Source: Salipiger thiooxidans
GTDB lineage: Bacteria > Pseudomonadota > Alphaproteobacteria > Rhodobacterales > Rhodobacteraceae
Reading direction: 5' to 3'
Length of the DNA: 64,000 bases
Assembly (NCBI RefSeq): GCF_900102075.1
Contig: NZ_FNAV01000001.1
Span: 1 to 64,000, forward strand
This document shows positions 1 to 64,000 of the stretch, piece after piece (position 1 is the first letter of the stretch; each line of letters starts with the position of its first letter). A model generated the notes under the pieces. The model did no database searches. It was given only the letters and a program-made list of their open reading frames with translations, and was not told the DNA's origin. The position numbers and the translations under genes are program-made.

Positions 1-327
1 CCATGCGTTTCGACATGATCTGTGAGGCCAACGGGATTGTGCACCGGCTGACCAAACCCAACCATCCCTGGACCAACGGACAGGTCGAACGGATGAACCG
101 CACGATCAAGGAGGCCACCGTCAAACGCTTCCACTACGAAAGCCATGATCAGCTGCAAACGCACCTCTCGGACTTCATGGCAGCATACAACTTCGCGCGC
201 CGGCTCAAAACCCTCAACGGGCTCACACCCTACGAATACATCTGCAAGATCTGGACATCAGAGCCGGACAGATTCATCTTGAACCCGATCCACCAGATGC
301 CGGGACTGAACACCTAGCCCCGGACAC
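1..327 (+). mobile_element. IS481-family transposase, C-terminal part (cut by window edge)
   Basis: The reading frame at 3-317 encodes the last 104 residues of an IS481-type DDE transposase. It has the typical stretch around NHPWTNGQVERMNRTIKEA (catalytic Glu region of the rve core) and ends in HQMPGLNT. The element end lies just after the stop, near CTAGCCCCGGACA, and a host gene fragment begins immediately beyond it. The N-terminal half lies outside the window, so whether the element is whole cannot be judged. This copy is uninterrupted and serves as an internal control for the copy at 12142-12588, which carries two extra inserts. Confidence 0.88.
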
Positions 328-562
328 AGTGCCCTCCTGCGATCTGGCGGAGGCTCTCGGTTGCTCCATGAAGGACGGACCGACCGGTCCCTATGTGGCC
401 GTCGACCCGATGCAGGCCACCAGCCAGCCCGGCGTCTTTGCCGCCGGCGACCTTGCCAGCCCCATGCCCAATGCAACGATTGCGGCGGCGGCGGGCGTGA
501 TGGCGGGCACCGCCGCGCATCGCTCGCTGATCTTCGACCCCGATCTGACCGCTACCGCCTGA
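326..562 (+). pseudogene. C-terminal fragment of an FAD-dependent (thioredoxin-reductase-like) oxidoreductase
   Basis: About 77 codons remain. They include the conserved C-terminal FAD-binding signature PGVFAAGDLASPM followed by a small-residue helix (ATIAAAAGVMAGTAAHRSL), as in the thioredoxin reductase-like NAD(P)/FAD oxidoreductases. The N-terminal FAD and NAD domains are missing because the IS481 element abuts directly on the 5' side. The stop is 12 bases before the methyltransferase start, so the two probably formed an operon before disruption. The fragment cannot be functional as it stands. Confidence 0.75.
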
Positions 563-574
563 AGGAGCATCGCC

Positions 575-1195
575 ATGCAACAGACCACACGAGACTTCTG
601 GAACGACCGATACCGCCAAAAGACCGGCGAGAGCTCAGGCAAGCCCAGCCTCGTCCTGTCCCAGTTCGCCGGTCCGCTGGTGCCTGGGCGGGCGCTGGAA
701 CTGGGTTGCGGCCGGGGGGACGACGCGCTCTGGCTGGCCCGGCAGGGCTGGCAGGTGACGGCGGCGGACGTTTCCGCCGTGGCGCTCGACTACGCGTTCC
801 AAAGCGCCACCCGCGCCGGACTGGCCGGGAAGATCCACTTCGAAGAGCACGATCTGGCCGAAACCTTCCCCGAAGGCGTCTTTGATCTCGTGGTCGCCAG
901 CTTCCTGCAATCGCCGCAGGACTGGCCACGCGCACATGTGCTGGCCCGGGCTGCCGGGGCAGTGGCCACGGGCGGGCGACTTCTGATTACCGAACACGCC
1001 TCGCGCCCGCCGGGGTCCGACGCCCCCGAGGACACGGTTTATCCAAGCGCCGAGGAAACGCTGGCCTCGCTCGACCTCGATCCCCGGCACTGGCAAAGGC
1101 TTTGCGTCTGTGCCATCGCCCGCACGGGAACCAGAGACGAGGTTCAGGGCGAAACGGTCAAGGACAACGTGATCTTCATGGAACGGCTGGGATAG
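575..1195 (+). CDS. Class I SAM-dependent methyltransferase
   Basis: This 206-residue protein has a Rossmann-type SAM-binding motif I (ELGCGRG, residues 42-48), an acidic residue in the next strand (AADVS) and a later LITEHA strand. Length and N-terminal WNDRYRQK pattern match the thiopurine/tellurite-resistance (TehB-like) group of small-molecule methyltransferases; the substrate cannot be read from sequence. A GGAG ribosome site lies about 8 bases before the ATG. It sits directly downstream of the broken oxidoreductase, with IS481 debris on both sides, so it is an intact survivor in a decaying neighbourhood and may now lack its original promoter. Confidence 0.8.
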   Translation: MQQTTRDFWNDRYRQKTGESSGKPSLVLSQFAGPLVPGRALELGCGRGDDALWLARQGWQVTAADVSAVALDYAFQSATRAGLAGKIHFEEHDLAETFPEGVFDLVVASFLQSPQDWPRAHVLARAAGAVATGGRLLITEHASRPPGSDAPEDTVYPSAEETLASLDLDPRHWQRLCVCAIARTGTRDEVQGETVKDNVIFMERLG

Positions 1196-1287
1196 GCTAG
1201 GTGTATGATCCCACGGTTTGATGTTGTGATCCTTTCGAAGGAACGGAAGGATGCCCTATGGGACAGGTTCGTCACGGAAGCGCCACG

Positions 1288-1332
1288 TACTGTTACCCGG
1301 CAGGCGATTTGCATGGCAAATCTGCCGAGAGG
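1288..1332 (+). repeat. Short palindromic insert A inside IS481 remnant
   Basis: This block of about 45 bases separates GSAT from THAVRAAIQ in the transposase frame. Its arms read CCCGGCAGG on the left and CCGAGAGG on the right. The centre is a perfect 7-bp stem, GATTTGC at 1306-1312 with GCAAATC at 1316-1322, and a 3-base loop. The arms match insert B and the inserts in the two IS5 copies. Confidence 0.6.
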
Positions 1333-1367
1333 CCACGCACGCCGTCAGAGCAGCAATACAGCGATCC

Positions 1368-1406
1368 ACTGCCCGACAGGGTCATGCGCAGCATGATCCC
1401 GAGAGG
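1368..1406 (+). repeat. Short palindromic insert B inside IS481 remnant
   Basis: This block of about 39 bases lies between AAIQRS and SLATLSREL of the transposase. The arms are CTGCCCGACAGG and CCCGAGAGG; the central stem is TCATGC (1382-1387) with GCATGA (1391-1396) around a GCA loop. It resembles the inserts at 43246 and 44797 over nearly its full length, but with a different stem sequence that still pairs. Confidence 0.65.
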
Positions 1407-1604
1407 GGAAAGCTTCGCTCGCGACGTTGAGCCGGGAGCTCGGGATCAATCCCAAGACGGTTGCGAAGTGGCGCAAACGGCAGACGGTCGATGATCTCAA
1501 GACCGGCCTAACGGAGCCTCGTTCGACGGTCCTCACCGAGGCTGAGGAGGCGGCCAGCCCGCGTTGAACAGCGCACAAAGGAACAGCGTCCGGCCGCCCA
1601 CATC

Positions 1605-2310
1605 TCATTCCCCGGGCGGCGGGACCAGCGGCACGGAATTGTCGCCGTTCACATTGCCATTGAAGAACGGCACGATGCCGACGATCAGCATCGGCACGAC
1701 CACCATCAGGCCGATCCACATCTGTACTCGAGCGGTGCCAAGGATGCCCCGGTGCTGGATCGCGAAAGTGATCAGCATCAGCGCAGCACCGATGAAGAAT
1801 GCTGCGCCCGCGTCGATATCCGCAAGCCCGAGGAGCGAGAAGCGCAGCACTGAAAAGCTTTGCAGGAACGGCGTGTTGGCCTCGGTCAGCGCAGCGATTG
1901 CGGCCTGTGCCGCAGCGCCGTCAGACAGGCCCTGGATCGCTTGCGCGTTGGCGGCGCTGCCAAGCCAGACCAGCACCTCTGGCGCGCCCGGGGTAAAGAC
2001 CGGCATCGGGGCGACGGCGTTCAGGACATAGCACGCTGCGATGGCGCACCCCAGCGACAGAACCGGAGTCCAGGCGAACCGGTTCCACCAGACCGACAGC
2101 GGTGCGAGGAACTTGCTGTAACGTAGCGAGGCGGCCACACCAAAGACCGCAGCCCCACCCGGCTTGTTTTTGTTCTGATCGAGATCAGCACAAGCGCGGG
2201 CACGCCGCTTGCGATCCAGAAGGCCCCTTTCCAGTCTATGGCACGGTGCAGCCCGTCCACCTCGTTCACGGATGTTTCGGCGCGATGTCCGCCGCGGAAT
2301 TTAAGGACAT
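1605..2310 (-). pseudogene. APC-family amino acid permease, multiply broken
   Basis: The start is an ATG at 2310 behind a strong GGGAGG site, giving MSLNSAADIAP and then a frameshift. The next frame reads ETSVNEVDGLHRAIDWKGAFWIASG, which is typical of the first membrane segment of APC permeases. After SGVPALVLISI about 40 residues expected from the family are missing, and a new frame resumes at NKPGGAAVF and runs through several hydrophobic segments (WIGLMVVVPMLIVGIVPFF). It stops early at 1605, beside IS481 debris, lacking the second half of a normal permease of roughly 450-500 residues. A frameshift, an internal deletion and a truncation make it nonfunctional. Confidence 0.75.
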
Positions 2311-2769
2311 GTTTCCTCCCTTTTGAACTTTTCGCCAGTTTCAGAATTTGCACACCAGACAATTGCATTGCACCAAGCAGGAACAAACTTCGAACCCAGC
2401 CCGATGTGCGGCTTGAGGGAACGGCAGGAGATGTCGTCTGAAACACCCGAAACCGGCGGGCTCTGTCCCGAGATGGCGTCGCTGCCATCCGAATTTTCGC
2501 TTGAGTTACAGGCGGGTGCCGGGGCGTCTCTTCAAAGCCCGTCGTGAAGGGAGGATTTGCGTCGCATGCGCGCCGGGCCTGCGGCAATAGTTCGAAGGTC
2601 GGGTGTGCCGGTCGCGCCGCAAATCGGCGCGTTTCCACATCAAAGGCGGGGGCAGCACCGGAATCACGGGCGCCGCCGCGCGGTTCGTCCAGGGGCGGCA
2701 TCTACGACCTTTGTTTAATTTATGGCAAAATGGCTTTACACAAGTTAAACATTGCGATGAGTTGCAATC
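2311..2769. promoter_or_regulatory. 459-bp intergenic region, probable promoter of the polyol operon
   Basis: No convincing gene is seen in this stretch between the divergent permease remnant and the GlpD-like gene. Its last 60 bases become A+T-rich (around 2709-2752), unlike the surrounding GC-rich DNA, and contain TTTACA at 2735-2740. This is the likely place for the promoter and regulator sites of the downstream operon. The middle part has no structure I can assign. Confidence 0.5.
2713..2750. promoter_or_regulatory. Candidate operator: GTTTAA/TTAAAC inverted repeat
   Basis: GTTTAA at 2713-2718 and TTAAAC at 2745-2750 form an inverted repeat spanning the AT-rich segment just upstream of the operon start. 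The centre-to-centre distance of 32 bases is about three helical turns. It would suit the multimeric SorC-type regulator encoded at the operon end. Assignment is inference; short inverted repeats also occur by chance. Confidence 0.35.
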
Positions 2770-4467
2770 ATGACAAGCAGCACCCCCTTCCTCTCTCTTC
2801 AAGAGCCGCACGCCGAGACCCTGCGCGAAGACACTGCGCGGCGGCTTGAGGCGCTGGCGGACCCTGAGGTCCTGATCATCGGCGGCGGCGTCAACGGTGT
2901 GGCGACACTGCGCGAGCTGGCACTGAACGGCGTGTCCTGCGTGCTGCTCGACACTGGGGATTTCTGCACCGGCGCCAGCGGAGCATCGAGCCGCATGGCC
3001 CATGGCGGGCTGCGCTATCTCGAAGGGCGCGAGTTCCGGCTGGTGGCCGAGTCCGCGCGCGAGAGAAACCGGCTCGTGGCCCATGCGGGTCATCTGGTCA
3101 AGCCGCTCGAAATCGTTGTGCCGATCGAGCATCGGCTGCGGGGCTTCGGGCGGGCAGTGCTGCGTTTTCTGGGTCTGTCGAAGCGCAGCGGGCCGATGTC
3201 TCTGCTTGCGCTCGAAGGGGGCCTGCTGGTCTACGAAATCTTCGGGCGGCGCGAGCATCCCCTGCCCTCGCACAGCACCTTTCTGCGCCGGTCGGGCTTT
3301 CCCGAAGGGCTGCGCGATACGACCCGCGCAGTGACCAGCTATTTCGACGGCCAGATCACCCAGCCAGAGGGGTTGGTGATGGAAATGCTGCGCGAGGCGC
3401 TGGATCAGGGGCCGCAGGTTGCCGCGCTGAACCATGTCTCCTGGCAGGCCGAGGGCGGCGCAATCACATTGCGCGACCGCTTCGGCACCGGCAGTTGGAC
3501 GCTGCGCCCCAGGGTGATCGTCAACGCCACCGGCGCCTGGATCGATCAGGTCAACGCCGAGCTTGGCGGAAACACCCGTTACCTGCGCGGCATCAAGGGC
3601 GCGCATCTGGTGCTGCACAACCCGCAGCTTTTCGAGCGGATGGCCGGGCGGGCCTTCTACTTCGACGATGGCACCGGGCGCATGGTCATCACTCTGCCCG
3701 TGGACCGGAACGTGCTGGTCGGCACCACCGAGGTCGAGACCACGGATCCCGATGATCGCCGTGTCGCCGAGGATGAGATCGCCTATTTGCTGCGCGCCAT
3801 GGATGGACTGTTTACCGACATCTCGGTGGACCGCTCACAGATCGTCTCGGTCACATCGGGCATCCGCCCCCTGCGCAGGGGCGTTGAAGGATCGGCGACC
3901 AGTGCGGCGCGGGATCACGCCCTTGAGGAAGACCGGTTTCCGGCCTGCCCCGCGCCCGTGCTGTCTCTGGTCGGCGGCAAGTGGACCACCTTCCGTGCTT
4001 TTGGCGAAGAAAGTGCGGATCGCGCGCTGGCGCTGCTGGGACGGTCGCGCCGCGTCTCGACCGCCGCGCGGGACTATCCCGGCGCAAGCGCTTGCACTGC
4101 CGAAGAACTGGACCTGCCGCTATCGCTCGGCAAGCGGCTGATCGACCGCTACGGCGCTCTGGCGCGCGAGGTTGCGCCGCTTTGCCGCGACGAGGGCGCC
4201 GTGCCGATGGCGGGGGCATCGGACTGGTGCCGGGGCGAGATTCGCTGGGCGATCCGCGCGCGCGGTGCCGCCACGCTTGAAGATCTGGTGCTGCGCCGGA
4301 CCCGGCTGAGCTTTGGTGAGGGGCTGCGGCCCGAGACGCTCGAGGATCTGGTCACGCTGCTGTCGCAGGAGACGGGGCGCGACGGGGCCGAGCTGGAGGC
4401 AGAGCGCCGCGCCGCCCTGCGCGATCCAAGACTGATGGGGACCCGCGCCGAACCGGCGTCGATATAG
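2770..4467 (+). CDS. GlpD-like FAD-dependent glycerol/polyol-phosphate dehydrogenase
   Basis: The 565-residue protein has an N-terminal FAD-binding GGGVNG motif (residues 38-43), the GASGASSRMAHGGLRYLE segment characteristic of GlpD, a FYFDDGTGRM/VGTTEVET middle part and a C-terminal alpha-helical domain. GlpD enzymes oxidise sn-glycerol 3-phosphate to dihydroxyacetone phosphate at the membrane and pass electrons to quinone. Its position beside an FGGY kinase, a sugar ABC importer and a SorC-type regulator resembles erythritol-type operons, where the homologue EryB oxidises a polyol phosphate. The true substrate may therefore be a polyol phosphate other than glycerol phosphate. The next gene starts 18 bases downstream. 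Confidence 0.85.
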   Translation: MTSSTPFLSLQEPHAETLREDTARRLEALADPEVLIIGGGVNGVATLRELALNGVSCVLLDTGDFCTGASGASSRMAHGGLRYLEGREFRLVAESARERNRLVAHAGHLVKPLEIVVPIEHRLRGFGRAVLRFLGLSKRSGPMSLLALEGGLLVYEIFGRREHPLPSHSTFLRRSGFPEGLRDTTRAVTSYFDGQITQPEGLVMEMLREALDQGPQVAALNHVSWQAEGGAITLRDRFGTGSWTLRPRVIVNATGAWIDQVNAELGGNTRYLRGIKGAHLVLHNPQLFERMAGRAFYFDDGTGRMVITLPVDRNVLVGTTEVETTDPDDRRVAEDEIAYLLRAMDGLFTDISVDRSQIVSVTSGIRPLRRGVEGSATSAARDHALEEDRFPACPAPVLSLVGGKWTTFRAFGEESADRALALLGRSRRVSTAARDYPGASACTAEELDLPLSLGKRLIDRYGALAREVAPLCRDEGAVPMAGASDWCRGEIRWAIRARGAATLEDLVLRRTRLSFGEGLRPETLEDLVTLLSQETGRDGAELEAERRAALRDPRLMGTRAEPASI

Positions 4468-4485
4468 GGACGGGGAGACCGGATC

Positions 4486-5958
4486 ATGAGCACACCAGTG
4501 CTGATCGCCATTGATGCCGGTGGGACGGCGGTAAAGGTCGTGGCCTTCGACCTGGAAGGCGTCGAGATCGCCACCGAAACAGCGGATGTTCCCACGCAGC
4601 ACCACCCGGACGGCCGTGTCGAACGCGATCTGGAGCCGTTCTGGACCGGCACCGTTTCGGCGCTGCGCCGCCTGACGGCCGCTTGTGCCGGACGTGAGAT
4701 CCTGGGGGTGGGCTGCACCGGTTTCGGCAACGGCATCTTTCTGGTCGACGAAGATGGCCGCGCCACCCGCCCCGGCATCGTGTCGGTGGATCACCGGGCT
4801 CAGCCGCTTGTCGATGCGCTCACCAAGACGGGTGCCGCGCGCGAAATTTCTGCCGTGACCGGGCACCGTCTTTGGGGTGGCCAGACGGTGATGCAGATCG
4901 CCCGCCTGGCGCAGACCGAGCCGGAGGTCATGGCGCGCACCCGCTGGGCGCTTGCCTGCAAGGACGTCATCCGCTTGCGGCTGACCGGCGCGGCATTGAC
5001 CGACCCGAGCGATGCCAGCGGCGGCGGGCTGGTGGATCTGGCCTCAGGCGACTATGCTACGGAGGTGCTTGAACGGCTGGGCCTTGGCGCGCATCTGCAC
5101 CGCCTGCCGCCCATCGTGGCGAGCGATGCGGTCGCGGGCCGCATCAGCCGAGAGGCCGCCGAGGCCACCGGCCTGCCCCAGGGCACCCCCGTCGCCGGCT
5201 CAATGATGGATGTCGCCGCCTGTTCGCTGGGCGCGGGCGCGGTGGATGCGCCGGTGCTGACCATGATCGCGGGCACCTGGTCGATCAACAGCCTTGAAAG
5301 CGATGCACCGCTGGGCGACGCCGCGCCGATCCTGAACATGCTCTATCGTGGCGACAAGCGTCTGATTGCAGAGGGCAGCCCAAGCTCTGCCGCCAATCTT
5401 GGCTGGTTTCTCGACCGGGCCCTGGGGCAGCGCGTTGGTGTGGACGAGGCGAACGCGCTCGTGGCCGCAAGCCGGGCAACCGGGCGGCGCTGCCAGTTCA
5501 TGCCTTACGTCTTCGGGCCGGAGCCGCGTCGTGGCAGCTTTGTCGATCTGGGGGCAACCGACGATCTGGGAACCATGCTGCGCGCGATCTACGAAGGGGT
5601 CGCCTTTCAGGCGCGCCGCCATGCCGAGGATGCCGTGGGTCTGGCCGGGCAGGTCTTTCCCGGAACCATCCGGCTGGCGGGGGGCGCCGCGAAATCGCCG
5701 GTCTGGACCCAGATCTTTGCCGATATCTGCCAGCGCCCGGTCGAGGCCGTGCGCGCCGGAGAGGTGGGCGCACTGGGGGCCGCGATCTGCGCCGCCGTCG
5801 CGTCGGGCGCCTATCGCGATCTGGCCGAGGCCACGGCGCGGATGACGGGCACGGCCCGTCGCGATGATCCCGACCCGACGCTTGCCGAGCTCTACGATAC
5901 ACGCTTCCGCGCGTTCCGTCGGTTCGACCTGGGACTGGCGGCCATGATGATGGACTGA
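4486..5958 (+). CDS. FGGY-family carbohydrate kinase
   Basis: The 490-residue protein carries the N-terminal phosphate-binding motif IDAGGTAVKVVAFDLEG (from residue 9), an interior RPGIVSVDHRA segment and a C-terminal LAGGAAKSPVWTQIFADICQRPVE, the classic FGGY signature 2 region. Such kinases phosphorylate polyols or ketoses with ATP in the cytoplasm. The N-terminus looks most like the L-xylulose kinase (LyxK) branch. With the dehydrogenase upstream, the logical order is import, phosphorylation, then oxidation of the phosphorylated polyol. A GGGGAGA site precedes the ATG. The family is certain, the substrate is not. Confidence 0.88.
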   Translation: MSTPVLIAIDAGGTAVKVVAFDLEGVEIATETADVPTQHHPDGRVERDLEPFWTGTVSALRRLTAACAGREILGVGCTGFGNGIFLVDEDGRATRPGIVSVDHRAQPLVDALTKTGAAREISAVTGHRLWGGQTVMQIARLAQTEPEVMARTRWALACKDVIRLRLTGAALTDPSDASGGGLVDLASGDYATEVLERLGLGAHLHRLPPIVASDAVAGRISREAAEATGLPQGTPVAGSMMDVAACSLGAGAVDAPVLTMIAGTWSINSLESDAPLGDAAPILNMLYRGDKRLIAEGSPSSAANLGWFLDRALGQRVGVDEANALVAASRATGRRCQFMPYVFGPEPRRGSFVDLGATDDLGTMLRAIYEGVAFQARRHAEDAVGLAGQVFPGTIRLAGGAAKSPVWTQIFADICQRPVEAVRAGEVGALGAAICAAVASGAYRDLAEATARMTGTARRDDPDPTLAELYDTRFRAFRRFDLGLAAMMMD

Positions 5959-6010
5959 GCGCCTTCGGGACGCCGGGCGAGACAAACAGCTTTTCAAGGG
6001 AGGAAAGACA

Positions 6011-7285
6011 ATGAGAAAGACGACGTTTCTACTGACAACCGCGCTCTGCGCAGCGGCGCTACAGGCCCAGGCGCAGGACATGTCCTGCAAGGGGAAGCTG
6101 TCGACGCTCAACGTGATCGGACAGGGGATGCCCGCCGTCACCGCGCTGGACTCCTACCTGCCCGAGTTCAACGAGAAATGGGATACCGAAGTCAAGGTGA
6201 CCATGCTGGGCGAGAACGAGCGCCGCGCCAAGGCGCGCCTCGATGCCTCGACGGGCGCGGGAGCATATCAGGTGCTCTATATCGACGAGGCAAACCTTGC
6301 CGAGTATGTCGATGCGGGCTGGGTCTATCCGCTGGCCGACGTGGTGCCCGAAAACTATGAGATCGGCGATTTTCGCACCGATCTGAGCAATGTCGCCACG
6401 GTTGACGGCGTGCTGTATTTCGCCCCCTTCGTGGGCGGCGGCGACGTGATGATGTACCGCAAGGACCTGCTTGAAGACGCCGGGATCGACACGCCGACCA
6501 CGCTGGACGAGATGGTCGCGGCGATCAAGGCGCTGGACGAGGCCGACAACGGCGCGCATGGCTGGTCGGCGCGCGGGCAGCGCGGGTCTGGCATGAATGT
6601 CTGGCGCTGGACGCCGTTCTTCCGCGCCATGGGCGGCGAATGGCTGGACGGCGATATGCCCGCCTTCAACAGCGATGCGGGCGTTGAGGCGACAGACCTG
6701 TACATCGACCTGATGAAAAGCGCGCCTCCGGGTGTGGCGACCTTCAACTGGTCGGATTCGGTCGAGGCGTTCCGGGGTGGCCAGGTCGCCATCCTGATTG
6801 AATCCGACGTGTTCGGCCCGTGGATGGAGGACCCGGCGAAATCCTCGGTGGTGGGCAAGGTGGGCTATGCGCCGCCGCCCGACCCGCTGCCCTCGGCAGG
6901 CTGGGCGCATGGCTGGGCGGTGTCCAAGACCGGCGCGGCTGACGACTGCACCAAGGCCATCGCGGGCGATTTCGTGGGCTGGGCCACCTCCAAGGAGATG
7001 GAGCAGCGCCGGCTCGAGGCGGGCATCGCCTCGGATATCGGCCGCACCTCGACGCTGCAAAGCGACGCCTACAAGGCGCTTGTGCCTGCCGAGTACATCG
7101 AAGCGCTGCTGGCCACCGGCGACAAGACCAACCTTCTGATCATGAAGAGCCCGGTCTGGCCTGAAATCGGCGACAACCTTGGCCTGACGCTCGAAGAGCT
7201 GTTCGCGGGCACCCGTGACGACGTGCGCGGTGCGCTGGACGAGGCGGCCTTCTTTGCCGAAGACAGCCTGATGCAGCTCAAATAA
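6011..7285 (+). CDS. ABC sugar/polyol transporter, periplasmic substrate-binding protein
   Basis: The 424-residue protein starts with a signal peptide (MRKTTFLLTTALCAAALQAQA, cleavage near residue 21-22) and has the layout of family 1 extracellular solute-binding proteins: KGKLSTLNVIGQGMPAVTALDSYLPEF near the N-terminus, then YRKDLLEDAGIDTPTTLDE and a WAHGWAVSK segment. It should capture the substrate in the periplasm for the two permeases downstream. An AGGGAGGAAAG ribosome site gives a strong start, common for binding proteins that must outnumber their membrane partners. The 52-base gap after the kinase contains no evident promoter. Confidence 0.88.
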   Translation: MRKTTFLLTTALCAAALQAQAQDMSCKGKLSTLNVIGQGMPAVTALDSYLPEFNEKWDTEVKVTMLGENERRAKARLDASTGAGAYQVLYIDEANLAEYVDAGWVYPLADVVPENYEIGDFRTDLSNVATVDGVLYFAPFVGGGDVMMYRKDLLEDAGIDTPTTLDEMVAAIKALDEADNGAHGWSARGQRGSGMNVWRWTPFFRAMGGEWLDGDMPAFNSDAGVEATDLYIDLMKSAPPGVATFNWSDSVEAFRGGQVAILIESDVFGPWMEDPAKSSVVGKVGYAPPPDPLPSAGWAHGWAVSKTGAADDCTKAIAGDFVGWATSKEMEQRRLEAGIASDIGRTSTLQSDAYKALVPAEYIEALLATGDKTNLLIMKSPVWPEIGDNLGLTLEELFAGTRDDVRGALDEAAFFAEDSLMQLK

Positions 7286-7351
7286 CGCCCCCTTTCCGGC
7301 GCGCCCCGCTTTCGGGTGCGCCGGAGCCATCCTTTGCCTGAAGGACATGCC

Positions 7352-8224
7352 ATGACCCGGAAACGGTTCGTCACCTTGTCGCTTGTGCCAGCAATCGGCC
7401 TGCTTGCTACGCTGGCGCTGGTTTCGGTGGCCGGTGCTGTGTGGTTCTCGTTGATGAACCGGACCCTGCGCTCGGCAGATTACGACTTCGTCGGCGCCTA
7501 CAACTTCCTGCGCCTGCTGCGCGACCGGCGCTTCATGAACGCGCTGGAAATCTCGGCGCTTTGGGAAATCATCACCGTGCTCGGAACGCTGGCGCTGGCG
7601 GTGCTGCTGGCGGTAATGATCTTCGAGACGGTGAAGAAACCGCTTTGGCGCAACCTCTTGTGCTTTGCCTTCCTGGTGCCGGTGCTGCTGCCCCGGGTGG
7701 CGGCGGCGTTCATCTGGCGGTTCCTCTATTCGCCATCGCTCGGTGTCATCAACTACCTGTGCGGTCTGGTCGGCATCGGCCCGGTCGAGTTCCTGGCGGA
7801 CCCATCTCTGGCGCTGATCTCGGTCGCGGTGGTGGATATCTGGCAATGGGGCCTGTTCTTCACCGTGATCCTGCTCAAGCTGCTGGAGACGCTGCCGCGC
7901 GATCCCATCGAGGCGGCGCTGCTGGACCGGGCCCGCACGTGGGAGATCCACGCCTATGTCACCCTGCCGATGCTCAAGGGGCCGCTGATCAGCCTGGCAC
8001 TGGTCAAGGCGGTGGAAAGCCTCCGGTCCTTCGATCTGATCTTCGTGATGACCGGCGGGGGGCCGGGCACCGCGACCGAAACGCTCGACCTTTACGCCTA
8101 TCAGATGGGCATCAACATGGGTGGGCGCATCTCCTATGCCTCGGCCATGTCCATCCTGCTGCTGATCGTCACAACGGTCGCCTTCACCATCATCTGGAAA
8201 GCGGGGAAGAAATGGGCAAGCTGA
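7352..8224 (+). CDS. ABC sugar transporter permease 1 (MalF/UgpA type)
   Basis: The protein has 290 residues with about six membrane segments, beginning LSLVPAIGLLATLALVSVAGAVWFSL, and the cytoplasmic EAA loop IEAALLDRARTWEIHAYVTLPMLKGPL that docks to the ATPase. The ATG at 7352 is preferred over an upstream one at 7316 because AAGGA lies correctly before it and the membrane segment follows at once. The 3' end overlaps the start of the second permease by 13 bases, implying coupled translation and a fixed heterodimer. Confidence 0.87.
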   Translation: MTRKRFVTLSLVPAIGLLATLALVSVAGAVWFSLMNRTLRSADYDFVGAYNFLRLLRDRRFMNALEISALWEIITVLGTLALAVLLAVMIFETVKKPLWRNLLCFAFLVPVLLPRVAAAFIWRFLYSPSLGVINYLCGLVGIGPVEFLADPSLALISVAVVDIWQWGLFFTVILLKLLETLPRDPIEAALLDRARTWEIHAYVTLPMLKGPLISLALVKAVESLRSFDLIFVMTGGGPGTATETLDLYAYQMGINMGGRISYASAMSILLLIVTTVAFTIIWKAGKKWAS

Positions 8225-9027
8225 TTTCCGCCATCGGGGTGCGCGTGCTGCTGGCCGTGCTGATCGTCGTGGCGCTGGGGCCGATCCTCTGGACCGTGCT
8301 CGGCGCCTTCAAGGAGCTGCGCGACATCGTCACCCCGGTGCCCAAACTCGTCTTTGAGCCGACGCTGGACAATTTCGCCACCATCCTGCGCAACCCCACG
8401 ATCCGCGACGGGCTGCTGCATTCGGCGATTGTCGTCTCGGTCTCTGTGCTGATCGGCGCGCTGCTGGGCATTCCGGCGGCCCATGTGCTGGCCCGCCACG
8501 CGCGGCGCTATGGCGACGACGTGCAGTTCTTTGTGCTGTCGCTGCGCTTCATGCCCCCCGTCGCCATCGCGATCCCCTTCATCGTCATCTACCTCGATCT
8601 CGGGATTTACGACACGCTGTTCGGGCTGATCCTTGTCTACCTCATCACCACCATCTCGACGGTGATCTGGCTCGCCGTGCCCGCCTTCGAGCGGGTGCCG
8701 CAGAACATCGAGGAAGCCGCCGCCATGGAGGGCTGCGGCCCGGCGGAGATCTTCTGGCGCTTTTCCCTGCCCGTCGCGGCACCGTCGCTCTTCGGCGCGC
8801 TGGTCTTCACCTTCGTGCTGGTCTGGAACGAGCTGCTGCTGGCGCTGACGCTGGCGGCGCAGAATGCCACCCTGCCCGTGGTGGCCGCCTCGATCACCTC
8901 GCTGGGCAAGGAAGTGCCCTGGGGCGTCATCAACGCCGCGACCGTGGTGCTGGTTCTGCCGCCGCTCGTCTTCATCGGCCTTCTGATGGGCCTGCTCAAC
9001 ACCATGGTCCGCAGCGGCCCGAAATAG
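8212..9027 (+). CDS. ABC sugar transporter permease 2 (MalG/UgpE type)
   Basis: The 271-residue inner-membrane protein begins MGKLISAIGVRVLLAVLIVVALGPILWTVLGAFK and contains the EAA loop EEAAAMEGCGPAEIFWRFSLPVAAP. These are standard features of the second permease in carbohydrate uptake family 1 importers. The start codon lies inside the end of the first permease gene, and the ATPase gene follows after 10 bases. It is expected to form the translocation pore with the 7352-8224 product. Nothing is missing. Confidence 0.87.
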   Translation: MGKLISAIGVRVLLAVLIVVALGPILWTVLGAFKELRDIVTPVPKLVFEPTLDNFATILRNPTIRDGLLHSAIVVSVSVLIGALLGIPAAHVLARHARRYGDDVQFFVLSLRFMPPVAIAIPFIVIYLDLGIYDTLFGLILVYLITTISTVIWLAVPAFERVPQNIEEAAAMEGCGPAEIFWRFSLPVAAPSLFGALVFTFVLVWNELLLALTLAAQNATLPVVAASITSLGKEVPWGVINAATVVLVLPPLVFIGLLMGLLNTMVRSGPK

Positions 9028-9037
9028 GACACATCCC

Positions 9038-10117
<1,080 letters not shown>

Positions 10118-10121
10118 CCCA

Positions 10122-11123
10122 ATGACCCGCTACGCCGACAAGATCGCCCGCATCCGCGCGGGCAGCTATCGCAAGGGCGATTACATGATCGCCGACGCCA
10201 AAGATTCCGATGTCACCGGCGGCATCACCACCACCGGCGCGCGGCGCGATGCCTCCGGGATGCCCAGCGGCCCGCGCACCCGCCCCGAATTCCTGCGCCA
10301 GATCCGGACCGTGGTCGAACAGGACGTGGTCGACATCATGCTGACCTCCGCCGGCAACATGGCCGCGCTGCGCGAGGCAGGCGTTTTCGAAGGCAGCGCC
10401 ATCCAGCCCGCGTTTCGCGCCAATGAAACGACCTGCGTCTGGGGCAATGTGCGCGGCGCGGGCTATGCCGCACAGCCCTCCCGCCCCTATCGCGGCGCGG
10501 ATCTGGGCTTTGCCCCCGCGGATTTGTGTCTTTATTCGATCACCTTCAACAACGACACCGAGGCCGACGCCGATGCTCTGGAACGCTATGCCGCGTTTCG
10601 CGCCGAAGCGCGTGACGCCGGGGTGCGGCATTTCCTTGAAGTGTTCAACCCGAACGTCGCGGGGGCCGTTGCCCCCGAGGACACCGGCGCCTTTGTCACC
10701 GATTGCATCATTCGACTGCTGGCGAGCCTGACCCCGACTGAGCGGCCCGAGTTCCTGAAGGTCGCCTATAACGGACCCGAGCACATGGCGGCGCTTGCCG
10801 CGCATGACCCCTCGATGGTGGTTGGTGTTCTGGGCGGCGCGGGCGCCACGCATCGCGACACGTTCGAACTGCTGGCGCAATCCGAACGCCATGGCGCTCG
10901 GCTGGCGCTGTTCGGGCGCAAGATCAACCAAGCCGAAGATCAATGCGCGCTGATCGCCTGGATGCGCCGGGTTGCCGATGGCGAGACGACGCCCGCCGAA
11001 GCCGTCCGGGGCTATCACGCCGATCTCGCGACGCGTGGATTGCAGGCGGATCGCACCCTTGAAGACGATCTTCGGATCACTGCGGAAAGTCTGTGCTTTG
11101 ACGCTGTCTCCGAGCCGGTCTAG
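10122..11123 (+). CDS. TIM-barrel aldolase/isomerase-like protein of unknown reaction
   Basis: This 333-residue protein carries no motif I can tie to one reaction. The pattern of strand-like segments ending in polar residues (VDIMLTSAGNM, LCLYSITFNND, HFLEVFNPNV, FLKVAYNGPEHM, VVGVLGGAGATHRDTFELL) suggests a beta/alpha barrel of the class I aldolase kind; the Lys in FLKVAYNG is a possible Schiff-base residue. The ATG at 10122 is chosen because GGGAGGAG lies 7 bases before it. Set between transporter and regulator, it probably converts the ketose phosphate made by the kinase and dehydrogenase. An isomerase or epimerase role is equally possible. Confidence 0.55.
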   Translation: MTRYADKIARIRAGSYRKGDYMIADAKDSDVTGGITTTGARRDASGMPSGPRTRPEFLRQIRTVVEQDVVDIMLTSAGNMAALREAGVFEGSAIQPAFRANETTCVWGNVRGAGYAAQPSRPYRGADLGFAPADLCLYSITFNNDTEADADALERYAAFRAEARDAGVRHFLEVFNPNVAGAVAPEDTGAFVTDCIIRLLASLTPTERPEFLKVAYNGPEHMAALAAHDPSMVVGVLGGAGATHRDTFELLAQSERHGARLALFGRKINQAEDQCALIAWMRRVADGETTPAEAVRGYHADLATRGLQADRTLEDDLRITAESLCFDAVSEPV

Positions 11124-11157
11124 CCTGCGCCACTCGCGTCGCACTCAAAGGACAGCA

Positions 11158-12108
11158 ATGGCCCGCGCCAACCACCCATCCGACCGGATCGTAGCCGAGA
11201 TTGCATGGCTGTATTACATCAAGGGTTATAACCAGGCCGAGATCGCCAAACGGATGAACCTGTCCCGACCGACGGTCATCACCTACCTGCGGCTGGCGCG
11301 CGAGCGTCAGATTGTGGGGGTGAAGATCGCGGGGCTGCATTTCCGGGTCAACGACCTGGCGGATGCGCTATGCGCGCGCTACGGCCTGCAAAGCGCTTAT
11401 GTCGTCCCCGAGGCCGAAAGCGCGCTGGAGACCGCCTATCAGGTGTGCGAAGCCGCCGCGCAGTTCCTGCCCGATTTCGTATCGACCAGCGACACGTTGG
11501 GCGTGAGCTGGGGGCAGACCGTGTCCTTCGTGTCCGAACGGGTGCCCTGGTGGCCGGTGCAGGGTCTGGTCGTTCGTCAGTTGATCGGCTCGCTGGCGAA
11601 CCCCTTGCTGCCCACCTGCGAAAGCTGCACAACCGAGATCGCGCGGCGGCTCTCGGCGCAATGCATCAACCTAAACGCCCCGGCGGTGTGCAGCGATGCC
11701 GGGCTGGCCGCCCAGCTTCGAGCCGAGCCGATCATTGCGCAACAACTCGACCGCCTGCTCGACTGCAACAAGGCGATCTATTCGCTCAGCCCCTGCACCC
11801 TCGACACGCATGTCGTGCAATTCAACCTCGCGACCGAGGCGGACATTTCCGATTACCGCGCGAAGGGCGCGGTGGGCATCATCGCAGGTCGCTTCATCGA
11901 CCCGGAGGGCGTGCCAGTTCTCGGCGATCTCGACCGGCGCATGATCGGCGCCGATCAGGAATGCCTGCGCGGGATGGAGGGGCTGCTTGTGGTGACCGGT
12001 CTGCCCAAGATGGAAGCGACCCGTGCGGCGCTGCGCGGCGGTTATGTCAATCATGTCGTGCTCGATACGGCGCTTGCCGAAGAGCTGACGCGCAACCGGC
12101 CAGCGTGA
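11158..12108 (+). CDS. SorC/DeoR-type sugar-binding transcriptional regulator
   Basis: The 316-residue protein begins with a helix-turn-helix of the SorC type (IAWLYYIKGYNQAEIAKRMNLSRPTVITYLRLAR, about residues 14-48), followed by the sugar-phosphate sensor domain with LGVSWGQTV and a C-terminal GYVNHVVLDTALAEELTR. Regulators of this family (SorC, EryD, DeoR of Bacillus) bind a phosphorylated sugar and control the linked catabolic operon. It is the last gene of the cluster, 34 bases after the barrel protein, so it is likely co-transcribed. The candidate operator upstream of 2770 is its most likely target. Confidence 0.85.
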   Translation: MARANHPSDRIVAEIAWLYYIKGYNQAEIAKRMNLSRPTVITYLRLARERQIVGVKIAGLHFRVNDLADALCARYGLQSAYVVPEAESALETAYQVCEAAAQFLPDFVSTSDTLGVSWGQTVSFVSERVPWWPVQGLVVRQLIGSLANPLLPTCESCTTEIARRLSAQCINLNAPAVCSDAGLAAQLRAEPIIAQQLDRLLDCNKAIYSLSPCTLDTHVVQFNLATEADISDYRAKGAVGIIAGRFIDPEGVPVLGDLDRRMIGADQECLRGMEGLLVVTGLPKMEATRAALRGGYVNHVVLDTALAEELTRNRPA

Positions 12109-12387
12109 TTTTCACGCGGGTCGCGGAGCGACTTGCCGCCTTATATGTTCAGTCCCGGCATCTGGTGGAGCGGGTTCAGGATGAATCGATCCGGCCTCTG
12201 ATGTCCAGATTTTGCAGGTGTATTCGTAGGGCGCGAGCCCGTCGAGGATCTTGAGCCTACGAGCGAAGTTGTAGGCAGCCATGAAGACCGAGAGGTGCGG
12301 TCTCAGCTGAATGTGGCTGTCGTAGTGGGGGCGTTTGACGATGGCCTCCTTGATCGTGCGGTTCATTCGCTCGACCTGGCCGTTTGT

Positions 12388-12429
12388 CGGCGAAACAGTC
12401 CCCCGGACTGTTTCCCAATCCTCCAAACT
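12388..12429. repeat. Short palindromic insert G (42 bp, in frame)
   Basis: This 42-base block is absent from the copy at 1-317. It centres on a perfect 10-bp stem, GAAACAGTCC at 12392-12401 and GGACTGTTTC at 12405-12414, with a 3-base CCC loop. Read with the transposase it adds 14 codons (SLEDWETVRGTVSP) and keeps the frame open. Its arms differ from inserts A-F, so it is a second family. Confidence 0.75.
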
Positions 12430-12469
12430 CCACGGATGGTTCGGGTTGGTCAGGCGGTGCTCGATCCCG

Positions 12470-12510
12470 CTCGACCATTGTCCTTGGACCAATGGCGGAC
12501 AAGGTCTCGC
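12470..12510. repeat. Short palindromic insert H (about 41 bp)
   Basis: This block replaces about four bases of the uninterrupted copy and shifts the reading frame. The centre is an imperfect hairpin, CCATTGTCC (12475-12483) against GGACCAATGG (12486-12495), with a 2-base loop and one bulged C. A competing pairing, TTGTCC with GGACAA at 12497-12502, is also possible. It does not match A-F or G. Confidence 0.6.
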
Positions 12511-12589
12511 CCTCACAGATCATGTCGAACCGCATTGCCCGCGCGTATGCTGTGTTCCGGTTGCGGGGCTGCTCGGCGATCTGCCCCGG

Positions 12590-12890
12590 GGACGGCAACA
12601 CCCCTGCCCTCGCGCCCGTCTACGACCTGCTCTCGACCATTCCTCATCTTCCTGCGGACGATTTGGCCCTGTCGGGCGGCGGCGAGCGCGCCTTCAAAGC
12701 ACTGACCTCGGCCCGCTGGAAGGCCTTCGACAACCGCGTCAAGCCCCCCGAACCCGCCGTTTTGAAGGTGGTTGCCGAAACTCGTCAGGCGGTCGATGCA
12801 CATTGGTGGGATCTGCCCGAACGCGCCGTCGTACCCGGCGCGGTCCCGGAACGCATCGACGCCCACGTCCGGACGATGACGACCGTTCTG
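12590..12890 (+). pseudogene. HipA-family toxin kinase, C-terminal fragment
   Basis: About 98 codons can be read: DGNTPALAPVYDLLSTIPHLPADDLALSGGGERAF, then a helical tail ending HVRTMTTVL. This matches the end of HipA-like serine/threonine kinases, where APVYDLLST is a conserved stretch after the catalytic core. The catalytic domain and the HipB antitoxin partner are absent; the fragment starts where the IS481 remnant ends. It cannot be an active toxin. It points to loss of a toxin-antitoxin module by IS activity. Confidence 0.7.
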
Positions 12891-14372
12891 GTCGGGCGAC
12901 CGAGGTCGGGGATTTCCGGACCCGCCCCAGTTGGGGATCACGGATCGGCAAGCCATATCGGCAATGACGATCGGTCCAGCCTCACGGCGGGACGGACGCC
13001 TCATTCGGACGAAGTTCATTGAGCCTGCGCAGCTTGCAAGAAGATCGAGACCATGGCGGCTGAATTGCAACGTAACGCGCGAATGAGAAGGAAAAAAAGC
13101 ACGAAAACTCGTGTGAAAATACTGCACACAAAGCACATCAACCATCTGATTTAAATTACAAATTCCCCCATCCATCATCGGGAGGCGGACAGACGAGCGT
13201 TCGGGCGCAGACTTCACCGGTCATGCGCGTTCCTTTGTCCTTGCTCTGGATCGGGCCGGTTCGGAGGTGAGCCAGCCACTGCCGGGCGGGGGCATGGTGC
13301 CCTGGCCGGTCCCCCTGAACACGGTCTGACGTGACTTGGATCCTGGACATAGGAGCGCCGGGCGGCGGCGGTGAACCTGCGGGCCCCTGCATCTGCAGCA
13401 AGGAAACCCGCCTGGTCACGCTCTGGGTCTCGCGAGGATGGGTCGTCGAAACAGGGGCAAAGATGATGATGCCCGATCTGCTCGAGCGACAGATCCCGTG
13501 TCGGAAGCCGGCGCGGCGCCCCCGCGCAACCTTGAACTCCGCCATGGAACCCATGCCGTGACGCCTGCGTGGCATCATGCGAATCGCGGGGAAGGCGGTT
13601 GCAGGTATTGCCGTTTGCGAGCGGCCCGGCGGAGGTCGTGCGCAGGGTGGTTCGGGCGGCGTTCCGCCTCGTGCAAGACAGCTCGGCAGCTCTCAACCCG
13701 GAAATGGCCGGACTTACATGTCCGGCGGCGGCATCCGTGCCGCCCTCATACCAAGCGCTCAAAGTCCCTTGCCACGTGGCGCGGAGGCTGCCTTGCGGCC
13801 GCAGAGGCCTCAGCGGGGACGTTCACAAAACTGCCAGGAGAACACTTTTAGGTTGCAAATGCCCTCCGCGGAGACACGCCAGATACACCTGCGGTTATAA
13901 ATGCCCTCTATCCAACAACCCTTGATAGTGCTAACTTTTCTCTCGGAGAGGTGTTTCCCGTAGGGGGGAGACGAGACGTTCGCGATCGGGGCAGATCCGG
14001 CAGTGCCGCTTCCGTCCCATCAGGGTGGGCTTTGACATGACGGGACGCGTGGAGACGGCGCCAAAGGGCGCGGAAGACGCGGGCGGCGGGCCCCGATCCA
14101 CTGCGCGCCATGCCCGGCCCGATGACGGCACTTCGCGCCCCACCGCACGCCACGGACCGCCACCGCATTCCACGGGCACCCCGATGCCCGCATCCAGGAC
14201 GTTCGACCTGACCCCGGTGCCGTCACGGCCGCGAGACCCGCGCCCGTGTACAGCCACCACGACGGGGTCGAGGTCGCCCGTGGCCCTTAAGGGGATCCAC
14301 GCCGCCTTGCCGGGCGGCACCGCACTCCCGCCGGGCAATTCTCTGAAGTCGCGATATTCTGAGGAGTTTCTT
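12891..14372. other. 1.48-kb stretch without a recognisable gene
   Basis: Several open frames cross this region on both strands, but their translations are low-complexity mixtures of Arg, Ala, Pro and Gly with no motif I recognise. None has a good ribosome site with matching codon use. The part from 13040 to 13170 and the part around 13850-13940 are relatively A+T-rich. The last 40 bases hold the ribosome site of the sulfatase gene and presumably its promoter. It looks like decayed sequence next to the IS481/HipA debris. Confidence 0.5.
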
Positions 14373-15974
14373 ATGAAACCGAAGCACTGGATAGCAACGA
14401 CCATTTGCAGCACCGCATTCATCGCCGGCGCCGCATTCGCCCAAGACGCGGAAACGGCCGACCAGCCGAACATCTTAGTGATCTGGGGCGACGATGTGGG
14501 TCAGTCCAACGTCTCGGCCTACACCATGGGCCTGATGGGCTACACCACGCCCAATATCGACCGGATCGCCAAGGAAGGGATGATGTTCACCGACTATTAC
14601 GCCGAGCAGTCCTGCACCGCCGGCCGGTCGTCCTTCATCATGGGCCAGTCGGTCTTCCGCACCGGCCTCTCCAAGGTCGGCCTGCCCGGCGCCGAAGAGG
14701 GCATGCAGGTCGAGGATCCGACCATCGCCGGCATGCTGAAGGCGCAGGGCTACGCCACCGGCCAGTTCGGCAAGAACCACCTCGGCGACCGTGACGAACA
14801 CCTGCCGACGAACCACGGCTTCGACGAATTCATGGGCAACCTCTACCACCTGAACGCCGAGGAAGAGCCCGAGCACGAGGATTATCCGGGCGACATGGTG
14901 ATGCCCGACGGCAGCACCTTCCGCGAGACCTTCGGACCGCGCGGCGTGCTGCATTCCTACGCCGATGGCGAGATCCAGGACACCGGCCCGCTCACCCGCC
15001 AGCGCATGGAGACCGTCGACGACGAGACCGTCGCGGCAGCCATCGACTTCATCGAGCGCCAGCAGGAAGCGGGGACGCCCTGGTTCGTGTGGTGGAACGG
15101 CACCCGGATGCACGCCCGCACCCACGTTCCCGACGACGTCCGCGCCAAGGCCGACGAGATGGCCGGGCGCCACCTCGACGAGTATTCCGCCGGGATGCTG
15201 CAGCACGACATGAACGTGGGCCAGCTTCTCGACAAGATCGACGAGCTCGGAATCGCCGACAACACCTTCGTGTTCTACTCGACCGACAACGGCCCGCACA
15301 TGAACACCTGGCCGGACGCGGCGATGACGCCGTTCTGGGGCGAGAAGAACACCCAGTGGGAAGGCGGCTGGCGGGTGCCCGCGATGGTGCGCTGGCCCGG
15401 CAAGGTCGAACCCGGAACCGTCTCCAACGAGATCATCCACCACATGGACTGGTTCCCGACCTTCCTCGCGATGGCCGGCAACGAAACCGTCAAGGAAGAC
15501 CTGCTGACCGGCGTGACCGTGGCCGAGGTCGGCGGTGGCCGCGACTACCGCGTGCACCTCGACGGCTACAACATCCTGCCGCTGCTGACCGGCGAGACCA
15601 CCGACAGCCCGCGCGAGGAGATCTTCTACTTCACCGACGACGGCGACCTTGCGGCGCTGCGCTGGAACGACTGGAAGATCACCTTCCTCGAGCAGAAGGC
15701 ATGGGGCACGCTGCGGGCCTGGATGGAGCCGCTCACGCCGCTTCGCACGCCGCTGGTGTTCAACCTGCGCCGCGACCCCTACGAGCGCGCCTACCGCACC
15801 TCGAACACCTACTACGACTGGATGTTCGACCGCGCCTACATGCTGGTGCCCGCACAGCGCTATGTCGGCAATTTCCTCGAGACCTTCATCGAGTACCCGC
15901 CGCGCCAGGAAGCGGCGTCGTTCAGCCTCGACAAGGTCATGGAGAAGCTGTCGCAGCCACATGGCGCCCAATAG
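14373..15974 (+). CDS. Secreted cysteine-type sulfatase (arylsulfatase family)
   Basis: The 533-residue protein has a signal peptide ending near AFA (residue 23), the metal-binding pair WGDD (Asp40-Asp41) and the sulfatase signature SCTAGR, with Cys81 as the residue to be converted to formylglycine. A downstream STDNGPHMNTWPDAAMTPFWGEKNTQWEGGWRVP segment matches the second metal/substrate region of type I sulfatases. It would hydrolyse sulfate esters in the periplasm or outside the cell. The ATG at 14373 follows GAGGAG and places the signal peptide at the very N-terminus; a longer in-frame extension upstream is unlikely. No formylglycine-generating enzyme gene is in the window. Confidence 0.88.
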   Translation: MKPKHWIATTICSTAFIAGAAFAQDAETADQPNILVIWGDDVGQSNVSAYTMGLMGYTTPNIDRIAKEGMMFTDYYAEQSCTAGRSSFIMGQSVFRTGLSKVGLPGAEEGMQVEDPTIAGMLKAQGYATGQFGKNHLGDRDEHLPTNHGFDEFMGNLYHLNAEEEPEHEDYPGDMVMPDGSTFRETFGPRGVLHSYADGEIQDTGPLTRQRMETVDDETVAAAIDFIERQQEAGTPWFVWWNGTRMHARTHVPDDVRAKADEMAGRHLDEYSAGMLQHDMNVGQLLDKIDELGIADNTFVFYSTDNGPHMNTWPDAAMTPFWGEKNTQWEGGWRVPAMVRWPGKVEPGTVSNEIIHHMDWFPTFLAMAGNETVKEDLLTGVTVAEVGGGRDYRVHLDGYNILPLLTGETTDSPREEIFYFTDDGDLAALRWNDWKITFLEQKAWGTLRAWMEPLTPLRTPLVFNLRRDPYERAYRTSNTYYDWMFDRAYMLVPAQRYVGNFLETFIEYPPRQEAASFSLDKVMEKLSQPHGAQ

Positions 15975-16037
15975 TCCACGCTTGACGGACCGGCGGCCCC
16001 CGCCGCCGGTCTTTCCCATTTTCAGGAGGTTCCTGCG

Positions 16038-17009
16038 ATGCGTATTGCCGCAGCCACGATTGTCACGCTGACCCTGCCCCTGAGCGCCCTCGCCGATCCC
16101 CTGCCGTCGTGGAACGACACCGAGGCCAAGGCCGCGATCATCGCCTTCGTCGACACGGTCACCGATCCCGAGTCCGGCGATTTCGTCCCGGCCCGCGACC
16201 GCATCGCCACCTTCGACAACGACGGCACGCTCTGGGCCGAGCAGCCGGTCTATTTCCAGGCGCTCTACGCGCTCGACGTGCTCAGGGAGAAGGCCGCGGA
16301 CGATCCCTCGATCCTCGGCACCGACGTCCTGAAGGCCGCGGCCGAGGGCGATCTCGACACGGTTATGGCCAGCGGTATCGAGGGCCTGCTCGAGGTGATC
16401 AACGTCTCGCACGCGGGCATCACCGTCGATGCCTTCCAGGCCGATGCCTACGAGTGGCTCACCACCGCGACCCATCCGACCAGCGGCAAGACCTATGCCG
16501 GTATGGTCTACCAGCCGATGCTCGAGCTGCTGAGCTACCTGCGCGACGAGGGCTTTGCCACCTACATCGTCTCGGGCGGCGGCATCGACTTCATCCGCTC
16601 GTTCGCCGACGACGCCTATGGCATCCCGCCGTGGCAGGTGGTCGGCACCGAGGGCACCACGACCTTTGCCGTCGAGGAGGGCGGCGCGGTGCTCAACAAG
16701 GACGGCGGCGTCACCTTCGTCGACGACAAGGAGGGTAAGCCGGTCGGGATCATCCGCCACATCGGCCAGCGCCCGATCTTCGCCGCGGGCAATTCCGACG
16801 GGGATTTCGAGATGCTCGAATACACAACCGGCGGCGACGGGCCGTCCTTCGGACTGATCGTGCACCACACCGACGCCGAACGGGAGTTCTCCTACGATCG
16901 CGACAGCCACATCGGCGAACTGGAGCGCGGCCTCGACGAGGGCCCGGAACGCGGCTGGCTGATCGTCGACATGGCACAGGACTGGGCGAAGGTGTTCCCG
17001 TCCGACTGA
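16038..17009 (+). CDS. Exported HAD-superfamily phosphatase-like hydrolase
   Basis: The 323-residue protein has a signal peptide (MRIAAATIVTLTLPLSALA), the HAD nucleophile motif FDNDGTLW (Asp60 and Asp62), a motif II serine in YIVSGGG, and a GNSDGDFEML acid motif IV. The fold resembles phosphoserine phosphatase-like HAD enzymes, but the signal peptide indicates periplasmic action. It starts 63 bases after the sulfatase behind AGGAGG, and the MoxR gene follows 75 bases later on the same strand. A joint role with the sulfatase in releasing sulfate and phosphate is a reasonable guess, not shown. Confidence 0.8.
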   Translation: MRIAAATIVTLTLPLSALADPLPSWNDTEAKAAIIAFVDTVTDPESGDFVPARDRIATFDNDGTLWAEQPVYFQALYALDVLREKAADDPSILGTDVLKAAAEGDLDTVMASGIEGLLEVINVSHAGITVDAFQADAYEWLTTATHPTSGKTYAGMVYQPMLELLSYLRDEGFATYIVSGGGIDFIRSFADDAYGIPPWQVVGTEGTTTFAVEEGGAVLNKDGGVTFVDDKEGKPVGIIRHIGQRPIFAAGNSDGDFEMLEYTTGGDGPSFGLIVHHTDAEREFSYDRDSHIGELERGLDEGPERGWLIVDMAQDWAKVFPSD

Positions 17010-17084
17010 GCCTGGCGACTGAGCCTGGCAACTGGGCGCGCGGGACGCTTGCGGGAAGAAGGCTTGGGGGAAGAAGGATTGAGC

Positions 17085-18089
<1,005 letters not shown>

Positions 18090-18146
18090 GACGCCACCCC
18101 GGCGGTTGACCCGACCGCTGGCCCGACCACCTGAAGGGGGGAGAAG

Positions 18147-19124
18147 ATGAAGGACCGCGCCGCCCGCATCCGCACCGGAACCCTGCCGAAGGCCCGGCAG
18201 GTGTCGGAGGATCCGCGCATCCACACGAGTCTCGCGCATCTGCGCAGCCTCGAGGGTCCGGCGCGCGGGCTCAGCTTCCTGCCGCGCCAGCCGGCGCAAT
18301 CGGTGCTGAACGGCCGCCATGCCTCGCGGCTGCGCGGGCGCGGGCTCAACTTCGAGGAGCTGCGCGACTACCTGCCCGGCGACGACGTGCGCGCCATCGA
18401 CTGGAAGGTCACCGCCCGCACCGGCGCGCCGCACGTTCGGGTGATGACCGAGGAGCGCGACCGCCCTGCCCTGCTGGTGGTCGACCAGCGCATGTCGATG
18501 TTCTTCGGCACGCGGCACAACATGAAGTCGGTGACCGCCGCCGAGGCCGCCGCGATGACCGCCTTCCGCATCCTGGACCAGGGCGACCGGGTGGGCGGCA
18601 TCGTCTTCGGCGACGAGGTGCTGGCCGAGATCCGTCCGCAGCGCAGCCGCGCAGCGCTCAACCGCTTCCTCACCGCGCTGGCCGATGCCAGCGCGCTGCT
18701 GCACGCCGAGGCCCCCAACGTGACGCCCATCGGGCTCACGCAGGTGCTGCGCTCGGTGGCGCACATCGCCCGGCGCAACCACCTGATCGTGGTGCTGAGC
18801 GATTTCGACGGCATCGACGCCGAGACCGAGCGCGTGGTGGCGGCGCTGTCACGGCACAACGACCTGATCCTCGTGCCGGTCACCGATCCCAGCGCGGGCG
18901 AGCTGCCCCCGGGCCTGCGCCTCATCGTCACCGACGGCGCGCTGCAGGCCGAGATCGACACGGGATCCGCCGGCGCCCGGCAGGGGCTGGCCGAGATGTC
19001 ACGCGGCCGGATCCGCGAGGTGCTCGACTGGCAGCGCCGCTTCGGCGTCGCGATCCTGCCGCTCTCCGCCGGAGAAGAGACCCTGCCGCAGATGCGCCGC
19101 CTGCTGGGGCTCGGGCCGCGATGA
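18147..19124 (+). CDS. DUF58 domain protein of the MoxR-vWA cluster
   Basis: The 325-residue protein contains the DUF58 core FEELRDYLPGDDVRAIDWKVTARTGAPHVRVM (about residues 70-101) followed by a vWA-like fold (LLVVDQRMSMFFGT; VVLSDFDGID). DUF58 proteins almost always sit next to MoxR and are thought to be its partners at the membrane; their biochemical role is unclear. There is no signal peptide or strong membrane segment, so it should be cytoplasmic. A GGGGGGAG site precedes the ATG. The stop overlaps the next start (ATGA). Confidence 0.85.
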   Translation: MKDRAARIRTGTLPKARQVSEDPRIHTSLAHLRSLEGPARGLSFLPRQPAQSVLNGRHASRLRGRGLNFEELRDYLPGDDVRAIDWKVTARTGAPHVRVMTEERDRPALLVVDQRMSMFFGTRHNMKSVTAAEAAAMTAFRILDQGDRVGGIVFGDEVLAEIRPQRSRAALNRFLTALADASALLHAEAPNVTPIGLTQVLRSVAHIARRNHLIVVLSDFDGIDAETERVVAALSRHNDLILVPVTDPSAGELPPGLRLIVTDGALQAEIDTGSAGARQGLAEMSRGRIREVLDWQRRFGVAILPLSAGEETLPQMRRLLGLGPR

Positions 19125-19618
19125 CCGACGAGGACGCCCCGGAAACCGCCGAAAGCCTCGTCGCGCTCATCGACCTGCTGGTCGAGCCGGCGCCGCCCGT
19201 TCCGGTGCCGCTGACGCCGCAGACATGGGGCTGGGCGGCGCTCGCAGTGCTGCTGCTGGCCCTTGTGGCCTGGGGGCTCTGGCGCTGGCTGGCGCAGCGC
19301 CGTGCCAACGCCTACCGCCGCGCCGCGCTGGCCGATCTCGGCACCGCCGCCACCACCGCCGAGCTCGCCGAGATCCTGCGCCGCGCCGCGCTGGCCGCGT
19401 GGCCGCGCACCGAGGTCGCGGCGCTCGCGGGTGCCGACTGGACCCGCTTCCTCGACCGCACCGGCAAGGGCGAATTTCCTGCCGCCGCGGGCGAGGAACT
19501 GCGCCGCGCCACCTATCGCGACACCGGGACCGCGCCCTCGCCCGAGCTGCGCGCCGCCGCAGGCCGCTGGCTGCGCAGCCACCGCGCCGGGCCCCCTGTC
19601 GCGGGGGCGCCGTCATGA
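19121..19618 (+). CDS. DUF4381 membrane-anchored protein
   Basis: The 165-residue protein has one membrane segment (WGWAALAVLLLALVAWGLWRWLA, about residues 36-58) and a helical cytoplasmic part rich in Ala and Arg (YRRAALADLGTAATTAELAEILRRAALAAW). This is the usual form of DUF4381 proteins found between DUF58 and vWA genes. It is translationally coupled on both sides through ATGA overlaps. It probably anchors the MoxR complex at the membrane; no enzymatic residues are apparent. Confidence 0.75.
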   Translation: MTDEDAPETAESLVALIDLLVEPAPPVPVPLTPQTWGWAALAVLLLALVAWGLWRWLAQRRANAYRRAALADLGTAATTAELAEILRRAALAAWPRTEVAALAGADWTRFLDRTGKGEFPAAAGEELRRATYRDTGTAPSPELRAAAGRWLRSHRAGPPVAGAPS

Positions 19619-20619
19619 TCCAGCTCGCCGCGCCCTGGATGCTGCTCCTGCTGCCGCTGCCGCTGCTGGTCTGGAAGCTGTTCCCGCCCCACCGCGAGCA
19701 GGAGGACGCCCTGCGCTTTCCCTTCTTCCGCCGCATCGCCGAGGCCGCGGGCGCAGAACCCCGCGCCGGTGCCGTGGTGCTGTCGCGTCCGAAGGTCTCG
19801 GTGATCGCGGCGTCGCTCTGCTGGGTCCTCGTTGTGCTGGCACTGGCCCGTCCCGAGCGGCTTGGCGCGCCGGTCACCATCGAGACTGCCGCGCGCGACG
19901 TGGTGCTCGCCATCGACATCTCGGGCTCCATGGACAGCCGCGATTTCACCGCCCCCGACGGCACCCGCAAGCAACGCCTCGCCGGGGTGCGCGACGTGGT
20001 GCGCGGCTTCGTCGAGGGCCGGGACGGCGACCGCATGGCACTGATCGTCTTCGGTTCGGCGGCCTACCTGCAGGCGCCGCTGACCGCCGATCTCGACGCC
20101 ATCCTCGCCCTGCTCGACCGGACCGAGGTCGGCATGGCCGGGCCGCACACGGCGCTCGGCGATTCCATCGGCCTCGCCATCCGCACCTTCGAAAGCAGCG
20201 AGATCGACCAGCGCCTGCTGATCCTGCTGTCTGACGGGTCCGACACCGCCAGCCGGATGGACCCGGTCAACGCCGCCGAGATCGCCGCCGGGCGCGACGT
20301 CGAGATCTTCACAGTGGGCGTCGGCGATCCCGATGCCACCGGCGAGAACCGCGTCGACCTCGACACGCTGCGCGCCATCGCCGACCGCACCGGCGGCGCT
20401 TATTTCTTCGCCGCCGACGAGGCCGCGCTGACCGCGGTCTACGAGCGCATCGACGCGCTCGCCCCGCGCGAGACCGAGACGCTTTCGTTCCGCCCGCGCC
20501 GGTCGCTGTCGTGGCTGCCGCTGGGTCTTGCCGCGCTGGTGGGCCTTGCCTCGCTGGCCTTCCTGCGGCTGCGTCTCGGGCACCGCCGGGCGCGGCGCGA
20601 CAGCGGGGCGGCGGCATGA
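19615..20619 (+). CDS. vWA-domain membrane protein (BatA-like)
   Basis: The 334-residue protein has an N-terminal membrane segment (MLLLLPLPLLVW), a second one near residues 61-78, a vWA domain with an intact MIDAS (DISGS; Asp101, Ser103, Ser105), TALGDSIGLA and LLSDGSDT motifs, and a final membrane segment (LPLGLAALVGLASLAFL). This layout is that of BatA. The vWA domain faces the periplasm and binds a metal ion and partner proteins. Start and stop both overlap neighbours by four bases. Confidence 0.87.
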   Translation: MIQLAAPWMLLLLPLPLLVWKLFPPHREQEDALRFPFFRRIAEAAGAEPRAGAVVLSRPKVSVIAASLCWVLVVLALARPERLGAPVTIETAARDVVLAIDISGSMDSRDFTAPDGTRKQRLAGVRDVVRGFVEGRDGDRMALIVFGSAAYLQAPLTADLDAILALLDRTEVGMAGPHTALGDSIGLAIRTFESSEIDQRLLILLSDGSDTASRMDPVNAAEIAAGRDVEIFTVGVGDPDATGENRVDLDTLRAIADRTGGAYFFAADEAALTAVYERIDALAPRETETLSFRPRRSLSWLPLGLAALVGLASLAFLRLRLGHRRARRDSGAAA

Positions 20620-22148
20620 GCGATCTGGCGTTCGTCCTCGAGGCCTTCCGCTTCCTGCGCCCGCTCTGGCTGCTGCTGATCCCGCTGGTGCTGCTGCTCT
20701 GGTGGTCGGTGCGCCGCGCCGACCGGCGCAAGCCGATGCTGGCCGAGGCCATCGCCCCCCACCTGCGCGAGGCGCTCACCGTCGGGCGCCGCGGCCGGCG
20801 CAGGCTGGCGCCGGTGGACAGCGTCGCCCTGATGCTGGTGCTCGCGGCCATCGGCGCCGCCGGGCCCACGTGGTCGCGCCAGCCCGACCCCTTCGCCGCC
20901 CAGTCCGCCCCCGCCGTGGTCGTGCTCGAGGTCACCGACAGCATGGAGGCCAGCGACGTCGCGCCCACGCGGCTCGAGCGTGGCAAGCAGAAGATCCGTG
21001 ATTTCCTTGACCTGCGGGCCGGCGCGCGCACCGCGCTGGTGGCCTATGCCGGCACCGCCCACGCGGTGCTGCCGATGACCGAGGATCCGCAGGTCATGGT
21101 CCCCTATCTTGAAGGCCTCTCGCCGCAGGTCATGCCGCGCGAGGGCGCCCGCGCCGCCGAGGCGCTGCAGCTCGCGCAATCGCTTCTGGCCTCCGAGGCC
21201 AGCACCGGCGGCATCCTCTTCGTGAGCGACGGCATCGACGCGGCGGACGTCGCGGCGCTGAACGCCAGCCCGCAGCCGGTGGCGGTGCTGGCGATGCTGC
21301 CCGAGGGCACGCGCGACCGGGGCATCGACTCCCTGTCGGTGCCGGTGGTGACGGTAACGGCGGATGCGGGCGACGTGCGCCAGCTGGACGCGCTGCTGAA
21401 CGCCGCCTACCGCCGCGCCCGGCTCGAGGAATCCGAGCAGCCGTGGGACGACCGCGCCCACTGGCTGGCCTGGCCCGCGGCGCTGATCCTGCTGCTCTGG
21501 TTCCGCCGCGGCTGGACCATGCGGTGGGCCGTGCTGGCCGCGCTGGCGCTGCTGCCCGGCGCCGAGGGTGCCCGCGCCGAGGGCATCGCCGACTGGTTCC
21601 TGACGCCGGACCAGCAGGGCCGGCTCGCCTACGAGAAACGCGACTACGAGCGCGCCGCCGAGCTGTTCACCGATCCGCTCTGGCGCGGCTATGCGCTTTA
21701 CAAGGACGGCCAGTACAAGGCCGCCATCGAGGTGCTCGACCGGGTCGAGACCGCGCAGGCGGCGATGGTTCAGGGCATCGCGCAGATCAAGTCGCAGAGC
21801 TACCGCGACGGCGTGCGCGCCTTCGAGACCGCCCTCGCACGCGACCCGGACTACCCCGGCGCTGCCGAGAACCTCGCGACCGCCAAGCGCATCGTCTCCT
21901 ACATCGAGACGCTTCAGGAAGGATCCGACACCGGTGAGGACACAGGCATCGGTGCCGACGAAGAGGTCTACGACAACGAAAGCGGCAGCGGCGAGGAGAC
22001 CGAGCGCCCCGCGACGGCGGGCGCCGCGATGCTCACCGCAGACCAGTGGATGACCACGGTGGACAGCCGCACCGACGAGTTCCTGCGGCTGCGCTTCGCG
22101 CTGGAGGCGTCGCAGCCAGCGCCCCCGCAGGAGGGCACAGAGCCATGA
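20616..22148 (+). CDS. vWA plus TPR membrane protein (BatB/BatC fusion-like) with altered MIDAS
   Basis: The 510-residue protein begins with a membrane segment (LWLLLIPLVLLLWW) and a vWA-like domain, then a second membrane region around residues 286-325. A C-terminal tetratricopeptide-like part follows (AYEKRDYERAAELFTDPLWRGYALYKDGQYKAAIEV) and an acidic tail. In Bacteroides these parts are separate BatB and BatC proteins. The place of the metal-binding DxSxS reads EVTDS, replacing Asp by Glu and the first Ser by Thr, so metal binding may be weakened or lost. Coupled to both neighbours by ATGA overlaps. Confidence 0.82.
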   Translation: MSDLAFVLEAFRFLRPLWLLLIPLVLLLWWSVRRADRRKPMLAEAIAPHLREALTVGRRGRRRLAPVDSVALMLVLAAIGAAGPTWSRQPDPFAAQSAPAVVVLEVTDSMEASDVAPTRLERGKQKIRDFLDLRAGARTALVAYAGTAHAVLPMTEDPQVMVPYLEGLSPQVMPREGARAAEALQLAQSLLASEASTGGILFVSDGIDAADVAALNASPQPVAVLAMLPEGTRDRGIDSLSVPVVTVTADAGDVRQLDALLNAAYRRARLEESEQPWDDRAHWLAWPAALILLLWFRRGWTMRWAVLAALALLPGAEGARAEGIADWFLTPDQQGRLAYEKRDYERAAELFTDPLWRGYALYKDGQYKAAIEVLDRVETAQAAMVQGIAQIKSQSYRDGVRAFETALARDPDYPGAAENLATAKRIVSYIETLQEGSDTGEDTGIGADEEVYDNESGSGEETERPATAGAAMLTADQWMTTVDSRTDEFLRLRFALEASQPAPPQEGTEP

Positions 22149-23413
22149 TCCGCGCAGCGCTTCTCGTGCTTGCCCTGCTCCTGCCGCTGCGGCTTGCGGC
22201 GCAGGAGGAGGCGCTCGCCCCGGAGCTTCTGGTGGAGTTCCCCGAGACCGAGGCCATCCCCGGCCAGTTCCTGAACCTGCGTCTCACGGTGCTGGTGCCG
22301 ACCTTCATGCCGAAGCCGCCGCAGTGGCCGGGCTTCGAGGCGCCGAACCTGATCGTGCGGCTGCCCGAGGGCTCCACCAATCCGACCTCGAAGCGGGTGA
22401 ACGGCGAGACATGGTCCGGGATCACCCGCCGCTACCGCATCGCGCCGATGGTGCCGGGCGACTTCACCCTGCCGCCGCAGCAGGTGCGGATCACCTATCG
22501 CAACCCCGAGGGCCTCGACGATCTGACCGCTACCCTGACGACCGGGGCCATCGTCTTCTCCGGCATCCTGCCCGAGGGGGCCGAGGGGCTCGACCCGTTC
22601 CTCGCCGCCTCGGATCTGGTGCTGACGCAGGAGATCGAGGGCACGCCCGAGGCCATGGAGCCCGGCGACAGCCTGTCGCTGCGGCTGGTCGCCGGGGTCG
22701 AGGGCGTCTCGCCGATGTTCCTGCCGCCGCTGCTGCCTCGGGTCGCGCTCGAGGGGTTGGCGGCCTATCCCGACGAGCCGCAGCTGGCCGAGACGGACGA
22801 CCGCGGCGTGCTGAGCGGCACCCGCACCGAAAGCGTGACCTACGTGGCCGAGGCCGGCGGCGGCGGCACCGTCCCGGCCGTCGATCTGCAGTGGTACGAC
22901 ATCGACGACGGCACCGTGAAGACCGCCTCGGTCGGACCGGTCACGCTGCAGGTGGACGGACCTCGGGCAACGGGCGCCGCGCCGCTCGACCTGCGCCGCC
23001 TCCTGCTTCTTGGGCTGGCCGTCGTGGTGGGGCTGGCGGTGGTGATCGCACTGCTGCGGCGGGCACTGCCGGTGCTTGCCCTCCGTCGCGAAGAGCACAG
23101 GGCCCGGATACTGGCCTCAGAGGCCCACGCCTGGCAACAGCTCTCGCAGGCGGTGGCCCGGCGCGACGACGCGGCGCTGCGCCCGGCGCTCGACCTCTGG
23201 GCCTCACGCTGCGACGGCGCCGACCCGCGCCGCACGCCGGCGGTACAGAACGCCCTGCTGGCGCTCGGGGCGGCGTGCTATGGCAGGGGCGAAACCAAGG
23301 CCCCAGCCTCCTGGGCAGCGCTTGACACGGCGCTGAGCGAGGCGCGCGGCAGGCTGCGGCGGCATCGCGACACGTCGCCCCTGCCCCCGCTCAACCCGGG
23401 CCACGCGGGCTAG
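22145..23413 (+). CDS. BatD-like exported membrane protein
   Basis: The 422-residue protein has a signal peptide (MIRAALLVLALLLPLRLAAQ), a long beta-rich periplasmic region (LRLTVLVPTFMPKPPQWPGFEAPNLIVRLPEG; YRIAPMVPGDFTLPPQQVRITY) as in BatD/oxygen tolerance proteins, a membrane segment (LLLLGLAVVVGLAVVIALL) and a helical cytoplasmic tail. It closes the MoxR-vWA cluster. BatD proteins are proposed to form a periplasmic scaffold with BatA and BatB. The convergent arsenite transporter gene ends only 2 bases further on, so little space remains for a terminator. Confidence 0.75.
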   Translation: MIRAALLVLALLLPLRLAAQEEALAPELLVEFPETEAIPGQFLNLRLTVLVPTFMPKPPQWPGFEAPNLIVRLPEGSTNPTSKRVNGETWSGITRRYRIAPMVPGDFTLPPQQVRITYRNPEGLDDLTATLTTGAIVFSGILPEGAEGLDPFLAASDLVLTQEIEGTPEAMEPGDSLSLRLVAGVEGVSPMFLPPLLPRVALEGLAAYPDEPQLAETDDRGVLSGTRTESVTYVAEAGGGGTVPAVDLQWYDIDDGTVKTASVGPVTLQVDGPRATGAAPLDLRRLLLLGLAVVVGLAVVIALLRRALPVLALRREEHRARILASEAHAWQQLSQAVARRDDAALRPALDLWASRCDGADPRRTPAVQNALLALGAACYGRGETKAPASWAALDTALSEARGRLRRHRDTSPLPPLNPGHAG

Positions 23414-23415
23414 GG

Positions 23416-24468
23416 TCAGCGCGGGTTTTCGGGGAACCGCGCCCGGGTGCGGTTGGCGAAGGCCACCAGCGACAGCATCACCGGGACCTCGACCAGAACG
23501 CCCACCACCGTGGCCAGCGCCGCGCCAGAGTTCAGCCCGAAGAGCGAGATCGCGACGGCGACCGCCAGCTCGAAGAAGTTCGACGTGCCGATCATCGCGC
23601 AGGGCGCCGCGATCCGGTGCGGCACTTTCAGGACCCATGCCGCGCCATAGGCCAGCGCGAAGATGCCGTAGCTCTGGATCAGGATCGGCACCGCGATCAG
23701 CGCGATCACCAGCGGCCGCGCAAGGATCACCTCACCCTGCAGCCCGAAGAGGATCGCCACGGTCGCCACGAGCCCCACCATCGAGAGCGGCTTCACCCGC
23801 GCTGAGAACGCCGCGATGGCCGCCTCCGAGCCCAGCAGCCGGCGCGTCAGAAGCCCGGCGAGCAGCGGCAGCAGCACGTAAAGCACGGTGGCCAGCACCA
23901 GCGTGCTCCACGGCACGGTGATCTCGGTCACGCCCAGCAGGAAGGCCACGATGGGCGCGAAGGCCACCACCATGATGAGGTCGTTCACCGACACCTGCAC
24001 CAGCGTGTAGGTGGCGTCGCCCCGGGTGAGCTGCGACCACACGAAGACCATGGCGGTGCAGGGCGCGGCGCCCAGCAGGATCAGCCCGGCCGTGTATTGC
24101 GCCGCATCCTCGGGCGCGATCCACGGCGCGAAGACACGGTCGAAGAACAGCACCGCCAGCAGCGCCATGGTGAAGGGCTTGACCAGCCAGTTCACCGCAA
24201 GCGTCACCAGCAGCCCCTTGGGCTGTCGCGCCACCCCGGCGACGGCGCCGAAATCGACGCCCACCATCATCGGGTAGACCATGGCCCAGATCAGCACCGC
24301 CACCACGAGGTTGATCGACGCCACCTCGGCCGCGGCAACCGCCCCCATCAAGCCCGGCGCCACCAGCCCGAGCGCGATGCCGCCCACCATCGCCAGCGCG
24401 ACCCAGAGCGTCAGGAACCGTTCGAAGCGGCCCATCGGGGCGGGCGCGGTGCAGGATGCGTCGGACAT
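23416..24468 (-). CDS. acr3: ACR3-family arsenite efflux permease
   Basis: The 350-residue membrane protein has ten hydrophobic segments and the ACR3-typical [34 protein letters not shown] stretch, which includes the conserved cysteine needed for arsenite transport. Near the N-terminus it has [19 protein letters not shown]. It expels arsenite from the cytoplasm using the proton gradient. It is divergent from the ArsR gene, with operator-like repeats between them. No arsenate reductase gene is nearby. Confidence 0.9.
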
Positions 24469-24509
24469 GGCGGAACCTCACGGGCGGGCGGCGACGGACG
24501 CTCGCTGAT

Positions 24510-24590
24510 GTTTCGTCATTTCGGGGATTCCCGAAGTGAGAACTCAGCTAGCCGACGCCCCCTCCGCTTGTCAAGTTTCGTCATTTCGGG
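24510..24590. promoter_or_regulatory. Paired ArsR operator candidates
   Basis: The 16-base sequence GTTTCGTCATTTCGGG occurs twice in direct orientation, at 24510-24525 and 24575-24590, in the gap between the divergent ACR3 and ArsR genes. One copy lies close to each start codon. Perfect repetition in a 134-base gap fits a dual operator for the ArsR protein controlling both directions. Site function is inferred from position. Confidence 0.7.
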
Positions 24591-24602
24591 CAGGATCGAA
24601 AT

Positions 24603-24941
24603 ATGAACAAGACCACCGCCATCGACGCCTTCTCGGCCCTCGCCCACGACACGCGGCTGTCGATCTTCCAGCTGCTGGTCACCCGCGGCCCCGGGGGAAC
24701 GCCGGCGATGGAGGTGGCACGGCTGCTCGGCGCCAAGCCCTCGACGCTGTCGGGCCATCTCGCCACGCTCAGGCGCGCCGGGCTCGTCCGCGCCACCCGG
24801 CAGCAGCGCGAGATCCTCTACGCGGCGAACCTCGACACGGTGAGCGGGCTCGTCACCTTCCTGCTGCGCGATTGCTGCAAGGGCACCGGCACCGAGTGTC
24901 TCGACCTCTCGGCGCTGCTGCCCGACCGCGACGCCTGCTGA
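24603..24941 (+). CDS. arsR: ArsR/SmtB-family metalloid-responsive repressor
   Basis: The 112-residue winged-helix protein has the recognition region MEVARLLGAKPSTLSGHLATLRRAGLVRATRQQREILYAAN. Near the C-terminus is a cysteine group (DCC at about 97-99, then GTGTEC), plus a final cysteine, suited to bind arsenite. The usual ELCVC motif in the DNA-binding helix of E. coli ArsR is absent, so the sensor site is of the C-terminal type. It should repress its own gene and the divergent efflux gene until arsenite binds. Confidence 0.87.
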   Translation: MNKTTAIDAFSALAHDTRLSIFQLLVTRGPGGTPAMEVARLLGAKPSTLSGHLATLRRAGLVRATRQQREILYAANLDTVSGLVTFLLRDCCKGTGTECLDLSALLPDRDAC

Positions 24942-24963
24942 CGCCGCGGGGCCCCGGGCCGGA

Positions 24964-25647
24964 TCAGACCGGCACCAGCCGTCCCTCGTCCAGCCGCACC
25001 TGACGGTCCATGCGCGAGGCCAGCTCGAGGTTGTGCGTCGCGATCACCGCGCAGAGCCCGGTCTCGCGCACGAGGCTCATCAGCGCCCCGAACACCGTGT
25101 CAGAGGTTGCGGGATCGAGATTCCCCGTAGGCTCGTCCGCCAGCAGCAGCTTCGGCGTGTTGGCCATGGCCCGGCAGAAGGCCACCCGCTGCTGCTCGCC
25201 CCCCGACAGCGCCGCCGGCCGATGCTCGGCCCGGCTCTCGACGCCGACGCTGGCAAGCAGCGCCCGGGCGCGCTCTTCCGCGGCCGCGCGGGCGGTGCCG
25301 TTGGCGAGCTGCGGCAGCACGATGTTCTCGAGCGCGGTGAACTCGGGCAACAGGTGGTGGAACTGGTAGACGAACCCCACCTCCTGCCGCCGCAGGATGG
25401 TGCGGCGCCGGTCCGAGGCCGCCCCCAGCGCCTCTCCCGCGATGGCGACCTCGCCCCGGTCGGCGGTGTCCAGCAGGCCCGCGATGTGCAGCAGCGTCGA
25501 CTTGCCCGCCCCGGAGGGCGCCACCAGCGCCACGACCTCGCCGCGACCGACGGTCAGGTCCGCGCCGCGCAGCACGGCCACCTCGTTGGGACGGCCGGGG
25601 TTGTAGCGTTTCTCGATGCCCTCAAGGCGCAGGATTTCCTCATTCAT
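24964..25647 (-). CDS. lolD: Lipoprotein-releasing ABC transporter ATPase LolD
   Basis: The 227-residue ATPase has Walker [10 protein letters not shown], signature LSGGEQQR, Walker [13 protein letters not shown] and switch-region ATHN. The [24 protein letters not shown] segment is typical of LolD, which drives release of lipoproteins from the inner membrane to LolA. Its start overlaps the end of the LolC/E gene by 8 bases on the same strand. This pair forms a complete LolCD-type complex with a single membrane subunit, usual in alphaproteobacteria. Confidence 0.9.
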
Positions 25648-26926
25648 AGCGCAGCGCCTCCACGGGGTTCATCCGCGCCGCACGGCGGGCGGGAAAGATC
25701 GTCACGACGAAGGACAGCCCGAGCGAGAGCGCCATGGCGCTGAGCACGTCGCCGAATTGCAGCTTGGCGGGCAGCGAGTAGATGCCGCGCACCGCCGGAT
25801 CCCAGACCCCGCCACCCGCGACGTAGTTCACGAACGAGAAGATCGGATCGATGTAGATGGCGAAGAGACAGCCGAGGATCACCCCCAGCAGCGTGCCCAG
25901 CACCCCGGTGAAGGCGCCGCAGATGAAGAACACCCGCAGCACCGAGCCCTCGGTCAGCCCCATGGTGCGCAGGATGCCGATGTCGCGCCCCTTGTTCTTG
26001 ACCAGCATGATCAGCCCCGAGACGATGTTCATGGTGGCGATCAGCACCAGCACCGAGAGGATCACGAACATCACGTTGTCCTCGACCTCGAGCGCCCGGA
26101 GAAACGCCCCCGACGCATCCTGCCAGGTCCAGATCAGCGCGCCCTGCCCGGCCGCCTGCTGCACGCCGAGCGCGATGTCCTCGACATGCTCCGGGTCCTC
26201 GGTCATCACCTCGAGCTCGTCGGCGACACCCTCGCGGTTGAAATAGAGCTGCGCCTCCTCGAAGGGCATGTAGGCGCGGGTCCGGTCGATGTCGTAGCGC
26301 CCGGCGGTGAAGATGTAGACGACCTCGTAGCTCACCACCCGCGGCGACACCCCGAAGGCGGTCTTCACCCCGTCGGGCGAGATCAGCCGCACCTCGTCGC
26401 CGACGCCGACGCCAAGCTCGCGCGCCACGCCCGAACCGATGGCGATGCCCTCGTCGAAGCGCGCGATGTCGCCCTGCCCGGTCTCGGGATCGGCGATGCG
26501 CGGGATGGCGGCAAGGTCGTCGGCGGCGATGCCGAAGACCTCGACCCCGGCGTTGCGGCCGTTGGCGGTGCCCATGACCTGCCCCTTCACCAGCGGCGCC
26601 ACGCGGGTCACCCCCGGCACCTCCGCCACCCGCTCGGCGCGCTGGGTGTAATCGGGGAAGGTGCGCACCACCCGGCCGAACTCGTCCTCGCGGCTCTGGG
26701 CGTAGACGGTCACGTGGGCGTTGGCGCCGAGGATGGTGTCGACGAACTCGGCCCGGAAGCCCGAGCGCACCGACAGCGTGGCGATCAGCGCGAAGACCGC
26801 GAGGGTGATGCCCACGAGGCTGATCCAGGTCATCACGCTGACCCCGCCCTCGGCGCGGCGGGCGCGGAGATAGCGCCAGGCGATCATCCACTCGAAGGGG
26901 GCGAAGGGGGGCGGTGTGCTGGCCAT
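25640..26926 (-). CDS. lolC: Lipoprotein-releasing ABC transporter permease LolC/LolE
   Basis: The 428-residue protein starts with the LolC/E N-terminus ([38 protein letters not shown]), has a large periplasmic domain with [17 protein letters not shown] and [19 protein letters not shown], then three C-terminal membrane segments ending [18 protein letters not shown]. The start at 26926 is followed directly by family-typical sequence; another ATG eight codons upstream (26950) cannot be excluded. It extracts mature lipoproteins from the inner membrane using LolD. Confidence 0.9.
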
Positions 26927-27037
26927 GCGGGACGGCGCCTTTCGGTTCATCTGCTCGCGGCGGAAACTGGCGCGTCTCCCCCATGCGGTCAAGGCAAAGC
27001 CCGTTGAAAACGAGCGGCACGCCGATATACTCGCGCC

Positions 27038-27367
27038 ATGTTGCGCTGGACCCGACTCACCGAACGGCAGATCCGCAAGGCCGAAGCCGAGGGCAAGCTC
27101 TCGGGCCTCGAGGGCGAGGGCAAACCGCTGCCCGACCGCTCCGCCGAGGCGCATCTCGACGCGGGCGAGGCGGTGGGCTTCCGGATGATGGCCGAGGCCG
27201 GCGCCCTGCCCGAGGAGATCCGGCTCAAGGCCCAGCTCGACGCCGCCCGCACCGACTGGCAGGCCGCCAGCGATCCCGCCGAGAAGAAACGCCACATGGC
27301 CCGCATCGCCGACCTGCAGATGCGCCACGAGATCGCCCGCGACGCCCGCCGCAAGTTTTTGCGCTGA
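27038..27367 (+). CDS. DUF1992 (DnaJ homologue subfamily C28-like) protein
   Basis: The 109-residue helical protein contains the DUF1992 hallmark near its start: ERQIRKAEAEGKLSGLEGEGKPL, about residues 9-31. The rest is charged helices. Members are small cytoplasmic proteins of unknown role, related to the conserved region of DNAJC28. It stands alone, divergent from the LolC gene 111 bases away and followed by a repeat-filled gap. No catalytic residues can be proposed. Confidence 0.75.
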   Translation: MLRWTRLTERQIRKAEAEGKLSGLEGEGKPLPDRSAEAHLDAGEAVGFRMMAEAGALPEEIRLKAQLDAARTDWQAASDPAEKKRHMARIADLQMRHEIARDARRKFLR

Positions 27368-27411
27368 CCCCGCCCCGCGACAGGGCCCGCCGACACGGCG
27401 CGCGCCCCACC

Positions 27412-27650
27412 CTCCAACTTTCCAAGCAAACGCCGGGGAGTCTGCCGCGGGCAGACGGGGCAGAGCGCCTGTTCCCTCACCACCCGGCGCAACCCCCCTC
27501 TCCCCTTCCCACCAACGACAAGGTCCGCCTGCCAAGCGCGATCCCCGCCCTTCATCTTGCCAAATAAACTCCGGGGAGTCTGCCGCAGGCAGACGGGGCA
27601 GAGCCCCTCTTCCATCCCCACCGGGCGCAGCCTCCCTCTCCCCTTCCCAC
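27412..27650. repeat. Tandem intergenic repeat, two copies of about 100 bp
   Basis: Two similar blocks occur at about 27412-27511 and 27552-27650. Each holds CCGGGGAGTCTGCC, a 7-bp hairpin (GTCTGCC/GGCAGAC, at 27440-27456 and 27578-27594, loops GCG and GCA) and ends in CCCTCTCCCCTTCCCAC. The gap between the DUF1992 and aminotransferase genes is filled mainly by these. They resemble the dispersed GC-rich intergenic repeats common in Rhodobacteraceae. Confidence 0.8.
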
Positions 27651-27741
27651 ACCCCCGCCGCAACCGATCTGCCCCGCTCGGCCCCCATCACCTGCCATTG
27701 CGCTTGACCGCCTAAGCACCGGCGCAGTAGGGATTTCCTCC

Positions 27742-28857
27742 ATGACAGGACCGCGCTTTCCCGACCTCATCGCCAGCCTTCCCGCAACCGTGCCCTTCGT
27801 GGGGCCCGAGGAACTCGAGCGCGCGCAGGGCTTTGCCTTCCGCGCACGGCTCGGCGCCAACGAGAGCGTCTTCGGCCCCTCGCCCCGCGCCGTCGAGGCC
27901 ATGCGGGCGGCCGATGCGGAGATCTGGAAATATGCCGACCCCAGCCATCTCGCGCTCAAGACCGAACTGGCGGGACGACTCGGTTGCGGCCCTGCCAACA
28001 TCGTCTTCGGCGAAGGCATCGACGGGCTGCTGGGCTATCTCGTGCGTCTGCTGGTCTCGCCCGGCGACGCGGTGGTGACTTCGGACGGCGCCTATCCGAC
28101 CTTCAATTTCCACGTCTCCGGCTTCGGCGGCGTGCTGCACAAGGTCCCCTACCGCGACGACGCCGAGGACATCGCGGCGCTCTTCGCGCGGGCGGCCGAG
28201 GTCGACGCCAAGATCGTCTACCTCGCCAATCCCGACAACCCGATGGGAAGCTGCCACCCGGGCCAGGCCATCGAGGAGGCGCTGCCGCTCTTGCCCGAGG
28301 GCTGCGTGCTGGCGCTCGACGAGGCCTATATCGAGTTCGCCCCCGAGGGCACGGCGCCCGTCATCGCGATCGACCATCCCCGCGTCGTCCGCTTCCGCAC
28401 CTTCTCCAAGGCCTATGGCATGGCCGGCGCGCGGGTGGGCTACGCCTTCGGTGACGCGCCGCTGATCGGCGCCTTCGACAAAATCCGAAACCACTTCGCC
28501 ATGAACCGCGCGGCACAGGCCGGCGCGCTGGCGGCGCTGTGCGACGACGCATGGCTCGACGAGGTGCGTGGCAAGGTCTCGGCAGCGCGCGAACGCATCG
28601 CCCGGATCGCCGCCGACAACGGGCTGAGCGCCTTGCCCTCGGCCACCAATTTCGTCGCGGTCGACTGCGGCAAGGACGGCCCCCATGCCCGTGCCGTGCT
28701 GCAGGCGCTGGCCCGGCGCGGCGTCTTCGTGCGCATGCCCTTCGTGGCACCGCAGGACCGCTGCATCCGCATCAGCGCCGGCACCGAGGCGGATCTCGAC
28801 ATCCTCGCCGAGGCGCTTCCCGAGGCGCTGGCGGAGCTGCGCGAAGCAACGGATTGA
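27742..28857 (+). CDS. Histidinol-phosphate aminotransferase-like PLP enzyme
   Basis: The 371-residue fold-type I aminotransferase has RLGANESVFGPSP near the N-terminus, YLANPDNPMGS (substrate/PLP loop), LALDEAYIEF (Asp-x-x-Tyr PLP contacts) and the lysine motif RTFSKAYGMAGARVGY, where Lys forms the Schiff base with PLP. This is the HisC family pattern. It is not in a histidine operon, so it may act on another amino acid such as an aromatic one. An AGGGATTTCCTCC stretch precedes the ATG. Confidence 0.8.
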   Translation: MTGPRFPDLIASLPATVPFVGPEELERAQGFAFRARLGANESVFGPSPRAVEAMRAADAEIWKYADPSHLALKTELAGRLGCGPANIVFGEGIDGLLGYLVRLLVSPGDAVVTSDGAYPTFNFHVSGFGGVLHKVPYRDDAEDIAALFARAAEVDAKIVYLANPDNPMGSCHPGQAIEEALPLLPEGCVLALDEAYIEFAPEGTAPVIAIDHPRVVRFRTFSKAYGMAGARVGYAFGDAPLIGAFDKIRNHFAMNRAAQAGALAALCDDAWLDEVRGKVSAARERIARIAADNGLSALPSATNFVAVDCGKDGPHARAVLQALARRGVFVRMPFVAPQDRCIRISAGTEADLDILAEALPEALAELREATD

Positions 28858-28975
28858 ACGAATTCGGAGCCTCGGGAGTTACCCTTCCGAAAGGCTTCCG
28901 CGGCAAGGCTCGTCACGTAGGGTCCGCGCGTCGCGCGCCTTCGGACCCCGTTCCCTTTCGCGAGGATGCCCCGTC

Positions 28976-29179
28976 ATGGACGACCAGACCCGCCAACCGG
29001 CACCGGACTACACCAGCTCAGCGCTCTTCTTCATCTTCATCAACATGCTGTGGATCTTCGGCGTGATCTGGGTGCACTGGGGGCTGGGTGCCGTGGCCAT
29101 CGCCGGCGTCGGCGTCAATCACCTGATCACCATGCTCGACGACCGCATCAAGCGCGACGCCACCGCCCCGGACCGCTGA
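28976..29179 (+). CDS. Small membrane protein, 67 residues
   Basis: This short frame encodes one or two membrane segments (SSALFFIFINMLWIFGVIWVHWGLGAVAIAGVGVNHLI) with a polar N-terminus and a basic/acidic C-terminus. A GAGGAT site lies about 9 bases before the ATG. It looks like a 2TM-type hypothetical protein. It is 118 bases after the aminotransferase and convergent with the next gene. Function unknown. Confidence 0.6.
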   Translation: MDDQTRQPAPDYTSSALFFIFINMLWIFGVIWVHWGLGAVAIAGVGVNHLITMLDDRIKRDATAPDR

Positions 29180-29249
29180 GCGGCGACGTCGCGGGCAGGT
29201 CCTCCCCGCCCGCGACGCGTGTTCGCGCGCACCCGGCCCCGGCAAACGG

Positions 29250-30446
29250 TCAGGCGCCGCCGATCACCTCCGCCGCCGCCGCGACACCTCCGCGGCCATG
29301 CGGCACGCCGAGCGCCTGAAGCCCCGCCTCGATCACGCCGAGCGCACCGAGGATCATGTGCGCGTTGACGTGGCCCATGTGCCCGATCCGGAAGAAGCCG
29401 GTGCCGGCGGGATCGTCGGGCTCGGACATGCCGAGGCCGATGCCCAGCGTCAGCCCGGCGCGGCTGTCGGTCCATTCCCGCAGCTGCGCGCCGTAGGGCG
29501 CCCCGATGCGCAGCGCCGACACTGCGTGGCTGCGCAGCGCCGGATCGGCGATGTTCATCGACATCGGCCCTTCCGAGCCCCAGACGTCGACCGCCGCCCA
29601 GACCGCACGGGCCAGCGTCTCGTGCCGCCTCCAGATCGCCTCGAGCCCCTCCTCGCGGATCATGTCGAGCGCGACGCGCAGCCCGTACAGATGATGCGCG
29701 GGCGCGGTGCCGCCGAAATACTGGTAGAAGAACTCGGGGGTCGCGCGCGGCGTCCAGTCCCAGTAGCGGCTGACCCGCTTCATCGCGGCCCGGCGCTCGG
29801 CCGCGCGGTCGTTGAAGAAGACGAAGGCCATGCCCGGAGGCACCATCAGGCCCTTCTGCGAGCCCGCCACCATCACGTCGGCGCCCCAGGCGTCCATCTC
29901 GAAGCGGTCGCAGCCGAGCGAGGCGATACAGTCCACCATCAGCAGCGCCGGGTGGCCGGTCTCGTCGAGCACGCGGCGCACCGCGGCGACGTCGTTGCGG
30001 ACCGAGGTCGCGGTGTCCACGTGGGTCACCAGCACCGCCTTCAGCGCGTGTTCGGTGTCGGCGGCCAGCGCCTCGGCGATTCGGGCCGGGTCCAGCGGCC
30101 CCTTGCGGCCGAATTCGATCACCTGCGGCTCGATGCCGAGACCCGTCGCCATGTCCGCCCAGCCATGGCCGAACCGCCCGGTGGCCGCTACCAGGATCCG
30201 GTCGCCTTCGGCCACCACGTTCGACAGCGCAGCCTCCCAGGCGCCGTGACCGTTGGCGATGTAGATGGCGACGTGCCCCTCTGTCTGCGCGACATATTTC
30301 AGGTCGGGCACCATGCCGCGCACCATCTCGACAAGCTCGCCCTCGTAGATGTTGGGCGATGCGCGGTGCATGGCGCGCAACACTGCATCGGGCATGACGG
30401 ACGGGCCGGGAATGGCCAGGTAGGGGCGGCCGTGAGCTAGCGACAT
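29250..30446 (-). CDS. Class V aminotransferase (serine/alanine-glyoxylate type)
   Basis: The 398-residue PLP enzyme begins RPYLAIPGPSVMPDAVLRAM, as in alanine- or serine-glyoxylate aminotransferases, and contains LMVDCIASLGCDRFEMDAWGADVMVAGSQKGLMVPPGMAFV, where the lysine in SQKGL binds PLP. The C-terminus has FRIGHMGHVN. These enzymes move an amino group to glyoxylate to make glycine. In an organism that fixes CO2 this would help recycle glyoxylate from phosphoglycolate, linking it loosely with the phosphatase at the right end of the window. Single gene, facing the phosphatase/exporter operon. Confidence 0.85.
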   Translation of the reverse strand: MSLAHGRPYLAIPGPSVMPDAVLRAMHRASPNIYEGELVEMVRGMVPDLKYVAQTEGHVAIYIANGHGAWEAALSNVVAEGDRILVAATGRFGHGWADMATGLGIEPQVIEFGRKGPLDPARIAEALAADTEHALKAVLVTHVDTATSVRNDVAAVRRVLDETGHPALLMVDCIASLGCDRFEMDAWGADVMVAGSQKGLMVPPGMAFVFFNDRAAERRAAMKRVSRYWDWTPRATPEFFYQYFGGTAPAHHLYGLRVALDMIREEGLEAIWRRHETLARAVWAAVDVWGSEGPMSMNIADPALRSHAVSALRIGAPYGAQLREWTDSRAGLTLGIGLGMSEPDDPAGTGFFRIGHMGHVNAHMILGALGVIEAGLQALGVPHGRGGVAAAAEVIGGA

Positions 30447-30587
30447 GGGAGACTCCGTGAAACAGGCCCCTTGAAATGACGGCCCGAGCGCCAAACTATC
30501 CGCAGTCGCGGCGGCGTCAATCCGCCCCGCGGCTTGCCACGCGGGGGCAAGGTCACTAAACCCGCGATTGACTTCCGTGGAGACGAC

Positions 30588-31279
30588 ATGCTGACGCAGC
30601 TTTGGGAAAAGATCGAGAATGCCGAGCGGCGCCTGCGCCGGTCCTTCGGCAAGGACATCTCGACGCCGGGATCGCGGGCGCTCTCCACTTTCCATTACCA
30701 TCTGTTCGACCACGCCTGGCTGCGCACGGTTTGGACGAACTTCTGGGAGATCGCGCCCGGCGTCTGGCGGTCGAACCACCCCACCCACCGGCGGTTCGAG
30801 AAATATGCCAAGATGGGGATCAAGACGGTCATCACCCTGCGCGGCGAGGAGAAATTCTCGCACTACCTCTTCGAGAAGGAGAGCTGCGAGGCGCTCGGGC
30901 TCAAGCTCGAGCACGCCAAACTCTGGGCCCGGATGGCGCCCAAGCGCGCCCGCATCCTGCATCTGATCGAGACCATGCGCACCGTCGAGCGTCCGATGAT
31001 GTTCCACTGCAAGTCCGGCGCCGACCGCGCGGGCTTTGCCTCGGCGGTCTACCTGATGGTGTTCGAGGGCGTGCCGGTCGAAGAGGCACGCAAGCAACTC
31101 GGGCTGAAGTACATCCACCTGGAATTCACCAAGACCGGGATCCAGGGCTACATCCTCGACACATACGCGGCGCGCAACCGGCGCGAGCCCATCGGCTTCG
31201 AGGACTGGATCGCCACCGAATACGACGCCCGGAAACTGCAGGCGGGCTTCGACGCCAAGCGCCCGCCGGAAGAGCTGGC

Positions 31280-31283
<4 letters not shown>
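30588..31283 (+). CDS. Tyrosine/dual-specificity phosphatase-like protein
   Basis: The 231-residue protein has the cysteine phosphatase signature HCKSGADRAG (Cys141, Arg147), fitting HC-x5-R, within a fold like Siw14 or the DSP-PTPs of bacteria (WRSNHPTHRRFEKYAKMGIKTVITLRGE). An Asp general acid cannot be placed with certainty. The start at 30588 is chosen because it follows a GAGACGAC site and the helical N-terminus. The gene overlaps the ABC exporter start by four bases (GTGA), so both are made together. The target may be a phosphorylated lipid, sugar or protein linked to the exporter. Confidence 0.75.
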
Positions 31284-33028
<1,745 letters not shown>

Positions 33029-33093
33029 CCGGCCCCCACTCGCAACTCCCGCCAAGCCGCTTTAAGCTGCGAGGGAACAGACGGGAGAGTGCC

Positions 33094-33828
33094 ATGAGCG
33101 ACACACGCAAGGTCCTGCGGGTCAGCGGGCCGGACACCGAACACTTCCTGCAGGGGCTCGTGACCAACGATGTCGCCCTGTTGAAGGACGGGCTGGTCTA
33201 TGCAGCGCTGCTCACCCCACAGGGCAAGTATCGCGCCGATTTCTTCCTCGTCCCCGATGGCGAGGACATCCTGGTCGACGTGGCCGAGGGGCTCTACGAA
33301 GGGCTGGCCAAGGCGCTTACGATGTACAAGCTGCGCGCCAAGGTCACGATCACCGAGACCGACATCACGGTCGCCCGCGGTCCCGGCCCCGCGCCCGAGG
33401 GCGCCTACGCCGACCCGCGCGACCCGCGCATGGGATGGCGCGCCTATGACGGCCGCCCCGACGAGAGCGCCGACTGGGACGCGCTGCGCGTCGCCGCCTG
33501 CGTGCCCGAGAGCGGCATCGAGCTGACGCCAGACACCTTCATCCTCGAGGCCGGGTTCGAGCGCCTGCACGGCGTCGACTTCCGCAAGGGTTGCTATGTC
33601 GGTCAGGAAGTGACGGCGCGGATGAAGCACAAGGTCGAACTGCGCAAGGGGCTGGTGACGGTCGAGGTTAACGGTGCGGCACCGGTGGGCAGCGAGATCA
33701 CCGCGGGCGAAAAGGCTGCGGGCGTGCTCTACACGCAGGCCGAGGGCCGCGGCATCGCGCATCTGCGCTTCGACCGCGCCGGGGACGAGATGACCGCGGG
33801 CGACGCGGTTGTCCGGTTCGCGCCATGA
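33094..33828 (+). CDS. ygfZ: Folate-binding protein YgfZ (Fe-S cluster assembly/tRNA modification)
   Basis: The 244-residue protein shows the GcvT-like N-terminus (VLRVSGPDTEHFLQGLVTNDV) and the YgfZ signature KGCYVGQEVTARM, with the conserved cysteine, at about residues 166-178. YgfZ/Iba57 proteins bind folate and help maintain certain [4Fe-4S] enzymes. It begins 65 bases after the exporter behind ACGGGAGAG and overlaps the next gene by four bases. Confidence 0.87.
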   Translation: MSDTRKVLRVSGPDTEHFLQGLVTNDVALLKDGLVYAALLTPQGKYRADFFLVPDGEDILVDVAEGLYEGLAKALTMYKLRAKVTITETDITVARGPGPAPEGAYADPRDPRMGWRAYDGRPDESADWDALRVAACVPESGIELTPDTFILEAGFERLHGVDFRKGCYVGQEVTARMKHKVELRKGLVTVEVNGAAPVGSEITAGEKAAGVLYTQAEGRGIAHLRFDRAGDEMTAGDAVVRFAP

Positions 33829-34622
33829 GCGTCGAGGCACTCGCCCGGGTGTTCGGCGCCGATGTCACCGCCACCGCGCCGCTGCACGGCGGCGACCTCT
33901 CCGAGGTGCTGCGGATCACCTTCGCCGACGGCCGCTCGATGGCGGTCAAGCGCGGGCCGCGCGTGGACACCGAGGCGCGGATGCTGGCGGCCATGGCCAC
34001 CGCAGGTGCCCCGGTGCCGCGGGTGCTTCACCAGGCGGGCGACCTGCTCTGCCTTGAGTGGCTCGACGAGGGCACCGCCTCGCCCGAGGGCTGGGAGGCG
34101 CTGGGGCGCGGGTTGCGCACGCTGCACAACTGCACCGGCACCGCCTATGGCTGGCCCGAAGATTACGGCTTCGGCCCCGTGCCCATCGCCAACGAGACGA
34201 TGGCGGACTGGCCCGAGTTCTGGGCGCGGCGGCGGCTGCTGCCCTTCCTGCCGCGCCTGCCCATGGCGCTGGCGCGCCGGCTCGAGGCGCTGGCCCGTGC
34301 CCTGCCCGAGCGCCTGCCAGCCCGCCCCTCGCCCGCGCTGCTGCACGGCGACCTCTGGACCGGCAACACGCTCTTCGGGGCCGGGGACGGCTGGATGATC
34401 GACCCGGCCTGCTACCACGGCCACGCCGAGGTCGACCTTGCCATGCTCGAGCTCTTCGGCGCGCCGCCCAAAGCCTTCTGGCAGAGCTACGGCCCCGAGG
34501 AACCGGGTCGCGCCGAACGTCGCGCGATCTACCAGCTGTTCCCGGCGCTGGTGCATTTCCGGCTCTTCGGCGCGGGCTACCAGAGCATGGTGGCACGGCT
34601 GCTCCTGGCCGCGGGGATCTGA
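33825..34622 (+). CDS. Fructosamine kinase family protein
   Basis: The 265-residue kinase has the family features: a lysine in MAVKRGPRVDTEARML, the LLHGDLWTGNTLFG catalytic loop and MIDPACYHGHAEVDLAMLELFG as the metal-binding segment. Such kinases phosphorylate fructosamine- or ribulosamine-modified amines and so help repair glycated proteins. Coupled to YgfZ by an ATGA overlap. The length is slightly shorter than the usual 280-290 residues but no core motif is missing. Confidence 0.85.
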   Translation: MSVEALARVFGADVTATAPLHGGDLSEVLRITFADGRSMAVKRGPRVDTEARMLAAMATAGAPVPRVLHQAGDLLCLEWLDEGTASPEGWEALGRGLRTLHNCTGTAYGWPEDYGFGPVPIANETMADWPEFWARRRLLPFLPRLPMALARRLEALARALPERLPARPSPALLHGDLWTGNTLFGAGDGWMIDPACYHGHAEVDLAMLELFGAPPKAFWQSYGPEEPGRAERRAIYQLFPALVHFRLFGAGYQSMVARLLLAAGI

Positions 34623-34654
34623 TCCCCGCGCGCCCTGCCCGTCCCCCGTCTCCC

Positions 34655-35122
34655 TCAGACGAGCTGCTTCTCTAGCAGCTCGACCGCGGGCCTTGCGCCT
34701 GCCCGTCGCATCAGCGCCGCCGAGGCGCCGTTGAAGGAATGCACCGTGGTGACCCAGCCTTCGCAGCCCTCGGAACGGATCCCGGTCTCGAAGCGCTCAA
34801 CCAGCCGCCGGGCAATGCCGCGCCGGCGCCAGGACGGAGCCACCGCGATATGTTCGAGCACCGCGACCCGTCGCCCCCGCTCGACCGCGCTGGCGGGAAT
34901 ATCGCGGAGCTTCCACAGCAGGTAGCCGCGCGGCACCCCCTCGGCGCGGTAGACGAGGATCCGGCCCCCCTGCTCCATCAGCGTGGCGACGAACGCCTCG
35001 AGCGTCTCGGGGTCCGCGTCATCGTGGAAGCGGTGCGGGACCTGCTGCACGTGCAGCGCATTGAGCCCGCGCAGCAGCGAAGCCACGTGCGGCAGGTCGG
35101 TGTCGAGGAATGAGTCGATCAT
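34655..35122 (-). CDS. GNAT-family N-acetyltransferase
   Basis: The 155-residue protein shows the GNAT acetyl-CoA-binding pattern: VAVLEHIAVAPSWRRRGIARRLVERFE, a V/I-x-x-x-R/Q-x-x-G-x-G/A motif. The C-terminal strand-helix includes AALMRRAGARP. Substrate is not readable. It lies 93 bases downstream of EF-P on the same strand, separated by a hairpin terminator, so it is probably transcribed separately or by read-through. Confidence 0.8.
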   Translation of the reverse strand: MIDSFLDTDLPHVASLLRGLNALHVQQVPHRFHDDADPETLEAFVATLMEQGGRILVYRAEGVPRGYLLWKLRDIPASAVERGRRVAVLEHIAVAPSWRRRGIARRLVERFETGIRSEGCEGWVTTVHSFNGASAALMRRAGARPAVELLEKQLV

Positions 35123-35158
35123 GAAAAGGGCCTCCTAGGCTTTGCGCCGGAGGCCCTT
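35121..35158 (-). terminator. Intrinsic terminator of the EF-P gene
   Basis: AAGGGCCTCC (35126-35135) pairs with GGAGGCCCTT (35149-35158), a perfect 10-bp stem. Read on the minus strand the hairpin is followed by a short T run (TTTT), placing it downstream of the EF-P gene. It ends right at the start of the GNAT gene. Confidence 0.75.
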
Positions 35159-35215
35159 GCTGTTCTGAAAATGTCGCCCCCGGATCGCACGGGGACAAAG
35201 TGGTCGGCGCGCGGG

Positions 35216-35779
35216 TTATGCGCGTTCCGAATACTCCATGGTTTCAGTGTTCACGATGATGTCCTCGTCCTGCCCGACGAAGGGCGGCACGAGCACCCGC
35301 ACGCCGTTGTCGAGCACGGCGGGCTTGAAGCTGTTTGCGGCGGTCTGACCTTTGACGACCGGCTCGGTCTCGACGATCTTGCAGGTGACCTTCTGCGGCA
35401 GGGTCGCGTTCAGCGCCTCTTCCTCGTGGAATTCGACCACGATGGTCATGCCGTCCTGCAGGAACGGGCGACGCTCGCCGAGGATGTCGGCGGGCAGCTG
35501 CACCTGCTCGTAGGTCTCGGTGTCCATGAAGATCAGCTGGCCGCCGTCTTCGTAGAGGAACTGCATGTCCTTCTGCTCGAGCCGCACGCGCTCGACCTTG
35601 TCGGCGGACCGGAAACGCTCGTTCAGCTTGGAGCCGTTGCGCAGGTTCTTCATTTCGACCTGTGCGAAGGCACCACCCTTGCCGGGCTTCACGTGGTCGA
35701 CCTTCACGGCAGCCCAGAGGCCACCGTCATGCTCCAGCACGTTACCGGGGCGAATTTCGTTACCGTTGATCTTGGGCAT
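35216..35779 (-). CDS. efp: Translation elongation factor P
   Basis: The 187-residue protein has the three-barrel EF-P sequence: [20 protein letters not shown] at the start, [16 protein letters not shown] around the modified lysine (Lys34), and C-terminal [26 protein letters not shown] relieves ribosome stalling at polyproline. The start at 35779 gives the normal family length; an upstream extension is not supported. Lys34 suggests modification by the EpmA type pathway, whose genes are not in this window. Confidence 0.95.
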
Positions 35780-35996
35780 CAGGGCTAAACTTTGGCAAAA
35801 GGTTGATGAACGTTTGCCGGCTCCTATATCTCTGTCGTCCTGCCCGTGCAAGACAACGAAATACGGAATGCCCGGAAAGTGAGCTATGCGCCAGCGTCAA
35901 CGGTGCCTTGCGTTACAGATGTATCCGAATCAAACGGAATGGTCCATAACGCCACTCACGCCGGAAAAGACAAGAGCAATAATCAAAGGTCGAATC

Positions 35997-36326
35997 ATGA
36001 AAGATTTCGTGGATAGCACTGCGTTCAATGCAGAACAGGGCAACCGTGCGCGGAAGCTCTTTGCAGCGGTGGTGCTGGCTGCGCTCGACGACGCGATCGC
36101 CGATGACAAGAAATACGGCAATGGCCCGGAACAGATCGCCCGTTGGGCGCGCTCGCGCGATGGACGCGAGGTTCTCAGCTGTGCCGGTATCGACCCGAAC
36201 GAACGAGTCGTGTCGGGCCTGATGGAATTTGTCGGAAAGGGTGTGCGCACCTCGGTCGCGCTGTCGCGCGAAGAGAGCGAGCGTCGTCACGCCGCAGCAT
36301 CGGCAGATCGCGCCGAAGCCGCCTGA
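35997..36326 (+). CDS. Conserved small Rhodobacterales protein (DUF6280-like)
   Basis: This 109-residue protein (MKDFVDSTAFNAEQGNRARKLFAAVVLAALDDAIADDKKYGNG...) has no enzymatic motif. It contains ARWARSRDGREVLSCAGIDPNERVVSGLMEFV and an alanine-rich tail. I recall close relatives as a conserved uncharacterised Rhodobacteraceae family, possibly DUF6280, but this is from memory. An upstream in-frame start at 35886 exists; 35997 is preferred because conserved sequence begins there. The gene is divergent from efp and followed by a strong terminator. Confidence 0.65.
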   Translation: MKDFVDSTAFNAEQGNRARKLFAAVVLAALDDAIADDKKYGNGPEQIARWARSRDGREVLSCAGIDPNERVVSGLMEFVGKGVRTSVALSREESERRHAAASADRAEAA

Positions 36327-36353
36327 CCCCAGAACGCTACGTCAGAATGCATG

Positions 36354-36391
36354 AAAGGCGCGCCCGTCTCCCCGGGCGCGCCTTTCGTTTT
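36354..36391 (+). terminator. Intrinsic terminator after the DUF6280-like gene
   Basis: AAAGGCGCGCCCG pairs with CGGGCGCGCCTTT (13-bp stem, short loop), followed by CGTTTTG. It lies 27 bases after the stop of the plus-strand gene. Being near symmetric, it could also serve the convergent minus-strand gene ending at 36415. Confidence 0.85.
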
Positions 36392-36414
36392 GCGCGGCGT
36401 TTTTTGACGCGACG

Positions 36415-37404
36415 TTATTCGTAGTCCTTGCTCATCGCCATGCGGTGGATCTCACGGCGCACGAGCTTGCGGACGTTGCGGGTGATCCGCTCACCAAGCG
36501 CGCCCTGCAGCTCCTGCCGGATCATGTCCGACACCATGCCGCGCACCATCTCCTCGTCGACAAGCGCCACGGCGCCGCCCTCGGGCCGGGTTTGCGGCAG
36601 GGCCGTATCGTCGTTGCCGGGCCGGGGCGTGCCGCGCCATTCGGGGCCGCGCAGCACCGTGGCCTCGGTCTCGCGCTGCGGCTCCGCGAGCTTGCGGTCG
36701 TGGTCTTCCCACTCCAGCGGCTCCTGCGCGCGGTGCACGAAGGCAGCGTCGCCCTCGCCCGGCTCGGCGGGCGCGGGGCGGTTGCGCGCGATGAGCTCCT
36801 CGAGCGCGGCGATCTTGCCGGCGAGGCCACGCTCGGGCGTGTCCGCGGCCTGTGCGGGGGCTTCAGCGACGTCGGCCTCTGGACGACTGCCGGTCTCACT
36901 GTCCTCGACCTCAGGCTCGGCCCCCGTGGCCTCTTCGGGCTCGGCGGCCGGGAAGCTGCGACCCGAGTGCATCTCGAACTCGTCGATGCCGAAGCCCGCG
37001 GCATCGAACTCTGCCGCGAGGGTGCGGGCGACCTCTTCCTCGACGAAGCTGTCGAACAGCCCCTCGGTGTCGTCGCCGTCCTCGACGTAGTCGGGTTCCA
37101 CCGGCGGGACCGGCACCTGCCGCGCTCCCGCCACGACCGGCTCGGAGAGCACGAGCGTCGGGTGGGTCAGCAGGATCGGGCCGCCATCGCGAGCGGGGGG
37201 CGGCGTCTCGCCGGACAGCTCCGCGTCCGGCACGCGCAGCGCCGGGGTGAGCACGAGCCGCTCCGGCTTGCCCTGCCGGTTGTCGGGCTCTTTGGCGGCT
37301 TTGGCAGGCTCATCCCGCAGCTTCGGGCGGGCGTCCTCGGAGACGAGCCGCCGGATGGAGGACAGTACGTCCTCGATTTCCACATTCGTCACTGGGTCTG
37401 ACAT
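36415..37404 (-). CDS. PopZ-like/DUF2497 acidic, largely disordered protein
   Basis: The 329-residue protein has two short conserved ends joined by a long acidic, proline-rich linker. The N-terminal part is VEIEDVLSSIRRLVSED, close to the PopZ start (EEILASIRRIISED). The C-terminal part is MVSDMIRQELQGALGERITRNVRKLVRREIHRM, matching the helical oligomerisation region of PopZ/DUF2497. PopZ forms polar hubs that anchor chromosome origins in alphaproteobacteria. The linker (about residues 40-270) is dominated by Glu, Asp, Pro and Ala. Homology to PopZ proper is inferred from the ends only. Confidence 0.6.
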   Translation of the reverse strand: MSDPVTNVEIEDVLSSIRRLVSEDARPKLRDEPAKAAKEPDNRQGKPERLVLTPALRVPDAELSGETPPPARDGGPILLTHPTLVLSEPVVAGARQVPVPPVEPDYVEDGDDTEGLFDSFVEEEVARTLAAEFDAAGFGIDEFEMHSGRSFPAAEPEEATGAEPEVEDSETGSRPEADVAEAPAQAADTPERGLAGKIAALEELIARNRPAPAEPGEGDAAFVHRAQEPLEWEDHDRKLAEPQRETEATVLRGPEWRGTPRPGNDDTALPQTRPEGGAVALVDEEMVRGMVSDMIRQELQGALGERITRNVRKLVRREIHRMAMSKDYE

Positions 37405-37474
37405 TCAAGTTCCACTCTTGCCTCGGGAAAACTGTAGCCCGAGGCGCGATTCCAGACAACAGATCCGAAAAAAC

Positions 37475-38890
37475 CTAATTTTTACCGAGGGCACGCAGCA
37501 CACGATCGAGGTCTGCGCCCTGCTGCGACTTCACCGGAGCGGAGCGGACCATGTTGTAGTAGGCCGCCGGATCGTAGACCGGCACCGCGAGCCCGAGCGC
37601 CCTGGCGGTCAACTGACCGATCGAGGCAAGGACCGCGTAGGCGGCGATGGTCTCGTCCACCTGGGCCGAGATCTGCGCGGCGCGGGCGTCGAGAAGCTCC
37701 TGCTCGGCGTCGAGCACGTCGAGCGTGGTCCGGGCGCCCAGCGTCGCCTCCTCACGGATGCCTTCGAAGGCCACCCGCGCGGCGCGCACCTGCTCCCGCG
37801 TCGAGACCAGCGAGGCCTGCGCGATGCGCAGCTGCGCATAGGCGCTGCCCACCGCCTCTTCCACGTCGCGGCCGGTCGAATAGAGTTGCGCGCGCGAGGC
37901 ATCGCGGTCGGCAATGGCCTGCCGCACGCCCGAGGTCAGCCCGCCGCCCTGGTAGATCGGGCCGGAGAGGCCGAGCGCCACGGCACCGCCACGGTTCGCT
38001 CTTTCGGAATCGAAGGTGTCGCTGGCGCCCCAGCTGCCCTGAAGCTCGACCTTCGGCTGCATCTGCGCCTCGGCGATCCTGACGGAGATGTCGTTGGCGG
38101 CGACCACGTGGCGAAGCTGGGTCATGTCCGGGTGGGTGGCCAGCGCCTGCGACTTGGCGTCGGGCACCGAGCCCGGCAGTCGCGGCAGGCCGCCCGGCGA
38201 CTGCAGCGCGCCCGGGTAGTTGCCGACGATGGCGTTGTAGGTCTCACGGTTGACGGCGAGCTGGCCCTCGGCGGCGGCCAGCAGGCTGCGCGCCTCGGCA
38301 AGCCGGGCCTCGGCCAATGCGACGTCGGTGCGGGTGACCTCGCCGACCTCGAAACGGTCCTGCGCGGCGCGCAGCTCCTCGCCGATGACCCGGACGTTGT
38401 TCCGGCGCAGGGTCACCGTCTCTTCGGCGCGACGCACCTCCATGAAGGCGGAGACGGCGCTCAGCAGCACCTGCTGCTCGACCGAGACCAGCGCCGCGCG
38501 GGTGGCGAGCACCGCTTCCTTGGCGGCCTCGAGCCCGAGACGGCGCGCGCCGCCCTGGTAGAGCGTGAGCGAGGCGATGAGGTTCGCGCTGGCGGTGACA
38601 TCGGCGCTTGGCGCCCAGCTGTAATCGCCGGTCAAGAGGTTGGCGTTGTTGGCCGAGCCGTAGTTGCGGCTGACGTTGCCCGACCAGCTCAGGACCGGGC
38701 GCAGTGCGGCGACGGCCTGCGCGACGTCTTCGTCGGCGGCCCGCAGAACCGCCCGGTTCTGGTCGAGCAATCCGCTGGTGACATAGGCGTTCGAAAGCGC
38801 CTCGGCGAGGGTTTCGGCCGACGCCGGAACCGCGTTGACTGCGGCGAGGCACAAGCCCGCCACCATTCCAAAGACCGTTCTGCGCGCCAT
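37475..38890 (-). CDS. tolC: TolC-family outer membrane efflux protein
   Basis: The 471-residue protein has a signal peptide (MARRTVFGMVAGLCLAAVNAVPASA) and two repeats of the outer membrane efflux domain, with coiled-coil-rich helices and typical segments NRETYNAIVGNYPG and EEATLGARTTLDVLDAEQELLDAR. TolC trimers form the outer membrane channel for type I secretion and multidrug pumps. The Pcm gene lies 41 bases upstream on the same strand, an arrangement often seen in alphaproteobacteria. No partner pump gene is adjacent. Confidence 0.9.
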   Translation of the reverse strand: MARRTVFGMVAGLCLAAVNAVPASAETLAEALSNAYVTSGLLDQNRAVLRAADEDVAQAVAALRPVLSWSGNVSRNYGSANNANLLTGDYSWAPSADVTASANLIASLTLYQGGARRLGLEAAKEAVLATRAALVSVEQQVLLSAVSAFMEVRRAEETVTLRRNNVRVIGEELRAAQDRFEVGEVTRTDVALAEARLAEARSLLAAAEGQLAVNRETYNAIVGNYPGALQSPGGLPRLPGSVPDAKSQALATHPDMTQLRHVVAANDISVRIAEAQMQPKVELQGSWGASDTFDSERANRGGAVALGLSGPIYQGGGLTSGVRQAIADRDASRAQLYSTGRDVEEAVGSAYAQLRIAQASLVSTREQVRAARVAFEGIREEATLGARTTLDVLDAEQELLDARAAQISAQVDETIAAYAVLASIGQLTARALGLAVPVYDPAAYYNMVRSAPVKSQQGADLDRVLRALGKN

Positions 38891-38930
38891 GACTGCCCTC
38901 TCTGCCCGCGTTTCTTGCGGCGGCTGCGCT

Positions 38931-39581
38931 TCAGAGTGCGAACGCCGCTTCTTTTTTGTATCCGGGCAGCACCGGCGCGGTCGCGTTGAATGCGAACCGC
39001 CAGGTGATTGCCCCGTCGATCTTCCATCCGATGCGCACCACGCCCAGAGCCCCTTCCATGAAGAGGCAGGCGATGCGGCCACCGTCCTTGAGTTGTTCAG
39101 AGATTCCCGCGGGAAGCGCCTCGACGCCGCCTTCGATCACGATGGCGTCGTAGGGCCCGTGGGTCTTGGCGCCGTCGACCAGCGCGCCCACGTGCAGCAC
39201 GACGTTGTCGGCGTATTCCGACAGAAGCTCCTGCGCCTCTTCGGCCATGGCCTCGTCTTCCTCGACCGCGACGACCGCCTCGGCGATGCGGGCGATCACG
39301 GCCGACGAATAGCCGTACCCTGCCCCGATATCGAGAACGAGGTCATCGTTGTCGAGATTCAGCGCGTCGAGCATCTTGGCCAGTGTCCGCGGCTCGAGCA
39401 CGACCCGGCCCGGGGACAGCTCGACGTTGCGGCCGGCATAGGCCGCCTCGCGCTTGTCGTCGGGAACGAATGCTTCGCGCGGGATCCGCAGCATGGCCTC
39501 GATGATCGGGAACTTGGTGACATCCGAGGGCCGGACCTGCGTATCCACCATCATGCGGCGGCGCGTGGCGAAATCGGTCAT
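38931..39581 (-). CDS. pcm: Protein-L-isoaspartate O-methyltransferase
   Basis: The 216-residue methyltransferase has motif [21 protein letters not shown] and the N-terminal [12 protein letters not shown] ... [23 protein letters not shown] of the PCMT family. It repairs isoaspartyl damage in proteins using SAM, and lies immediately upstream of tolC, probably in one transcript. The usual PCMT catalytic region is somewhat reduced, as is common in the Rhodobacterales version, so activity on isoaspartate is assumed rather than shown. Confidence 0.82.
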
Positions 39582-39672
39582 CCGCTAAACTCTTCCGTTC
39601 AGTATGGTCTCGAATGTTTGTGCCACACTTGCTCCGCTGCCGCAATGACGGAGAGAAACGGATTCGCGCAAA

Positions 39673-39705
39673 CGGGGAAAGGCGCAACACTGGCGCCTTT
39701 CCCCG
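39673..39705. terminator. 13-bp stem hairpin, probable terminator
   Basis: CGGGGAAAGGCGC (39673-39685) pairs perfectly with GCGCCTTTCCCCG (39693-39705). It lies between the minus-strand small membrane gene ending at 39770 and pcm. The T run after it is weak in both directions, so it could also act as an attenuator. Confidence 0.6.
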
Positions 39706-39769
39706 TTGGGATTGATGGTAGGGATGCGACGGCGCGGTCAGGCGCCATCGAGGTCTTCAGTCAGGCTCT

Positions 39770-40129
39770 TCAATCGTCGTCCCGCGGGGTCCCGGCCTGT
39801 GAGGTCCCGGACCCGGACGTTCCGGCCGCGCCTCCGGCGGCACGCCCCGCGAGGAAGGCCTCGAGCAGCGCCGCGATGTTCATTGCGGGGGTGGGCGGCG
39901 GGACCGCAACCCTCGGACGGCGCGCGAAGAGCAACAGCAGAATCGCCAGGACGAGATACCCCGCCCCAACGACCAGCATCGCGATCAGCAAGTCATACGC
40001 CTCGGCCAACGCCACCAGCGCCGCGTCGGTGAAGAAGACAGCGGCAACGATCACGCAGACGAGCGCGAGCGCACCGAATACCAGTTGCCGAACGAATAGG
40101 CGCAGCCGCAGTTCGAGCGCGTAGAACAT
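39770..40129 (-). CDS. Small phage-holin-superfamily-like membrane protein
   Basis: The 119-residue protein has two long membrane segments (LVFGALALVCVIVAAVFFTDAALVALAEA and LIAMLVVGAGYLVLAILLLLFA) and a Gly/Ser/Ala-rich tail. Together with the DUF883 gene 9 bases upstream it forms a two-gene unit of the type YqjD-YqjE, where the second protein is holin-superfamily like and thought to act in envelope stress or ribosome anchoring. Function is inferred from that pairing. Confidence 0.65.
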   Translation of the reverse strand: MFYALELRLRLFVRQLVFGALALVCVIVAAVFFTDAALVALAEAYDLLIAMLVVGAGYLVLAILLLLFARRPRVAVPPPTPAMNIAALLEAFLAGRAAGGAAGTSGSGTSQAGTPRDDD

Positions 40130-40138
40130 CTGGCCTTA

Positions 40139-40495
40139 TTACCTCCGGGCGTTCAGGTAACCCAGCAGGAAGCCCGCCGCAGCGGCAATACCCACCGCCT
40201 GGAACGGGTTGGCACGGATCTGGCCGATGGCCGCGTCCTCGTATTGCGCCGCGCGACGGCCTGCCTCGTGCAGCAGCTCCTCGCCCTGAAGGCGCATTTC
40301 GCCGGCCTTTTCCTCGACCTTGCGCTTGGCGTCCTTGCTGCGGCGCGTGCCGATCTCGCCCACGAGCTCGGTGAGCCCGGCGAGGTCCTTGCGCAGCGTC
40401 GCGATCTGGGCGCTGAGGTCGTCGGCGTCGCGGGACCCCTTGTCGCTGCCCGACTGCGCCCCGGTTGCGGCGGCTTGTACGGATGCATTTGCCAT
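40139..40495 (-). CDS. DUF883 (YqjD/ElaB-type) membrane-anchored protein
   Basis: The 118-residue protein has a helical, charged N-terminal part (DLSAQIATLRKDLAGLTELVGEIGTRRSKDAKRKVEEKAGEMRLQGEELLHEAGRRAAQYE) and a C-terminal glycine-rich membrane helix (NPFQAVGIAAAAGFLLGYLNARR), the DUF883 signature. YqjD and ElaB of E. coli bind ribosomes at the membrane in stationary phase; a similar role is possible here. GGGAGATC precedes the ATG. It is transcribed with the holin-like gene. Confidence 0.85.
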   Translation of the reverse strand: MANASVQAAATGAQSGSDKGSRDADDLSAQIATLRKDLAGLTELVGEIGTRRSKDAKRKVEEKAGEMRLQGEELLHEAGRRAAQYEDAAIGQIRANPFQAVGIAAAAGFLLGYLNARR

Positions 40496-40848
40496 GGTCC
40501 GATCTCCCTTCGGAAAGATGTGGTTGTCGGTAAAACGCGGAGCCGCGGGCAATGGTTCCGGCGTCCCCCGTCATTCTCTGTGTCGGTCGGCTGTTCTGGC
40601 GGGCACCCTTGCGAGGTGCACCGGCAGGCCACCGTCCTGACCGCCGAAACAACGGCTTGCCGCGACTGTGCCACGCGCGTCGCCTCTCGCAAAGCGCGAA
40701 CGCGCGTGACCCTCTGTCGCCCCTGCGCCGCCGCAGTCACCGGCAGCTTCACGCCGTCCCGGGCGCCTCGGAGGCACTGCGGTTTCGCGGCATCCCGCGG
40801 GAGCGTATGGTGTGAGGAGGGAAGAGACCAAGTGCAGGAGGAAACCTC
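40496..40848. other. 353-bp intergenic region
   Basis: No gene can be supported. It separates the divergent DUF883 gene and the 47-codon gene at 40849, so it should hold two promoters. The translations of its open frames are dominated by Arg, Ala and Pro and show no motif. GAGGAGGGAAGAG near 40814-40826 and AGGAGG before 40849 are ribosome-site-like. Confidence 0.4.
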
Positions 40849-40992
40849 ATGTCCCGAAATACGTTGATACTCCTTGCGATTGTCGTGGTCGTCGCGATCA
40901 TCGTCATGGCGACGATGGGCCAGGAGGAGGACGCCACCATGGCCCCAGAGACCAACACCGAGGAGGTCCCGGCGGCCCCCGCCACCGAGTGA
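40849..40992 (+). CDS. 47-residue single-pass membrane peptide
   Basis: An ATG at 40849 follows an excellent AGGAGGAAACCTC site and opens a 47-codon frame: a short basic start (MSRNT), a strong hydrophobic helix (LILLAIVVVVAIIVMATM) and an acidic tail ending PAAPATE. Such charge pattern places the C-terminus outside. It resembles small alphaproteobacterial stress peptides, but I cannot name the family. The ribosome site and helix make real coding likely. Confidence 0.6.
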   Translation: MSRNTLILLAIVVVVAIIVMATMGQEEDATMAPETNTEEVPAAPATE

Positions 40993-41041
40993 TGCCGGCG
41001 CTGCCCCGACTGCTTTCGTTCGGCTCTCGCGCCGCGAGGGG

Positions 41042-41268
41042 TCACTGAAGCCCGGCCGGGTCGATGCCCCCCTCGTCGCAGACGGCGCTCTGCGGACCGC
41101 CCGCGAGGATCAGCGCGCCGATGTCGGCGCCCCCGGGCAGCTCGGCCCTTGAGCGTGACTGTGATGTCCTGCACCAGCACCCTGCCCCGTCGCCCTTGCA
41201 CTGCATCTGCACCCGCTCGCCGGCGCCTGCACCGAAGTCCTGGTCGAAGACGGCGCAGCTCGGCGCTG
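41042..41268 (-). pseudogene. C-terminal fragment of an unidentified protein, frameshifted
   Basis: One minus-strand frame reads FDQDFGAGAGERVQMQCKGDG and, after a gap, RAELPGGADIGALILAGG, ending in DEGGIDPAGLQ and a stop at 41042. The middle is better read in another frame (VLVQDITVTLKG), so two compensating indels are likely. The 5' end is lost where the IS3-type transposase remnant begins. I do not recognise the family. Confidence 0.35.
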
Positions 41269-41269
41269 G

Positions 41270-41592
41270 TCACGCTGCCGCCCACTCGTATTTCAGGGTG
41301 CGCCACAGCCTCTTGATGAAAATGTTGTCCCGGAACCGGCCTTTCCCATCCATTGATATGCGCACCCCAGATCGGCGGAGCCGATCCGTCCAGGCGAAGG
41401 ACGTGAATTGGCTGCCCTGATCCGTGTTCATGATCTCGGGCGGGCCGAACTTGTGGATGGCCTCATTCAGCGTTTCGACGCAGAACTGGGCTTCCAACGT
41501 ATTCGAGATCCGCCAGGACAGAACCTTGCGGGTGTGCCAGTCCATGATCGCCACGAGGTAGAGGAACCCACGCCGCATCGGCAGATAGGTGA
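41270..41592 (-). mobile_element. IS3-family transposase (OrfB) internal fragment
   Basis: The minus strand encodes LTYLPMRRGFLYLVAIMDWHTRKVLSWRISNTLEAQFCVETLNEAI, then FGPPEIMNTDQGSQFTS and RISMDGKGRFRDNIFIKRLWRTLKYE, which are DDE core segments of IS3-type OrfB. Both ends are missing: it starts within the core and stops 4 residues after LKYE. The second Asp (NTDQGSQF) and the Glu region (normally NIFIERLWR, here FIKRLWR) are visible; the catalytic Glu has become Lys, confirming decay. Confidence 0.82.
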
Positions 41593-41800
41593 GGCGTTGT
41601 TGCAGAACTCTGGCTGCGGGCGATTCACAGTGTGAATCCAGCCGGTTAGACGGTCTGCATGAGCAAGCCTTTTCCCGCCCGCTACGGCACGACGAACTGG
41701 TCCAGCTACAACACTGCCTTGCGCAAGCGCGGCTCAATGTTGATCTGGATAGACCGGAGAGATGGCTTGGCTTGCGCCGCATGAATGCCGGCTCGGACGT
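41593..41800 (+). mobile_element. IS5-family element, left end and transposase N-terminus
   Basis: Starting at the end-like GGCGTTGTTGCAGAACTC, the sequence passes a subterminal palindrome (GATTCAC/GTGAATC, 41622-41638) to an ATG at 41658. The frame reads MSKPFPARYGTTNWSSYNTALRKRGSMLIWID, typical of IS5-type transposases, then shifts frame and is cut off near 41800 where integrase sequence begins. Its RGSMLIWID region is uninterrupted, unlike the two IS5 copies at 42870 and 44386. Confidence 0.72.
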
Positions 41801-41805
41801 CCATG

Positions 41806-42402
41806 GGGCTTCTCACGAAGGCGGAGGAGAACCCGGCCAAGGGCATCAAGGCGTTGAAATACGAGAAGAAGGAGCGCGAGCCATCGCCGGACACGATGGT
41901 TGCCGCCTTCCGCAAGGCCTACGCCTACGGGACCCGTGAGCGCACACTGTTCGAGATGTGCCTCGGGACCGGGCAGCGCATCGGTGACGTGCTCAGGATG
42001 CAGTGGGGACACGTCCGGGGCGACACGATTCTCGTGATCCAGGGGAAGACCGGCGCTCGGCTTGAGATACCTCTCACGCCGCACCTGTCGGCAGCGCTGG
42101 AGGCCACGGAGCGCCAAAGCCTCTTCATCCTGACCAAGGATTTGTCGAAGACGAAGCGGCCGGGACAGTGGGAGTATCGAGGAGCATCAGACGCGATGCG
42201 TGCAGCGAGAGAAGCAATTGGCGCACAAGACTACGACCTGCACGGCCTGCGCTACACAGCCGCCGTCGAGCTTCTTCTCGCTGGCTGCAGCGATGACCTG
42301 ATCTCAGCCGTCACGGGCCAGAGCGGCGCGATGGTACGCCACTACACACGGCACGTCCGGCAGCGTGTCAGTGCACGTGAAGCGCAGGTGCGCCGCGGGT
42401 GA
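41806..42402 (+). pseudogene. Tyrosine recombinase/integrase lacking its N-terminal domain
   Basis: About 199 codons encode the catalytic domain of a phage-type integrase: the first Arg in LGTGQRIGDVLRM, the Lys loop GKTGARLEI, the LHGLRYTAA (H-x-x-R) box and the nucleophile Tyr in MVRHYTRH. The N-terminal arm- and core-binding domains, normally 150-200 residues, are missing, replaced by the IS5 remnant. It ends 112 bases before a tRNA-Cys gene, a classic integration target. Catalytic residues are kept, but without DNA-binding domains it is likely inactive. Confidence 0.8.
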
Positions 42403-42514
42403 TTTTCAGCTTGAGAACAGAACAGAACGGAACGTGAAAGTGTGGCAATCTGTGTGGCGGAAGGGCTTGCGCGCCTCGAAAGGATGGTCTAAACGCCCGC
42501 TACCACTGGGCGAC

Positions 42515-42588
42515 GGCGAGTTGGCGGAGTGGTGACGCAGCGGATTGCAAATCCGTGTACACCGGTTCGATTCCGGTACTCGCCTCCA
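42515..42588 (+). tRNA. tRNA-Cys (GCA)
   Basis: The 74-base sequence folds as a standard tRNA: acceptor GGCGAGT with ACTCGCC, D arm GGCGGAGTGG-type, anticodon stem CGGAT/ATCCG with anticodon GCA at 42547-42549, T arm CCGGTTCGATTCCGG and an encoded CCA. The anticodon reads cysteine codons. A truncated integrase lies just upstream and IS debris downstream, so this tRNA has probably been an integration site. Confidence 0.95.
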
Positions 42589-43245
42589 AATTTCCCATTT
42601 TATTTCAATAACTTAGACCATTTCGCCTTGCCTTGCGGGCGCGCGAACAAAGTGCGTACATCCGAGGACGAAGCGGGAACAGCAAGCTGACTTTTGTTCC
42701 AAAACTTCGTTCCGGTTTCCGTCACGCGCTGGCTCCGAATGTCTCAAATTTTCACAAGTATATGAATTATAATCTATATTTTTCTCCTGTGCCCGCGTCT
42801 GACGCAGCGGAGATGTCGTCCGTTGATTAGAGGCGAGCACTCGGGACTAACGTAGACTACGCGCCTTCCGGGCGGTGGGGAATCTGTCCGCAGGATTTCG
42901 TTGCGCGACAGCTCCGGCGGTGCCAGGTTTCCAGGGTTTGGCGTTCTTGCGGGGCGGTATGATTGCGGCGGCACCTCGGGCGGCGATGGCGTCGTGGCAC
43001 TTGCGCGTGTCGAAGGCGCCATCGGCGGTGACGGTGGCGATCTCCTGCTGGGGCGGGATCTGGTCGAGCAGCTCGGGCAGCATGGGGGCGTCACCGATCT
43101 CGCTGGTGGTGAACTCCGCGGCCCGGATTTCCAGTGATTATTCGTCGATACCGATGTGGATCTTGCGCCAGACCCGCCGCTTCGTGCCGCCGTGCTTGCG
43201 GGCGTTCCACTCCCCTTCACCCTCGACCTTGATCCCGGTTCTGTC

Positions 43246-43285
43246 CGCTGCCCGGCAGGGCATTGCGCAGCAATGTCCCGAGAGG
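43246..43285 (+). repeat. Short palindromic insert C in IS5 copy 1
   Basis: A 40-base block separates LLV from the expected DSTGI in the transposase. Arms CTGCCCGGCAGGG and TCCCGAGAGG flank the stem CATTGC (43261-43266)/GCAATG (43270-43275) with a GCA loop. It is identical base for base to insert E at 44797-44836, although the surrounding IS copies differ clearly. Confidence 0.8.
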
Positions 43286-43558
43286 GACCAGCAGGTGCAG
43301 CGGACCGTCCGAGCCGCGATAGGGGATGTTCACCTTCAGCATCTTCTGGCGACGCGACAGCGTGCTGAAGTCGGGCACCGTCCAGTCGAGGCCGATCAGC
43401 CGCAGCAGGCTCTCGACGAACCCGGTCGTCTGCCTGAGCGCCATGCCGAACAGCACCTTCATGGTCAGGCAGGTCTGAATGGCCGCGTCGCCGTAGTCGG
43501 GCTGCCGCCCGCGCTTGCCGGTCGGTGTGGCTTCCCAAGTCATCGAAGGGTCGAACCA

Positions 43559-43599
43559 AGCTCTCGTGACATTGCTGCGCAATGCACTGACGGTTAGTG
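43559..43599 (-). repeat. Short palindromic insert D in IS5 copy 1
   Basis: A 41-base block lies between RGSLTI and WFDP and brings an in-frame stop. On the minus strand the arms are ACCGTCAGTG and TCACGAGAG around the same CATTGC/GCAATG stem. The GTG/CAC pair replaces the GGG/CCC pair of inserts C and E, so pairing is kept. The orientation relative to the transposase is opposite to that of insert C. Confidence 0.78.
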
Positions 43600-43749
43600 G
43601 ATCGTCAGCGAGCCGCGGCGCTTCAGCGCTTCGTTATAGGCGGGCCAGTTCCTGGTCTTGTAGGTCGGGGGCGTTGGTCTGCTCATGCAGTCCAGCTACC
43701 ACGCCGGATTCACGAGATGAATCCCTCACGCGATTTGTGCAACAGAGTG

Positions 43750-43760
43750 ACTCGCCTCCA
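43750..43760 (+). repeat. 11-bp copy of the tRNA-Cys 3' end
   Basis: ACTCGCCTCCA matches exactly the last 11 bases of the tRNA-Cys gene (42578-42588), in the same orientation and 1.17 kb downstream, directly beside the IS5 copy 1 end. This fits a short attachment-site duplicate left by an integrated element. At 11 bases, chance cannot be excluded. Confidence 0.4.
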
Positions 43761-43973
43761 CAGACACCCATAAGCCCATGTTTTAAAAGGCTTTTGGATA
43801 ATTTAGATTTGACCCCCTCATCTCACCCACCATCTTGGATGCGCTTGATTGAAACGGGATGACACACTACTTCATTCTTCGGCAAAGCGCGGACGACAAA
43901 GACTGATCTTTTTGTATCTGGAAAAAAGGCGGGGCTGGCTATTCTGAGCAGACTCGAGAGCTGGAATTTAGCC

Positions 43974-44372
43974 TCATGACGCGTTTTTCTTGGCCGCAAC
44001 TTTGATCCGCGCCCTCTCGACACGGTGGCATGTCGGACACAACAGGGCGAAGTCCTTAATTGTTGTGTACCTCACGCCCTCGTCCAGCGGGTGCATGTGA
44101 TGCACGTCCAATAAGGAGCGGGGATTGATGCCTTCGATCCCGCTCACCATCGACGGATCAAACTCGCAGTCGTCGCAATGCATGGCGTTCTCACGCCGTC
44201 GTTTCTTGACGAACTCCTGTGCGAGCCGTGCCGCTCGTTTGCGAACTTAGGCACGCCGCTCTTCTTCCATCCCTTCCAACGCACCGTCAGGTAGGTCTCG
44301 CTCAACCAGTCTGCGGATTCGGTCGTCAATCTCGCTTGCCTCGGCCAACACAAACTCGTCTTCAGTCCCAAT
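43974..44372 (-). pseudogene. HNH endonuclease remnant with an in-frame stop
   Basis: The minus-strand frame reads DEFVLAEASEIDDRIRRLVERDLPDGALEGMEEERRA, a TAA codon, then VRKRAARLAQEFVKKRRRENAMHCDDCEFDP and the HNH core LLDVHHMHPLDEG ... LLCPTCHRVE. CDDC and CPTC pairs form a zinc site and HHMHP carries the metal-binding histidines, as in McrA/HNH restriction-type nucleases. The frame is otherwise open on both sides of the stop, which points to a single nonsense change. The 5' end is cut where IS5 copy 2 begins. Translation from the downstream ATG would still give a 69-residue HNH domain. Confidence 0.72.
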
Positions 44373-44796
44373 CCATGCATTGGCAGCGGTATCCGCTCCA
44401 TCGTCGCCAGAGCGCGCGGCCCAGGTATTTCGCCGCGCTCAGGGCCTCGTTTCGCGCCACGGCTCCGGCGGTGATGGTCTTCCAAGGCTTCGCGTTCTTG
44501 CGGGGCGGGATGACAGCATGGGCGCCACGGTCGGCAATAGCGTCGTGGCATTTACGTGTGTCGTAGGCACCGTCGGCGGTGACGCTGCCGATCCGCTCGT
44601 CTGCCGCGATCTGGCCGAGCAGGTCGGGTAGCACCGGGGCATCACCGATGTGGCTCCCGGTGATCTCGACAGCGCGGACCTCCAGTTTTTCCTCTTCAAT
44701 CCCGAGATGGATCTTGCGCCAGACGCGCCGCTTGGGACCGCCATGCTTGCGGGCGTGCCATTCACCTTCGCCCTCAATCCTGATCCCGGTGCTGTC

Positions 44797-44836
44797 CGCT
44801 GCCCGGCAGGGCATTGCGCAGCAATGTCCCGAGAGG
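44797..44836 (+). repeat. Short palindromic insert E in IS5 copy 2
   Basis: This 40-base block is identical to insert C and sits at the same codon junction (LLI/DSTGI) of the transposase. Stem CATTGC/GCAATG with GCA loop, arms CTGCCCGGCAGGG and TCCCGAGAGG. Confidence 0.8.
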
Positions 44837-45109
44837 GATCAGCAGGTGCAGCGGCCCCTTGGAGCCGCGATACGGGATGTTCACGGCCAGGGTCTTCTGG
44901 CGCCGGGACAGGGTGCTGAAGTCGGGCACCGTCCAGTTGAGGCCAACCAGCCGCAGCAGGCTCTCGACGAACCCTGTCGTCTGCCGGAGCGCCATGCCGA
45001 ATAACACCTTCATGGAAAGGCAGGTCTGGATGGCGGCATCGCTGTAGGTCTGCTGCCGGCCACGCCTGCCTGTCACAGCGGCCCCCCAGCTCATAGCGGG
45101 GTCGAACCA

Positions 45110-45149
45110 ACCTCTCGTGACATTGCTCGCAATGCACTGCCGGTCAACG
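45110..45149 (-). repeat. Short palindromic insert F in IS5 copy 2
   Basis: This 40-base block occupies the same junction (SLTI/WFDP) as insert D. It shares arms ACCGGCAGTG and TCACGAGAGG and the CATTGC/GCAATG stem, but lost one loop base (CATTGCGAGCAATG). It brings an in-frame TGA. It differs from D at several arm positions. Confidence 0.76.
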
Positions 45150-45462
45150 GATCGTCAGCGAGCCCCGGCGCTTGAGCGCTTCATTGCAGGCCGGCCAGTT
45201 CCTGGTCCTGCAGGTTGGGGGGGTAGCTCTGCTCATGCACACCAGCTACCACGCTGGATTCATGAGATGAATCCCACACGAGATTTATGCAACAGAGCCC
45301 TTCTGATGTTCCATGGCTCGCGACAGGCATCAGAATCACGTTTTTTTTCCGCACAATCTGTCAGTTGCACAAGCGATTTTGACGCCTACACAACTGAAAA
45401 AAATATTTCTTTTAATATCATGTCTTAGGATGATTTCAGGCCATTCCCAGTGCCGATTTGTA

Positions 45463-45837
45463 CATCTCGAGGACTGCCTCTTCCGTCTTGTCGGCGAGGG
45501 CAGCAGGGGCGTGCGCATCGAGTGCCGGATCCCCGGCGCCGACATGACCCCCTACCTCGCCTGCGCGGCGCAGTTGGCCACGGGTCTTGCCGGGATCGAG
45601 GAAGAGCTCCCCCCTGTCGCCCGCCGCGACGGGCGACATCTACGGCGCCGAGGATGTGCCCGAGGTGCCTCGACCCTGCGCGAGGCGACCGCGATCTTCC
45701 GCAAGTCGAAGATGCTGCGCAAGGCGTTGGGCGGGCCGGTGGTCGACCACTACACGAGGGCGGCCGAGGTGGAGCAGGAGGACTACGACCGCGTTGTCAC
45801 CGACTACGCGCTGCGGCGCTGGTTCGAGAAGGCCTGA
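45463..45837 (+). pseudogene. Glutamine synthetase-family C-terminal remnant, two compensating frameshifts
   Basis: The sequence encodes LFRLVGEGSRGVRIECRIPGADMTPYLACAAQLATGLAGIEEEL, matching the active-site Arg region of class I glutamine synthetase-like enzymes (gamma-glutamyl ligase branch). The frame then shifts: SPAATGDIYGAEDVPEVPR is readable only in a second frame, and the original frame resumes at TLREATAIFRKSKMLRKALG to the stop. The N-terminal three quarters are absent. The main frame stays open throughout but carries about 20 wrong residues in the middle. Confidence 0.72.
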
Positions 45838-46060
45838 GAGGCTGAGGCTGAGGCTGAGCTCCCGGCCGGCGGGATCGAAGTCAGGTCCGATGTCCCGAAC
45901 GGCGCGCGGGCTGCCCGCGCCGGAGGACACCGCCGCCGCCACTGTCCTCGGGCAAACTACACCCTATCTTAGGCCACGCCGGTCACACGGCACCGCCCCC
46001 ACCACAGGCCCACCTGCGCCCCCGACGGACAAGACCCGCCGGGGGCCGGAAGGCGGAGGC

Positions 46061-46756
46061 TCAGGCGCGCGGGCCGATGGTGGTGGTCAGCGAGCCCAGC
46101 CCGTCGACCGAGACCGTGCAGACATCGCCCGGCACCAGCTTGCCGACGCCCGCGGGGGTACCGGTCATGATCAGATCGCCCGGCTGCAGGGTCATGGTCT
46201 GCGACAGGATCGAGATCACCTCGGGCACCGTCCAGATCATCTCGGCGAGATCGCCGCGCTGCTTCTCCTCGCCGTTCACCTCGAGCCAGATCGCGCCCTC
46301 GGTCGGATGGCCGACCTCGGAAACCGGGTGCACCGGCCCCACGACGGCGGAATTGTCGAAGCCCTTGGCGAAATCCCACGGGCGCGACAGCTCCTTCGCC
46401 GCGTTCTGCAGATCGCGGCGGGTCAGGTCGTTGCCCAGCGCGTAGCCCCAGACGTGGCCCAGCGCCTCGGCCTCGGGAATGTCGGCGCCGCCGCTGCCGA
46501 TGGCGACGACGAGCTCGGCCTCGTAGTGCAGGTTCCCGGTCTGCGGCGGATACGGGATCACCGCGCCGTCCTCGACCACCGCGTCGCAGGGCTTGGTGAA
46601 GAAGAACGGCGGCTCGCGGTCGGGATCGCGGCCCATCTCGCGGGCGTGCGCGGCGTAGTTGCGGCCGACGCAGAAGATGCGCCGCACGGGGAAGCGGTCG
46701 TCGCTTCCGGCGACAGGAACGGAGGGGGTGTCCATCGGGGGCACAACGTAGGCCAT
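46061..46756 (-). CDS. Fumarylacetoacetate hydrolase-family protein
   Basis: The 231-residue protein has the FAH-fold pattern: FCVGRNYAAHAREMG, an acidic metal site in YEAELVVAIG, NDLTRRDLQ, KGFDNSAVVGP and the closing DLIMTGTPAGVG. Such enzymes hydrolyse, decarboxylate or isomerise oxo-acids (for example acylpyruvates) using a divalent metal. The start gives MAYVVPPMDTPSVPV; AAAGGAG lies upstream. It is divergent from the FAD oxidoreductase gene, with 207 bases between, suggesting shared control in an organic acid or amino acid pathway. Confidence 0.87.
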   Translation of the reverse strand: MAYVVPPMDTPSVPVAGSDDRFPVRRIFCVGRNYAAHAREMGRDPDREPPFFFTKPCDAVVEDGAVIPYPPQTGNLHYEAELVVAIGSGGADIPEAEALGHVWGYALGNDLTRRDLQNAAKELSRPWDFAKGFDNSAVVGPVHPVSEVGHPTEGAIWLEVNGEEKQRGDLAEMIWTVPEVISILSQTMTLQPGDLIMTGTPAGVGKLVPGDVCTVSVDGLGSLTTTIGPRA

Positions 46757-46963
46757 GCGGGCTCCTTTGCTGGGTCTGCGGTGTCGGCGGCCGCGATCCG
46801 GGGTCGCGGTTCTCGTCTCTTTGCACAGGCTTAAGGCCATCCGGCAGCGGGAAGCCAGCCCCTTCGGGCGCGCGCATTGACACCTCGCGGGAAACCGCGC
46901 TTGATCCGGGCTCAGGGACAGGCGGCGCTGAAGGATGTGCCGGCACAAAGGCAAGGACGGAAC

Positions 46964-48205
46964 ATGACGAAGACGGTGGCGGTGATCGGCGCGGGTATCG
47001 TTGGGGTCGCCACGGCGATCTGGCTGCAACGCGACGGACATCAGGTGATCCTGATCGACAAGGCGGGCCCCGCCGAGGGCACGAGCCACGGCAACGCGGG
47101 CGTGCTGGCCTCGTGCTCGGTGCTGCCGGTGACGGGTCCCGGCCTGTGGCTGAAGGCGCCGAAGATGCTGCTGGACCCGAACCAGCCGCTCTTCATGAAG
47201 TGGTCCTACCTGCCGAAGATCGCGCCGTGGCTGATGAAGTTCATGACCCACGCCAACGCCGACGCCGCCCGCAAGCGCGCCGCCGCCGCCGCGCCCATCA
47301 TCGGCGACAGCCTCGCCGACCACCAGGCGCTGTCGGCGGGCACCGGCGCCGAGCAATGGGTCGTGCCGGGCGATTACGTCTTCCTCTACAACAACCGCGC
47401 CGCCTTCGAGGCGGACGCCTTCGGCTTCCAGGTGCGGCGCGAGAACGGCTTCGAGTGGGAGCTGCTCGAGGATCAGGCGCTGCGCGACTACGATCCGATC
47501 TGGGGCCCGCAGATGACCTGCGCCGCGCGTTTCCCCGGCCACGGGCGCATCACCGATCCCGGCCGCTATGTGAAGGACCTCGCCGCCCACGCGGTGTCGC
47601 AGGGCGCCCGGCTGGTCATCGGCGAGGTCACCGACCTTGCCCGCGAAAAGGGCGCTGTGACCGGGGTACGCGTGGGGGGCGAGACCATCCCCTGCGACGC
47701 CGCCGTCATCACCACCGGCGTCTGGTCCGGGCCGCTGGCGCGCAAGCTCGGCGTCAACGCGCCGCTGGAATCCGAGCGCGGCTACCATCTCGAGCTCTAC
47801 GAGCCCTCGGTCATGCCCCGGAATCCGGTGATGATCGCCAGCGGCAAGTTCGTCGCGACCCCGATGGACGGACGCCTGCGCCTTGCCGGCATCGTCGAGC
47901 TTGGCGGGCTCGACCTGCCGCCGTCTCGCGCGCCCTTCGAGCTGCTCGAGAAGCAGATCCGCGCCGCGGTGCCCGGGCTGACGTGGAAGACGACCGTGGA
48001 GTGGATGGGGCACCGGCCGTCGATGGCCGATTCCCTGCCGATCATCGGGGAATCGCCGGCGGTGAAAGGGGCCTACATGGGCTTCGGCCACGATCACGTC
48101 GGTTTGACGGGCGGCCCCAAGACCGGGCGGCTTATTTCTCAGCTGATCTCGGGCCGGACACCGAACATCAATCTTGCGCCCTACGCCCCGGATCGGTTTC
48201 ACTAG
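46964..48205 (+). CDS. FAD-dependent D-amino acid dehydrogenase-like oxidoreductase
   Basis: The 413-residue protein has an N-terminal FAD-binding GAGIVGVATAIWLQRDGHQVILIDK motif, the GTSHGNAGVL segment of DadA-type DAO-fold enzymes, GRITDPGRYVKDLAAHA and a C-terminal WMGHRPSMADSLPIIGESP ... GFGHDHVGLTGGPKTG. DadA-type enzymes deaminate D-amino acids and feed electrons to the respiratory chain. The TRAP transporter genes directly downstream (46 bases) probably import its substrate. The exact amine or hydroxy-acid substrate is unknown. Confidence 0.83.
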   Translation: MTKTVAVIGAGIVGVATAIWLQRDGHQVILIDKAGPAEGTSHGNAGVLASCSVLPVTGPGLWLKAPKMLLDPNQPLFMKWSYLPKIAPWLMKFMTHANADAARKRAAAAAPIIGDSLADHQALSAGTGAEQWVVPGDYVFLYNNRAAFEADAFGFQVRRENGFEWELLEDQALRDYDPIWGPQMTCAARFPGHGRITDPGRYVKDLAAHAVSQGARLVIGEVTDLAREKGAVTGVRVGGETIPCDAAVITTGVWSGPLARKLGVNAPLESERGYHLELYEPSVMPRNPVMIASGKFVATPMDGRLRLAGIVELGGLDLPPSRAPFELLEKQIRAAVPGLTWKTTVEWMGHRPSMADSLPIIGESPAVKGAYMGFGHDHVGLTGGPKTGRLISQLISGRTPNINLAPYAPDRFH

Positions 48206-48251
48206 CCTCACCAAAAAACATTAGAACACAAACAACAGGGAGAGACAGATC

Positions 48252-49223
48252 ATGAAACTCGCGAACACGCTGCTCGCAGCGACGGCGCTTGCCGGCATCG
48301 GCGCGGCGGCTCAGGCCGAGAAGTGGGACATGCCCATGGCCTACGCCGCGACCAACTTCCATTCGGAAGTCGGCGCCACCTTCGCCAGCTGCGTGACCGA
48401 CGGCACCGGCGGCGAGCTCGAGATCGTGACCCACCCCTCGGGCTCGCTCTTCGGCGGCGCCGAGATCAAGCGCGCGGTGATGACCGGCCAGGCGATGATC
48501 GGCGAGCGTCTGCTTTCTGCCCACCAGAACGAGAACGCGCTCTACGGCGTCGACTCGATCCCCTTCCTCGTCTCCTCCTTCGACGAGCACGAGAAGCTCT
48601 GGTCGATCGCCCTGCCCTATGTCGAGAAGGCGCTGGAAGAGGACAACCTGCACTACGTCTACTCGGTGCCGTGGCCGCCGCAGGGGCTCTACATGAACAA
48701 GGAGCTGACCGACATCGAAGGCATGAAGGGCGTGAAGTTCCGCTCGTACTCGGCGGCGACCGCCAAGATGGCCGAGCTGACCGGCGCCCTGCCGGTGCAG
48801 GTCGAAGCGGCGGAACTGAGCCAGGCGCTGGCCACCGGCGTGGCCGAGAGCTTCATCTCGTCGGGCGCCACCGGCTATGACCGCAAGGTCTGGGAGCACC
48901 TGTCGCATTTCTACGAGGTCGACGCATGGCTGCCGCGCAACGCGGTCTTCGTGAACCTCGACGCCTGGAACGACCTGTCGGACGAGGCCAAGACGGTCAT
49001 CACCGACTGCGGCGCCACCGCCGCCGCCGAGGGTCTGCAGAAGTCCATCGACTACACCAACTTCACGCTCGATGAGTTGAAGAAGAACGGCATGTCCGTC
49101 GAACGGGCCTCGGACCACCTGATGGGCCAGCTGCAGGAGATGGGCGAGGTCATGACCGCCGAGTGGCTCGAGACCGCGGGCGACGACGGCAAGGCCATCG
49201 TCGACGCCTACAAGGGCGAGTGA
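48252..49223 (+). CDS. dctP: TRAP transporter solute-binding protein (DctP type)
   Basis: The 323-residue protein has a signal peptide (MKLANTLLAATALAGIGAAAQA) and DctP-family segments: GSLFGGAEIKRAVMTGQAMIGE, GLYMNKELTDIEGMKGVKFRSYSAATAKMAELTGALPVQVEAAELSQALATGVAE, and a long C-terminal helix region. The arginine in KFRSY is the usual carboxylate-binding residue, so the ligand is probably an organic or amino acid. AGGGAGAG precedes the ATG. Confidence 0.9.
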   Translation: MKLANTLLAATALAGIGAAAQAEKWDMPMAYAATNFHSEVGATFASCVTDGTGGELEIVTHPSGSLFGGAEIKRAVMTGQAMIGERLLSAHQNENALYGVDSIPFLVSSFDEHEKLWSIALPYVEKALEEDNLHYVYSVPWPPQGLYMNKELTDIEGMKGVKFRSYSAATAKMAELTGALPVQVEAAELSQALATGVAESFISSGATGYDRKVWEHLSHFYEVDAWLPRNAVFVNLDAWNDLSDEAKTVITDCGATAAAEGLQKSIDYTNFTLDELKKNGMSVERASDHLMGQLQEMGEVMTAEWLETAGDDGKAIVDAYKGE

Positions 49224-49457
49224 TCCAGGCCGAGTGAGCCGGGTCACGTGCCCCGGCACGACTGACACGGGACCGGCCGCCGCGCGACGGGCGGTCGGCA
49301 GGATGACCCGGGCGGCGCCACGCGCGCCGTCCGGCACACCCGGCAGACGGTGACTTCGATCTCCGGCCCTGCGCGCCCCATGCGCAGGCCGCCGCGTCAC
49401 CGCGACAGCCTCAAAAAGCCCCATGGGCCAACAGACAACAGGCAGGGAGGACAGGGC

Positions 49458-49988
49458 ATGGCCGCCGCACGGACGCTTCGGCGCATCCTCGATACGTTCT
49501 ATCTCATCGGCGGGATCCTCGCCTCGCTCTTCCTGATCGCGATCCTCGCGATCATCGTGCTGCAGATGCTGGCGCGCTGGACCGGGCATGTCTTTCCCGG
49601 CGCCACCGACTACGCCGGCTACTGCATGGCCGCGGCGTCCTTCTTCGCCTTCGCCTACGCGCTCAACCACGGCGCCCACATCCGGGTCTCGCTGCTCCTC
49701 ACCGGGCTCGGCAGGCACCGCTGGTGGGGCGAGCTCTGGTGCTTCGGCATCGGCACCGCGATCTCGACTTGGTTCGCGTGGTACGCGATCCGCGGCAACC
49801 AGATCTCGTGGCGCTTCAAGGAACTGAGCCAGGGGCTCGACGCGACGCCGATGTGGATCCCGCAGCTGTCGATGTCGATCGGCACCGTCATGCTCGCCGT
49901 GGCGTTCTGGGACCACCTCGTGCGGCTGATCTTCACCGGGTCGCACGGCATCACCACCGACCTCGTCGACCAGAGCCAGGGAGAATGA
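49458..49988 (+). CDS. dctQ: TRAP transporter small permease (DctQ type)
   Basis: The 176-residue protein has four membrane segments, starting LIGGILASLFLIAILAIIVLQMLARW, and the DctQ-typical DYAGYCMAAASFFAFAYALNHGAHIRVSLL segment. The start at 49458 is set by GGGAGGACA 10 bases upstream; an earlier ATG at 49350 lacks such a site. A 234-base gap, with no gene but GC-rich inverted runs, separates it from dctP, which may allow different expression of the binding protein. Confidence 0.87.
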   Translation: MAAARTLRRILDTFYLIGGILASLFLIAILAIIVLQMLARWTGHVFPGATDYAGYCMAAASFFAFAYALNHGAHIRVSLLLTGLGRHRWWGELWCFGIGTAISTWFAWYAIRGNQISWRFKELSQGLDATPMWIPQLSMSIGTVMLAVAFWDHLVRLIFTGSHGITTDLVDQSQGE

Positions 49989-49989
49989 G

Positions 49990-51303
49990 TTGGAACAGCT
50001 GATCCCCATCGGAATCTTCCTCTTCGTCCTTTTCCTGCTGCTGGGCTCCGGCGTCTGGGTGGGCCTTGCGCTGATGGGCGTGGCCTACGTCGGCATGGAG
50101 ATTTTCACCTCGCGCCCCGCCGGCGACGCGATGATCACCAAGATCTGGTCGTCCTCCTCGAGCTGGACGCTCACCGCGCTGCCGCTCTTCATCTGGATGG
50201 GCGAGATCCTCTACCGGACACGATTGTCGGAGGACATGTTCAAGGGCCTGAGCCCGTGGATGGCGCGGCTGCCCGGCGGGCTCGTGCACACCAACATCGT
50301 GGGCTGCACCGTCTTCGCGGCGGTCTCGGGCTCGTCGGCGGCGACGCTGACCACGGTCGGCAAGATGTCGATCCCCGAGCTGCGCCGGCGCCACTATCCC
50401 GAGACCATGGTCATCGGCACGCTGGCGGGGGCCGCGACGCTGGGGCTGATGATCCCGCCCTCGCTGACGCTCATCGTCTACGGCGTGACCATCAACGAGA
50501 GCGTCACCAAGCTCTTCATGGCGGGCGTTCTGCCGGGCCTCGTGCTGGCGCTGATGTTCATGGGCTACGTGGCGGTGATGTCGTGGACGTCCAAGGACTT
50601 CAACCCGACGCCCGAGCCCCACATGTCCTTCGTCGAGAAACTCAAGAACTCGCGCTTCCTGATCCCGGTGATCTGCCTGATCGTCGTGGTCATCGGCTCG
50701 ATGTACATGGGCTGGGCGACGGCGACCGAGGCCGCGGCCTTCGGCGTCATCGGCTCGCTGATCCTCGCGGCGGCGCAGGGCTCGCTGAGCTGGGGCACCT
50801 TCAGCGAGAGCCTCATGGGCGCGGTGCGTACCTCGGCGATGATCGCGCTGATCCTCGCGGGTGCCTCGTTCCTGTCGCTGTCGATGGGCTTCACCGGCAT
50901 CCCGCGCGGGCTCGCCGACCTGATCGCCAGCTGGGAGCTGTCGAAGTTCCAGCTGATCATGGCGCTGCTGGTGTTCTACATCATCCTCGGCTGCTTCCTC
51001 GACGGCATCTCGTCGGTGGTGCTGACCATGGCCGTGGTCGAGCCGATGATCCGGGCACAGGGGATCGACCTGATCTGGTTCGGCATCTTCATCGTGGTGG
51101 TGGTCGAGATGGCGCAGATAACGCCGCCCATCGGCTTCAACCTCTTCGTGCTGCAGGGCATGACCGGGCACGAGATGAACTTCATCGCCCGCGCCGCGAT
51201 CCCGATGTTCCTCATCATGGTGGTCATGGTCTTCGTGCTCATCGTCTTCCCCGAGCTCGCCACGTGGCTGCCCGACAACATCCGCAAGGGCCCGGGCGGC
51301 TGA
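49990..51303 (+). CDS. dctM: TRAP transporter large permease (DctM type)
   Basis: The 437-residue protein has about 12 membrane segments and DctM hallmarks: LPLFIWMGEILYRTRLSEDMFKGLSPWMARLPGGLVHTNIVGCTVFAAVSGSSAATLTTVG and IPPSLTLIVYGV. It carries out sodium-driven uptake with DctP and DctQ. Translation appears to start at TTG 49990, one base after the DctQ stop, behind AGGGAGA; the resulting N-terminus MEQLIPIGIFLFVLFLLLGSG fits the family. Confidence 0.88.
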   Translation: MEQLIPIGIFLFVLFLLLGSGVWVGLALMGVAYVGMEIFTSRPAGDAMITKIWSSSSSWTLTALPLFIWMGEILYRTRLSEDMFKGLSPWMARLPGGLVHTNIVGCTVFAAVSGSSAATLTTVGKMSIPELRRRHYPETMVIGTLAGAATLGLMIPPSLTLIVYGVTINESVTKLFMAGVLPGLVLALMFMGYVAVMSWTSKDFNPTPEPHMSFVEKLKNSRFLIPVICLIVVVIGSMYMGWATATEAAAFGVIGSLILAAAQGSLSWGTFSESLMGAVRTSAMIALILAGASFLSLSMGFTGIPRGLADLIASWELSKFQLIMALLVFYIILGCFLDGISSVVLTMAVVEPMIRAQGIDLIWFGIFIVVVVEMAQITPPIGFNLFVLQGMTGHEMNFIARAAIPMFLIMVVMVFVLIVFPELATWLPDNIRKGPGG

Positions 51304-51307
51304 TAAG

Positions 51308-52051
51308 GTGACCGAGGCCTGGACACATCTCGCGGCGGCCCCCTGGGTCGCCGCAATCGCCTTCGCCATCGTCTTCGTGGGCGCCGTGGTGCAATTCTCG
51401 CTCGGCATGGGCTTCGGGCTGACCGTGGCGCCGGTGCTGGCGCTCATCGACCCGGTGCTGGTGCCCTTCCCCGCCCTGCTCATGAGCTTCGCCGTCGCCG
51501 CGGGCGGCGCCCTGCGCGAGCTGCACGCGGTGCGATGGCACGCGGTCGTCTGCGCCGCCGGAGGCCGGGGCCTCGGCGCGGCCGTTGCCGCAATGCTGCT
51601 CGCGGGCATCGCCTCGGCGCAGGGCTTCAGCCTCGTGTTCGGGCTATTGGTGCTTGGCGCGGTAGCTCTGTCGGTGGCGGGGCTGAGACTTGGCTTCACC
51701 TACCGCAACCTGCTGGGCATGGGCGCGGTCTCGGGGGTGATGGCGACGATCACCTCGGTGGGCGCGCCGCCGCTTGCCATGGTGTTCCAGGGCCAGCCCG
51801 CGGGCAAGGCCCGCCCGACGCTCGCGGCGATCTTCACCTTCGGAACCCTGTTCTCGATCGCCGGGCTCTGGCTTGGCGGCTTCGCCGGGGTGCGCGAGCT
51901 GTGGCTGGCGCTGCTGCTGTCGCCCGCGGCGCTGGCGGGGTTCTTCGCCACGCGCCTGCTGGGCGGGTTGCTCGACACCCGCTACCGGGCGCTCCTGCTG
52001 GGCGTGAGCGGGCTTGCCGGGCTGGCGCTGGTGATCCGGGGGCTGGCATGA
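51308..52051 (+). CDS. TauE/SafE-family membrane transporter
   Basis: The 247-residue protein has about seven to eight membrane segments. It shows the TauE/SafE repeats VVQFSLGMGFGLTVAPVLALIDP and LLGMGAVSGVMATITSVGAPPLAMVFQ. Family members export sulfite, sulfoacetate or related anions. It starts with GTG 4 bases after the DctM stop and overlaps the next gene by four bases, so it belongs to the TRAP operon. Export of sulfite derived from a sulfonated substrate would fit but is a guess. Confidence 0.8.
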   Translation: MTEAWTHLAAAPWVAAIAFAIVFVGAVVQFSLGMGFGLTVAPVLALIDPVLVPFPALLMSFAVAAGGALRELHAVRWHAVVCAAGGRGLGAAVAAMLLAGIASAQGFSLVFGLLVLGAVALSVAGLRLGFTYRNLLGMGAVSGVMATITSVGAPPLAMVFQGQPAGKARPTLAAIFTFGTLFSIAGLWLGGFAGVRELWLALLLSPAALAGFFATRLLGGLLDTRYRALLLGVSGLAGLALVIRGLA

Positions 52052-52971
52052 GCCCGCTGCTGGCCTGCGCCCGGCACGCGCGCTGGCTGCTGGTGGCGGG
52101 GCTCGTTGCCGGCGTCGCGGTGCCCGGCGTCGCATCGGCGGTGCGACCATGGCTGCCCGAGCTGGTGGCGCTGATGCTCTTCCTCGCCGCCCTCAGGATC
52201 GGCCCGCGCCGCGCCGTCGGCGCGCTCCACGAGCTGCGTGAGACCGCCGCCGTGCTGCTGGCGTGGCAACTCGCCCTGCCCCTCGCGGCACTGGCGCTCT
52301 TCGCCGCAACAGGTCTGCTTGGCCAGCCCGTCGCACTTGCGCTGATACTGATGCTTGCCGCCTCGCCGCTGGCGGGGAGCCCGAACCTCACCATGCTGGT
52401 CGGCGCCGACCCCGCCCCGGCACTGCGCCTGCTGATCCTCGGCACTGCGGCCCTGCCGCTCAGTGTCATTCCGGTGTTCTGGGCCCTGCCCGCCCTCGGC
52501 AGCGCCGCCGCGGTCAGCGGCTCGGTGCTGCGGCTGCTGATGACCATCGGACTTGCCGCGGGGCTCGCCTTCGCGCTGCGCCTGACGCTGATGAAGGCCC
52601 CCTCCGAGACCGCGCTCGCCCGCATGGACGGGCTCTCGGCACTGACCATGACGGTGATGGTGCTGGGGCTCATGTCCGCCGTGGGCCCTGCCCTCTCCGA
52701 GCGCCCGCTGGCGCTGGCCGGGTGGCTGGCGCTGGCCTGTGCCGCCAATCTCGGGCCGCAATGCGTGGTGGCGCTGCTGCTGAGGGGCCGGATGCCCGGC
52801 CCGCGCATCCCGGCGCTGGCCATCACCGCGGGCAACCGCAACATCGCGCTCTTCCTAGTGGCGCTGCCGCCCGAGACCACCGACGTGCTGCTGCTGTTCA
52901 TCGGCTGCTACCAGGTGCCGATGTATCTGACCCCGCTCCTGATGACCCGCTTCTACGCCCGGCTGCGCTAG
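52048..52971 (+). CDS. BASS-family (bile acid:Na+ symporter-like) membrane protein
   Basis: The 307-residue protein has nine to ten membrane segments. Features like ASPLAGSPNLTMLVGADPAPALRLLILGTAALPLSVIPVFWALP and AITAGNRNIALFLVALP resemble the BASS fold, in which a discontinuous helix binds sodium and an organic anion. It is coupled to the TauE gene by an ATGA overlap. It converges with cbbR and the two stop codons overlap by four bases. The substrate is unknown. Confidence 0.7.
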   Translation: MSPLLACARHARWLLVAGLVAGVAVPGVASAVRPWLPELVALMLFLAALRIGPRRAVGALHELRETAAVLLAWQLALPLAALALFAATGLLGQPVALALILMLAASPLAGSPNLTMLVGADPAPALRLLILGTAALPLSVIPVFWALPALGSAAAVSGSVLRLLMTIGLAAGLAFALRLTLMKAPSETALARMDGLSALTMTVMVLGLMSAVGPALSERPLALAGWLALACAANLGPQCVVALLLRGRMPGPRIPALAITAGNRNIALFLVALPPETTDVLLLFIGCYQVPMYLTPLLMTRFYARLR

Positions 52972-53909
52972 GCCACGTGCCCGGCGGGCCAGCGCGGCAG
53001 GAAACTGTCGCGCTCGGCGGCGATGAACTCCCACACGGTGCGGGCGGCGCCGCTCAGCGGGGCGTCGGTCGGGTGCAGCAGGAACCAGTGGCGCATGATC
53101 GGCAGCCCGGGAAGGTCCAGGGTCACCAGCCGCCCCGAGCGCAGTTCCTCGACCACCGTGTGATACGAGATGAGCGCGATCCCCAGCCCCGCGATCACCG
53201 CCTGCTTGATGGTCTCGTTGGTGCCCATCTCGGAGCGCTCATAGGGCTTGCCCTCGCCGATCCGGTCCAGAAACCGGGTCGCGAGGATGCGGGTGCCCGA
53301 GCCCTGCTCGCGCATCAGGATGATCTCGTTCAGCACCTCGTCGGGGGTGATGTCGCGCTTCGCGGCCAGCGGATGATCGGGCGGCGCGATCAGCACGTGC
53401 GGGTGATCCCCGAGCGAGATCGCCTCGAGCGCCGGCACCCGCGGCGGCCGCCCCATGATCGCGAGATCCAGCGCCCCGTCCTGCAACGCGCCGATGATGC
53501 TGTCGCGGTTGCCGATCTGTAGCAGTATCTCGATGTCGGGGCAGCTCCTGCGCAGGCGGGCGACGATGCCCGGGGCGAAATACTTGCCGGTCGAGACCAC
53601 CCCCAGAACCACCGTCCCGGCGAGCCCCTTCTGCAACGCATCGATTCTTCGCAATGCGATCCGGAGACCCGCGTCGGCCCTCTCGTAGGCGTGCAGAAGC
53701 ACCGCGCCTTCGGCGGTAACGGTGAAAGGACCGGACCCGTCCCGCGACAGCATGGCACAGCCAAAGGTATGGTCCAGGGCCTTGAGCTGGCTGTGCACCG
53801 CTGGGGCAGTGAGACCCAGCTCTTCGGCGGCACGCGAAATTGATCCAGTTCTTTCAACGGCTTCCAAAGCGCGAAGCTGTTTGAACGTCAGCGAGGCCAA
53901 TCTGCGCAT
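52968..53909 (-). CDS. cbbR: LysR-type regulator CbbR
   Basis: The 313-residue protein has a LysR helix-turn-helix (LRALEAVERTGSISRAAEELGLTAPAVHSQLKALD, residues 13-47) and CbbR-type effector domain segments (VVLGVVSTGKYFAPGIVARLRR; LDLAIMGRPPR; GLGIALISYHTV). CbbR activates Calvin cycle genes in response to metabolites such as RuBP or NADPH. It is divergent from cbbF with a 97-base gap holding LysR-type sites. Position and sequence agree well with CbbR of purple bacteria. Confidence 0.92.
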   Translation of the reverse strand: MRRLASLTFKQLRALEAVERTGSISRAAEELGLTAPAVHSQLKALDHTFGCAMLSRDGSGPFTVTAEGAVLLHAYERADAGLRIALRRIDALQKGLAGTVVLGVVSTGKYFAPGIVARLRRSCPDIEILLQIGNRDSIIGALQDGALDLAIMGRPPRVPALEAISLGDHPHVLIAPPDHPLAAKRDITPDEVLNEIILMREQGSGTRILATRFLDRIGEGKPYERSEMGTNETIKQAVIAGLGIALISYHTVVEELRSGRLVTLDLPGLPIMRHWFLLHPTDAPLSGAARTVWEFIAAERDSFLPRWPAGHVA

Positions 53910-53930
53910 TAAACTTCTCCGAAAGAGAGA

Positions 53931-53952
53931 TCAGATTTTTTAAATTTTCTAA
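53931..53952. promoter_or_regulatory. CbbR binding-site candidate
   Basis: TCA (53931-53933), then seven bases, TAA (53941-53943), then six bases, TAA (53950-53952) fit the CbbR pattern TNA-N7-TNA with an extra half site. The stretch is nearly pure A+T in otherwise GC-rich DNA and lies between the divergent cbbR and cbbF starts. Confidence 0.6.
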
Positions 53953-54006
53953 CAACGCCCGATGCGGAAGATCAAGCCTCAGTCACCCGTCGAGGAGGAG
54001 GCCTTG

Positions 54007-55014
54007 ATGACCGACAGGAACCCCTATTCACCCGACGCGCCGATTCCGGCCCGTCTCCGCCCCGCGATGGAGGCGCTCGGCCGGGTCGGCCGCGACCTCG
54101 CCCGGCGCATTGCCCGCGGCCCGCTCGATGGCCGTCTCGACCGCACCGTGGGCGGCAACGCCGACGGCGACGCGCAAAAGGCGCTGGACGTGCTGGCCGA
54201 CGCCGCCTTCCTCGCCGAACTCAGGGGCACCGGCATCCGCTGGTACGCCTCGGAAGAGCAGGACGACGTCACCGAGCTCGACCCCGCCGGGCGGCTGGCG
54301 CTGGCCATCGACCCCCTCGACGGCTCGTCGAACATCGAGACCAACGTCTCCATCGGCACCATCTTCTCGCTTCGCGAGGCCAGGGATGAGGGCGTGGCGA
54401 GCTTCCTGCGCCCCGGTCACGAGCAGCTGGCGGCGGGCTACATCATCTACGGCCCGCAGTGCATGATGGTCGTCACTTTCGGCGACGGGGTGCAGGACTA
54501 CCTGCTCGACCCCGCAACCGGGCTTTTCACGCTGGTCAACACGCGGCTGACGATCCCCGAGGAAAGCGCCGAGTTCGCGATCAACGCGTCGAACTACCGG
54601 CACTGGTCGAAGCCCGTGCGCGCCTACATCGACGACTGCATCGCCGGCAGCGAGGGCCCCCGCGCCAAGAACTTCAACATGCGCTGGATCGCCTCGCTGG
54701 TGGCCGAGACCCACCGGATCCTCGTGCGGGGCGGGCTCTTCCTCTACCCCCGCGACGCCCGTCCCGGCTACGCCGATGGCCGCTTGCGCATGGTCTACGA
54801 ATGCGCCCCCATCGCGCTGCTGATCGAGCAGGCGCAGGGCCGTGCCACCGACGCCACCACGCGCATCCTCGACAAGGTGCCGGGCTCGCTGCACGCCCGC
54901 ACGCCCTTCGTCTTCGGCTCGACCTCCAAGGTCGACCGCATCACCGCCTACCATGACCTCCCCGAGCAGGAAATCTCTGCCCTCTTCGGCAACCGCGGCC
55001 TGTTCCGCGTCTGA
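54007..55014 (+). CDS. cbbF: Fructose-1,6-bisphosphatase (CbbF)
   Basis: The 335-residue class I enzyme has the metal-binding [25 protein letters not shown] motif, SEEQDDV, and the sugar-phosphate-binding [21 protein letters not shown] and [18 protein letters not shown] segments. It releases phosphate from fructose 1,6-bisphosphate (and often sedoheptulose bisphosphate) in RuBP regeneration. The start at 54007 follows GAGGAGGAGG; an earlier ATG at 53962 would run into the regulatory region. First gene of the cbb operon. Confidence 0.92.
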
Positions 55015-55042
55015 TCGCCCCCAGGAAAGACCAGCAAGTCCC

Positions 55043-55915
55043 ATGAGCAAGAAGCATCCCATCATCTCGGTCACCGGCTCGTCCGGCGCGGGGACCACCA
55101 CGGTCAAGACGACGTTCGACCAGATCTTCCGCCGTGAAGGCATCAAGGCGGTGAGCATCGAGGGCGACGCCTTCCACCGCTACAACCGCGCCGACATGAA
55201 GGCCGAGCTCGAGAGCCGCAAGGCCGCCGGGGACGAGACTTTCTCGCATTTCTCCTACGACGCCAACGAGCTGGGCGCGCTGGAGGACATCTTCCGCACC
55301 TACGGCGAGACCGGCAGCGGCAAGACCCGCCACTACATCCACGACGACGCCGAGGCCGAGCGCCACGGCACCCCGCCGGGCCACTTCACCGACTGGAAGC
55401 CTTTCGAGGATGGCAGCGACCTGCTGTTCTACGAGGGCCTGCACGGCGCGGTGAAGAACGACGAGGTCAACCTCTCGGCGCTGGCGGATCTCAAGATCGG
55501 CGTGGTGCCGGTCATCAACCTCGAATGGATCCAGAAGATCCACCGCGACAAGGCCTCGCGCGGGTACACCACCGAGGCGGTGACCGACGTGATCCTGCGC
55601 CGGATGCACGCCTACGTGCACTGCATCTGCCCGCAGTTCACCGAGACCGACGTGAACTTCCAGCGCGTGCCGGTGGTCGACACCTCGAACCCGTTCATCG
55701 CCCGCTGGATCCCCACCGCCGACGAGAGCCTCGTGGTGATCCGCTTCAAGAGCCCGCGGGGGATCGATTTCCCCTACCTGACCTCGATGATCCAGAACTC
55801 CTGGATGAGCCGGGCGAACTCGATCGTCATTCCCGGCGGCAAGATGGACCTCGCCATGCAGCTCATCTTCACGCCGATGGTCCAGCGGCTCGTCAACGAA
55901 TCCAAGCGCGCCTGA
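55043..55915 (+). CDS. cbbP: Phosphoribulokinase (CbbP)
   Basis: The 290-residue kinase has the P-loop GSSGAGTTT (residues 12-20), the IEGDAFHRY segment with catalytic Asp, FYEGLHG and [16 protein letters not shown], all typical of bacterial (class I) phosphoribulokinase. It makes ribulose 1,5-bisphosphate from ribulose 5-phosphate and ATP. Usual octameric, NADH-activated form by family. It starts 28 bases after cbbF behind AGGAAAG. Confidence 0.95.
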
Positions 55916-55926
55916 GGGAGGCACAG

Positions 55927-57912
55927 ATGACCCTTCAACAGACAATCTCGACCAGCACCGAAGACCAGATGGCCAACGCCATCCGCGCGCTCGCGATGGA
56001 CGCGGTGCAGGCGGCGAACTCGGGCCATCCCGGCGCGCCCATGGGCATGGCCGACGTGGCAACGGTGCTTTTCAACCGCTTCATGAAGCTCGACCCGAAG
56101 GACCCCGGCTGGGCCGACCGCGACCGCTTCGTCATGAGCGCCGGACACGGCTCGATGCTGGTCTACGCGATCAACCACCTGCTGGGCTACGACGACATGC
56201 CGATGGACCAGCTGCGCCGCTTTCGCCAGCTTGGCAGCCGCACCGCCGGGCACCCGGAATACGGCCACGCCAAGGGCATCGAGACCACCACGGGACCACT
56301 CGGCCAGGGCATTTCCACCGCCGTCGGGATGGCGCTGGCCGAGCGCATGATGAACGCCCGCTTCGGCGACGATCTGGTGGACCACTACACCTATGTCATC
56401 GCCGGCGACGGCTGCCTGATGGAAGGCATCAGCCACGAGGCCATCGACCTCGCCGGACACCTTGGACTCTCCCGCCTGATCGTTCTCTGGGACGACAATG
56501 GCATCACCATCGACGGGGGCACCGACCTCTCCACCTCCACCAACCAGCTGGCGCGCTTCGCGGCCGCGGGCTGGCACGTTGCCTCCGTCGATGGGCATGA
56601 CAAGACCGCCGTCGCGGCCGCACTCGAGACGGCGCGCGCCGAAGCCTCCCCCTCCCTGATCGCCTGCAAGACGATCATCGGCTTCGGCGCACCAAACAAG
56701 CAGGGCTCGCACGACGTGCACGGCGCGCCGCTGGGCGAGGCCGAGATCGCCGCCGCGCGCGAGACCCTCGGCTGGACCCACGCCCCCTTCGAGATCCCGC
56801 CCGAGGTCTACGACGGCTGGCGCGCGGTCGCGGCCCGCGGCGGCGACGCCCGCTCCGCCTGGGCGCGTCGGCTGGCTGACAGCCCCGACGCCTGGACCTT
56901 CCGCGCCGCCCACGCGCCGGTGGACGACGCCAGCCTCGATGCCGCGATCACCGCCTACAAGCACCGGCTGTCGTCGGACGCGCCCAAGGTGGCAACCCGC
57001 AAGGCCAGCGAGATGGCGCTCGAGATCGTCAACGGCACCCTGCCCAACACTGTCGGAGGCTCTGCCGACCTCACCGGGTCGAACAACACGAAGACCAGGG
57101 GCCAGGCTCCGGTGAAAGCCGGCGACTACGCCGGCAGCTACATACACTACGGCATCCGCGAGCACGGCATGGCGGCGGCGATGAACGGCATCGCGCTGCA
57201 CGGCGGGCTGAAGCCCTACGGCGGCACCTTCCTCGCCTTCGCCGACTACTGCCGGCCGGCGATGCGGCTGTCGTCGCTGATGGGGCTGCCGGTGGTCTAC
57301 GTCATGACCCACGACAGCATCGGGCTGGGCGAGGACGGGCCCACGCACCAGCCGGTCGAAACCATCGCCTCGTTGCGGGCGATGCCCAACCACCTCGTGT
57401 TCCGCCCCTGCGACGCGGTCGAGACCGCCGAGGCCTGGCAGATCGCGATGACCCAGACCGCGCGGCCCAGCACGCTGGCGCTGTCGCGGCAGGGCCTGCC
57501 CACGGTGCGCACCCGGCACACCGAGGCCAACCTCACCGCCCGCGGCGCCTATGTGCTGCGCGACGTGGCCCGGCGCGACGTGACGCTGATCGCCACCGGC
57601 TCCGAGGTCGAGATCGCGCTGGCCGCCTCCGAGGCGCTGGCCGCCGAGGGCATCGCCGTCGCCGTGGTTTCGGCCCCCTGCTTCGAGCTCTTCGCCGAGG
57701 CCACGCCCGAACAACGCGCCGCAGTGCTGGGCGATGCCCCGCGCATCGGCATCGAGGCCGCGATCCGGCAGGGCTGGGAGCTGATGCTGCGCCCCGAGGA
57801 CGGCTTCATCGGCATGACCGGCTTCGGCGCCTCGGCGCCCGCCCCCGAACTCTACCGCCATTTCGGCATCACCGCCAACGCCGTGGCCGCGCTGGCGCGG
57901 CAACTCGTCTGA
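55927..57912 (+). CDS. cbbT: Transketolase (CbbT)
   Basis: The 661-residue enzyme carries N-terminal [14 protein letters not shown], the thiamine pyrophosphate motif [70 protein letters not shown] and [18 protein letters not shown]. These cover both TPP-binding halves, and the length is normal. It transfers two-carbon units in the Calvin and pentose phosphate pathways. It starts 11 bases after cbbP with GAGGGAGG upstream. Confidence 0.95.
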
Positions 57913-57931
57913 CCAAGGGAGGACCCACCAC

Positions 57932-60561
<2,630 letters not shown>

Positions 60562-60637
60562 GCCTCTGCGGGGGGAGATGCCCCCTCTTCCCCCGCACCC
60601 TCTCCATTTCCGAAATTCCGACCTGAAAGGACATCCC

Positions 60638-61057
60638 ATGCGACTGAGACAGGGCCAGTTCAGCTTTCTTCCCGACCTCACCGACGACGACATCCGCGTG
60701 CAGGCGCAATACGCCATCGACAACGGCTGGGCGGTCTCGGTGGAATACACCGACGATCCCCACCCCCGGAACAGCTACTGGGAGATGTGGGGCCACCCGA
60801 TGTTCGACAACCGCGACGCCGCGGCAGCGGTCTACGAGGTGAACGAGTGCCGCAAGCAACACGGCTCGAAGTACATCCGGGTGCTGGCCTTCGACGCCAC
60901 CCACGGCTGGGAATCGATCCGCATGAGCTTCATCGTGAACCGCCCCGCCGAGGAGCCCGGCTTCCGGGTGGTGCGGCAGGAGGGCGAGGGGCGGCAGATC
61001 CGATACACCATCGAGAGCTACGCCGTGCGCGAACCCGAGGGCGCGCGCTACGCCTGA
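60638..61057 (+). CDS. cbbS: RuBisCO small subunit, red-type (CbbS)
   Basis: The 139-residue protein begins MRLRQGQFSFLPDLTDDDIRVQAQYAIDNGWAVSVEYTDDPHPRNSYWEMWGHPMFD, typical of red-type small subunits. The longer C-terminal extension (from about residue 105, ending ESYAVREPEGARYA) forms the extra beta-hairpin that lines the central channel in this type. It starts 76 bases after cbbL behind AAAGGA. Confidence 0.95.
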   Translation: MRLRQGQFSFLPDLTDDDIRVQAQYAIDNGWAVSVEYTDDPHPRNSYWEMWGHPMFDNRDAAAAVYEVNECRKQHGSKYIRVLAFDATHGWESIRMSFIVNRPAEEPGFRVVRQEGEGRQIRYTIESYAVREPEGARYA

Positions 61058-61085
61058 CCTGCCGCCCACCGGCAGGTGCCGGACC

Positions 61086-61135
61086 GGGGGGCTTTGCGCC
61101 CCCCGGACCCCCCGCAGGATATTTATGGCCATTGG
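61086..61135. repeat. Rhodobacterales-type intergenic hairpin repeat
   Basis: GGGGGGC (61086-61092) pairs with GCCCCCC (61098-61104), followed by GGACCCCCCGCAGGATATTTATGGCCA. From memory this hairpin plus GGATATTT-type tail recurs between genes of many Rhodobacteraceae. Between cbbS and cbbX it could reduce transcription or stabilise the cbbLS transcript. Confidence 0.6.
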
Positions 61136-61153
61136 AAGACAGGGAGCCCCGTA

Positions 61154-62083
61154 ATGAATGCCGAGACACAAGTGGTGACGCCGAAGACCGTGGATCTGGC
61201 CGCTTCCTTCGAGGAGTCGGGGGTGGCCGAGGTGCTGCGCGAGCTCGACGAGGCGCTGGTCGGGCTGGCCCCGGTGAAGCAGCGGATCCGCGAGACGGCG
61301 GCGCTTCTGTTGGTGGACCGGGCGCGACGGCAGCTGGGGCTCGCCACCGAGACCCCGACCCTGCACATGTCCTTCACCGGCAACCCGGGCACCGGCAAGA
61401 CCACGGTGGCGCTCAGGATCGCCGACCTGCTGCATCGGCTGGGTTACGTGCGCAAGGGCCACCTCGTGACGGTGACACGCGACGATCTGGTGGGGCAGTA
61501 CATCGGCCACACCGCGCCCAAGACCAAGGAAGTGCTCAAGAAGGCCATGGGCGGCGTGCTCTTCATCGACGAGGCCTATTACCTCTACCGCCCCGAGAAC
61601 GAGCGCGATTACGGCCAGGAGGCCATCGAGATCCTGCTGCAGGTGATGGAGAACAACCGTGACGATCTTGTGGTGGTGCTGGCGGGTTACGCCGACCGGA
61701 TGGACCGGTTCTTCGCCTCGAACCCCGGCTTCCGCTCGCGCATCGCCCATCACATCGAGTTTCCCGACTACAGCGACGGGGAACTGGGCCGGATTTCCGA
61801 GACGATGCTCGCCGAACAGAATTACGTCTTTGACGAGGGTGGCAAGCGTGCGATGACCGAGTATATCGGCAAGCGACGCGCGCAGCCGCATTTCGCCAAT
61901 GCGCGCTCGATCCGCAACGCGCTCGACCGGGCGCGGCTGCGACAGGCCAACCGGCTGTTCGAGACCTCGAGCGGCCCGCTCGACGCCACGGCGCTGAGCA
62001 CCATAACTGAGGCGGACATCCGTGCCAGCCGGGTCTTCCTGGGCGGGCTCGACGTGGACCGCGCGCAAGACGAACGAGCGTGA
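61154..62083 (+). CDS. cbbX: Red-type RuBisCO activase, AAA+ (CbbX)
   Basis: The 309-residue AAA+ protein has Walker A GNPGTGKT (residues 76-83), Walker [12 protein letters not shown], pore-type [12 protein letters not shown] and the sensor/arginine region [17 protein letters not shown]. CbbX uses ATP to pull on the CbbL C-terminus and release inhibitory sugar phosphates, and is itself activated by RuBP. It starts 96 bases after cbbS; a second ATG lies 4 bases later but out of frame. Confidence 0.93.
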
Positions 62084-62095
62084 GGAGACCTGCGC

Positions 62096-62797
62096 ATGAG
62101 CTTTGACCGATCCATCAAGATCGCCCCGTCGATCCTGTCGGCGGATTTCGCAAACTTCGGCGCCGAGATCCGCGCCATCGAGGACCAGGGCGCCGACTGG
62201 GTCCATGTCGACGTCATGGACGGGCATTTCGTGCCCAACCTGACCTTCGGCCCGCCCGCCGTTAAGGCCTTTCGCCCGCATGTGAAGACCTTCATGGACG
62301 TGCACCTGATGATCGCGCCCGTGGATCCCTACATCGAGGCCTATGCCGAGGCCGGTGCCGACATGATCACCGCCCATATCGAGGCGGGCCCGCACATCCA
62401 CCGCACCCTGCAGGCGATCCGCGCGCAGGGCGTGAAGGCGGGCGTGGTGCTGAACCCCGGCACCCCGGCCGAGGCCTGCGCCGACGTGCTCGACCTCTGC
62501 GACATGGTGCTGATCATGACGGTGAACCCCGGCTTCGGCGGGCAGAAGTTCATCCATTCCGGCGTCGAGAAGACCCGCAAGGTGCGCCAGATGATCGGCG
62601 ACCGTCCGATCCACATCCAGATCGACGGCGGCATCACCCCCGAGACCGCGCCGCTGGTGGTCGAGGCCGGCGCCGACGTGCTGGTCGCGGGCTCCGCCGT
62701 CTTCAAGGGCGGCTCGGTCGACACCCCCGAGATCTACGGCCAGAACATGCGCGCGATCCGCGAGGCGGCCGAGGGCGCACGGGCAAAGGCGGCCTGA
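62096..62797 (+). CDS. rpe: Ribulose-phosphate 3-epimerase
   Basis: The 233-residue TIM barrel has [34 protein letters not shown] (catalytic Asp and metal His), [20 protein letters not shown] and [30 protein letters not shown]. It interconverts xylulose 5-phosphate and ribulose 5-phosphate in RuBP regeneration (CbbE in cbb operons). It starts 12 bases after cbbX. Confidence 0.95.
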
Positions 62798-62800
62798 GCT

Positions 62801-63355
62801 GTGGCCGTCATGCCTCCGGTCTGCAACTTCGGATGGCGCGCGCCGGGCTTTCACCTGCCCGGCGTGGACGGCCGCAGGTATCGCTTCGATGACATCGCCG
62901 GGTCGAAGGGCACGCTGGTCATGTTCATCTGCAACCACTGCCCCTACGTGCTCGCGGTGCTCGACCGGATCGTCCGCGACGCGCGCGAACTGCAGGCGCT
63001 CGGCATCGGGGTGGCGGCGATCAGCGCCAATGATGCCCTCGCCTACCCGCAGGACAGTTTCGAGAACATGAAGGTCATGGCCGACGAGCGCGGTTTCCCC
63101 TTCCCCTACCTCTACGACGAGGCGCAGGGCGTCGCCCGCGCCTATGACGCCGCCTGCACGCCGGACTTCTTCGGCTTCGACGCCAAGGGCGGGCTGCAGT
63201 ACCGCGGCAGGCTCGACGCTTCGCGCAAGGAAGCCGGCGCGCCCGACCTGAAGCGCGAGCTCTTCGAGGCCATGAGACAGGTCGCGGAAACCGGACACGG
63301 ACCCCGGGAACAGATCCCTTCCATGGGCTGTTCGATCAAGTGGAAGGCCGCCTGA
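62801..63355 (+). CDS. Thioredoxin-fold (AhpC/TSA-like) protein in the cbb operon
   Basis: The 184-residue protein begins near PGFHLPGVDGRRYRFDDIAG and has the motif MFICNHCPYVLAVLDRI, with two cysteines spaced C-x-x-C, and a further cysteine in DAACTPDFFGFD. This is the thioredoxin family protein type with AhpC/TSA resemblance, a probable cytoplasmic thiol peroxidase or reductase. The GTG start lies 3 bases after rpe; an ATG at 62810 is an alternative. A role in redox control or oxidative protection during CO2 fixation is inferred from location. Confidence 0.75.
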   Translation: MAVMPPVCNFGWRAPGFHLPGVDGRRYRFDDIAGSKGTLVMFICNHCPYVLAVLDRIVRDARELQALGIGVAAISANDALAYPQDSFENMKVMADERGFPFPYLYDEAQGVARAYDAACTPDFFGFDAKGGLQYRGRLDASRKEAGAPDLKRELFEAMRQVAETGHGPREQIPSMGCSIKWKAA

Positions 63356-63378
63356 GCGGCACAGCAGAAGGACATCGC

Positions 63379-64000
63379 ATGACCGCTCCCATGGCCGCCG
63401 ACCCCAAGGCCGTCGTCTTCGACCTCGACGGCACGCTCATCGACAGCGCCCCCGACCTGCACCTCGCCGCCAACCTCGTGCTGCGCGACGAGGGCCTGCC
63501 CGAGATCAGCTTCGAACAGGCGCGCAGCTTCATCGGCAAGGGTGCGGGCGTTCTGATCTCGCGCGTTATGGAAGCCGTGGGGCTGGGCGACGACCCCGAG
63601 GAGCACGCCCGCCTGCTGGCCAAGTTCATGACCCATTACGAGGGCGAGCCCGCGAACACGCTGGTCTATCCCGGCGTGGTGGACGCGCTGGCGCGGCTCG
63701 AGACCATGGGCTGCGCCATGGGGCTCTGCACCAACAAGCCGGGCGCGCCCACGCGCATCGCGCTCGAGCATTTCGGGCTCGACCGCTTCTTCGCGGCCAC
63801 CGCGACCGCCGACACCCTGCCCCAGCGCAAGCCCGATCCGGCGCCGCTGCACCATGTGGTGCGCGCGCTTGGCGCGGGCAGCGCGCTTTACGTCGGTGAC
63901 AGCGAGGTCGATGCCGAGACTGCCCAGCGCGCCGGGCTGCCCTTTGCGCTCTACACCGGGGGCTACCGCAAGACGCCGCTCGCTGAGCTCTACCACAGCT
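63379..64000 (+). CDS. gph: Phosphoglycolate phosphatase (CbbZ/Gph), cut by window edge
   Basis: The visible 207 codons show the HAD nucleophile motif VVFDLDGTLIDSAPDLHLAANLVL, the motif II LCTNKPGAP, the lysine of PQRKPDPAPL and motif IV YVGDSEVDAETAQRAGLPF. This is the standard pattern of bacterial phosphoglycolate phosphatase, which removes the oxygenation product of RuBisCO. It starts 23 bases after the thioredoxin-like gene. Only the last residues are missing, beyond the right edge. Confidence 0.93.
   Translation, partial: MTAPMAADPKAVVFDLDGTLIDSAPDLHLAANLVLRDEGLPEISFEQARSFIGKGAGVLISRVMEAVGLGDDPEEHARLLAKFMTHYEGEPANTLVYPGVVDALARLETMGCAMGLCTNKPGAPTRIALEHFGLDRFFAATATADTLPQRKPDPAPLHHVVRALGAGSALYVGDSEVDAETAQRAGLPFALYTGGYRKTPLAELYHS

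What the first reader, a model, noticed from the sequence alone, without database searches (positions are those of the whole stretch)
1288..45149. Six-member family of 39-45 bp palindromic elements confined to transposase genes
Inserts A, B, C, D, E and F share arms (about CCGGCAG ... CGAGAG) and a central hairpin with a 2-3 base loop. They lie in unrelated transposases (IS481 and IS5) and I see no copy in intact host genes of this window. They resemble in concept Rickettsia palindromic elements or REP/MITE units, but with transposases as hosts. A trans-acting mobiliser, or safety of dead IS genes as landing sites, could explain this.
Basis: partly seen in the sequence, partly recalled or inferred. 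Interest (0 to 1): 0.85.

Follow-up and report, generated by a model that had tools for sequence, protein, structure and literature searches.

The report
Tiny mobile hairpins in transposase genes
A family of about 40-base DNA hairpins with constant ends and a changeable stem sits almost only inside the transposase genes of jumping genes in bacteria of the Rhodobacter group, which makes it an unusual small mobile element whose moving enzyme is unknown.

Summary
A covariance model finds the six window elements and nothing else convincing in the window, and 80 copies in the genome. Of these, 79 lie in or beside transposase genes (75 by BLAST; 4 by eye). Of 96 stem-verified copies from named genomes, 86 lie in insertion-sequence genes of about ten families (82 by Pfam or BLAST; 4 by eye); 10 do not. 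Arms are constant; stems vary by compensatory change (97.4% of cells paired; covariation 0.440 against at most 0.079 in slid controls). Filled and empty homologues, up to 96.9% identical, show insertion without target duplication behind a weak YCRTC motif, so the blocks are not native IS parts. No Y1 (RAYT/IS200) transposase was found in this genome, nor in 20 of 25 carrier genomes. Best reading: a REP-like hairpin element that moves as single-stranded DNA and persists in IS genes. The mobiliser, the cause of the IS bias and any effect on IS activity are inferred.

The parts
1291..1333 (+). element A (ATTTGC stem), in the 5' part of an IS481-family relic
   Evidence: E 6.1e-5; flanks match IS481-type protein from L141
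1367..1407 (+). element B (TCATGC stem), same IS481-family relic; the same site is filled in L177 and L189 and empty in L141 (94.8% identical over 134 nt)
43246..43286 (+). element C, antisense in IS5 copy 1, just before the conserved Asp codon of LLV/DSTG (GGG..CCC stem)
43559..43599 (-). element D, sense in IS5 copy 1, N-terminal site (stem with T14-A33 pair)
44797..44837 (+). element E, same site as C in IS5 copy 2
45110..45149 (-). element F, same site as D in IS5 copy 2 (one base shorter)
1207..1566 (+). truncated IS481-family transposase relic that holds A and B (limits approximate)
42860..43686 (-). IS5-family transposase copy 1 (PF13737), truncated; holds C and D; one further frameshift and one stop (limits approximate)
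44390..45236 (-). IS5-family transposase copy 2, truncated at its 3' end; holds E and F; no further lesion counted over reference residues 1-256 (limits approximate)

Best explanation
The six blocks belong to a Rhodobacterales-centred family of 36-43 nt mobile DNA hairpins. Anatomy: single-stranded CACTG, then a short outer helix (NCC with GGN'), an internal loop (GGCA facing GAGA), and an inner stem with one bulged T, freely changing sequence and a very short loop (mostly GNA). Elements go in without target duplication, net about 37-42 nt, behind a weak YCRTC target, on either strand of the host gene. This looks like single-strand hairpin ('peel and paste' or REP-type) movement by an enzyme working in trans (inferred). 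They build up in transposase genes because insertions there are tolerated, travel with the IS, and may be seamlessly reversible, while insertions elsewhere are lost (inferred). Shown: family, structure, insertion, hosts. Inferred: chemistry, mobiliser, reason for the host bias.
For: Structure: 78 distinct sequences, 97.4% of cells paired, 131 cells changed on both sides, covariation 0.440 against at most 0.079 when slid; outer pair 6-41 occurs as CG, AU and GC; bulged T31 nearly invariant; base 6 and the base after GAGAGG are Watson-Crick partners in 150 of 174. Insertion: filled/empty pairs at up to 96.9%, one at 94.7% within this genome (L063 against L087) and one at 94.4% in a Sulfitobacter plasmid. 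Independent events: up to 104 distinct sites among 183 elements, 28 sites with more than one stem variant. Hosts: 79 of 80 own copies and 86 of 96 named-genome copies in or beside IS genes. Single-strand hint: 102 of 180 have a GNA triloop. Strand: 28 sense, 38 antisense, 30 undecided of 96, which argues against an RNA-level function tied to the host transcript. Mobility with hosts: six 98.5-99.9% identical IS3 copies in G032, all with the element, three of them with 3-bp end repeats.
Against: No Y1_Tnp here, and only 5 of 25 carrier genomes have one; no mobiliser was found and no other HUH or tyrosine recombinase family was searched. The outer helix is not the minimum-energy fold of every element; DNA-fold z-scores of the six are -0.7 to -2.9, and an alternative with three small hairpins also has 92.3% of cells paired, though its two side helices have no double change. 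Tolerance plus purging alone would leave many intergenic copies; few are seen, but IS and intergenic fractions were not measured. At one site element letters are nearly frozen (0-1 of 33 differ) across copies with dS 0.36-2.23, which neutral carriage does not explain.
Confidence: 0.58

Rival explanations
1. Selected or directed silencing: the elements are, in effect, a genome brake on transposons. Either a host machinery inserts them into IS genes, or random insertions that break an IS are the ones that natural selection keeps.
For: 79 of 80 own-genome copies in or beside transposase genes of unrelated families. In 19 own IS5 stretches elements (42) outnumber all other frame lesions (16 frameshifts, 5 stops). 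Some insertion sites sit at catalytic Asp/Glu codons (residue roles recalled).
Against: A second, third or fifth element in one IS copy gains nothing once it is dead, yet multi-hit copies are common. The weak target YRTC read antisense is the start of an Asp codon, so sites before Asp follow from the motif. Element-bearing IS copies have multiplied.
Confidence: 0.17
2. Intron-like tolerance: the element is removed or skipped when the gene is used (precise DNA excision in a few cells, or at RNA/ribosome level), so the IS stays active at a low level; only genes that need rare expression, such as transposases, can live with it.
For: G032 IS3: four elements and an otherwise unbroken orfB in the copy examined, six full copies, no element-free full copy found in that genome, end repeats in three. 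Purifying signal between element-bearing IS5 copies (omega 0.08-0.27; also expected if insertion came later).
Against: 13 of 19 own IS5 stretches carry other lesions. A Dinoroseobacter-type IS5 copy with two elements also has a nonsense codon, and it is nevertheless multi-copy without visible target repeats, so dead copies can multiply. No strand bias speaks against RNA-level removal.
Confidence: 0.15
3. A miniature relative of the CGTC-tagged REPs of alpha-proteobacteria, or another known REP class, moved by a RAYT or IS200-type enzyme in trans.
For: Size, hairpin with bulge, unpaired 5' tag, alpha-proteobacterial range; CGTC REPs are likewise reported without a dedicated transposase (PMC3733652, abstract and sections read).
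Against: Tag is CACTG, not GTAG/GTGG or CGTC next to an AT-starting stem; location is intragenic in IS, not extragenic; Y1 gene absent in 20 of 25 carrier genomes.
Confidence: 0.1

Closest known systems
REP / REPIN elements with RAYT (TnpA_REP) transposases
   Same: Short imperfect hairpin with a bulge and an unpaired 5' tag; dispersed, many copies; no target duplication
   Different: Tag CACTG instead of GTAG/GTGG; hosts are IS genes rather than intergenic DNA; no Y1 gene in this genome; stem sequence freely variable while the arms are fixed
CGTC-tagged REPs of alpha-proteobacteria (PMC3733652)
   Same: Alpha-proteobacterial hairpins of similar size without known dedicated transposase; some lie inside genes
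   Different: Tag and stem start differ; that paper reports mostly intergenic placement, and among genes it stresses replication and repair genes; its text held no mention of Rhodobacter, Roseobacter or Ruegeria
IS200/IS605 single-strand transposons (IS608, ISDra2)
   Same: Hairpin with bulge, insertion 3' of a short target without duplication; seamless excision is known for that family (recalled)
   Different: One hairpin only, no gene, weaker target, no Y1 gene in most carriers
Rickettsia palindromic elements (RPE)
   Same: Palindromic repeats lodged inside coding genes
   Different: RPEs are about 150 bp and mostly in frame in working genes (passage in PMC10969869); these are about 40 nt, shift the frame in most cases and sit in transposases

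Membership tests
GTAG REP / RAYT system | 5' GTAG or GTGG tetranucleotide at the hairpin foot | tested here: not met
   A4 (78 sequences) reads CACTG, with CGCTG, CATTG, CGTTG, CCTTG, TGTCA variants; definition from passages of PMC6006769
GTAG REP / RAYT system | Y1 (PF01797) gene in the genome | tested here: not met
   0 matches in own genome; in 5 of 25 carrier genomes among 120 searched
GTAG REP / RAYT system | Imperfect hairpin with covarying stem and bulge | tested here: met
GTAG REP / RAYT system | Mainly extragenic location | tested here: not met
   79 of 80 own copies and 86 of 96 others in or beside IS genes
CGTC REP | Unpaired CGTC/TGTC/CCTC tag beside a stem that starts with A-T pairs | tested here: not met
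   against section 6 of PMC3733652; TGTC or CGTC is sometimes the flanking target, not the tag
MITE of a DDE transposon | Terminal inverted repeats with target-site duplication | tested here: not met
   filled/empty pairs show no duplication
Rickettsia palindromic element | In-frame insertion in working genes | tested here: not met
   net 40-41 nt at the IS5 sites and frame-breaking; a minority are multiples of three
IS200/IS605-type movement | Insertion 3' of a short target without duplication, as single-stranded DNA | tested here: inconclusive
   no duplication and weak YCRTC target met; single-stranded intermediate not testable here
Integron attC-like site | Hairpin recognised by an IntI-type recombinase | not tested
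   no integrase search was made
Rfam RNA family | Match at the curated threshold | tested here: not met
   window: only one tRNA; 43200-43650 relaxed: two far sub-threshold miRNA matches

The most novel reading that the evidence does not exclude
A new class of transposon-dedicated micro-element: a hairpin with fixed ends that enters and leaves transposase genes of all IS families seamlessly, acting as a reversible switch or brake on transposons across Rhodobacterales, moved by an unrecognised hairpin-specific recombinase.
Probability: 0.2. Interest if true: 0.92.

Novelty: new variant of a known kind. Interest (0 to 1): 0.74.

Why it matters
Small palindromic repeats are usually described as extragenic. 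A widespread family that is instead lodged in transposase genes of about ten unrelated IS families, often several per gene, gives a ready natural system for asking how transposons are silenced or tolerated, and what enzyme can insert a hairpin of free sequence with fixed ends. It also explains a share of the 'frameshifted transposase' pseudogenes in roseobacter genomes (inference).

Tried and rejected
Conserved part of the IS families: rejected by empty sites. Y1/RAYT in the same genome: not found; co-occurrence in the family weak, 5 of 12 Y1 genomes against 20 of 108 others carry strict copies. Large parent element with the same arms: the left arm alone was listed in the genome but its control was high (94 against 169) and the list was cut, so this stayed undecided. 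Known RNA family: no. Translational bypass or intron: left as a rival because of no strand bias. Three-hairpin fold: its side helices have no double change. A first ORF count with elements left out (42 of 80 reach 240 aa against 23 with elements kept) is weak because long chance ORFs are common at this G+C; I do not lean on it. A first script with loose fuzzy patterns gave mostly noise; a slow aligner timed out and was rewritten. Paper searches in the held library that named no such elements; nothing outside that library was searched.

Full report
What is there. The six blocks are real and belong to one family. Their common form is CACTG-NCC-GGCAG-stem-loop-stem-C-GAGA-GGN. The window is stretch 1-64000 of contig C39 of a 5.87 Mb genome in 68 contigs. 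Two genomes of its genus hold element places at the same coordinates as named records of Salipiger mucosus (L128, G010) and Citreicella sp. C3M06 (L134, G018), so the genus is probably Salipiger (inference).

Structure. In an alignment of 78 distinct 41-nt elements, a nested structure of 12 pairs is kept in 97.4% of cells, 131 cells differ from the common pair on both sides, and the covariation score is 0.440 against 0.102 in shuffles and at most 0.079 when partners are slid. The outer pair 6-41 occurs as C-G (62), A-U (7), G-C (2) and U-G (2), with 5 unpaired. Over 174 elements with a G after GAGAG, base 6 and the next base are Watson-Crick partners in 150. T31 is a nearly invariant bulge. 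The loop is a GNA triloop in 102 of 180; such loops form unusually stable DNA minihairpins (recalled; the listing shows papers on them, none read). Against this, single-element DNA folding does not always choose the outer helix and the z-scores are modest; the competing three-hairpin fold pairs 92.3% of cells but its side helices show no double change.

Range. The stem-verified ones carry Rhodobacterales-type names apart from a Labrenzia (L123) and one unplaced alpha-proteobacterium (L136), among the 80 of 115 records whose names were listed; the listed Nocardia, Ignavibacteriales, Synechococcaceae and Deltaproteobacteria hits have no such stem. Plasmid records: 97, and every genus shown is of the roseobacter group (8 genera not shown); phages: none. 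Genus: 9 of 20 genomes; family: 25 of 120, with 0 matches of the reversed pattern in both.

Hosts. Own genome: 80 matches at E up to 0.01 (the tool scored 150 of 7,689 first-look candidates). 75 have transposase-coding similarity within 150 nt (unchanged when one doubtful reference is dropped); four of the other five are IS66, IS5, IS256 and IS481 by eye; C55:4519 is not. Named genomes: of 96, 63 have a transposase or IS-accessory Pfam family in the adjacent reading segment, 69 have BLAST similarity to a transposase from another locus, 82 have one or the other; L164 (IS3), L107 (IS6), L166 (IS5) and L167 (IS30) were added by eye. Not all BLAST references were themselves checked against Pfam. 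The remaining 10: intergenic L196, L115, and L120, L194 and two in L197 (L194 lies between a response-regulator gene and another gene); L133 and L162 in a conserved non-coding stretch; L217 and L114 unresolved. Family names such as IS630 for DDE_3 or IS91 for Y2_Tnp are my recall. IS and intergenic fractions were not measured, so no enrichment factor is given.

Insertion. Homologues with and without the element agree on both sides of one point: L195 against L143 96.9%, L178 against L187 96.0%, window B against L141 94.8%, L063 against L087 (same genome) 94.7%, L141 against a Sulfitobacter dubius plasmid 92.8% and 94.4%. There is no target duplication. The motif before the point is Y-C-R-T-C, weak. 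183 elements fall into 104 sites at a 60% flank cut-off, which may split some true sites; 28 sites carry more than one stem variant, up to 7, so the same point has probably been hit repeatedly. Orientation to the host gene: 28 sense, 38 antisense, 30 undecided.

What it does to its host. In the window both IS5 genes are frame-broken by the elements. In 19 IS5 stretches of this genome I count 42 elements inside the gene against 16 other frameshifts and 5 stops; 6 stretches have no other lesion. So the elements are the commonest lesion, but most copies are also dead otherwise. In G032 an IS3 with four elements is present in six full copies, 98.5-99.9% identical; one copy was examined for frames and orfB is unbroken once the four are left out; three copies show 3-bp end repeats, three do not. 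In the genome whose 86,208-bp contig fits Dinoroseobacter shibae a two-element IS5 exists in three copies that match at 99.9-100%, yet it also has a nonsense codon and no visible end repeats. Copies with elements can therefore multiply, but this does not prove that they make transposase.

A puzzle. At the N-terminal IS5 site, seven copies with intact frame between the sites (six from this genome, one from Puniceibacterium) differ by dS 0.36-2.23 with omega 0.08-0.27, while the element differs by 0-1 of 33 letters in the 15 pairs of equal length. Either the same variant has entered the same site repeatedly and recently, or it is homogenised, or its letters are under strong selection. D sites in this genome mostly carry the T-A variant and C sites the G-C variant.

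Mechanism. Seamless entry, a weak short target, fixed ends with a free stem, a bulged T and GNA loops fit single-strand hairpin movement by an HUH or hairpin-reading recombinase. The obvious candidate, Y1, is missing here and in 20 of 25 carriers. I infer that the IS bias comes from tolerance of rare or absent transposase expression plus carriage by the IS, possibly with selection for IS inactivation; the data do not separate these.

Literature. PMC3733652 (abstract, two sections and passages read) describes GTAG and CGTC REPs; PMC6006769 (abstract and passages) the TnpA_Y1 family; PMC10969869 (passages) MITEs and RPEs. No paper on this family was found in the held library.

Noticed in passing
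window 43976-44380: HNH-endonuclease-like reading frame that abuts the truncated 3' end of IS5 copy 2 (by eye from the translations).
   Followed up: no
window 42515-42585: A tRNA gene (Rfam) lies directly beside the IS cluster that holds C-F.
   Followed up: no
L133, L162 and own contig C55:4519-4555 (L092): The same conserved non-coding stretch holds an element at the same point in three genomes; its nature is unknown. In L133 an IS200-type Y1 gene lies about 0.5 kb away but is not flanked by paired elements.
   Followed up: partly
L194 6095-6305, also L120 and L197: Two elements in opposite orientation in one intergenic region, shared by three genomes: a BIME-like pair outside IS genes.
   Followed up: partly
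L039 (own contig C28:2763-3596): One IS5 gene with three elements that have three different stems.
   Followed up: yes
L145 about 2735-2775: Element in a 27-codon IS3 fragment embedded in a longer frame that resembles a conjugation ATPase.
   Followed up: partly
own contig starts C11, C26, C32, C35, C41, C57, C67 and the end of C48: Eight contig ends stop inside near-identical IS5 copies with the N-terminal element, so a recently multiplied IS carries it.
   Followed up: partly
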